Source: a virus. From it: DNA of 31,903 nucleotides. The stretch is taken from positions 1 to 31,903 of the IMG/VR virus record IMGVR_UViG_3300046804_003060. One strand, written 5' to 3'. The notes below the pieces were generated by a model. That model saw only the letters and a list, made by a program, of their open reading frames with translations, searched no databases and was not told the origin of the DNA. The position numbers and the translations under genes are program-made. Shown in pieces: positions 1 to 31,903 of the stretch. Numbering within the stretch: position 1 is the first letter of the stretch; every line of letters begins with the position of its first letter.

Positions 1-123
1 GTTGAAGTCTCCGCTGTTGGAGTCTCCGCTGTTGAAGTCTCCGCTGTTGGAGTCTCCGCTGTTGTGATTTCCGCTGTTGTAGTTTCCGCTGTTGCGATTT
101 CCGCTGTTGAAGTCTCCGCTGTT
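1..123. repeat. 15-bp tandem repeat, eight-plus copies
   Basis: Direct repeat of a 15-bp unit, with CCGCTGTTG constant and the next six bases variable (mostly AAGTCT, GAGTCT, GATTTC-like). It encodes the pentapeptide repeats on the minus strand and continues beyond the window. Near-identical units adjacent in phase are prone to copy-number change by slippage or recombination. Confidence 0.9.
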
Positions 124-141
124 GTTTTTACAATCTGTCAT
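1..141 (-). CDS. Pentapeptide-repeat protein, N-terminal part (cut by window edge)
   Basis: An open frame starts with ATG at 141 and runs off the left edge without a stop. After a six-residue leader (MTDCKN) it consists only of five-residue units N-S-G-(D/N)-X; eight full units and the start of a ninth are visible, with X being F, R, Y, H or S. Proteins of this repeat style fold as regular solenoids. Some classical pentapeptide proteins mimic DNA and inhibit gyrase, but this NSGDX type is a distinct flavour, so function is unknown. The leader upstream of the ATG is A-rich without a clear Shine-Dalgarno, like other genes in this arm. Coding certainty is high because the 15-bp DNA repeat keeps the frame while the fifth codon varies. 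Confidence 0.8.
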   Translation of the reverse strand, partial: MTDCKNNSGDFNSGNRNSGNYNSGNHNSGDSNSGDFNSGDSNSGDFN

Positions 142-145
142 ATTT

Positions 146-208
146 CTATTTTTTAATTGTTAATAAATATTCTTCTTCAAGAAGAAAGAACCACTCGCTA
201 TAATACAT
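146..208 (-). CDS. Possible 20-residue peptide gene
   Basis: A 20-codon frame begins at an ATG overlapping the stop of the upstream gene (TAATG at 206-210) and stops five bases before the ATG of the pentapeptide gene. The peptide MYYSEWFFLLEEEYLLTIKK is aromatic and acidic, perhaps a short amphipathic helix. The tight fit between two genes is the only support; it may equally be a non-coding spacer. Confidence 0.3.
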   Translation of the reverse strand: MYYSEWFFLLEEEYLLTIKK

Positions 209-387
209 TATTCCCTCACTACTTCCGCTTTAAATCTTGGCTTTTCAGCCTCAACCCAAGACAATTTATCTTGCTCACTCTTCGCTTTCTTAAATGCTAA
301 AATCTTAGCTTCTCTTTCATTTTCCGCCTCAACTTCCACAAATTCAAAATGCTCTAAGAATCTCGTTACGCAAATCTTATGTTTCAT
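208..387 (-). CDS. Small hypothetical protein, 59 aa
   Basis: A 59-codon frame starts with ATG at 387, overlapping the stop of the preceding gene as ATGA (384-387) and preceded by a strong Shine-Dalgarno GGAGG seven bases upstream. The product begins MKHKICVTRF and then has a charged, probably helical stretch rich in Glu, Lys and Ala (AENEREAKILAFKKAKSEQD, residues 21-40). Cytosolic, no membrane segment. I do not recognise a family. The ribosome site, the coupling to 384-590 and the protein-like composition support it as real. Confidence 0.7.
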   Translation of the reverse strand: MKHKICVTRFLEHFEFVEVEAENEREAKILAFKKAKSEQDKLSWVEAEKPRFKAEVVRE

Positions 388-590
388 AATCTACCTCCAA
401 ACATACTTAAAGCCTCATCGCCAGCTTCTTTATGTCCACGCCAGAATTGAGAAGCTTCTCTTTCTGCATTATCTTCTGCCTCCTCTTTCAATGCTTCAAT
501 ATGTGTTTCAATTTGAGACACTAATTGTAAAAATTGAGTTGCTGATTGTGAATCGAATAATGCTGTTATTTTATCTTTAATTTCCTTCAT
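384..590 (-). CDS. Small coiled-coil hypothetical protein, 68 aa
   Basis: The 68-residue product starts at 590 and is mostly helical. Residues about 15-50 show heptad-like spacing of Leu, Ile and Val followed by an acidic Glu/Ala segment (EEAEDNAERE), so a coiled coil or small helical bundle is likely. It is the first gene after a spacer of about 110 bases that holds a candidate promoter. Its last codons supply the Shine-Dalgarno of the next gene (208-387), so the two are probably translated together. The start context is A-rich (TTAATAATATG) with no Shine-Dalgarno. Function unknown. Confidence 0.65.
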   Translation of the reverse strand: MKEIKDKITALFDSQSATQFLQLVSQIETHIEALKEEAEDNAEREASQFWRGHKEAGDEALSMFGGRL

Positions 591-622
591 ATTATTAATA
601 TGATTAATTATTAACTACCTTT

Positions 623-650
623 AGTTTATACACACAAATATACATGTCAA
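623..650 (-). promoter_or_regulatory. Candidate leftward promoter
   Basis: Reading leftward, a perfect TTGACA (650-645) is followed 16 bases on by TAAACT (628-623), with an overlapping TATAAA at a short 14-base spacing. It lies in the only sizeable spacer (591-699) between 700-1143 and 384-590 and would give the last small genes of the arm their own transcript. The -35 is perfect; the -10 is uncertain. Confidence 0.4.
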
Positions 651-699
651 TAGCCTAAATTAAATTATTTTTCTATTGCTTCATTTTGAAACAATGATT

Positions 700-1143
700 C
701 TAAATCTCCTTAATTATTTTTAAAATATCCTCAACTTTCTTATCAGCACTTGCCTTTAATTTAAACCAATCAGCCTCGTTAAACTCAAGCTTTCCCTCTA
801 AGTTAAGAGCGTCTTGCACAACTAAAGCGGATTCATTTTGAATTAAATACTCATTAAGTGCTAATTGAGTTGCGCCAAACAAAGCTAATATAACTTTTCT
901 GATATGATAAGTTCCGTCACGAGAATCAACAAATAACTCTAGTATCCTGTTAAGTGCTTTGCTGGTTCTTTTTACAAGCTTCCAGCTATTAGCATAGGCA
1001 GAATATACTTTGAGAGCTATTGCATTAATTCTGACAAGAGATTCTTTTTCCGCCTCATCTTTACTTAGCTTCAAAGCGTCTTGTGTTAGTGCAAATACTA
1101 CCGCTGGTAATATTGCATTTTGGCAACGTGGTTTATCGTTCAT
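700..1143 (-). CDS. Hypothetical helical protein, 147 aa
   Basis: This 147-residue product is predicted by composition to be almost entirely alpha-helical, with many Ala, Leu and Lys and a C-terminal charged helix ending KKVEDILKIIKEI. It has no transmembrane segment, signal peptide or recognised catalytic motif. It starts two bases after the stop of the upstream 88-residue gene (1146-1412), so it belongs to the same transcript. I do not recognise a family. The position in the early arm downstream of replication genes would fit an accessory or host-takeover factor, but that is only inferred from location. Confidence 0.7.
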   Translation of the reverse strand: MNDKPRCQNAILPAVVFALTQDALKLSKDEAEKESLVRINAIALKVYSAYANSWKLVKRTSKALNRILELFVDSRDGTYHIRKVILALFGATQLALNEYLIQNESALVVQDALNLEGKLEFNEADWFKLKASADKKVEDILKIIKEI

Positions 1144-1145
1144 AT

Positions 1146-1412
1146 TTAGTTGTTTTGTTTTTGAAGTAATTTTTGTTTAGCTTCTTCAAGCATGCCCGCA
1201 ACTTCAGAAAATCTTAAGTGGGAGCTATAAGTCAAATACTGCTCTTTTTCTCCTTCATGTTTAATTCCCAAAAGTATAATGCCGTCAACATCTTCTTTTA
1301 TGTATTCCCTTATAAATTCTTTTAAGGTCGATTTAATGCTATCTTTGCGGATTTTCTTATTAGAATCTTTTGCCTTAAAAGCATCACCTCTCAGATTTAT
1401 TACGTTAGTCAT
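1146..1412 (-). CDS. Small conserved-type phage hypothetical, 88 aa
   Basis: The 88-residue product opens MTNVINLRGDAF, has a basic/acidic middle, then a beta-like stretch (DGIILLGIKHEGE, about residues 43-55) and a C-terminal helix containing EVAGMLEEAKQKLL. This general layout resembles small proteins seen near replication genes in other phages, but I cannot name a family with confidence. It begins two bases after the lipoprotein stop (1415) and two bases before the next gene, so translation is probably coupled. The start is ATG at 1412. Confidence 0.65.
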   Translation of the reverse strand: MTNVINLRGDAFKAKDSNKKIRKDSIKSTLKEFIREYIKEDVDGIILLGIKHEGEKEQYLTYSSHLRFSEVAGMLEEAKQKLLQKQNN

Positions 1413-1414
1413 AT

Positions 1415-1567
1415 TTATTTTACAGGTATTAAGTTAAATCTATTACAATGATTCTTGCCATCAGGGTAGTTGTGATAAATACATCTATCCCTTGATTCGT
1501 CCTTACTTGCATCGTAAGGAGGGTGACAAGAGATTAGTAATAAAATAAAAAATAGTGTTTTAATCAT
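1415..1567 (-). CDS. Small lipoprotein, 50 aa
   Basis: A 50-codon frame starts with ATG at 1567, sharing ATGA with the stop of the sigma region 4 gene. The product begins [14 protein letters not shown], a type II signal sequence with lipobox L-I-S-C, so cleavage would leave Cys14 as the lipidated N-terminus. The mature part is about 37 residues, hydrophilic, with two more cysteines (about 29 and 41). It would sit in the periplasm anchored to a membrane. Rz1-type outer spanins are also short lipoproteins, but those are proline-rich and lie in lysis cassettes, unlike this one. A superinfection-exclusion lipoprotein is another option. Function is unproved. Confidence 0.75.
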
Positions 1568-1785
1568 AAAAAAATCTTTAATAATTTTGAACGTTTAGGG
1601 TGTCGAAGTTTATTTAAAGCTTTAGCCTCAATCTGCCTAACTCTTTCCCTATTAACTCCGAGCATCTTGCTAATCTCACTAAGAGACATAAAATAACCTC
1701 TATCTTCCCCCCTAAGCTCTTCTTCTACAAAATTCCAGTAAGAATCTGAAACTTTGTTTAATCTTTCCGCTGTTTCTACTCTCAT
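1564..1785 (-). CDS. Stand-alone sigma-70 region 4 protein, 73 aa
   Basis: Residues about 34-73 match sigma-70 region 4.2: [20 protein letters not shown] forms the helix-turn-helix and is followed by [20 protein letters not shown], near the C-terminus of RpoD-type factors. In full sigma factors this domain binds the -35 element and the beta flap. Regions 2 and 3 are absent; the first 30 residues are unrelated and acidic. Such a protein cannot melt a promoter alone, so it may redirect or compete with the host sigma at the beta flap, or act as a simple DNA-binding activator. Start ATG 1785 overlaps the previous stop (ATGA); the end overlaps the lipoprotein start. The family call is firm; the role is inferred. 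Confidence 0.88.
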
Positions 1786-2000
1786 AATTTAAAAAATTCT
1801 TTAGCCCAAGCATTATAATTGAAACTTGTGCCTTGTTTAATAATTTGTTCCATTTCATCAAATCTACCAGCTTTAATAAAAGCATTATATTTATCTGAAT
1901 CTTCAAAGTGCCTAAGAAAAAGCGAAGCATTGTCATTAAAGAATTTAGCTTTGCTTGCGTGTTGCTTGATTCTCTCTAATGATTTGCTAACGTGTTTCAT
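1782..2000 (-). CDS. Hypothetical protein downstream of helicase, 72 aa
   Basis: I place the start at ATG 2000, with GAGG nine bases upstream, inside the last codons of the helicase gene. An upstream in-frame ATG at 2072 would give 96 residues but a much longer overlap. The 72-residue product ([20 protein letters not shown]...) is helical and charged, contains [20 protein letters not shown], and has no recognised motif. Its stop overlaps the start of the sigma region 4 gene, so the helicase, this gene, the sigma fragment and the lipoprotein form one coupled series. Function unknown. Confidence 0.65.
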
Positions 2001-3291
2001 CACTAAACCTCGCAAATTCACCATCAAATCTAAGTTTAGCCTCTCCACATCTGCCATCTCTATTCTTGGCAACTATGGCATAAGCTAACCCTTTCAATCG
2101 CTGCATTTGGTTTTCCCATTCAGATATTTTACGTGGATCTTCTGGCTTTTCTCTCTCCAAGTAATACTCTGGTCTAAAAGTAAAAATAACTGAATTAGCA
2201 TCTTGTTCAATTGAGCCTGATTCTCTCAGATCTGAAAGCTGCGGTCTCTTATCGTCTCTTGCTTCAACTGCTCTGCTTAATTGAGACAACCCAAGAATAA
2301 TCACTCCTAATTCCATTGCATAAGCTTTCAAAGCATTACTTATTGCGGTTACTCTTTCAACTGGTGACCTAGCATGATGATTAATCAATTGAATGTAATC
2401 TATCACAACCAATTTCACGCCTTTCATTGCATATTTTTTTATTTCATACTTCAGTCGGTTTAGAGTTAATTCACCAAAATCATTTAAATAAATTGGCAAA
2501 TTATCAGCTTCATTAACAGATCTTTGAAAAGCTTCAACTTCATGTTGTGAAGTTAGATTGTTGTATTTTAGTTTAGTTACATTAAGCGAACCGAGATTGG
2601 CAATAATTCTTCTTGACACTTGTTCAACACTCATCTCAAGAGAAATAAATAAAACAGGATTTTTCTTTACCATCTTCATAGCAATATTTAGTGCCATTGC
2701 AGATTTTCCCATGCTTGGACGACCAGCTAAAATAACCAAATCACCAGCTTCAAATCCACCAGTTATATCATCAAGTTCTTTATAACCTGTGTAGTAAATT
2801 GGAGCTATTTCTTTTTTATCAAAAGTTTTTCTTATAGCATCTTTCAAAGAAATCGTTTCTTTCTTTTGTTTTATATTAAGCTCCTCAACCCTTGTTAATA
2901 AAGCGTCTTTGATTTCTTGGGCGTTTTTAGCCTCGTCACAAGCATTTTCTTTTAGCTCTGCTCCTATGGTAGCTAATTGTCTCTTTACACTCAATTCTCG
3001 TAGATGTTTGGCGTGTTCTTTTGCAAAAATTGAGCTACTATGTTGAAGTAAAATTGAAAGATATTCTTTCCCGCAACTTAAAGTTTCAAAAAATGGTCTT
3101 AAAGAAATTGGATTTACAGAAAGATTTGCAGTCAAAGATTTTGCAATATGCTTGAAAATCTTTTGATGATCCAGTTGCAAAAAGTCGTTTTCTTCAAGCT
3201 CCAAAGCAGCAAAGTAATCATTGTTTTGTATGATTGCTGCTAGTACTGCCTGCTCTGCTTCTAGATTGTGATTGTTTAGTATTTGTTCCAT
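1987..3291 (-). CDS. dnaB: Replicative DNA helicase, DnaB family
   Basis: The 434-residue product is a hexameric replicative helicase that unwinds DNA 5'-3' at the phage fork. A short DnaB N-terminal domain spans about residues 5-95 and the RecA-like C-terminal domain 165-430. Visible motifs: Walker A GRPSMGKSA (190-198), catalytic Glu in SLEMS (219), Walker B LVVIDYIQL (294-302), SQLSR (336-340) and the arginine-finger region KNRDGRCG (409-416). Length is close to the bacterial family (about 450-470). The start overlaps the end of the upstream replication gene by 16 bases, as expected for a helicase and its loader or initiator. No primase zinc domain is fused. Confident. Confidence 0.96.
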   Translation of the reverse strand: MEQILNNHNLEAEQAVLAAIIQNNDYFAALELEENDFLQLDHQKIFKHIAKSLTANLSVNPISLRPFFETLSCGKEYLSILLQHSSSIFAKEHAKHLRELSVKRQLATIGAELKENACDEAKNAQEIKDALLTRVEELNIKQKKETISLKDAIRKTFDKKEIAPIYYTGYKELDDITGGFEAGDLVILAGRPSMGKSAMALNIAMKMVKKNPVLFISLEMSVEQVSRRIIANLGSLNVTKLKYNNLTSQHEVEAFQRSVNEADNLPIYLNDFGELTLNRLKYEIKKYAMKGVKLVVIDYIQLINHHARSPVERVTAISNALKAYAMELGVIILGLSQLSRAVEARDDKRPQLSDLRESGSIEQDANSVIFTFRPEYYLEREKPEDPRKISEWENQMQRLKGLAYAIVAKNRDGRCGEAKLRFDGEFARFSDETR

Positions 3292-3947
3292 TTGTCAGAA
3301 TTGAATGTTGTTGATGATTGTTTGCTATTGTTCGGCTCAAATACACCTTGCCAAGAATTAGCAATTGAGTTTTCAAGTGCAAGATTAGCAAAGCCAACTT
3401 GCTTAGATTCAAATTCTGAAAGTTTCTTGATAATCAGTTCTTGCGCTTTTTCCGTTAAAGGTTTTTTTAATTTTCTTCTCACCTCTGCAAATCCATCAAA
3501 AAGATTTTTATTTATAAAATCAGGAATGTTATCTCCTTCTTTTATTATTATTTCTTCTTCTTTGTTTGTGTCTTTCTGTTGTCTTTCTGTTGTCTTTCTG
3601 TTGTTCGGTCTGTTGTTCAATTTTTGATAAAAATCATAATTTAAAATCTCTATGACGTTGAGAATAGGGCTTTTGAGTTGTTTAATCTGTTGTTCAGTTT
3701 CAAGCAATTTTAAGAAGGCTCTTGTTTTGCCTCTTGACCACTTCCAACGTTGGCTTAAGCTCTCCTCACTTTTTCCAACTTGACCTCTCTTAATTACTAC
3801 CTTCACACCTCTTATAAAAAACGATCCATCAGCGTGATTTGCTAAAAGTAATAAATCAACCCAAGCTTGCGCTTTTGAAAACGGCTCTGATAACCAAAGC
3901 CAATTTTCGCTGATTTTTCTTTGCAGAATTATAAATCCTTGTTCCAT
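3276..3947 (-). CDS. Replication initiation/helicase-loader-like protein
   Basis: The 223-residue product begins with a winged-helix-like domain, MEQGFIILQRKISENWLWLS followed by the FSKAQAWVDLLLLANHADG segment (about 24-42). This layout is seen in phage replisome organisers and DnaD/DnaT-like primosomal proteins. A basic helix-turn-helix-like stretch (SEESLSQRWKWSRGKTRAFL, about 59-78) probably contacts DNA. After a polar linker with repeated NNR/TTERQQK residues (about 110-130) a C-terminal helical region (about 140-210) could contact the helicase. It overlaps the DnaB gene by 16 bases. The role as origin binder or loader is inferred from domain pattern and neighbour. Confidence 0.75.
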   Translation of the reverse strand: MEQGFIILQRKISENWLWLSEPFSKAQAWVDLLLLANHADGSFFIRGVKVVIKRGQVGKSEESLSQRWKWSRGKTRAFLKLLETEQQIKQLKSPILNVIEILNYDFYQKLNNRPNNRKTTERQQKDTNKEEEIIIKEGDNIPDFINKNLFDGFAEVRRKLKKPLTEKAQELIIKKLSEFESKQVGFANLALENSIANSWQGVFEPNNSKQSSTTFNSDKWNKY

Positions 3948-3956
3948 AATTAATTA

Positions 3957-4496
3957 TTATAAAATTGCTCTCAGAGATTTATTATATATAATGTCGTGAG
4001 CTTTTTGTTCCCATAGATCAACTTGCTCTTGGATTTGATAATCGTAATTTGACTGCCCCTTGCTGTAAAATGTAAAATCTATTCCTTTTTTTAAATCTAA
4101 TCCAAAAAGATTGTAGTAAATATGATTATCTTTAAAAATGCAGTCTATTTCATTGTGATTAACTATTTTAGATAAGTCTTGAGATAAATTTTGACCAATT
4201 AGTAATAATGCAAAATTTCTCGTTTTTTTCCTGTGAACAAAATTAAATTTTCTAACATCTTGATAGTATTTAAGGTAAGACATTCCTTGAATTAGAGCGT
4301 TATTATCTAATAAATCTTTTTTTAGCTCTATTATAACAAAACAATTTGAATCTCTATCATAAGCAAAAATGTCAATAATTCCAGCTGGGAAAATATTAAC
4401 CTGCCTATCAATAAATTCTAAATTTAAATATTTTTTAAGATTATTATCTTGACAAAGAAAATCTTCTAATTCTTTTTCTGAAAAAACTATTTGCAT
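3957..4496 (-). CDS. PD-(D/E)XK nuclease, NucS/DUF91-like
   Basis: Residues about 34-60 of the 179-residue product carry GIIDIFAYDRDSNCFVIIEL followed by KKD, the D-(X)n-ExK active site of PD-(D/E)XK nucleases, with a downstream Q and tyrosine-rich helix (QGMSYLKYYQD) like NucS/DUF91 proteins. It probably cuts DNA, in recombination, replication repair or degradation of competing DNA. I choose ATG 4496 because AAGGGGCAC lies just upstream; an in-frame ATG at 4544 would begin inside a strong hairpin. Nine bases separate its stop from the replication gene. The nuclease fold is fairly secure, the substrate is not. Confidence 0.78.
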   Translation of the reverse strand: MQIVFSEKELEDFLCQDNNLKKYLNLEFIDRQVNIFPAGIIDIFAYDRDSNCFVIIELKKDLLDNNALIQGMSYLKYYQDVRKFNFVHRKKTRNFALLLIGQNLSQDLSKIVNHNEIDCIFKDNHIYYNLFGLDLKKGIDFTFYSKGQSNYDYQIQEQVDLWEQKAHDIIYNKSLRAIL

Positions 4497-4519
4497 AATG
4501 TGCCCCTTGAAGTTTTGGC

Positions 4520-4546
4520 GGTTGGGTGGGGGCACCCACCACAACC
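4520..4546 (-). other. Strong GC hairpin upstream of nuclease gene
   Basis: GGTGGG (4525-4530) pairs with CCCACC (4535-4540) around a 4-base loop, extended by five more pairs (4520-4524 with 4542-4546) across one bulged base. There is no T-run on either side, so it is not a standard terminator. It lies directly ahead of the ribosome site of the nuclease gene and is much more GC-rich than its surroundings. In the leftward RNA its loop is UGCC. Confidence 0.75.
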
Positions 4547-4571
4547 ATATAAAAGATTGATAATGTTATTA

Positions 4572-4597
4572 TTAATACTATGTGCCCTTAGTATTAA
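4572..4597 (-). other. AT-rich hairpin with loop resembling the nuclease ribosome site
   Basis: Perfect 8-bp inverted repeat TTAATACT (4572-4579) / AGTATTAA (4590-4597). Read leftward the 10-base loop is AAGGGCACAT, nearly the same as the AAGGGGCACATTATG that forms the ribosome site and start of the nuclease gene (4508-4494). Its GGCA can pair with the UGCC loop of the neighbouring hairpin. Confidence 0.65.
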
Positions 4598-4624
4598 CGC
4601 TCTGGCAGAAGTTTGAAACCAAAG

Positions 4625-4906
4625 CTACAAAATTACGATTGTTGTAATTGGTTTAAACTCTCTTCTATGAATAAAAGCAGCTTTTATTCTGCTTTTTAGG
4701 TTAATTGGCTCAAAACAACTAGAAATACGTTCTAAAACGTTAATTTCTGGTCTTAATACCACTTTTTTTGGTCTAAAAAGTTTAAGAAATTTTCTATAGA
4801 TTCTTGCAATTAACTTGCGGTAACTCATTTTGTTTAAAACGACTAATTCTTTTCTGTTAAAAAAACCGTCACGAGTTATAAAAAGTTTTATGATTTGTGC
4901 TTTCAT
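4625..4906 (-). CDS. Hypothetical basic protein, 93 aa
   Basis: The 93-residue product is strongly basic, with RKELVV, YRKLIARIYRKFLKLFRPKK (about 29-48) and LKSRIKAAFIHRREFK (about 70-85). It has no recognised domain; an RNA- or DNA-binding role would fit the charge but is a guess. It starts at ATG 4906 after a structured spacer of about 200 bases that contains a candidate promoter, and ends 128 bases before the nuclease start with two hairpins between. The ribosome site is weak (AAAGAAAAACT). The frame is open and plausible, but this is one of the less certain genes of the arm. Confidence 0.5.
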   Translation of the reverse strand: MKAQIIKLFITRDGFFNRKELVVLNKMSYRKLIARIYRKFLKLFRPKKVVLRPEINVLERISSCFEPINLKSRIKAAFIHRREFKPITTIVIL

Positions 4907-5000
4907 AGTTTTTCTTTTTGTTAGAAAAATAGCCGCGAGATAAGTTAGAGCTTCGAAATAATATGAAAAAAACGAAACAGTTCTCGCGACCGAAAAAGAA

Positions 5001-5027
5001 ATTATGCTGATGAAATTATGATGTCAA
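5001..5027 (-). promoter_or_regulatory. Candidate leftward promoter for 4906 gene
   Basis: Read leftward, a perfect TTGACA (5027-5022) is followed after 15 bases by CATAAT (5006-5001). The start would lie near 4995, giving a leader of about 90 bases that includes the CGCGAGA/TCTCGCG repeat. The short spacer lowers certainty. Confidence 0.45.
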
Positions 5028-5064
5028 ATTGAAACAATCCAGTTTTGCTAAATTGTTTCAATTT
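5026..5064. repeat. Perfect 13-bp inverted repeat abutting a promoter
   Basis: AAATTGAAACAAT (5026-5038) and ATTGTTTCAATTT (5052-5064) are exact reverse complements around a 13-base loop. The left arm overlaps the -35 of the candidate leftward promoter. No T-run follows, so an operator or an RNA hairpin ending the transcript of 5111-5320 are both possible. Confidence 0.8.
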
Positions 5065-5110
5065 AAAACAGATGAGGGAAAAAATAAGAAATTTGTTGAC
5101 GTGCTTAAAG

Positions 5111-5320
5111 CTATATCATTCTAACCTTAACAACGCATTTATTTAATACGTTGTGGTTGTCATAAAAATAATGAGAACTTATGACAATATAATCCATTTT
5201 AATTAAAAAATGAGGATTCCAAATTGATAAGATATCATTTTGTTTAGGTAAATTCGGAGCTTCAAAGTTACCTAAAAAAATATTTTCTTCATCAAGTGCA
5301 TTTAATTCAAACTTAACCAT
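5111..5320 (-). CDS. Hypothetical protein, 69 aa
   Basis: The 69-residue product has alternating hydrophobic and polar residues (YIVISSHYFYD, NKCVVKVRMI at the end) that suggest a small beta-rich fold. Its ATG (5320) lies inside the last codons of the helix-turn-helix gene, overlapping by 8 bases, with GAGGTGTTAA just upstream as ribosome site. The coupling to a DNA-binding protein suggests joint expression, perhaps as a partner or antagonist, but no family is recognised and this is inference. Confidence 0.6.
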   Translation of the reverse strand: MVKFELNALDEENIFLGNFEAPNLPKQNDILSIWNPHFLIKMDYIVISSHYFYDNHNVLNKCVVKVRMI

Positions 5321-5489
5321 TTAACACCTCTTCTTTAATGTTATTAATATTGAGCTTAAAACGTCTGCCTCTCTTCTTAGAAAGTCCCAAAGCCTTTGCG
5401 TATCTATGAATTGTTACAGAACATACCTTGTATTTTTTTGCTAATTCTTTTATAGTTAAATTCTGATAATCTTTTTTAAAGTGTTTCAT
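5313..5489 (-). CDS. Small helix-turn-helix DNA-binding protein, 58 aa
   Basis: A 58-codon frame starts at ATG 5489. Residues about 12-37 (TIKELAKKYKVCSVTIHRYA followed by KALGLS) form a classic helix-turn-helix like the DNA-binding tail of resolvases or MerR/excisionase-type regulators. A basic KKRGRR tail (38-43) and a short C-terminal helix follow. It likely binds DNA as a dimer and regulates phage transcription. The 13-base palindrome TTTTGAGTCAAAA (5489-5501) touches its start codon, which would allow autoregulation. The stop overlaps the 5111-5320 start. The fold call is strong; its targets are inferred. Confidence 0.8.
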   Translation of the reverse strand: MKHFKKDYQNLTIKELAKKYKVCSVTIHRYAKALGLSKKRGRRFKLNINNIKEEVLNG

Positions 5490-5622
5490 TTTGAGTCAAA
5501 AATATATATGCGTTAAGAAAACTAGTAAATAACTTGCTTGATCCATCTTTCCTAGTCGCAGAATAGAGACCAGACGAAAGTAATTGAATCTTTCCATGTT
5601 CATAAATCCAAGTTTGTGTCAT
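5477..5622 (-). CDS. Possible small protein, 48 aa, overlapping the HTH gene
   Basis: A 48-codon frame starts at ATG 5622 with GGAG ten bases upstream and ends with TAA inside the start of the helix-turn-helix gene. The product MTQTWIYEHGKIQLLSSGLY then SATRKDGSSKLFTSFLNAYI looks protein-like. A second frame from ATG 5602 (35 residues), coupled by ATGA to the preceding stop, is also open but has no Shine-Dalgarno and an odd hydrophobic end. I prefer the 48-residue frame because of its ribosome site. Function unknown. Confidence 0.5.
5489..5501. promoter_or_regulatory. Palindromic TTTTGAGTCAAAA box at HTH gene start
   Basis: A 13-base sequence with perfect 6-bp arms around a central G, touching the start codon of the helix-turn-helix gene. 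Its core TTGAGTCAA matches the TTGAGT(A/C)A boxes found at late-gene starts, which makes it a candidate operator. Confidence 0.5.
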
Positions 5623-5791
5623 ATTGTATTTTCTCCAATTGTTTTAATTTTTCTGCACCGAATCTGCCTTTTCTAGCATATTCAGCACGAAAATGTGAGT
5701 TAAACTGTAAAAAATAAAATTCAAATCTGAAATTTTTATCGTTTAACAATTTAGCTATTTCTTTGTCAGTTTGTCTCAATACTTTTTCCAT
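5600..5791 (-). CDS. Hypothetical protein, 63 aa
   Basis: The 63-residue product starts at ATG 5791 with GAGG nine bases upstream, supplied by the end of the glycosyltransferase gene, whose stop is only three bases away. It is helical and charged, with aromatic FRFEFYFLQFNSHFRAEYAR (about 22-41) and a C-terminal KLKQLEKIQYD helix. No domain is recognised and there is no membrane segment or signal. Tight linkage to the glycosyltransferase suggests co-translation, not necessarily a shared function. Confidence 0.65.
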   Translation of the reverse strand: MEKVLRQTDKEIAKLLNDKNFRFEFYFLQFNSHFRAEYARKGRFGAEKLKQLEKIQYDTNLDL

Positions 5792-5794
5792 AAA

Positions 5795-6685
5795 TTACCT
5801 CTTAAATTTAAAAATTCTAATTCCAAAAATTTTAACACGAGTTTCTTTTTTTAAACGTTGCAAATAAAAGATTTTTTTATGCAAAAAAATAATATCAGGT
5901 TTCAAATTCCAATGCTTAAAATCGGAAATAAAACGGCTTATGTGTTTTGTAATTGTCTCTTTTTCTACCGCTCCTACTAATCCATGCCATCTAATTAATT
6001 CACAAACATTATGATTTTCTTTCAATAAAGAAGTTTTCATAACAGGAAATCCAGCACGAGCAAGTTGTTTAAAAAAAGCTTCGCTACACATTGGATTGCC
6101 GACAAAAACTCCTGCCATAAAATTATTTGTCTTAAAACCTAAATTTTCAAAATGTCTTGTAAATTTAAGTTCATATTCCTCAATAATTGCATTTTTTGTG
6201 GGTTGAGCTTTAACTGCCCTAAAATAATCCACAAACTCTTTACTCATAAACATATTTTTTCTAAATACTAAAAAATAACTTTGAAGATGACTAATTCGTA
6301 AAGAATTAGGATTAACTGAACCAAGAGAACGAACAAGCCCCCAAAAATCACAATCATTATTTTTCATTTTTTCAAATACAGGTTCAAAAGAATTGATGCA
6401 ATAACAAGAGTCATTTGCTAAAACTAATTCGTCAATATTAGCAAGTTCATGTTCAATTGCGATCAAGCCTTTTTTCCAGCTTCCAAAATCATACTCACCA
6501 TGCCTGCCAGCAATAACTAGATCAGCTATTGCTTCGACTCTTCTTATTTCTTTTGCTGATAAATCAGAATCAGAAACAAATATGATTTTATCACATACTT
6601 TTGTTAGCTCTAAGAGATACAAGATAACATAGTCATCAACTATATTATCTTTATCGTAATGAGCAAAAATTACAGTTCTTTTCAT
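5795..6685 (-). CDS. RgpF-like glycosyltransferase (rhamnan synthesis protein F family)
   Basis: The 296-residue product matches the core of the RgpF family: FAHYD (7-11), VDDYV (16-20), FVSDSDLS (36-43), EYDFGSWKKGL (64-74), LANDSCY (89-95), DFWGL (113-117) and SHLQSYFLVFRKN (132-144). Members build or modify rhamnose-containing surface polysaccharides from nucleotide sugars on the cytosolic face of the membrane. This copy is only the catalytic core, shorter than streptococcal RgpF, and ends in a basic segment. In a phage early operon it probably alters host or virion-exposed glycans, for example to block superinfection. The family call is strong; sugar and acceptor are unknown. It looks like a cargo gene acquired from bacteria. 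Confidence 0.85.
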   Translation of the reverse strand: MKRTVIFAHYDKDNIVDDYVILYLLELTKVCDKIIFVSDSDLSAKEIRRVEAIADLVIAGRHGEYDFGSWKKGLIAIEHELANIDELVLANDSCYCINSFEPVFEKMKNNDCDFWGLVRSLGSVNPNSLRISHLQSYFLVFRKNMFMSKEFVDYFRAVKAQPTKNAIIEEYELKFTRHFENLGFKTNNFMAGVFVGNPMCSEAFFKQLARAGFPVMKTSLLKENHNVCELIRWHGLVGAVEKETITKHISRFISDFKHWNLKPDIIFLHKKIFYLQRLKKETRVKIFGIRIFKFKR

Positions 6686-6686
6686 A

Positions 6687-7028
6687 TTATTTTAAATTAA
6701 TTACTGAATCATTACCAAACTTGCCAGTTGCAGCGTGAACGCTCATTAATCTTGCTTGATCTATTTCAATTGATTCAATTCTTTTAGCGAAATCAATCAA
6801 GATAAAATCTGCATCTTGTTCTTTTACTATTTGAAGCAATTCACTTGCACCAGCAACTCTATCCCTAGCCGCTAATTCAAGATGGATTTGATAAATCATT
6901 GTTTTATCAACGTTTGAATGTCCAAAAGTTTGACCAAAAGTTTCGTCACAATATCCTTTTCCTTCTAGCTCTTCTAAAACTGTTGAATAAGTTGGTAAAC
7001 TTGAAGCTAAAATGTAAGTTCTTTTCAT
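6687..7028 (-). CDS. Hypothetical protein next to glycosyltransferase, 113 aa
   Basis: The 113-residue product begins MKRTYILASSLPTYSTVLEE, has a mixed alpha/beta pattern with ADFILIDFAKRIESIEID (about 73-90), and ends KFGNDSVINLK. No signal, membrane segment or recognised motif. One base separates it from the RgpF-like gene, and both products begin MKRT, so they were probably acquired or are expressed as a pair. The start context is TAATAATATG without a Shine-Dalgarno. It may be an enzyme partner or a regulator; nothing in the sequence decides this. Confidence 0.65.
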   Translation of the reverse strand: MKRTYILASSLPTYSTVLEELEGKGYCDETFGQTFGHSNVDKTMIYQIHLELAARDRVAGASELLQIVKEQDADFILIDFAKRIESIEIDQARLMSVHAATGKFGNDSVINLK

Positions 7029-7054
7029 ATTATTATTTTATTTAGTTGTTAATA

Positions 7055-7222
7055 TTAATTTCTATTCATACAAATTGTAGGGCTGCACATGATAGAGAAT
7101 CTTTCATGATTCCAATCACAAATTGGTTGATTAACTCCATTGACGCAAGCACAAAAACATGACGCGTTGGCATTACTTGCTAAAGTTAAAGCTAAGATTG
7201 TTGCTAATATTATTTTTTTCAT
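7055..7222 (-). CDS. Secreted cysteine-rich peptide, 55 aa
   Basis: A 55-codon frame starts at ATG 7222. Residues 1-20 (MKKIILATILALTLASNANA) are a textbook Sec signal peptide with an A-N-A cleavage site. The mature 35-residue peptide has six cysteines (22, 24, 26, 35, 46, 51), starting SCFCACVNGV, enough for three disulfides in the periplasm. Small secreted proteins with a similar CxCxCVNG start occur in proteobacteria as I recall, but I cannot name a function. A role in altering the envelope or blocking other phages is possible. The start context is the A-rich leader shared by neighbouring genes. Confidence 0.75.
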   Translation of the reverse strand: MKKIILATILALTLASNANASCFCACVNGVNQPICDWNHERFSIMCSPTICMNRN

Positions 7223-7253
7223 ATTATTTTTTATTTGTTGTTAGTATTAATAG

Positions 7254-7454
7254 TTAAAGTTTTTTAAGAGATTCTAAAACTTGTTTTGAATTTATAATCT
7301 CAAAAACGCTAACATTGTTTTGCATTTTAAGCATGTTGTTTATGCGATGATTAAACTCCATACCTTCTTCATAACTAAGCTTTTCAAAAGCTAAATCTTT
7401 GATTTTGTTCTGTATACGTCTATAAAGTCTAAATTTTGCTGTTTCATTTGGCAT
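7254..7454 (-). CDS. Hypothetical protein, 66 aa
   Basis: The 66-residue product is helical and basic at its N-terminus (AKFRLYRRIQNKIKDLAFEK, about 6-25), with no recognised motif. It begins at ATG 7454 after an A-rich leader (AACTAAGTAAAAAATATG) with no Shine-Dalgarno. Early-arm position right after the leftward promoter suggests a host-takeover or regulatory protein, but that is only position-based. Confidence 0.6.
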   Translation of the reverse strand: MPNETAKFRLYRRIQNKIKDLAFEKLSYEEGMEFNHRINNMLKMQNNVSVFEIINSKQVLESLKKL

Positions 7455-7473
7455 ATTTTTTACTTAGTTGTTG

Positions 7474-7689
7474 TTAATTGACATAAGAAAAATTTGGTGC
7501 TGAAAAAAATAGTAATCCTTTATCATTATATACATTTTCTTCAAAGATAGCTTTTCTTCCAATGTAACCAATCAAATTTTGACCGACTAGCATAAATGTT
7601 TCAGCTTTATTAAAAGCTTTTAATTGTTTATCGCTTAAATTATCAGTTACAATTTTATTTCTTAAGATATTTAAATCGTAAATTTTCAT
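7474..7689 (-). CDS. Hypothetical protein, 71 aa
   Basis: The 71-residue product begins MKIYDLNILRNKIVTDNLSD, has a helical first half and a beta-like second half (LIGYIGRKAIFEENVYND, about 39-56), and no recognised domain. It follows an A-rich leader (AAAAAGTTAATAATATG) and lies 20 bases after the stop of the first early gene. Probably cytosolic. Function unknown. Confidence 0.6.
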   Translation of the reverse strand: MKIYDLNILRNKIVTDNLSDKQLKAFNKAETFMLVGQNLIGYIGRKAIFEENVYNDKGLLFFSAPNFSYVN

Positions 7690-7709
7690 ATTATTAACTT
7701 TTTAAATTA

Positions 7710-7973
7710 TTATTGAGAATAATTGTCAAAAAAACTTATAAGTTTTTTTAATTTTTTAGGCATATCATAAAAATTAGTTGATATTTCAATTTTAACACCA
7801 GGATAATCGCTTGTTATTATAGTCTCTAGTTGAGACATAGAATCAATTGAGATGCGAAAATCTTCAATTACAGTTTTTAAACTTTTTTCGGTTCCAGTTG
7901 CATAAAATACTCCGCTCTTTTTTTCGTTGAGAATATAATTCATTTCTCCGTCACTTAAATTTAAATTTTTCAT
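7710..7973 (-). CDS. First leftward gene, hypothetical, 87 aa
   Basis: The 87-residue product (MKNLNLSDGEMNYILNEKKS...) is mixed alpha/beta and acidic in the middle, ending with a basic helix KKLKKLISFFDNYSQ. No recognised motif, signal or membrane segment. It is the gene closest to the divergent control region, about 43 bases downstream of the expected start of the leftward promoter, so it should be the first phage product made in this direction. First early genes often inhibit host functions, but I have no sequence evidence for that here. Confidence 0.65.
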   Translation of the reverse strand: MKNLNLSDGEMNYILNEKKSGVFYATGTEKSLKTVIEDFRISIDSMSQLETIITSDYPGVKIEISTNFYDMPKKLKKLISFFDNYSQ

Positions 7974-8022
7974 ATTTTTTACTTTTTAAATTATTATCGA
8001 AAGCTCAAACTTTCTGAAAACT

Positions 8023-8051
8023 AATATAAACATGAGTAAACTATTATGCAA
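8023..8051 (-). promoter_or_regulatory. Leftward early promoter
   Basis: Read leftward, TTGCAT (8051-8046) and TATATT (8028-8023) are separated by exactly 17 bases. The start would be near 8016, about 43 bases from the first leftward gene. The spacer contains TTTACTCATG, the reverse complement of the CATGAGTAAA box at 8031-8040, a usual place for a repressor site. Confidence 0.55.
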
Positions 8052-8194
8052 CAATTAATTTATATTTAATTAACAATTATTTAATATTAGTTAAATTATG
8101 TATCAAAAAGAAACAGTGTAAAAATAGTTGATGTTGTGAAGGCTTGATTTTACTATGTGTCAAGTGATAGTTGTAAAAGTGTATCAAAATGAGA

Positions 8195-8222
8195 TTGACA
8201 AAAAAAATAAAGAAAGTATCTT
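8195..8222 (+). promoter_or_regulatory. Candidate rightward promoter
   Basis: Perfect TTGACA (8195-8200), 16-base A-rich spacer, TATCTT (8217-8222). A second TTGACA (8221-8226) overlaps but lacks a good -10. Either could feed the terminase operon. Confidence 0.4.
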
Positions 8223-8261
8223 GACAAATGACTCAAGTTTTGGGGGATTGAGGGGGCAAGC

Positions 8262-8278
8262 AACAAGCTTGTTATACT
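8262..8278 (+). promoter_or_regulatory. Extended -10 promoter overlapped by a 12-base palindrome
   Basis: TG-T-TATACT (8270-8278) is an extended -10 with five of six bases of TATAAT. The perfect palindrome AACAAGCTTGTT (8262-8273) overlaps it, so a bound protein would block it. The start would fall near 8285, giving a leader of about 93 bases before the small terminase. Confidence 0.5.
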
Positions 8279-8297
8279 ACTGCTGTATGCGTTAGTA

Positions 8298-8316
8298 TCG
8301 CAATTGTTGATTGCGA
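8298..8316 (+). other. Leader hairpin upstream of small terminase
   Basis: TCGCAAT (8298-8304) and ATTGCGA (8310-8316) are exact reverse complements with a 5-base loop TGTTG. No T-run follows, so it is more likely an RNA structure or protein site than a terminator. Confidence 0.6.
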
Positions 8317-8364
8317 AAGGAAATATTAATTTTAGCGACCAATGAAATGGCGCGGCAATCAATA

Positions 8365-8373
8365 GAGTAAATG
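8365..8373 (+). promoter_or_regulatory. GAGTAAATG box before small terminase
   Basis: One of several GAGTAAATG boxes placed just before late genes. Its ATG opens a short frame of six codons (MKYVEE) that runs into the terminase gene in another phase and ends at 8389-8391. Confidence 0.4.
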
Positions 8374-8377
8374 AAAT

Positions 8378-8827
8378 ATGTGGAAGAATAGCACGAAGTT
8401 TTCGCAAGAAATATTTGATGAAATATGCGTTAGAATTGCTGAAGGCGAATCATTGCGTAAGATTTGCAAAGATGAGAAGATGCCAAGCTTAGTGGCGGTT
8501 TGGAAATGGTTGAATAATAGCGAAGAATTAGTTAAGCAATACACACGCGCACGCGAAGAACAAGCTGAAACTCTTGTTGATGAAATAATTGACATAAGTG
8601 ATGAAAAAAAAGATGATACTTTTTTAGATAAAGACGGTAATGAAGTAATTAATCACGAAGCTATTGCGCGCAGTCGTTTAAGAGTTGATTCGAGAAAGTG
8701 GATTGCTTCTAAATTAAAGCCAAAAAGATTTGGAGATTACACAAAGATTCAAGCCGAAGTAAAAGACACAAGCTCTACAAGTTCTTGGCTTGGCGAAGTG
8801 TTAAGCGAGATTGATAATAATAAGTAA
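8378..8827 (+). CDS. terS: Terminase small subunit, Sf6 type
   Basis: The 149-residue product matches Sf6 gp1-like small terminases: an N-terminal helix-turn-helix region (EICVRIAEGESLRKICKDEK then MPSLVAVWKWL, about 15-46) that binds the packaging site, YTRAREEQAE (55-64) starting the central oligomerisation helix, and the conserved RLRVDSRKWIASKLKPKRFG (about 100-119) toward the C-terminus. It forms a ring that recognises phage DNA and hands it to the large terminase. It is the first gene of the rightward arm and lies 37 bases ahead of the large subunit. Start ATG 8378 is the first in this frame. Confidence 0.9.
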   Translation: MWKNSTKFSQEIFDEICVRIAEGESLRKICKDEKMPSLVAVWKWLNNSEELVKQYTRAREEQAETLVDEIIDISDEKKDDTFLDKDGNEVINHEAIARSRLRVDSRKWIASKLKPKRFGDYTKIQAEVKDTSSTSSWLGEVLSEIDNNK

Positions 8828-8864
8828 TAACTTAATTTTTGAGAAAATAAAAAAGATCTAAAAA

Positions 8865-10394
8865 ATGGATCAAGAAAGAAGAAGAAAACTGGCTGAACTC
8901 TTGAGCAACAAAGCTTGGCGAATGTCTAATCTTTATTACTGCAAAGATGAGAACGGAAGAGAATTTAAATTTATTTGCAACGAAGCACAAAGTGAATTAA
9001 TAGAAGAAACGCACCCGCTAAACATCATTCTTAAAGCAAGACAATTAGGGATTACAACATTCTACTGCATTAATTATCTTGATGATTGCTTATTCAACTC
9101 AAACATCACAGCAGTCTTGATTGGTGATGATTTAGAAGATGCAAAGAAACTACTAAGAGATAAAGTACGTTATGCTTACGACAGATTGCCGCCAGAAATA
9201 AAAGAACATAGACAACTGATTACTGATAGCACAGAGATAATGCGCTTCAGTAATGGATCAAGCTATTCAGTTACTACATCAGCTCGTTCTGGCACAGTTC
9301 AAAGATTACACATCACAGAATTTGGCAAGATATGCAGGAAGTCACCAGATAAAGCAGAAGAGATAATGTCGGGTTCACTTAACACAGTTCATCAAGGGCA
9401 ACAGATTGTGATTGAAAGCACGGCACAGGGAGCAAGTGGGCATTTCTTTAACATGTGCCAAGTCGCAGAAAGAAAGCTACGAATGAAAGAAGAATTGACT
9501 TCTTTAGACTGGAAGTTCCATTTCTTCGGCTGGTGGAAGGATAAGAAATACAAGATGGCGGCTGATTACATCTTTAACACGAAGCAAGCTGATTACTTTG
9601 CAGAGCTAGAGAACGAAGGGATCTATCTGACGACACAACAACGGACTTGGTATTGCAAGAAAGAAGAAACTCAAGGCGACTTGATGAAGCAAGAGTTTCC
9701 TTCTAACTCAAAAGAAGCATTTCAGAAAGCTATCATCGGTGCTTATTGGTCAAAAGAATTAATTAAAGCGGAACAAGACGGAAGACTCGGAAGAGTAAAC
9801 ATTGACCAATACTTACCAGTGCATACAGCTTGGGATTTGGGAATTAATGACACAACTTGTATCTGGTTCTTTCAGAAGAAAGGCTTCGATTTCTTGATTG
9901 TTGATTACTACGAAATGAGCGAAGAGCCATTGCCGCATTACTTCAAGATTTTGAAAGATAAAAACTATAACTACGGCAATCACTTCGCACCGCATGATAT
10001 TGCAAAGCGTTCATACTACGACGGAAAAGACGGATTAGAGATTGCTAAGAACTTTGGCTTCAGATTTGAGAAAATAACAAGAGCGCAAAACAAAATGGAC
10101 TCAATTAACGAAGCTCGCTCAATCTTAAATCGCTGCTGGTTTGATCAAAAGAGATGTGAAACTGGATTAAGCAGACTAAGAGAGTACAGAAAGAAGTTTA
10201 ATGACAAGTTGGGTTGTTTTATGGATCAACCTCTGCACGATATTAACTCAAATGGCGCAGATGCTTTTCAAACTTTCGCTGCTTCAGTTCATCGCTTAGA
10301 AACTTACAGACAAGAAAACGAAGGTTTTGTCGATGACTGGGCTTATGAAGAGTATTTGAATGCAAGTAATAGAAATTCTATTACTGGGTATTAA
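8865..10394 (+). CDS. terL: Terminase large subunit
   Basis: The 509-residue product is the packaging motor: an N-terminal ATPase pumps DNA into the prohead and a C-terminal RNase H-like nuclease cuts it. Motifs seen: Walker A-type LKARQLGITT (56-65), Walker B-like RLHITEFG (147-154, with the catalytic acid), coupling motif IESTAQG (183-189), nuclease Asp in HTAWDLGINDTT (about 319-330), HDIAKRSYYDGKDG (about 371-385) and C-terminal GADAFQTFA (about 464-472). Length is usual for the family. It starts 37 bases after the small subunit, with only a weak purine stretch as ribosome site. Confidence 0.95.
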   Translation: MDQERRRKLAELLSNKAWRMSNLYYCKDENGREFKFICNEAQSELIEETHPLNIILKARQLGITTFYCINYLDDCLFNSNITAVLIGDDLEDAKKLLRDKVRYAYDRLPPEIKEHRQLITDSTEIMRFSNGSSYSVTTSARSGTVQRLHITEFGKICRKSPDKAEEIMSGSLNTVHQGQQIVIESTAQGASGHFFNMCQVAERKLRMKEELTSLDWKFHFFGWWKDKKYKMAADYIFNTKQADYFAELENEGIYLTTQQRTWYCKKEETQGDLMKQEFPSNSKEAFQKAIIGAYWSKELIKAEQDGRLGRVNIDQYLPVHTAWDLGINDTTCIWFFQKKGFDFLIVDYYEMSEEPLPHYFKILKDKNYNYGNHFAPHDIAKRSYYDGKDGLEIAKNFGFRFEKITRAQNKMDSINEARSILNRCWFDQKRCETGLSRLREYRKKFNDKLGCFMDQPLHDINSNGADAFQTFAASVHRLETYRQENEGFVDDWAYEEYLNASNRNSITGY

Positions 10395-10411
10395 ATGAAA
10401 AAAAGAATTGC

Positions 10412-10503
10412 TTGACATTTTCTTTTTGACACATAATTTATACAAAATCTTGAGTAAATGTATCGAAATGAAACAAAACGCAAAATAACTTTGCTTACTC
10501 AAG
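10412..10503 (+). promoter_or_regulatory. Candidate promoter and inverted CTTGAGTAA repeat at portal start
   Basis: Perfect TTGACA at 10412-10417 with possible -10 elements downstream (CATAAT 10432-10437, TATACA 10439-10444). CTTGAGTAA (10449-10457) and TTACTCAAG (10495-10503) are perfect 9-bp reverse complements flanking the portal start codon (10458) and its first 12 codons. A protein bound here, or an RNA hairpin, could control portal synthesis. Confidence 0.5.
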
Positions 10504-12659
10504 ACGCTGCACAATACTTAGATTTTCAAACTATCTTAAACACAGATAATCTTGCTGAAATATTATCAGAAGAAATGCGTGCGTCTGTTGCGTCAAAAGT
10601 TACTACTCGATACAACACAGATTTACAATCAAGAAGCGAAAAGCAGAAACAGCTTCAAAGCATCATTAAATACGTTCTTTCTCAGTCAGAAAAACGTTCT
10701 TTTCCATTTGAAGGGGCTTCAAATGTTATCTTTCCTTTAATTTCTACCGCTTGTGTTGAGTTTGCCGCTAAGTGCTATCCCGAAATCTTTAAAGATGGAA
10801 ACATCGTAAAAGCTAAGATTATTGGTAATGATGACGGCGAAGTGATGAAAGACGCTGAAGGCAATGAAATGCGTAATGAAGATGGCTCTATTGCTATTTT
10901 AGATGAAACAGGACTGCCAGCAATCCAGAATGTGGGTGCTAAACTTAAGCGCGGTCAAAGAGTTGCAACTGTAATGAATTATCAGTTGAACGAAGAGATC
11001 GAAGGCTTTGAAGAAAACATGGACGCTTTGTTTAATGCTCTAAGCGCATTAGGCACGATGTTTAAAAAAGATTACTACAATTCAGAAGGTAATATTTGCT
11101 CTGACCTAGTTTATCCTGACAAGCTAATCATTAACGATTTTGCGCCTTCTTTCAAAGCCCCTGTAACTCATATCATCGAGAAATACCCGCAAGACGTAGT
11201 TTCTTCGATCCGTTCTGGTGATTATATTGATTTTGATTTTGACCCTGAAGCACAAGACACAGCAGCTTTTGACAATTCTTTAGATGAGAATGACGATAAA
11301 AAAACAGGTGATGAGGCTTCTGCTGGCTTAGTAGTATTCTTGGAGCAGCACACTTGGATTGACTTAGATAATGACGGCTATGCTGAACCTTACATTGCGG
11401 TGGTGCATAAAGCATCTGGCAAGCTTGTTAAGTTAGTTAAACGCTTCTACGAGAAAGATGTTAAAAAGAATAAGAAAGGTGAAATTCAGTGCATCGAAGC
11501 AATCAACTTCTTTGTTAAATATATCTTCATTCCTTCGCCAGATGGTTCGTTTTATGGTATTGGTTTAGGTCACTTACTATTCAATGTTAACTCAGCAATT
11601 AATAGTTCAATCAACCAATTAACGGACGCGGGGACATTACAAAACACAGGTGGCGGATTTATTTCTAAATCTCTCAATATCTCTGGTGGCATGAAGCCTT
11701 TCCGTCCTGCTGAATGGAAGACGTGCGATTCTTTTGGTGGTAATATTCGTGACGCAGTTGTCCCACTTCCAGTGCCAGAACCTTCACAAACTCTATTCGT
11801 GTTGATGCAGTTTTTAGTTAATGCCGGTAAAGAACTAGGAAGCTTAAGAGATGTTTTGACGGGTGAAAATGCAGGAAACATTGCTGCTACTACCTACATG
11901 GGAATGGCTGAACAGAGCCAAAAACAGTTTAAAGCTGTATTCATGAGAATTTATAATTCTCTAAAGCAGGAAATTAAAATTTTCTATGAGTTAGATTCTC
12001 AATACCTTCCTCAAAAAAAATACGCTGAAATCTTAGACATTAAATTATTTGAAAGCCCAAGTGTAAAAGAAGACTTCTCGCTAAAAGGTTATGATATTGT
12101 GCCAGTAGCGAATCCGGAAAATGTAATTTCAATGCAGAAGTTTGCTAAGGCTCAATTCTTAATGGGTTTCATTGGCTCGCCTATGGTTGACCAATTCTTA
12201 TTACACAGAACAGTATTTGAAACTGCTGGCATCGAAAACTTTGATAAATTCATTATTCAACCACAGCCACAACAAGATCCGTCTGTTCAAATTGCCGCAG
12301 CTCAAGAAGAAACTAAGCGACTCAAAATACAATCTGACGCTCAAATAGAAACTGCTAGATTAGAGTTAGAGCAAATCGAGCTTCAGAAAAACTCGGCCAA
12401 AGCTGATTCTGAGGTATTAGTAAACTACGCTCAAGCTGGCAAATTGGTAAAAGATACCGAGATGGCAGAAACAAAAGAGAAATTAGATGTCTTGGACAAC
12501 ATGATTGATGCCGAGACCAAACAAAATAAAATGCAAGACCGCAAAGAAGAAAGAAGATTTAAAGCGGCAGTAGAGCTAGCAAAGCTAGAGAATCAGCAAG
12601 TCCAAGCTCCTTCAACCAAAAATAAAACTGAGGAAAACGAGACCTCCGCTGATGATTAA
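10458..12659 (+). CDS. Portal protein, P22-like
   Basis: The 733-residue product forms the dodecameric portal at one capsid vertex through which DNA enters and leaves. N-terminal landmarks of P22-type portals are visible: SFPFEGASNVIFPLISTACV (about 75-94) then EFAAKCYPEIFKDG, KRGQRVATVMNYQLNEEIEG (about 164-183) and LFNALSALGTMFKKDYY. The tail region (about 610-720) is Gln/Glu/Lys-rich coiled coil, like the long barrel helix of P22 portal; length is close to P22 gp1 (725). The ATG sits inside a TGAGTAAATG box, and no other in-frame ATG precedes the conserved region. It is the first gene of its transcription unit. Confidence 0.9.
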   Translation: MYRNETKRKITLLTQDAAQYLDFQTILNTDNLAEILSEEMRASVASKVTTRYNTDLQSRSEKQKQLQSIIKYVLSQSEKRSFPFEGASNVIFPLISTACVEFAAKCYPEIFKDGNIVKAKIIGNDDGEVMKDAEGNEMRNEDGSIAILDETGLPAIQNVGAKLKRGQRVATVMNYQLNEEIEGFEENMDALFNALSALGTMFKKDYYNSEGNICSDLVYPDKLIINDFAPSFKAPVTHIIEKYPQDVVSSIRSGDYIDFDFDPEAQDTAAFDNSLDENDDKKTGDEASAGLVVFLEQHTWIDLDNDGYAEPYIAVVHKASGKLVKLVKRFYEKDVKKNKKGEIQCIEAINFFVKYIFIPSPDGSFYGIGLGHLLFNVNSAINSSINQLTDAGTLQNTGGGFISKSLNISGGMKPFRPAEWKTCDSFGGNIRDAVVPLPVPEPSQTLFVLMQFLVNAGKELGSLRDVLTGENAGNIAATTYMGMAEQSQKQFKAVFMRIYNSLKQEIKIFYELDSQYLPQKKYAEILDIKLFESPSVKEDFSLKGYDIVPVANPENVISMQKFAKAQFLMGFIGSPMVDQFLLHRTVFETAGIENFDKFIIQPQPQQDPSVQIAAAQEETKRLKIQSDAQIETARLELEQIELQKNSAKADSEVLVNYAQAGKLVKDTEMAETKEKLDVLDNMIDAETKQNKMQDRKEERRFKAAVELAKLENQQVQAPSTKNKTEENETSADD

Positions 12660-12668
12660 TATTAATAA

Positions 12669-12692
12669 ATTTGAGTAATTCATGAGTCAAAT
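12669..12692 (+). promoter_or_regulatory. TGAGTAA/TGAGTCA inverted repeat around a start codon
   Basis: ATTTGA (12669-12674) and TCAAAT (12687-12692) are reverse complements enclosing the start codon at 12682. The arms belong to TGAGTAA (12672-12678) and TGAGTCA (12683-12689), related to the other boxes in this phage. Confidence 0.35.
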
Positions 12693-12954
12693 CGAAATGA
12701 AAGAGTTAAAGGATTGGTTAAACGATCCTGCAGCACTAAAGTTTAAGAAAATTTTATTAAATTCTCGCGCTAAATTGTTAAACAACATAAGTCAAGGTTA
12801 TCTTAAGTCAGATGGGTCATTTAAAAAAGATTCTATCTTAAGCAATCTCGGTGAGTGTTTAGCAATGAAAGATATTTCTAATTTTTTTGGCAACAAAGAC
12901 GAAGCCGTTTTAGAGAATTTACTAAAGGTTTTTTATGGAGGTGAGAATGAGTAA
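12682..12954 (+). CDS. Hypothetical protein between portal and co-chaperonin, 90 aa
   Basis: The 90-residue product is helical, with ELKDWLNDPAALKFKKILLN (about 8-27), a short basic patch, and a C-terminal DEAVLENLLKVFYGGENE. It ends overlapping the GroES-like gene by 8 bases and carries that gene's Shine-Dalgarno (GGAGGTGAG). No family recognised. Place between portal and scaffold suggests a head-assembly or minor virion role, which is inference. Start ATG 12682 is enclosed by an inverted repeat. Confidence 0.7.
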   Translation: MSQIEMKELKDWLNDPAALKFKKILLNSRAKLLNNISQGYLKSDGSFKKDSILSNLGECLAMKDISNFFGNKDEAVLENLLKVFYGGENE

Positions 12955-13309
12955 GAGAAAAAGCAATCTTAACACCTCTGGGTATAAAGTGCCTGAGTTT
13001 AGAATTTTGATTTTACCTGAAGTTGTAGAAGAAAAAACTTCTGGTGGAATTATCATACCAGAAACAATCAAAGACGATCTACAAGGAGCTAAAACACTTG
13101 CTACGATTGTTGATATTGGTGAAAAAGCTTTTGACCAAGGAACTGATAGAGAATGGAAAGAAAAGCCTAAAGTAGGCGATAAGGTTCTTATCCCTTCTTA
13201 TGAAGGTTATAGGTTAAACAAAGACCAGACCAAAGATGGTAAAGAATACAGAATCATTCTTGATCGTCATATCTTAGCAATTCAAACAAGTGAGGAAATA
13301 TGCCGGTAA
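12947..13309 (+). CDS. GroES-like (Cpn10) co-chaperonin
   Basis: The 120-residue product matches the Cpn10 fold: FRILILPEVVEEKTSGGIII (about 17-36) is the first strand plus the mobile loop, with the hydrophobic III before P that docks on GroEL; GDKVLIPSYEGY and a closing DRHILAI complete the barrel. It would cap host GroEL so that the coat protein folds, as T4 gp31 does. I choose ATG 12947, after a strong GGAGGTGAGA, over an in-frame ATG four codons upstream. It overlaps the preceding gene by 8 bases and the scaffold gene by 10. It is longer than GroES (97). Confidence 0.9.
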   Translation: MSKRKSNLNTSGYKVPEFRILILPEVVEEKTSGGIIIPETIKDDLQGAKTLATIVDIGEKAFDQGTDREWKEKPKVGDKVLIPSYEGYRLNKDQTKDGKEYRIILDRHILAIQTSEEICR

Positions 13310-14274
13310 TTGATCGTTCAGAAGAAATTGATATTGATATTGGCGTTCCCGCTGAAGAGCAAGAAACCAAGCAAGAGGAAATAAAAATTCCTACAAATCC
13401 TATCTTTGAAGATATGGAAGAAGAAGAGTCAGAAAAAGAACAATTTTTTGATCCAAAAGCTGAAGAAAAAGCTTTTTATCAATCTTTATCAGATAGAGAA
13501 AAAGAGGCGTGGGATAGAGGTTGGAGAACTGGAAAATTCTTTAAAGGAAGATTTAAAGACGGAACTCCTAAACCTCACAAAAGCGCGGAAGAGTTTTTGG
13601 CTATTCAGGAAAAAGAAACTCCTATTTTGAATGAAAGAAATAGGAAGCTAACTGCTGAGAAAACCGCTCTTGAAAAAGAAATGGCTGAGCTTCGTAAGCA
13701 GATGAGCGTTCTGATGAATGTTCAAAAAATTGCTTATGAAGAAAAAACCCAAAGTCGCGTTCAATCCCTAGATGAGGCTGAAGAAGCGGCAATCTTAGAG
13801 GGAGATGTTGCCAAAGTCAGGGCTATTCAAAAACAACGTCAAGAATTCGAGAAAAATAAAGTCTCTTTTGAAGAACCTGAAATTGAAGAGCCGAAAACTG
13901 GACTTAGTCGTGATGATAAAGAGCTTATGGACGGTTGGGTTGCTGATAATACTTGGTTTCATCAAGACAAGGTTATGCAAGCTGTTGCGACTGCTTATTT
14001 TGGCGAACTATCTGAAAGAATACCGTTGCAAGAGAGGCTTGAAATGGTTTCTGAAGAAATTCAAACAAGATTTGGTGATAAACTTGGAACTCGTAAAGCT
14101 CCTAAAGTTGAATCAGGTGTAAGGGGCGTGCAAAGCTTTAAAAAGCAATACACTTACAATGATTTACCTGCCGAAGTTCGTAAGAACTGTGATTACATGG
14201 CTAAACGTCACGGATTCACTAAGGAGCAAGTTGCTAAAATGCAACAAGAGGCAATCAAAGAATATTTTAACTAA
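13300..14274 (+). CDS. Putative scaffolding protein
   Basis: The 324-residue product has the composition of phage scaffolds: an acidic N-terminus (about 5-60, many Glu and Asp), a long coiled coil (about 105-190, ERNRKLTAEKTALEKEMAEL onward), and a basic, helical C-terminal end (KEQVAKMQQEAIKEYFN) that could bind coat. Scaffolds assemble inside the prohead and leave before DNA enters. Position between portal and coat and near-identity of layout to other podovirus heads support this. The start overlaps the co-chaperonin end, with GTGAGGAAAT as ribosome site. No protease motif seen. Confidence 0.75.
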   Translation: MPVIDRSEEIDIDIGVPAEEQETKQEEIKIPTNPIFEDMEEEESEKEQFFDPKAEEKAFYQSLSDREKEAWDRGWRTGKFFKGRFKDGTPKPHKSAEEFLAIQEKETPILNERNRKLTAEKTALEKEMAELRKQMSVLMNVQKIAYEEKTQSRVQSLDEAEEAAILEGDVAKVRAIQKQRQEFEKNKVSFEEPEIEEPKTGLSRDDKELMDGWVADNTWFHQDKVMQAVATAYFGELSERIPLQERLEMVSEEIQTRFGDKLGTRKAPKVESGVRGVQSFKKQYTYNDLPAEVRKNCDYMAKRHGFTKEQVAKMQQEAIKEYFN

Positions 14275-14287
14275 TTGAGGTAAAAAC

Positions 14288-14818
14288 ATGACTAAAGAGA
14301 AAATTGTAGAATCAAACAGAGTAAATTCAAAAGAACACGCTCACGAAAGAAATCTGAGACCTAGCGATAGACCAGAAAGACAAGTTAATCGTGACGTGGA
14401 AATCGTGAAATTACCAGATGGAAGAGAATTTATTAGAACCCCCCGCTCAACTCTAAAAAGAGCGGGTGCGCTATCTGACTTGCCTAAAAAACCAGGTTTT
14501 ATACGCAGATGGGTTTCTTCTAATATACCCGGTCGCATTCAAGATCTAATCGACTTGGGATACAAACCAGCCACCGATGAAAACGGCATCGAAATTGCTC
14601 CAATAAGAGGCGGCACAAACAAACAGGGCGAAACGTTTATGCGTTACGCAATGGAAATTTCTGAGGAAATGAACGCTAAAATTGAGAGAGATAACAAAAT
14701 TAAAGCTATGAACAAACAACAAGAAGTCCTTGATAAAATGATAGGAAACGATCTTGGTTCTGGCTCAATGACTTATGTGGGACATGACTCACAAAAATCC
14801 GTAACTAAACAAAATTAA
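14288..14818 (+). CDS. Conserved-type phage head-region protein, 176 aa
   Basis: The 176-residue product is basic at the front, then has LPDGREFIRTPRS (about 42-54) and a distinctive middle PGFIRRWVSSNIPGRIQDLI (about 69-88) followed by DLGYKPATDENG. The segment RWV-x-PGRI-x-LIDLGY recurs, as I recall, in hypothetical proteins beside coat genes of other podoviruses and siphoviruses. The C-terminal half is helical and charged. Its role is unknown; a minor head or assembly factor is likely. Ribosome site TTGAGGTAAAAAC precedes ATG 14288, and it lies 5 bases from the next gene. Confidence 0.75.
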   Translation: MTKEKIVESNRVNSKEHAHERNLRPSDRPERQVNRDVEIVKLPDGREFIRTPRSTLKRAGALSDLPKKPGFIRRWVSSNIPGRIQDLIDLGYKPATDENGIEIAPIRGGTNKQGETFMRYAMEISEEMNAKIERDNKIKAMNKQQEVLDKMIGNDLGSGSMTYVGHDSQKSVTKQN

Positions 14819-14823
14819 AACAT

Positions 14824-15435
14824 ATGGCTAACGCTGATACTCCCTTTGGTTTAAAACCAATTAAGAATGCTCCGTTTAACGAGATTCCTAAAAACTACTA
14901 CTACATTCCATCAAGCTATGCAACTGCATTGTTTATTGGTGATCCTGTAATCAAAACAGGAACTTCAAATACTGTTGCGGTTACTTCTGCTGGTAGATTG
15001 TTTAATCCAGGTTCTTTGCCTGAAATCAATAAAGCTACCGCTGGTGATACTAATAAAATCACTGGTGTAATTATTGGCTTCTTAGCAAACCCTTCAGACC
15101 TAAGCAAAAACTACAATCCTGCTTCTACTGAACGCATTGCAATTGTTGCTGATAGCCCACTTCAAGAATTTGAAATCCAAGAAGAATCTGCTGGTTCTCC
15201 TTTGGCTGCAACTTCTGTTGGTCTAAACGCTAACGTAGTATTTGCTGAATCTGGCTCAACTACAACTGGTTTATCTGGTGTTGAATTAGATACAACCACT
15301 CCAGCTACTGACGCTACTTTCCAACTTAAAATTTTAAGATTGGTTGATGCTCCTGAAAATGCTATTGGTCAACACGCTAAATGGCGCGTTAAAATCAATA
15401 ACCACACAGAAGCGAATATCGTTGCTGGTATCTAA
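14824..15435 (+). CDS. Putative head decoration/capsid stabilisation protein, 203 aa
   Basis: The 203-residue product begins MANADTPFGLKPIKNAPFNE and contains YYYIPSSYATALFIGDPVIK (25-44), ITGVIIGF, PASTERIAIVADSPLQEFEI (about 99-118) and a C-terminal KWRVKINNH. It is rich in Thr, Ser and beta strands. Similar proteins sit directly before the major coat gene in many phages and are generally virion components, probably outer-capsid stabilisers. It is followed after 25 bases by the coat gene. Function is inferred from position and this pattern; family membership looks good. Confidence 0.75.
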   Translation: MANADTPFGLKPIKNAPFNEIPKNYYYIPSSYATALFIGDPVIKTGTSNTVAVTSAGRLFNPGSLPEINKATAGDTNKITGVIIGFLANPSDLSKNYNPASTERIAIVADSPLQEFEIQEESAGSPLAATSVGLNANVVFAESGSTTTGLSGVELDTTTPATDATFQLKILRLVDAPENAIGQHAKWRVKINNHTEANIVAGI

Positions 15436-15460
15436 TATTAACTCTAAATTAAAATAAATC

Positions 15461-16366
15461 ATGTCTGTAATTGTAACAGGTACTATCCCTAAAGCACTTA
15501 AACCAGGAGTAAAAACTTACTGGGGTGCATATTCTGAAGACGATCTTCTAGCAGCTAAACTCGTTAAGATGGAAACAACTGATGAGCAGTTTGACGAAGA
15601 TGTGTTAATCAGTCCATTCGGTCTTTTAAACACTAAGAATGAAGGTGCTGGTGTTGACTACGATTCAATGTCTCAAGGCTACATCACTAGATATCAACAA
15701 AGAACTCGTGCTTTGGGTTATCAAGTGTCTTGGGAAGCTCGTAAGTTCAATAAGTATCTTAACGTTGTTTCTAAAGGTAACGAATACTTAGCTTCTTCTC
15801 TTCGCGAGACTAAAGAGGTTGACGTTGCAGCCCTTTTCAACAATGGATTTGATTCAAACTACACTTATGGCGACGGTCAGAAATTCTTTTCTACTGCTCA
15901 CCCATCTCGTGCTGGCACTTTTTCTAATACTCTAGCAACTCCTTCGGATATTTGCGAAGAGGCTTTGGAAGAATTGTCTATCCAGATCAAGGAAACTAAC
16001 AACGATAGAGGACTTAAGGCTAAAATTAAGCCTGTTCTTCTTGCTGTTGCGCCAGCTAACATGTTTGAAGCGACTCGTATTCTTGAGTCTCAACTTCGTG
16101 TTAATACTGCAAACAACGACATCAACGCGATAAAGCAAATGGGCTTGTTCTCTCAAGGTATTGTGGTTAACCCGCACTTCACTTCAGATGACGCTTATTT
16201 CATCAAAACTGACGCTCCTGAAGGCGCTAAAATGATTACTGCTGTTCAAGGCGAATTCAGTAATGATGGTGCTTTCGAGTCTGGAGACCATAAATACAAA
16301 ATTATGACTTCATACGCAGTAGGTGTAACTGACCCTCGTGGTTATTTTGCTTCTGAAGGCGTTTAA
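15461..16366 (+). CDS. Major capsid protein (HK97 fold)
   Basis: The 301-residue product has the layout of HK97-fold coat proteins: N-terminal arm (about 1-50), E-loop-like GAGVDYDSMSQGYITRYQQR (about 62-81), long spine helix around EARKFNKYLNVVSKGNEYLA, P-domain and a central YGDGQKFFSTAHPSRAG (about 132-148) that is widespread in Mu/podovirus-type coats. It ends with a beta-rich C-terminus (GDHKYKIMTSYAVGVTDPRG). It would be the most abundant late product. The leader AAAATAAATC has no Shine-Dalgarno. A GC hairpin follows the gene. Confidence 0.9.
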   Translation: MSVIVTGTIPKALKPGVKTYWGAYSEDDLLAAKLVKMETTDEQFDEDVLISPFGLLNTKNEGAGVDYDSMSQGYITRYQQRTRALGYQVSWEARKFNKYLNVVSKGNEYLASSLRETKEVDVAALFNNGFDSNYTYGDGQKFFSTAHPSRAGTFSNTLATPSDICEEALEELSIQIKETNNDRGLKAKIKPVLLAVAPANMFEATRILESQLRVNTANNDINAIKQMGLFSQGIVVNPHFTSDDAYFIKTDAPEGAKMITAVQGEFSNDGAFESGDHKYKIMTSYAVGVTDPRGYFASEGV

Positions 16367-16392
16367 TATCAACTATTGTCCTAATGGGTAAA

Positions 16393-16411
16393 GGGGGGTG
16401 CAATTCCCCCC
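16393..16411 (+). terminator. GC hairpin after the capsid gene
   Basis: GGGGGG (16393-16398) and CCCCCC (16406-16411) pair around TGCAATT. No T-run follows, so it may be a weak terminator, a barrier to 3' exonucleases that stabilises capsid mRNA, or both. It is the only such G/C tract in the late structural genes and sits exactly between coat and the next structural gene. Confidence 0.55.
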
Positions 16412-16431
16412 ACAATTAAATTCAAATACTT

Positions 16432-17130
16432 ATGCCAGCTACAAATTTTACTAAGGGCGTTAACAATATTACCGCTCAAAACATTTTGGGTCAAATGATT
16501 CAACTTGATCCATCTCAACTTCATACTTACTTTAACGATTTTGACACTTACACAGCAGCAGAGTGGACAGTAACTGAAACTCAAGCTGGAGCAACGCAAG
16601 CTTTAACAAATGTTGACGGCGGTGTTCTTTTACTTACTAACTCAGCAGCTGACGACGATTTGAACGCTTTGCAAAAAGTGGGAGAGTCATTCAAGTTTGC
16701 GTCAGGCAAAAAATTGTTCTTTAAAGCAAGATTTGCTGTTTCTGACGCAACACAGTCTGATTTTGTAATAGGTCTTCAAATCACTGACACAACTCCATTG
16801 GCTGTAACTGATGGTGTTTACTTTAGAAAAGATGACGGAGATGCTAACTTAGACTTCGTTGTGGTTAAAGATTCAACTGCTTCAACTGCTACTGCTATTA
16901 CTACCGTCACTGCCGCAACTTACTTAACTGTTGGTTTCTATTACAACGGCGTAGATGAAGTTGTTTACGCAGCTTCAACTAGCGCAACTAACCCGACTGT
17001 TCTTGGTAAATTAGCAACAACTAACCTTCCTAATGACGAAGAATTAACTATTTCTTTTGGCATTCAGAATGGTGAAGCTGTAGCTAAAACAATGTCTATT
17101 GATTATATTTTTGCAGCAAAAGAAAGATAG
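16432..17130 (+). CDS. Putative virion structural protein, jelly-roll-like, 232 aa
   Basis: The 232-residue product is almost all beta: TYTAAEWTVTETQAGATQAL (about 40-59), DGGVLLLTNSAADDD, KLFFKARFAVSDATQSDFVI (about 98-117), then GLQITDTTPLAVTDGVYFRK (118-137) and a C-terminal SFGIQNGEAVAKTMSIDYIF AAKER pattern. This ordered set of motifs is common in podovirus head regions and looks like a lectin or jelly-roll fold, so it is probably a capsid or tail-surface decoration. It lies 66 bases after the coat gene across the hairpin. No catalytic residues recognised. Confidence 0.75.
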   Translation: MPATNFTKGVNNITAQNILGQMIQLDPSQLHTYFNDFDTYTAAEWTVTETQAGATQALTNVDGGVLLLTNSAADDDLNALQKVGESFKFASGKKLFFKARFAVSDATQSDFVIGLQITDTTPLAVTDGVYFRKDDGDANLDFVVVKDSTASTATAITTVTAATYLTVGFYYNGVDEVVYAASTSATNPTVLGKLATTNLPNDEELTISFGIQNGEAVAKTMSIDYIFAAKER

Positions 17131-17139
17131 GAGCAAAAC

Positions 17140-17787
17140 ATGCGTAGAATTGAAATAAACATGGATTTGGCTGACGTTGATGATGATGGAGTTTTCCAAA
17201 ATCAAACACTAGGCGGCTCTGGTTACTTCACTCTTAACGGAGCTGGAGTTACTAGTGGCGAATGGGTTACGCCAGATCTATTTGCTAAACAGATTGGCTT
17301 TACCTCAACTGGAAACTTATCAGGAGTTACTTTTGTTGTTTCTGGCTATCAAGATAAAAACAAAACAATCTTGATTAGTGAGGGTGTTACCGGTCCTAAT
17401 AATAACACAGTTGAAACAACTAACTACTTTTACTCAATACAAAGTATTGCAGCAAGTGGCGCAGTTGGAACAAACGTAAAAGCTGGACCTGTTGACGAAG
17501 CTATCTCTCAGATTATTCCAATCAAAAGGACTAACTCTGATAAAGCTGAACGACAAGTTGGCTTAACTTTTATTGTTACAGGAACTATAAACTATACCGT
17601 CCAACAAACCAATGACGATGTTCAATCTTTAACCGATAGAACATTTAATTGGCTTGATAGTGATGATACTAACGTGGTTTCTGCAACGGCTTCTAAGAAT
17701 AGTAACTATGTAGCAGTTCCTCAAGCAATGAGGGTTAAAATTAACTCTTATTCTTCTGGTGCTGAACTATTGATTCAGGTAAACTAA
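17140..17787 (+). CDS. Putative virion structural protein, 215 aa
   Basis: The 215-residue product is beta-rich (GGSGYFTLNGAGVTSGEWVT, about 25-44; VTFVVSGYQDKNKTI, about 61-75; QVGLTFIVTGTINYTVQQTN, about 140-159) and rich in Asn, Thr and Ser, typical for outer virion proteins. No signal or membrane segment. It follows the previous structural gene by 9 bases with TAGGAGC as ribosome site, and the next gene starts one base after its stop. Head completion or decoration is likely by position only. Confidence 0.7.
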   Translation: MRRIEINMDLADVDDDGVFQNQTLGGSGYFTLNGAGVTSGEWVTPDLFAKQIGFTSTGNLSGVTFVVSGYQDKNKTILISEGVTGPNNNTVETTNYFYSIQSIAASGAVGTNVKAGPVDEAISQIIPIKRTNSDKAERQVGLTFIVTGTINYTVQQTNDDVQSLTDRTFNWLDSDDTNVVSATASKNSNYVAVPQAMRVKINSYSSGAELLIQVN

Positions 17788-17788
17788 T

Positions 17789-18007
17789 ATGGACTACCGT
17801 GTAATATGTGACAGAACTGGCTTCAAGAAATGGCGTTCAGAATGTCAATATGAATGGGACGGAAAATTAGTTTGGAAAAAGGTTTGGAGGAGAAGACAGC
17901 CCCAAGATACTGGGATTGTCTATCCTCCAGCCCAAAAGATTCCTGATTCAAGACCAGAAACAACGGATAACTTTATTAATGTTCCAATTCCTGATTATGA
18001 TAGTTAA
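17789..18007 (+). CDS. Small conserved-type phage protein, 72 aa
   Basis: The 72-residue product begins MDYRVICDRTGFKKWRSECQ, then YEWDGKLVWKKVWRRRQPQD (21-40). This CDxTGFK...EWdG..V....RxPQD pattern is familiar from small proteins encoded next to head genes in many tailed phages, perhaps a minor structural or assembly protein. Two cysteines (7 and 19) are present but no complete zinc site. Coupled to both neighbours: starts one base after the upstream stop and overlaps the next gene by 11 bases. Confidence 0.7.
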   Translation: MDYRVICDRTGFKKWRSECQYEWDGKLVWKKVWRRRQPQDTGIVYPPAQKIPDSRPETTDNFINVPIPDYDS

Positions 18008-18266
18008 GTTGAAAGATTCGCAAGAAACAATTCTAGATATTGATAAGATTAGTTTTATACAAAAAGGTCAAAATTATAGCAGTTTTTTTGATGGAACTTT
18101 TAAATATACTATTGCAGGATTTTATCTTAATATAGTTTTATTGGGAAGAATCTCAAGTATTTTTTATAATTCTTCTGATGAATCAAGAGAGGCTACCATA
18201 AAAGCTGCCAATCTTTTTATAGAAGACTTTAAAACTATTGAAAATCATTTATTAAATAGGAATTAA
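17997..18266 (+). CDS. Hypothetical protein, 89 aa, possible membrane segment
   Basis: I start it at ATG 17997 (MIVKLKDSQETILDIDKISF), overlapping the preceding gene by 11 bases; a longer frame from 17916 would mean a 92-base overlap. The middle TIAGFYLNIVLLGRISSIFY (about 39-58) is hydrophobic and may form a membrane or buried helix; the rest is polar. The first strand-like half (LDIDKISFIQKGQNYSSFFD) hints at a small alpha/beta fold. Function unknown. Confidence 0.6.
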   Translation: MIVKLKDSQETILDIDKISFIQKGQNYSSFFDGTFKYTIAGFYLNIVLLGRISSIFYNSSDESREATIKAANLFIEDFKTIENHLLNRN

Positions 18267-18267
18267 T

Positions 18268-18402
18268 ATGCCACTAACAGCTAAAGGAAAAAAAATCAAA
18301 TCTGCTATGCAGAAAGAATATGGCAAGAAAAAAGGCGAAAAAGTCTTTTATGCCACTGAAAACAAAGGTAAAATTAAAGGCGTAACTAAAAAGAAAAAAT
18401 AA
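18268..18402 (+). CDS. Lysine-rich mini-protein, 44 aa
   Basis: A 44-codon frame from ATG 18268 gives MPLTAKGKKIKSAMQKEYGK then KKGEKVFYATENKGKIKGVT and KKKK. The pattern K-G-x-K-I...M-x-K-x-Y-G-x-K-K-G-E-x-V-F-Y-A-x-x-N-K-G-x-I is, as I recall, repeated in many tailed phages near structural genes, and suggests a small basic DNA- or protein-binding element. The stop overlaps the next start as TAATG, supporting translation. Its role is not known to me. Confidence 0.8.
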   Translation: MPLTAKGKKIKSAMQKEYGKKKGEKVFYATENKGKIKGVTKKKK

Positions 18403-18749
18403 TGAAACCAATTAAAATAGATGATTTTCATTATTTAGATAGTAATTATGTAATTGGTGATAAATCTTATGATGTACAAGATTTAATCAAGGCTTCTGAA
18501 GAGTTAGAAGAATTTGATTTACCTCTTGCAGCAGTAAATATGAATCACCCTATTTGCCAAGCAACTTTAACTAGCTTTCTTTATCACTGGAAGCGAGTTG
18601 AGAAAGCGGATTTAAAATATCCAGTAATTATTGATTCAACTGGCTATGTTTGCGACGGTTGGCATAGAATAGCAAAAGCAATTTTAGAAGGCAGAACAAC
18701 AATCAAAGCAAAAAGATTGGAAGTTATGCCAGAACCATTTAAAGGATAA
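18402..18749 (+). CDS. ParB/sulfiredoxin-fold protein, 115 aa
   Basis: The 115-residue product has the ParB-like N-terminal signature: YPVIIDSTGYVCDGWHRIAK (about 73-92), where DGxHR is the nucleotide-binding motif of the ParB/Srx fold. The rest is MKPIKIDDFHYLDSNYVIGD and a helical middle with LPLAAVNMNHPICQATLTSF (about 40-59). ParB relatives bind or hydrolyse nucleotides and some act as nucleases. No helix-turn-helix domain is attached, so it is not a plasmid partition protein. Its place among virion genes suggests a head or DNA-transfer role. The fold is fairly secure; function is unknown. Confidence 0.8.
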   Translation: MKPIKIDDFHYLDSNYVIGDKSYDVQDLIKASEELEEFDLPLAAVNMNHPICQATLTSFLYHWKRVEKADLKYPVIIDSTGYVCDGWHRIAKAILEGRTTIKAKRLEVMPEPFKG

Positions 18750-18752
18750 ATT

Positions 18753-18851
18753 ATGAAAAAGAAACCAGTAAAATCAGAAAAAAAATCAATGAAACAATCA
18801 ATGAAACATATGAAAAAATGTGGAACTAAAAAAGGCGGAAAGAAGAAATAA
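18753..18851 (+). CDS. Very basic 32-residue peptide
   Basis: A 32-codon frame from ATG 18753, three bases after the ParB-like stop: MKKKPVKSEKKSMKQSMKHM then KKCGTKKGGKKK. About half the residues are lysine, with KSMKQSMKHMKK as a short repeat and one Cys-Gly. Such charge suggests binding to DNA or to acidic proteins, perhaps inside the head. The position in a compact gene series supports coding; the small size and A-rich DNA leave doubt. Confidence 0.55.
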   Translation: MKKKPVKSEKKSMKQSMKHMKKCGTKKGGKKK

Positions 18852-18853
18852 TT

Positions 18854-18939
18854 CTTGCTTTATAAAAAATTATATTAATAATTAAGGCAATATTTGAGTA
18901 AATGATGATTGCTGACGAAAAACACTCAGATATTTATGG
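18854..18939 (+). promoter_or_regulatory. Promoter and TGAGTAAATG leader of the ejection operon
   Basis: CTTGCT (18854-18859) with an AATAAT -10 candidate about 17 bases on, then TGAGTAAATG (18895-18904), a partner ACTCA (18924-18928), AAAAACA (18918-18924) and TATTTATGG at the start codon. The same order of elements occurs before the 28939 fibre gene. Breaks in gene coupling (85 bases) mark a new transcription unit. Confidence 0.5.
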
Positions 18940-19685
18940 TTTTACCTCTATTAGCTCTTGCCTCCACCGCCCAAGTTGGTGGCGGAGTGGCTCAAGGATA
19001 TTTTGCTAACAAATCATCAAAAAGAGCAGCTAGAGCGCAAGCAAATGCAATGGACGCTTATTTAGCTGAAATGCGTAGATCAAAAGAAGCAGCTATTGGC
19101 TATCAAAGACCTTATGAAGAAGCTGGTAGGTCAGGTTTAAATTTACTTCAACAATACCTCACTGGTGATCCAGCAGCTGTAATGTCTCGCTTAGAGAATT
19201 CCCCAGGTTATCAATTCCGATTACAACAAGGACAAAATTCAATCCAAAATTTATTATCTTCAAAAGGCGGTCTTAAATCAGGCGCAGCCATGAAAGCTTT
19301 AGAAGAGTTTGCTCAAGGCACAGCTTCTCAAGAATTTGGAAACCAAGTTGGATATTTACAAGGACTTGCAGGAATTGGTCAAAACGCTGCATTTGCAATG
19401 GGCAATTATGAAATTCAGGCTGGCGCAAACATGGCTGATGCTTCTCAGCAAGGTATTTTAGGTCAAGGAATGACCATGGCTAATCGTGATGCTCAAATGG
19501 GCAATATTATTGGTGGCGGATTATCTCAGTTAGCTTCTTTAGCAGCTTTATCTGGTGGAATGGGTCAAACATTTAAATCACCTTCTGGCTTTACTTTAAC
19601 TGGAGGCGGACAATATAATGCGGCAAGAATTAATAATGCCATGAGTAATCAAATAATGCCTAATACTAATTTATCTTTAAATTAA
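18936..19685 (+). CDS. DNA ejection protein (P22 gp7-like)
   Basis: I start at ATG 18936 (MVLPLLALASTAQVGGGVAQ); a TTG at 18909 in the same frame is less likely. The 249-residue product has a glycine-rich hydrophobic N-terminus (about 1-22), a basic/Ala helix with SSKRAARAQANAMDAYL, and long Gln/Gly/Ala helices (about 60-180, including SPGYQFRLQQGQNSIQNLLS), then a Gly-rich hydrophobic tail. This SPGYxFR...G...I......GG.SG pattern is typical of injected virion proteins that pass with the DNA and form a channel in the host envelope. Close in size to P22 gp7 (229). Coupled by TAATG to the next gene. Confidence 0.8.
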   Translation: MVLPLLALASTAQVGGGVAQGYFANKSSKRAARAQANAMDAYLAEMRRSKEAAIGYQRPYEEAGRSGLNLLQQYLTGDPAAVMSRLENSPGYQFRLQQGQNSIQNLLSSKGGLKSGAAMKALEEFAQGTASQEFGNQVGYLQGLAGIGQNAAFAMGNYEIQAGANMADASQQGILGQGMTMANRDAQMGNIIGGGLSQLASLAALSGGMGQTFKSPSGFTLTGGGQYNAARINNAMSNQIMPNTNLSLN

Positions 19686-20839
19686 TGCCTGAATTAATTC
19701 AACAACAAACACCAGATTATGTAGGCAATATCCTTAAAGGGTATCAGTTTGGTCAACAAGCAAAAGCTAACCAGTTACAGCTTTTAGCCGCTCAACAAGA
19801 AATGGATCTTAACCAGCAAAAACTTGTTCAAGCTAAAGCAGAGAATACCCTAACAGAAATGGCTGCAATGGGCGACCAAAACGCCTTACAAAGACTTGCT
19901 GCGTATAATCCAACTCGCGCTGAAGGTGTAAGAAAACAACAAGAATTTTCAGACATTCAAGGCGCAAGAGTTTTAGATTCTTTTGCCTCACTTCCACAAT
20001 ATGCTTTTACCCAAAAGAAATGGGAACAGATGCACAATGATTATTTTGAAGCTACGGGAAGAGAATTACCTTTGCCTTACGAAAAATCACCCGAATCAAT
20101 TTTGGAATTTAAACGCCTATCTTCTCGCCTAAAAGGCAGAGAGCAAGACCTAAAAGAGCAATATCAATCAGCTCAAATCAAAACAGAAGGCTTACAACAA
20201 GGTAAAATTGGAGTTGATATTCAAAAAGGAAAGCAAGATTTGCAAAAAGGTGCTTTAGATATAATGAAATTAAGAGGCGAATTATTATCTGCTGAAGAAG
20301 AAAGACAAGCTGCAAGACAACAAGGATTAACCTTAGACGCATTTAGAGAGCAACAAAAGAAAGTAGGTCAATTTAGAGGTGAACAAATTTCTAAACTTCC
20401 GCAAGTTGAACAAAATGTTGAAACAACTACTAAACTTGTTGACGAACTTTTAAAACATAAAGGTTTTAAAGCTGCTGTGGGAACAAACATTACTTTAGTT
20501 GATAGATTTATACCAGGAACTGATGCCTCTGGTTTTATGGCTAAATATAACCAGTTAAAAGGTAAGCAATTCTTAGAGTCTATTTCTCAATTACAAGGCT
20601 TTGGTGCTTTATCTAACTTAGAAGGCACAACGGCAACTAATGCAGCTTCCGCAATGGATATTTCAACAAGCGAAGAAGAATTTAAGCGCAATGCAAGAGA
20701 ATATCAAAGAATAATGAAAATAGGTTTAGAAAGAATGAAGAGGGGTGTTGGATATGATAACAGACCAATAGAAGCAAGAGGAGCCGAAACTCCACAATTT
20801 ACACCTAGTTCTAATGTAATTAATTGGGAGGATTTGTAA
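19685..20839 (+). CDS. DNA ejection protein (P22 gp20-like position)
   Basis: The 384-residue product (MPELIQQQTPDYVGNILKGY...) is a long Gln-rich helical protein; residues about 25-60 and 155-260 have coiled-coil spacing. It starts in the TAATG overlap with the gp7-like gene and its stop overlaps the next ejection gene, so the three are made together. This three-gene order of ejection proteins resembles P22 gp7-gp20-gp16. It probably resides in the capsid around the portal and enters the cell with DNA. Sequence similarity to gp20 itself is not evident by eye. Confidence 0.7.
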   Translation: MPELIQQQTPDYVGNILKGYQFGQQAKANQLQLLAAQQEMDLNQQKLVQAKAENTLTEMAAMGDQNALQRLAAYNPTRAEGVRKQQEFSDIQGARVLDSFASLPQYAFTQKKWEQMHNDYFEATGRELPLPYEKSPESILEFKRLSSRLKGREQDLKEQYQSAQIKTEGLQQGKIGVDIQKGKQDLQKGALDIMKLRGELLSAEEERQAARQQGLTLDAFREQQKKVGQFRGEQISKLPQVEQNVETTTKLVDELLKHKGFKAAVGTNITLVDRFIPGTDASGFMAKYNQLKGKQFLESISQLQGFGALSNLEGTTATNAASAMDISTSEEEFKRNAREYQRIMKIGLERMKRGVGYDNRPIEARGAETPQFTPSSNVINWEDL

Positions 20840-22830
20840 TGCCAGATTTAAAACTTCCCGATGGTAGAATTGTTAAAAATATTCCTGAGGGAATTTCTAA
20901 GCAACAAATAGAGCAAAAGTTAATTGGCTCTGGTTTTCTTACTGGTGAAGAAGAATGGCTTACTCCAAAAATGTCAATGGGTGAAGCCGCTTTCACAACC
21001 GCAACTAATCCCTTAGGTTTTGGCGATGAGATCAAAGCGGGAATTGCCGCTGGCGTTGCTAAATTATTTGGTGGTGCAGCTACTCAAAACATAGACATTG
21101 GTGACCTTTACAGAGAAGCAAGAACTGCTGAAAGAGCTAAACTGGAAAAAGCAAAACAAGACCGCCCTCTAACCTCTTTTGCTGGACAAGTGTTTTCTGA
21201 CGTTGGTGTAGCTGGAAAAGGTCTCAAAGCTCTTGGTCTAGCTGGTCAAGGATTTGGGACTGCTGTAAAAGGCGGTGCTGCTTTAAGCGGGGCAAGTGCT
21301 TTAGGTGAAACCGAAGACTTAACTAATATTCCTCAAACGCTAAAAGATGTTGCAACAGGCGCAGTTGCTGGCGGCGTAGTAGGTGGGGCAATCCAAAAGG
21401 CTATTCCTGCTGCTCAAAGTGCCGTTGGTGCAATTTCTCAAGCCCCTAAAAAAGCCTTACAGAAAATCACAGGCATAAAGCCAGAAGCAGTTAAAACATT
21501 CCAAGAATTAGGCATTGAACCAACCCTTGCCGATGTTTCTAATTCCGCCGGCTTACAAAATTTCGTAAAAGATATTCCTATCGCTGGAAAACCTATCACT
21601 GAAGCCTTACAAAAACAGGTAAACGATATTTCTAGTCAGATTCAAGGAGTAGTTAAGTCAGAAGGTGGAACTTATACGCAAGCTGGTGAACAGTTAAAAT
21701 TTGGAGCGGAAAATATTAAAGATAAATTTTCTAAAACAAGTGAAATGCTTTATGGTAGAGTTAGTGAATTAGTTCCTCCAGAAACTCCAGTATCTATAAA
21801 CAATACTCTTAATGCTATAAAAAAACGCAAAGTGCAAATCAGAAAAGAGGTATCTGATGAAGATACTGCTGGTTATGTTAAATACATAGAAAAAATTGAA
21901 AAAGATTTAAATGCTCCTTTGAAAGAAGGAGAATTAGGAAGAGCGGTTTCTTATGATGCTCTTTCTGCTTTAAGAAGTGAAATTGGCTTATCTTTATCTG
22001 GCAATCTGAAACCAGTAGAAAAAAAAGCATTAGGAGAAATTTATAGTGGCATAACGCAAGATATAACTAATACTTTACAAAAAGCGGATTTGGGAAAAAT
22101 TGGCAACAGAAGTGCCATGAAAGAATGGGAAAAAGCTAATAGATATTACAGGGTTAATTCAAGATTTATCCAAGAAAATATTCAGCCCCTTTTAGACAAA
22201 GGAACTCCTGAAGAAGTTTATAAGTACGCCACCTCTCAATCTAAGCTTGGCGGCACAAGAATAGGCCAAATAATGAAATCTTTAAAAGAACCTCAAAAAG
22301 ATTTCTTGAGATCAACTTTAGTGAGAGACATGGGGTTAGCTCAAAAAGGAGCGCAAGGCGCGGAAGCTGATGTGTTCAGTCCTCAAAAATTCATGGCCGA
22401 ATATTCTGTTCTTAAGAAAAATGGTGTTGAGAAGCATATTTTCACGCCTGAGCAAGTTACTGCTTACAATCGTTTAAATAAAGTTGTTGAGCTAACTAAA
22501 AACACTGAACAAGCTGGAAAGAAAAATATGCTTTTACCAACAGCCAGTCTTTTAAGCGTTGGTATTCCTACCACTGGAATAGGTTTAATTCCTTTAATGG
22601 GCGGTGGAAGATTTATCTCTTCTCAAATGATGGCAAATCCTAAATTTATTAACTGGTTAGCTGTTACTGCTCAATCTACACCAAAAGAATTACCTAAGCA
22701 ATTAAACAGATTGTCGACTATAGCTGCTGCAAATCCTGAAATTAGAGAAGATATTTTAAAGTTTGTGGCAAATTTTGGAACAAATAATGAGGAAATGAAT
22801 AATGAAGAAAATACTACTTATGGGCAATAA
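20839..22830 (+). CDS. DNA ejection protein (P22 gp16-like position), 663 aa
   Basis: Start ATG 20839 follows GGGAGG at a good distance; an in-frame TTG at 20824 is rejected. The N-terminus MPDLKLPDGRIVKNIPEGIS is the PDGR...PEG segment seen on many injected or tail proteins. It is followed by an Ala/Gly-rich, moderately hydrophobic region (about 45-200, DRPLTSFAGQVFSDVGVAGK and similar) and a long helical domain (200-600). A hydrophobic stretch near 575-600 (LLPTASLLSVGIPTTGIGLI) may contact membrane. It lacks a recognisable transglycosylase active site. Length matches P22 gp16 (609). It ends with TAATG coupling to the first fibre gene. Confidence 0.75.
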   Translation: MPDLKLPDGRIVKNIPEGISKQQIEQKLIGSGFLTGEEEWLTPKMSMGEAAFTTATNPLGFGDEIKAGIAAGVAKLFGGAATQNIDIGDLYREARTAERAKLEKAKQDRPLTSFAGQVFSDVGVAGKGLKALGLAGQGFGTAVKGGAALSGASALGETEDLTNIPQTLKDVATGAVAGGVVGGAIQKAIPAAQSAVGAISQAPKKALQKITGIKPEAVKTFQELGIEPTLADVSNSAGLQNFVKDIPIAGKPITEALQKQVNDISSQIQGVVKSEGGTYTQAGEQLKFGAENIKDKFSKTSEMLYGRVSELVPPETPVSINNTLNAIKKRKVQIRKEVSDEDTAGYVKYIEKIEKDLNAPLKEGELGRAVSYDALSALRSEIGLSLSGNLKPVEKKALGEIYSGITQDITNTLQKADLGKIGNRSAMKEWEKANRYYRVNSRFIQENIQPLLDKGTPEEVYKYATSQSKLGGTRIGQIMKSLKEPQKDFLRSTLVRDMGLAQKGAQGAEADVFSPQKFMAEYSVLKKNGVEKHIFTPEQVTAYNRLNKVVELTKNTEQAGKKNMLLPTASLLSVGIPTTGIGLIPLMGGGRFISSQMMANPKFINWLAVTAQSTPKELPKQLNRLSTIAAANPEIREDILKFVANFGTNNEEMNNEENTTYGQ

Positions 22831-24272
22831 TGGCACAAAGATTTTTAGAACCAATTAATAGAATTTTTACAAATGCTGGATTGGTTGGAGTTGGTTATAA
22901 ATATTATTTTTACCAAACAGGAACAACAACACCAGTCACAACTTATCAAGATGACGGATTAAGCGTTGCAAATACAAATCCCGTTGTTTCGGATTCAAAT
23001 GGTCGTTTTCCTGAGATTTGGTATTCTGATTTGTCTCAACTAAAATTAATTGTAAAAGATTCTTCTGATAATACCCTAGAGACAGTTGACCCAGTTGGCG
23101 CAACCGCTTCTGCTGTTTCTCTTAATGACTTTGATGTCCGTCCAACTTCTTACTGGGGTTTAACCGCTGGAACTTCAACAGCTTATACTCTAGTTGCCAG
23201 TCCGACTATTAGTGCTTACGCTAACACCCAAACTTTTATTGTCCAATTTCATACTGATTGCGGTGATAATCCAACTTTAGCAATTGATGGCTTATCTGCT
23301 TTTGCTCTTAAGAAATACACTCAGCAAGGCACAAAGGTTGCATTAAAAGCAAATGATGCAAGAGCGAATCAGAGATATTTATGCTATAATGACGGAGTGG
23401 ATATTATTGTTTCTAATCCATCTTCTTTACCTATTTTATCAGGCTCTGCAACTGCTTTAACTATTGCAACTGGTGCAGTAACTTTAACTAATAATTCTAG
23501 TTCTTATTCAATAGATACAGAAGGAGCTGCTGCAAGCGATGATTTAGACACTATAAGTGGCGGGCAAGATGGACAAGTTATTTTTATTCGCTCAACTGCT
23601 GATGCAAGGAATGTTGTGTTAAAACATAATACAGGAAACATTTATAATCCTAATGTTTTTGATATTACATTAGACCTAACTACCGATTTTGTTGTTTTAA
23701 GATATAACTCTGCAGCGGTAAAATGGATTGTTGTTTCTATTGCCGTCCTTGGATCTTCACCATATCAACTGATATCCACTGCTACCGCATCTAGCTCTTC
23801 ATCAATTAGTTTTACAAACTTAAATTCTAATTTTTCTAAATATGTTGTTGAGTTTCAATATATAGTTCCAGTTTCAAATTCTTATTTTTCAGCAAGATTG
23901 AGTACAGATAATGGCTCAAGTTACATTTCAGCAAATTATTTAAATGGTAATGTGTTTGGATCAAACGCAGATGTTCCGTCTGGAGGAGCTGTACCAATTG
24001 ATAGGATTAATTTGTCAATAAGCTCTGTCAACATGATAAATACTTCTACTAAAGGATACTGTGGAAGATTAGAAATTTTTAATCCATCTAATACAGCTAA
24101 TCATAAAATCTGTAGAACATCTGGCAATTATACTAATGCCAGTGGAAATATTACCTACGTAGAAAATGTTTCAATATATACTGGAGCTACAAGTGCTGTT
24201 AATGCAATTCAATTCTTTTTTTCAACTGGAAACATATCTTCAGGAACATTTAAACTTTATGGAATAAAATAA
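22830..24272 (+). CDS. Tail fibre/tailspike-like receptor-binding protein, 480 aa
   Basis: The N-terminal domain (about 1-90) has the phage fibre attachment pattern GYKYYFYQTGTTTPVTTYQD (22-41), then ANTNPVVSDSNGRFPEIWYS (47-66), which docks on the virion. The middle is a Thr/Ser/Asn-rich beta region with LYNDGVDIIVSN-type strands. The C-terminus ends AVNAIQFFFSTGNISSGTFKLYGIK-like, split here as NAIQFFFSTGNISSGTFKLY then GIK, a common receptor-binding tip. No enzyme motif seen. It is followed two bases later by a chaperone-like gene, as usual for fibres. Confidence 0.8.
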   Translation: MAQRFLEPINRIFTNAGLVGVGYKYYFYQTGTTTPVTTYQDDGLSVANTNPVVSDSNGRFPEIWYSDLSQLKLIVKDSSDNTLETVDPVGATASAVSLNDFDVRPTSYWGLTAGTSTAYTLVASPTISAYANTQTFIVQFHTDCGDNPTLAIDGLSAFALKKYTQQGTKVALKANDARANQRYLCYNDGVDIIVSNPSSLPILSGSATALTIATGAVTLTNNSSSYSIDTEGAAASDDLDTISGGQDGQVIFIRSTADARNVVLKHNTGNIYNPNVFDITLDLTTDFVVLRYNSAAVKWIVVSIAVLGSSPYQLISTATASSSSSISFTNLNSNFSKYVVEFQYIVPVSNSYFSARLSTDNGSSYISANYLNGNVFGSNADVPSGGAVPIDRINLSISSVNMINTSTKGYCGRLEIFNPSNTANHKICRTSGNYTNASGNITYVENVSIYTGATSAVNAIQFFFSTGNISSGTFKLYGIK

Positions 24273-24273
24273 T

Positions 24274-24606
24274 ATGACTCAAGATGAAATAAAACTACAA
24301 CCGCACAAAATGGTTAATGGGATAGCGGTTCTTTTAACAGAGAATGAAATTGCCGAGTTTAATAAATTGCAAACAGAACATTTATTAAATCAGTTAAGCT
24401 TACAAAAACAGTTAAAAATAACTCAATGCCAAAAATATCTTAACGAAACTGATTGGTATATTATTAAAATGTCTGACCCAAGCAATGTTTCTATTGTGCC
24501 TGAGAATATTCTTATTAACAGATCTAACGCGAGGACTTGGCAGAAAGATATCAATACTTGCACAACTTTAGAAGAACTTAACAACATTAACATTAATTTT
24601 AATTAA
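24274..24606 (+). CDS. Tail fibre assembly chaperone-like protein, 110 aa
   Basis: The 110-residue product contains QKYLNETDWYIIKMSDPSNV (about 49-68) followed by SIVPENILINRSNARTWQKD (69-88). The pattern YLxxTDWYxI(R/K)...P...xxRxxAR..xxxI is common to small proteins encoded right after tail fibres, many of which help fibres fold or trimerise. The N-terminal half is helical. The position, two bases after a fibre and two before the gp4-like gene, supports the call; the exact client is not proved. Confidence 0.7.
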   Translation: MTQDEIKLQPHKMVNGIAVLLTENEIAEFNKLQTEHLLNQLSLQKQLKITQCQKYLNETDWYIIKMSDPSNVSIVPENILINRSNARTWQKDINTCTTLEELNNININFN

Positions 24607-24607
24607 A

Positions 24608-25546
24608 ATGGCTGTTTCAGGAACTAATACATTTTCACAAACAAGAAACGACATAATTAATAGAGCTTTGTCAATTCTTGGCGTTAAGACTCGTGGAAGA
24701 GCTTTAACTTCAGAAGAGGTAAACGAAGCTTCTGATGCTTTAAATTTGTTTGTAAAAGGTCTTAAAAGCGAAGGTGTTTATCTTTGGAAATACGCCGAAG
24801 GAACTTTGTTTTTAACCGTAGGACAAGAAAGTTACATTTTAGATGGATCAACTGCTAACGCTACTGAATCATTCACACAAACAACTACAAGTGCAGCAGC
24901 GGTAAGTGGAGCAACTTCAATTCCGGTTACAAGCGCAACTGGTTTTACTATTGGGTATAATATTGGCATTATGCAAGACGATGGTGATTTACATTGGACA
25001 ACCATTTCTAACATTGTAGGAACGACAATAAGCTTAACAGCAGCTTTGACTGATGATGTTTCAAGTGGAGCAACTGTTTATGTTTATCAAACTAAAATTA
25101 CACGCCCCGAAGTTATCACCTCTGCACGCCGCAGGGATTCGTCAGATTATGATACTCCTTTAAATGAGCTTGCCAGAAGTGATTATTTTAATTTAGCTCA
25201 AAAAACAATATCAGGACAGCCAACACAATTTTATTATGATAAGCAGTTAAGCTCAGGAACTATTTATCTATACCAAGCCCCTGATGATGCTTCTAATACG
25301 ATTAAATTCACTTTTCAAAAAATGTTTTTTGATTTTACCGCTGGAACTGATAATCCTGATTTCCCTATTGAATGGGCTGAAACTTTAGCTTTTGGATTAG
25401 CTTCTCGTTTATCTTATGATTATGGTATTGATAAAACAAAAGCAGAATTAATCAAGAGAACTGCTGATGAAATGCTGCGTAATTTAAAAGGTTATGATAG
25501 AGAGGAGTCAATTTATTTTGTGCCAACTTATAATTTATATCAATAA
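24608..25546 (+). CDS. Tail adaptor, P22 gp4-like
   Basis: The 312-residue product starts with a helical domain typical of P22 gp4-type portal adaptors: TRNDIINRALSILGVKTRGR (12-31), LTSEEVNEASDALNLFVKGL (33-52), then KYAEGTLFLTVGQESYILDG. It joins the portal to the tail and seals packaged DNA. Residues about 85-155 form a Thr/Ser-rich beta insert (GATSIPVTSATGFTIGYNIG and on), making it longer than P22 gp4 (166). The C-terminal WAETLAFGLASRLSYDYGID is also family-like. Coupled by TAATG to the gp10-like gene. Any muralytic activity known for gp4 is untested here. Confidence 0.85.
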   Translation: MAVSGTNTFSQTRNDIINRALSILGVKTRGRALTSEEVNEASDALNLFVKGLKSEGVYLWKYAEGTLFLTVGQESYILDGSTANATESFTQTTTSAAAVSGATSIPVTSATGFTIGYNIGIMQDDGDLHWTTISNIVGTTISLTAALTDDVSSGATVYVYQTKITRPEVITSARRRDSSDYDTPLNELARSDYFNLAQKTISGQPTQFYYDKQLSSGTIYLYQAPDDASNTIKFTFQKMFFDFTAGTDNPDFPIEWAETLAFGLASRLSYDYGIDKTKAELIKRTADEMLRNLKGYDREESIYFVPTYNLYQ

Positions 25547-26964
25547 TGCAACAAATACATTTTGGCGTAAACTCATATAAAGCAAAAAGTGGCTTAATTT
25601 CAGCAGAAAGAATGGTGAATTGCTACGTTGAAATAACGCCGCAAACCAGCCCCTTCCCTAACATGGTTTTAGGAACTGCTGGGCTTACAGTCTGGAAAGA
25701 TACTGGTGTTTCTTTACCTGTTTATGGAATGCGAGTAATGGGCGAAAATCTTTATGTGGTAGTTGGAAACAAAGTCTATAAAATAGACTCAACAAAAACA
25801 ATGACACTTTTAGGTGAAATTGCTACTACTATTGGGCAAGTTATAATGACTGATAACGGCGACCAAGTTACAATTGAGTTACCAAGTGGGACAACTTATT
25901 ACTGCACTTCAACCGCCTCTTCTCTTACTGAAATTACTAATGGTGAATTTAGTGATTCAGGTTCTGTTACGACTTTAGATGGCTTTACTATCTCAGCTCT
26001 TTTAAATTCAAATGAATTTCAATGGTCAGATGTCAATCAAACAGAAAATTGGAGTGCTTTAAATGCTGCTACTGTAGAAGCAAATTCTTCTAAAATAGTT
26101 AGAGTTTATCAAAATAACTTAGAACTTTGGTTCTTTAAAGAAGATATTACGCAGGTTTATTATAATACTGGTTCAGGAAGCCCTTTATTTCAAAGAAAAG
26201 AAGGTGTTTATATTGAGAAAGGTTGCGCTTCTAAATATTCAGTTGCTACTTTAGATAATTCTTTTTTCTTTTTAGGTAACGATAGATTGGTTTATCAGAC
26301 CGTAGGTTATCAATTAAAACCTATCTCGACCTTTCCTATCTCGCAAGAAATTGAGACTTACACAACAATTAATGACGCTATTGGATTTACCTACATTCAA
26401 GATGGACATAAATTTTATTGTTTAAATTTTCCAACTGAAAATAAAACATGGGAATATGATATTACAACTGAATTATGGCATGAAAGAGAAAGTGTTAATA
26501 ATTCTGGCGTTGATGGAAGGTGGAGAGCTAACTGCCACGCTTATTTTGCAGGCAAAAACCTAATTGGTGATTTTGAGACTGGTATTATTTATGAATTAGA
26601 CCCTGATGTTTACACCGAAAACGAAACGGTAATTAAAAGAGAAGTTATTGGGACGACAATGTTTAAAAACTTTGCAAGAATGTCTATAAATAAGTTTGTT
26701 GTTGTAATGGATACCGGAGTCGGAATCGCTACTGGTCAAGGCTCAGATCCTCAGTTAATGGGAAGATTCTCATTAGACGGAGGAAAAGTTTATACCAATG
26801 AATTATGGCAACCAATTGGAGCGCAGGGTTCATTCTTAACTGAAGTATTTTGGACAAAAGTTTGTGGCAAAACTCGTTCTTTTATTGCCAAACTAAACTA
26901 CAGCGAGCCAACTAAATTTCAGATTGTTGGTGCTTTTGTGGAGGTTGAATCAGAAGATGATTAA
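25546..26964 (+). CDS. Tail hub/packaged-DNA stabilisation protein, P22 gp10-like
   Basis: The 472-residue product is the same length as P22 gp10 and similar in pattern: VNCYVEITPQ near the start (about 27-36), beta-propeller-like repeats, FQWSDVNQTENWSALNAATV (about 165-184), LELWFFKEDITQVYYNTGSG (about 199-218) with FQRKEGVYIEKGCAS, and CLNFPTENKTWEYDI. It forms the hexameric hub below the gp4-like adaptor, where fibres and the tail tip attach. It starts in the TAATG overlap with gp4-like and overlaps the next gene by 8 bases. Confident on family. Confidence 0.87.
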   Translation: MQQIHFGVNSYKAKSGLISAERMVNCYVEITPQTSPFPNMVLGTAGLTVWKDTGVSLPVYGMRVMGENLYVVVGNKVYKIDSTKTMTLLGEIATTIGQVIMTDNGDQVTIELPSGTTYYCTSTASSLTEITNGEFSDSGSVTTLDGFTISALLNSNEFQWSDVNQTENWSALNAATVEANSSKIVRVYQNNLELWFFKEDITQVYYNTGSGSPLFQRKEGVYIEKGCASKYSVATLDNSFFFLGNDRLVYQTVGYQLKPISTFPISQEIETYTTINDAIGFTYIQDGHKFYCLNFPTENKTWEYDITTELWHERESVNNSGVDGRWRANCHAYFAGKNLIGDFETGIIYELDPDVYTENETVIKREVIGTTMFKNFARMSINKFVVVMDTGVGIATGQGSDPQLMGRFSLDGGKVYTNELWQPIGAQGSFLTEVFWTKVCGKTRSFIAKLNYSEPTKFQIVGAFVEVESEDD

Positions 26965-27259
26965 CCTTCCAAATATTCAACAACCTATTGAGGAAAACGG
27001 AATTGTAAAGCCCGAATGGAATACTTTTTTTCAACAAATCAAATCAACTATTAAATCTGATTTAACTATTGATATTGGCGTGCCTAATGCTTTAGAGCCA
27101 ATAGCAGACAAAGAAGGGATCGTTAATAGAACTTGGTATTCGTTTTTTGAAAAAAGCTATTCTTCAACAGGAGCTACCTTTGGAATTCCTTCTTCTCAAG
27201 AAAAGATAGGAAAACAATGGAATAATTTTTTTCAAAATATGTATCAAGAATTAAAATAA
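26957..27259 (+). CDS. Small tail protein with three PI..GIV..W..FF repeats, 100 aa
   Basis: I start at ATG 26957, overlapping the hub gene by 8 bases; an upstream in-frame start would lengthen the overlap. The 100-residue product has three degenerate copies of a motif: NIQQPIEENGIVKPEWNTFF (6-25), ALEPIADKEGIVNRTWYSFF (about 45-64) and SSQEKIGKQWNNFFQNMY (about 79-96). Single copies of P-I-x-x-x-G-x-x-x-x-x-W-x-x-F-F are common in phage tail proteins. It occupies the place of the P22 tail needle gp26 but lacks gp26's long coiled coil. Probably a tail-tip or connector protein. Confidence 0.7.
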   Translation: MINLPNIQQPIEENGIVKPEWNTFFQQIKSTIKSDLTIDIGVPNALEPIADKEGIVNRTWYSFFEKSYSSTGATFGIPSSQEKIGKQWNNFFQNMYQELK

Positions 27260-27260
27260 T

Positions 27261-28853
27261 ATGACCTTATCATTAATCACAAACTCTGTATCAAAGGCGC
27301 AATTAGATTCTGGCAAGCCCCAAGCTTTGAGTTGCACCCAAGAAGGTCAGCTCGAGGTGTCATTGCGTGATCCAATCTTACCTTTTGGTTCTCTTCATGT
27401 TGAAAATATGACACCTATTTTTCAAAGTGATGCAGTTTATGGGATTAACCAACAACAAACATTAGCTACAACATCAGGCACGGGAACGGCAACAACAAGT
27501 GATTCTTTGTTTGTAGCTACTACTGGCACAACAGCACTATCCCAAGGTGTAATTCAAAGTAGAAAAAGATTAAGGTATCGCGCGGGACAAGGCGTTATCG
27601 CTCGCTTTACAGCTAAATTCACCGCTCCAGTTGCTTATTCTTACCAATTAGCCGGTTTAGGTCATGCAGAAGATGGGATTTATGTAGGGTATGCAGATGT
27701 TGCTGGTAGCGTTCCTGAATTTGGGATTTTATATGTAAATCGTGGCGTTAGAGAAACCAGAACTTTAACAGTCACAACAGGCGCAACAAGTGCCGCTAAC
27801 TGCACAATCACTTTAAATGGCGTTGCTTTTACTGTAGCTTTAACAGCCGCTTCTAATATTCAAAGAACAGTTTACGAAATCTCGCAGGCAACTTATGCAG
27901 GTTGGGACGCTTACTCTGCGGGAGCAACAGTTGTATTTGTTAGAAAATCTTCTGGCACAGCTTCTGGCACTTATTCTTTTGGAGCTGGAACGACAGGCGC
28001 AGCGGCAACAATTGCCCAAACAAAAGCTGGCGTTGCCTCAACCGATACTTTTATTCCGCGGTCGACTTGGAATGGAGATAAACTAAACGGCACAGGTGAT
28101 TCTGGTTTAACTATTGACCCAACCAAGTTAAATATTTTCCAAATATCATTTGGATATTTAGGGACTGATTCAATCGTCTTTAAATGTAAATTAAGCCCTA
28201 CAAATGGCAACAATTCAACATGGATCACTTTTCACACAATTAGATTGTCCAATTCCTTAACCACCACAACTTTTGGCAATCCTTCTTTCCCTTTTACCTT
28301 GGCTGCATATTCAGCAGGAAGCACAACTAATTTAACAGTTAATAGCGCATCTTTTGCTGGATTCATTGAAGGGCAAAAGTTTTTACACGCCGGAAGATTC
28401 TCTTATTTTAATTCATTAACAACAGTCGGAGCAACTAACTTCCAAGCTTTATTTACCATAATGAACACTCGCTACTACAAAGGCAGAGCAAATCAAGCTG
28501 TGATTAATATTTTAAGTGCCTCAGGAGCATTAAAACACACTTCGCCTTGTATTTTCTATTTGATTAAAAACGGAACTCTTGCAGGCAATCCAAACTTCCA
28601 AGTACTAACAACTGATTCTTGTTCAGTCTGGGACACCGCCGCAACAACGGTTTCTTACACCAATGGCTACCAATTACTTTGGACTGGTCATTTAGGAGAT
28701 ACAGGAGAGTTAGACCACCATTTTGGAAACGGTTCTTACAATGCAGAAGAAATAACTTTACAACCAGGCGAATGGGTTACTTTAGCTGCTCGCGCAGCGA
28801 CTGGAACTCCTTCTTATGTAACTGGTTCAATTAATACAAGAGAGGATCAATAA
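27261..28853 (+). CDS. Putative virion surface/receptor-binding protein, 530 aa
   Basis: The 530-residue product is beta-rich and Thr/Ser/Gly-rich. The N-terminal part has FGSLHVENMTPIFQSDAVYG (about 37-56); then KRLRYRAGQGVIARFTAKFT (about 103-122), which resembles proteins of phage and large-virus surfaces. Residues about 168-275 form a repeat-like module (TLTVTTGATSAANCTITLNG, then a YAGWDAYSAGATVVFVRKSS segment) seen in varied virion proteins. The C-terminal third has ALKHTSPCIFYLIKNGTLAG and a final ALAAR-like strand. No catalytic motif. It starts one base after the preceding stop. A receptor-binding role is inferred. Confidence 0.65.
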   Translation: MTLSLITNSVSKAQLDSGKPQALSCTQEGQLEVSLRDPILPFGSLHVENMTPIFQSDAVYGINQQQTLATTSGTGTATTSDSLFVATTGTTALSQGVIQSRKRLRYRAGQGVIARFTAKFTAPVAYSYQLAGLGHAEDGIYVGYADVAGSVPEFGILYVNRGVRETRTLTVTTGATSAANCTITLNGVAFTVALTAASNIQRTVYEISQATYAGWDAYSAGATVVFVRKSSGTASGTYSFGAGTTGAAATIAQTKAGVASTDTFIPRSTWNGDKLNGTGDSGLTIDPTKLNIFQISFGYLGTDSIVFKCKLSPTNGNNSTWITFHTIRLSNSLTTTTFGNPSFPFTLAAYSAGSTTNLTVNSASFAGFIEGQKFLHAGRFSYFNSLTTVGATNFQALFTIMNTRYYKGRANQAVINILSASGALKHTSPCIFYLIKNGTLAGNPNFQVLTTDSCSVWDTAATTVSYTNGYQLLWTGHLGDTGELDHHFGNGSYNAEEITLQPGEWVTLAARAATGTPSYVTGSINTREDQ

Positions 28854-28859
28854 AAAACT

Positions 28860-28942
28860 CTTGACTTTTTTATCAACTAAACAATCATCAATTTTATGAG
28901 TAAATGTAAAAAGATGATGCAAAAACATTTACTTATTTATGG
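28860..28942 (+). promoter_or_regulatory. Promoter and TGAGTAAATG/CATTTACTTA leader of the fibre operon
   Basis: CTTGAC (28860-28865) with only a weak -10 (AATCAT near 28883), then TGAGTAAATG (28897-28906) and its near-perfect inverted partner CATTTACTTA (28926-28935, 9 of 10). AAAAACA (28921-28927) and TATTTATGG at the start match the ejection operon leader. The ATG of the box is followed at once by TAA. Confidence 0.5.
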
Positions 28943-29829
28943 GTGGTTTATCAAGACAATATAAAGGTTTATCAGGAAAAGAGCCTACAGCGTCAGATTT
29001 AGGAGCTGTTCAAAAAGCTGGCGATACAATGACGGGTGCTTTAACCGCTCCCTCGTTTACTTCAACTGGCGCAGCAAACACAGTTAAAGAATATTCTGCC
29101 AATTCTGGTTCAGCTATAACAATTGATCCAGCTAATGGTGAAACTCAGTATATTACTTTAAATGCTGCGACCCCAGTAATTACTTTTGCTTCAGCTCCTG
29201 CCGCAGGAACTAGCAAAAGAATTAAACTCACTCTAATCCAAGATGGAACAGGTGGAAGATTACCAACTTTTGCAAACTGCATTTTCCTTGCCACAGGTTC
29301 ATCAACAGCAACAGCAATTAACAGCGCAATTAGCTCTTTAACTTATTTTGAAGCTGAAGCAATTAACGGTGTTTGGGTTGTTGCTTCTGCTAACCAAAAT
29401 TTAGGTGTAATAGATGGATCTGTTGCCGCCGCTGGTTATATTGGCGAAGTTATTACTTCTTCAGTTGGTATTACTTCATCTACTCCTTTAACAACAGCAA
29501 TAGATAAAAGTATTACTTCAATCACTTTAACCGCTGGCGATTGGATGGTTTCGGGTAATATTGGCTTTATTGCCGCTGCAACAACTGTTCCTACTAAATT
29601 AACTGCAAGTATTAGTGCTACTAACAATACTCAAGCCATTTCCCCAAATGATGGAGGTTTTGCACAAATTCAGGCTACTTTAGGGACTGCATCAACTAAC
29701 GTTCTCACTACTTCACCAATGAGAATAAATATTACAAGCACTACTACTTATTATCTTGTTGGAACTGCAACTTTTACCGGTGCTGCTTTAACTGCTTATG
29801 GTTCAATATCAGCTAGGAGACTTAGATAA
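28939..29829 (+). CDS. Tail fibre-like protein, 296 aa
   Basis: The 296-residue product starts MGGLSRQYKGLSGKEPTASD and has LGAVQKAGDTMTGALTAPSF (about 22-41), the short repeat of phage side-tail fibre shafts. A beta domain follows with ETQYITLNAATPVITFASAP and RIKLTLIQDGTGGRLPTFAN (about 93-112), then a Thr/Ser-rich C-terminal jelly-roll-like domain ending YGSISARRLR. It probably forms a trimeric fibre or tip. It begins a new transcription unit and is coupled by TAATG to the lectin-like gene, with which it may form one adhesin. Confidence 0.75.
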   Translation: MGGLSRQYKGLSGKEPTASDLGAVQKAGDTMTGALTAPSFTSTGAANTVKEYSANSGSAITIDPANGETQYITLNAATPVITFASAPAAGTSKRIKLTLIQDGTGGRLPTFANCIFLATGSSTATAINSAISSLTYFEAEAINGVWVVASANQNLGVIDGSVAAAGYIGEVITSSVGITSSTPLTTAIDKSITSITLTAGDWMVSGNIGFIAAATTVPTKLTASISATNNTQAISPNDGGFAQIQATLGTASTNVLTTSPMRINITSTTTYYLVGTATFTGAALTAYGSISARRLR

Positions 29830-30626
29830 TGATTAATCCAAGAGGTTATTGTCAAGTTCCACTAGATCCTAATCTTGTCGGTTGGTTCGAGGCGGATAAA
29901 ATTAATAATGTTAATACAGCACTACCTTCTAATGGCGGAGCTGTGGCTAATTGGTTTGATATTAGTGGTAAAGGATCAATTATTACACAAGGAACTGCTG
30001 CCAATCAACCTTCATTTAGCACAAATGTCGTAAATGGAAAACCCGCTGTGACTTTTAATTCTAATGCTGGCGGCGCAAATGGCGACTCTTTAACAAGTAA
30101 CAACGCAACATATTTGTCTAATTTAAATTTAGCAAATGCGGCGACTGGTTTCACGATTTTTGTTTGCGCTCAAATTGATGCTTTAACGCCGCCGTCTACG
30201 CAAAGTGGCTGCATATTATTTATGCAAGGGTCGAGTCCATCGAGTAACGAAATTTACCAAATAAGCCAAACTTCAACTGGCGCAATAACTAATAGCGTCT
30301 CTACCTCATCAGCAATTCAAAGAATAGTTACCTCTGGCAATGCTGTTGTGAATACGCCGTTTATCAATTCTTTTTGGTGGGACAAGGCAAATTCATCGAT
30401 AGCTGGCCAGTTTAATTCAAACACAATAGTCGCTGGCTCTGGCTCTGTTCCAGCATTAAATACTGGCCCTATCTTATTTGCAATCGGCCAACAGAAAGCA
30501 GGGCAGCCAACAAGACAATTTGATGGCAAGATTTTTGCTATTCTTATTTATTCTAGGTTTCTTTCAAGCACTGAAAGGCAATATGTTAAACAATATTTAG
30601 GCTCAAAATACGGAGTAACAGTATGA
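29829..30626 (+). CDS. LamG/concanavalin A-like lectin-domain protein, 265 aa
   Basis: The 265-residue product is one lectin-like domain: LVGWFEADKI (about 16-25), AVANWFDISGKGS (about 38-50), VNGKPAVTFNSN, GFTIFVCAQID, and the characteristic ending FDGKIFAILIYSRFLSSTER then QYVKQYLGSKYG (about 230-262). Such laminin-G-like modules bind sugars on the host surface, so this is a good candidate for a receptor-binding tip or an accessory adhesin. No signal peptide, consistent with virion assembly in the cytosol. Coupled to the fibre gene (TAATG) and to the next gene (ATGA). Confidence 0.8.
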   Translation: MINPRGYCQVPLDPNLVGWFEADKINNVNTALPSNGGAVANWFDISGKGSIITQGTAANQPSFSTNVVNGKPAVTFNSNAGGANGDSLTSNNATYLSNLNLANAATGFTIFVCAQIDALTPPSTQSGCILFMQGSSPSSNEIYQISQTSTGAITNSVSTSSAIQRIVTSGNAVVNTPFINSFWWDKANSSIAGQFNSNTIVAGSGSVPALNTGPILFAIGQQKAGQPTRQFDGKIFAILIYSRFLSSTERQYVKQYLGSKYGVTV

Positions 30627-31036
30627 CAACTTATAATACATTTTCTACATTTTCTGAAGCCGAAGTAGCTCAAAATTATGATTTCAATCATTTTTGCGCT
30701 AAAAAGTTTTCTGAGGCGACTAATATTGATTTAGATATAATTTTAAATTTAAATTTACATTTAGATCAAAAGACTCGTCATCAATATTATTCTGATAATG
30801 GAATTACTTTTACTTCAAAGCAAAAAACCGCTATTCATCATTTAGTTAATTACTTTAATTGCACTAATCGTTGGGCTAATATCTCATTATATAATGATGC
30901 TTATGTATATATAGTTTGTCCTGATTCTGACGTAATTTATTCAACAATAGATTTAAGTTTAGATAAGGTTAAATCTTTAAAGGCTCTTAATGATGACGGG
31001 GTTTACATACCAGCGACTGACTGGGAGTCTCTTTGA
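30623..31036 (+). CDS. Hypothetical protein after the lectin gene, 137 aa
   Basis: The 137-residue product starts in ATGA overlap with the lectin-like gene. It is helical, acidic and rich in Asn, Tyr and His (for example NLNLHLDQKTRHQYYSDNGI, about 43-62), with a beta-like YVYIVCPDSDVIYSTIDLSL (about 92-111). No motif, signal or membrane segment is recognised. Coupling suggests a fibre chaperone or a small tail protein, but that rests only on position. A 60-base spacer follows. Confidence 0.6.
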   Translation: MTTYNTFSTFSEAEVAQNYDFNHFCAKKFSEATNIDLDIILNLNLHLDQKTRHQYYSDNGITFTSKQKTAIHHLVNYFNCTNRWANISLYNDAYVYIVCPDSDVIYSTIDLSLDKVKSLKALNDDGVYIPATDWESL

Positions 31037-31095
31037 TTATGATTATGCAGAACTTTTTGAACAACAGAGGTTAATAATTAATTTATTTTTAAAAA

Positions 31096-31479
31096 ATGGA
31101 AGCTATATCGGAATCAATCAACAATCTTATCATTAAAACATCTGGCGGCATTTTATTTATTTGGCTTGCTGTATTATTATATAGTAAGAAAGCTCTAGAA
31201 TGGTGCGGAAGAAAAATTGCTGAAGGAGCAAACAAAGATCTTATTAAAAAATTAATGCCGTCAATAGCAGAATATGTTGAACAAAAAATTGCCGAATTTA
31301 AAAAAGATACTATTGCTACTTTAACTAGCGAATTACAAGAAGTAAAAAATTCACTTAACAAGTATAGAGATGTAAAGCATAATATCGAAACAGAGAACAA
31401 ATATCTAAAACAAATGATTAAAGAAGACGATCAAGAATTAATCAAAGTTATCAGAGATTATTTGCATGAAAAAGAGTAA
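31096..31479 (+). CDS. Membrane-anchored coiled-coil protein, 127 aa (inner-spanin- or holin-region-like)
   Basis: The 127-residue product has one N-terminal transmembrane helix (about 16-32, SGGILFIWLAVLLYSKK) followed by a long charged coiled coil (about 60-120, YVEQKIAEFKKDTIATLTSE and on). That layout resembles inner-membrane spanins, which reach through the periplasm to an outer-membrane lipoprotein during lysis. No Rz1-like partner is nested in it, however; the small lipoprotein at 1415-1567 is far away. A holin-associated role is the alternative. It overlaps the next small membrane gene by 14 bases. Confidence 0.6.
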   Translation: MEAISESINNLIIKTSGGILFIWLAVLLYSKKALEWCGRKIAEGANKDLIKKLMPSIAEYVEQKIAEFKKDTIATLTSELQEVKNSLNKYRDVKHNIETENKYLKQMIKEDDQELIKVIRDYLHEKE

Positions 31480-31642
31480 ATGGGAATTATTCTTAGAGAG
31501 CTGGAAAGAAATTTTAGATTATTTAGATCATCATAATGTTCAAGGTAGGATTTTGTTTACTGGCATCTCAGCTAGTTTATTTTTATGTGCTTTAAAATTC
31601 GTTACAGATGATTTAATAAAAATTATTGAGGTGTTAAAATGA
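31466..31642 (+). CDS. Small membrane protein, 58 aa
   Basis: A 58-codon frame starts at ATG 31466 inside the end of the preceding gene and ends in the ATGA overlap (31639-31642) with the next. The product MKKSKWELFLESWKEILDYL is followed by a single hydrophobic segment (about 28-47, RILFTGISASLFLCALKFV) and a charged tail. Size and place suggest a holin, antiholin or other lysis-membrane factor. It includes GAGGTG eight bases before the next start. Double overlap supports coding. Confidence 0.65.
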   Translation: MKKSKWELFLESWKEILDYLDHHNVQGRILFTGISASLFLCALKFVTDDLIKIIEVLK

Positions 31643-31887
31643 AGTTCTTGCAATTTCTTCAATCATCTTCTGGTGAGTACTCTTCATCAAGATTATTGAT
31701 TATTGTTTTCACTATACAATTTCTTTATGAAAGTCATTGCATTTTAAAACTCGATTCAAATCATTACATTACATTCTGTGCAACTGTTGCTTCAATAATC
31801 CTTATTCTTGTAGGGAAAATGAAAGCAGAAAACTTAACTACAATTTTAAAGGACAATGGAAGACGAGATAATAGAACTGATAATTAA
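31639..31887 (+). CDS. Holin-like membrane protein, 82 aa
   Basis: The 82-residue product has two hydrophobic helices (about 19-32, LLIIVFTIQFL region, and about 43-59, ITFCATVASIILILVGK), a short loop, and a charged C-terminal tail ending NGRRDNRTDN. The N-terminal FLQSSSGEYSSSRLL resembles small phage proteins with ESxGxxSSxRL near lysis genes. Two helices and a charged tail fit a class II holin or similar. Ribosome site GAGGTGTTAAA lies ahead of ATG 31639. A lytic enzyme gene is expected to follow but is outside the window. Confidence 0.65.
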   Translation: MKFLQFLQSSSGEYSSSRLLIIVFTIQFLYESHCILKLDSNHYITFCATVASIILILVGKMKAENLTTILKDNGRRDNRTDN

Positions 31888-31903
31888 TAATGCAGGAGCT
31901 TTA
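31856..31903 (+). CDS. Start of the next gene, cut by window edge
   Basis: ATG 31856, just after AAAGGA, opens a frame of 16 codons (MEDEIIELIINNAGAL) to the edge, overlapping the holin-like gene by 32 bases. An alternative start is ATG 31890, right after the holin-like stop. Too little is visible for a function, though a lysis enzyme would be expected here. Confidence 0.4.
   Translation, partial: MEDEIIELIINNAGAL

Follow-up and report, generated by a model that had tools for sequence, protein, structure and literature searches.

A conserved hairpin box ahead of late genes in an uncultivated phage lineage, a candidate cis-acting RNA element

Several late gene units in a lineage of aquatic phages open with the same short box, and in most of these leaders the box pairs with a partner downstream to form a hairpin. 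We judge, with a probability of about 0.55, that the box, a weakened ribosome-site-like sequence, UUGAGUAA(AUG), acts in cis as RNA, lies at the 5′ end of the late mRNAs or close to it, and would be gated by its hairpin. A first-pass annotation of this DNA had proposed an operator/activator regulon. The case for a recurring regulatory box at late control points is strong, given its conservation in relatives, but its role as an operator for a 58-aa HTH protein (HTH58) has not stood up. On the sequence comparisons described here the regulatory reading appears right in kind, with action at the RNA level more likely than at the DNA level.

The DNA is an IMG/VR virus record, and the window, by which we mean the whole stretch that was analysed, measures 31.9 kb. 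The late genes have matches in the terminase, portal, head, DNA-ejection and tail-fibre protein families, and a DnaB-like helicase and a DnaD-like loader are encoded on the leftward arm. Related loci were gathered by protein (portal 48, head-closure 34, fibre 3), and 18 related contigs were used essentially whole. With the window these make 19 records and 614 kb. The lineage is uncultivated and aquatic, a group of viruses of aquatic bacteria. The sole related contig in sequenced genomes lies within a metagenome bin of a proteobacterium, a bin that is not a proven host, and two boxes in it match those of one relative (G006).

The box and its leaders in the window

As reported in the first pass, the 10-mer TGAGTAAATG lies at 10451-10460, 18895-18904 and 28897-28906, always on the + (late) strand. 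The expectation of well under one chance copy also holds, with a second-order Markov model giving 0.08 copies for both strands of the window. When one mismatch is allowed, 9 copies are seen against 4.1 expected, and 3 of 100 shuffles reach 9, which is near chance. The window alone is therefore unconvincing, and it is the relatives that decide. The inverted partners that had been noticed beside the boxes are real in the window, with 10 bp at the portal, 11 bp including one G.U pair at the ejection leader and 12 bp including one G.U pair at the fibre. The features are listed below.

10412..10439, + strand: predicted promoter of the portal unit (TTGACA at 10412-10417, weak -10-like TAATTT at 10434-10439)
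10450..10460, + strand: box TTGAGTAAATG, with the 5′ hairpin arm TCTTGAGTAA at 10448-10457; kept in 17 distinct portal leaders
10480-10484/10490-10494, + strand: inner stem GCAAA/TTTGC, which stacks beside the 3′ arm of the portal hairpin
10491, + strand: alternative portal start TTG
10495..10504, + strand: 3′ hairpin arm TTACTCAAGA, pairs with TCTTGAGTAA; fold MFE -14.8, z -4.6
12670..12684, + strand: TTTGAGTAATTC, a copy of the box, immediately ahead of ATG 12682, where the 90-aa gene that follows the portal starts; without a promoter and in ribosome-site position
18855..18882, + strand: predicted promoter of the ejection leader (TTGCTT at 18855-18860, AATAAT at 18877-18882)
18889..18904, + strand: ejection 5′ arm AATATTTGAGT (18889-18899) and box TTGAGTAAATG (18894-18904)
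18924..18934, + strand: ejection 3′ arm ACTCAGATATT, pairs with AATATTTGAGT; the likely gene start, ATG 18936, follows
28861..28888, + strand: predicted promoter of the fibre unit (TTGACT at 28861-28866, AATCAT at 28883-28888)
28896..28909, + strand: fibre 5′ arm ATGAGTAAATGT with box TGAGTAAATG (28897-28906); TAA directly after the box ATG (28904-28909)
28925..28936, + strand: fibre 3′ arm ACATTTACTTAT, pairs with ATGAGTAAATGT; z -3.1; fibre start at ATG 28939

Conservation and pairing among relatives

Across the 19 records (614 kb) the exact box occurs 46 times on the late strand and 0 times on the opposite strand, and a reversed-pattern control gives a single match. Every one of the 46 exact copies is intergenic and lies ahead of a gene start, and the box is present at homologous late-gene starts in the relatives. 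Most copies belong to three leaders, namely those of the portal gene, of the gene that leads the ejection block and of the fibre gene, and a few lie within operons. The box is nearly invariant across leaders and genomes. A sister group has a portal leader without the box, keeps the fibre box and carries TTGAGTAAATAG in its ejection leader; read by eye, its portal leaders have another short inverted repeat, AATTAT..ATAATT, at the box position. Relatives vary in their fibre gene and in the gene that comes next to the ejection leader on its downstream side.

Scans of 2.9 million viral contigs with the hairpin pattern found leader-like sites only in contigs that match proteins of this group. Matches elsewhere are without leader context, and many of them look like coding sequence. 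The box appears to be restricted to this phage lineage. A search of the whole window against Rfam 15 found no leader that matches a curated covariance model.

The proposal that the box marks the control points of both arms is supported for the late arm and not for the early one. GAGTAAATG does exist at 8365-8373, but it does not qualify as a member because relatives do not keep it before terS. The palindrome TTTTGAGTCAAAA at 5489-5501 also exists, but the HTH58 gene next to it is found in 0 of 18 relatives, and TGACTCAAG at 8229 is real but not retained in the aligned relatives. The copy at 8031 was not found conserved. With these four sites unsupported, and with the one-mismatch count near chance, we regard the element as one of the late arm only. 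The pair near 12671 is both present and conserved, with its site being an intra-operon gene start. The 8229 copy sits where a different conserved stretch of non-coding DNA has its left edge.

The box can pair with a partner 20-55 nt downstream, giving a hairpin of 7-14 bp in the majority of portal, ejection and fibre leaders. Compared with shuffled downstream sequence, 33 of 46 sites have stems at the 95% level and 28 of 46 at the 99% level, with 13 of 46 under the 95% level. The mean folding z is -2.6 for portal leaders, -2.5 for fibre leaders and a modest -1.0 for ejection leaders of the first type. The stem is conserved and its complementarity is above chance, as expected of a structured 5′ leader RNA.

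The three 3′ arms are unrelated in sequence and the leaders are non-homologous. The arms also pair with different stretches of the box, about -3..+6 in the portal leader, -4..+4 in the ejection leader and 0..+10 in the fibre leader, where G.U pairs are frequent. The bases flanking the box tend to co-vary with the partner arm. When 5′ flanks are exchanged between leaders the stem becomes shorter (own versus foreign, 7.2 vs 1.7 and 13.2 vs 3.3 for the two ejection types), and in the pooled portal and ejection leaders flank pairing is 54 of 84 against 38.8 after permutation, a value reached by 0 of 5000 permutations, which ignore relatedness. Covariation within single families is weak (about 2% for ejection; 142 of 500 shuffles for fibre), and for the fibre it does not rise above shuffles because the fibre box never varies. 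The ejection-leader counts were made without the MAFFT alignment, which was excluded because it misplaced the 3′ arms. Pairing with different parts of the box, G.U pairs and flanks that tend to co-vary are all features that an RNA stem would be expected to show and a second DNA half-site would not. Ahead of the ejection leader, two relatives (G004 and G005) have a strong inverted repeat that was read by eye.

Start codons, promoters and competing explanations

A link to translation is suggested by copies that lack a hairpin, most clearly by the one before the gene at 12682. Among 26 distinct homologous leaders of this gene, nearly all have TGAGTAA or TGAGTGA right before the ATG, without a promoter. 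A further four exact copies have neither hairpin nor promoter-like element and lie at a start codon or a few nt upstream of one, directly after the stop of the preceding gene; two hairpin-free copies read AUG-AUA-UGA. Promoterless copies at start codons within operons favour the RNA level. Where NGAGTAA is followed by a close ATG in these phages, the early strand has G as N 28 times out of 38 and the late strand has T 66 times out of 90; homologous box copies dominate the late count, so that it shows a pattern and not independent events. Given this contrast between an early GGAGTAA..ATG and a late TGAGTAA..ATG (GGAG and UGAG in RNA), the late box reads as the phage's own ribosome-site context with one base changed.

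As a Shine-Dalgarno sequence, judged by at least 4 bp with the anti-Shine-Dalgarno at normal spacing, the box falls short: by inspection of the sequence only its GAG can pair with CCUCC, at a distance of 3 nt from the AUG of the box, when the anti-Shine-Dalgarno is taken from the 16S rRNA of the metagenome bin, not a proven host. Normal spacing is found only at the 12682-type copies. Wider pairing of the box with the 16S rRNA of the same bin, again not a proven host, was considered and rejected, the matches being only 7-9 bp long and rich in G.U pairs.

Main genes behind hairpin leaders begin about 35-43 nt past the box, a distance that reaches 50 in one group, and reading of the sequence found no good Shine-Dalgarno ahead of these starts. 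The frame of the box ATG relative to the main gene is not constant. In the window the portal box ATG (10458) is in frame with the portal gene, which is usual among portal leaders, and in G005 and L015 the frame is closed by a stop. Fibre leaders have a start-stop, ATGTAA or ATGTAG, in 22 of 23 cases. In ejection leaders of the first type a short overlapping frame opens at the box ATG, and in all four leaders of the second type a stop directly follows it.

If the box acts as RNA, the hairpin in the folded late mRNA would hide it and hold back initiation. A ribosome or another factor that engages the box and its AUG would open the hairpin, and the main start could then be used. The engaged AUG would belong to the start-stop AUGUAA in fibre leaders, to the short overlapping frame in ejection leaders and often to an in-frame start in portal leaders. 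The 5′-terminal stem may also protect the mRNA.

What reads the box? HTH58 had been put forward, but tblastn places its gene in 0 of the 18 relatives that carry the box (best E about 1), which excludes it as a general reader. The near-complete genomes share no leftward regulator gene, the only common leftward gene being the DnaB-like helicase, and with TGAGTAAATG absent from the opposite strand of all 19 records there is no exact antisense copy encoded in trans. From the missing HTH58 and the lack of a shared leftward regulator we infer that a host component is the more likely reader, and the trans-acting partner may be the host ribosome. A wider version, in which early GGAGUAA sites and late lead genes with UGAGUAA in 5′ hairpins make up a lineage-wide translational programme, and one factor or ribosome state switches the late units together after transcription, is speculative and on balance improbable.

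The promoter-like sequences bear on both levels. Of 56 hairpin leaders, 46 carry TTG[AC]H at -47 to -33 from the box, and the controls (two control windows per site) give 5 matches; for portal leaders alone the figures are 15 of 17 against 0 of 34 control windows. With this -35-like element about 36-45 nt upstream, the box is placed near the predicted mRNA 5′ end, and promoter spacing predicts that it occupies about +1 to +11. In two relatives (G002 and L015) the promoter-like stretch is replaced by a tRNA gene whose end lies a few nt upstream of the portal box, and the box is kept. The regular spacing fits a role in transcription too. A reading of the box, at about +1 to +11, as an operator or promoter element that a phage or host regulator binds as duplex DNA, with the partner as a second half-site, would be in keeping with these 46 leaders, and the poor -10 hexamers would suit an activated promoter. 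We nevertheless find it unlikely, as copies without any promoter sit at intra-operon start codons, the partner matches different box parts in each leader with flanks that tend to co-vary, and the near-complete relatives have no regulator in common, the HTH58 gene being missing from all. Less likely again is a 5′-terminal stem that only shields late mRNA from 5′-end-dependent decay, with the identity of the box being secondary. This would agree with the predicted 5′-end position, with the 7-14 bp stems of most leaders and with the different inverted repeat seen by eye in the sister-group portal leaders, but if the stem did nothing except stabilise, both arms should be free to drift together, whereas the 5′ arm is almost invariant, and hairpin-free copies exist.

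An ordinary ribosome-site sequence whose inverted partners arose by chance is, we think, very unlikely. GAGTAA..ATG is indeed a common start context in these phages and 13 of the 46 stems are under the 95% level. However, 28 of 46 stems are at the 99% level of the shuffles, and the main genes in hairpin leaders begin about 40 nt on, beyond the distance of a ribosome site. The slimmest chance is given to a cassette of promoter and stem-loop that is kept at module borders and aids recombination between phages, similar to the promoter early stem loops (PeSLs) discussed below, whose defining use is in the exchange of modules. A promoter-like element and a stem do lie at the borders of blocks, and relatives do differ in the fibre gene and in the gene downstream of the ejection leader. 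Against this, the cassettes share no more than about 11 nt, the remainder is place-specific and the intra-operon copies come without a cassette.

Comparison with known systems

Sigma factors, activators or antiterminators are the usual explanation for late control in tailed phages. The RNA-element reading concerns a lineage where no shared transcription regulator was found. If true, several late blocks could be co-regulated after transcription in a compact way, by a shared RNA element whose 5′ arm is fixed and whose 3′ arms evolved independently.

The very short open frames of some leaders recall the bar-type minigenes of lambda, which are themselves very short open frames. The likeness lies in AUG-UAA in the fibre leaders and in AUG-AUA-UGA at two hairpin-free copies; here, in contrast, the short frames belong to a conserved leader.

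Among phage translational operators, the hairpin of gene 43 in T4 and RB69 lies some 40 nt ahead of the start codon of that gene (PMC3014915). This hairpin and the gene 32 site resemble the late leaders in that leader RNA structure is placed to act on translation initiation. However, the T4/RB69 operators each serve one gene and are bound by its own product (PMC3014915), whereas here one box would serve several late units. In T4 early mRNAs, Shine-Dalgarno GGAG sites are cleaved by RegB (PMC3014915). The GAG core in a ribosome-site context, and the one-base difference between the GGAG of early sites and the UGAG of the late box, are similar, and we treat this parallel as a lead only.

PeSLs, or promoter-terminator motifs, of T4-like phages are described as dense in regions of gene shuffling (Arbiol 2010; Comeau 2014, as cited in PMC4503421 and PMC3950731). 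As portrayed in these citing papers, they share with the present leaders the combination of promoter and stem-loop repeated between the gene modules of one genome, with the promoter here being a predicted one. They differ, on the same accounts, in that the stem here opens late blocks and has a near-invariant 11-mer as its 5′ arm and a place-specific 3′ arm. PeSL cassettes, so far as those papers portray them, and phage translational operators are the closest described systems, and the box would work like a leader RNA.

Surroundings of the portal and ejection leaders

Leader here means the stretch upstream of a late gene start that carries the conserved late-strand box. In three related loci a phage tRNA gene takes the place of the promoter-like stretch before the portal box, stopping only a few nucleotides short of it:

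L009:3542-3624, phage tRNA gene
L008:3093-3175, phage tRNA gene
L015:2212-2294, phage tRNA gene

These tRNAs are called as Ile with the anticodon AAT, which is unusual.

Immediately 5′ of the ejection leader, two related contigs carry a strong 9-11 bp inverted repeat:

G004, around 11370-11425, inverted repeat
G005, around 26290-26345, inverted repeat

Judged by sequence, these repeats appear terminator-like. On the other side of this leader, a gene of ~160-180 aa (DCFNLPVMAEKY...) comes next in 17 of 18 relatives, whereas the window lacks it at 18905-18936 and the ejection gene follows directly.

The non-coding stretch between the arms

The non-coding stretch between the two arms (window 8200-8365) is conserved, with a core, ACTACTGCTGTATGCGTTAGT, that is preceded by a TTGACA. 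It is common to L004, L011 and G015, and is carried in reverse orientation by G010. This stretch resembles either a gene for a structured RNA or an extended leader of the small-terminase gene.

Other genes and a possible host

The early-arm genes at window 3957-4544 and 5795-6685 show similarity to PDDEXK nucleases, which is weak, and to RgpF-type rhamnan synthesis proteins, which is clear.

Among GTDB genomes, the sole related contig (G019:C121; L127, L128/L129) is held by the MAG ‘Proteobacteria bacterium WB5_3A_111’. Both of its boxes match those of G006. This contig may point towards the host but does not prove it.

The head operon includes a gene that is present in all nine of the large genomes compared:

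Window 12935-13309, GroES-like co-chaperonin gene (Pfam Cpn10, E = 8.9e-12)

Its counterpart in the Alcaligenes phage OK172329 is annotated as GroES.
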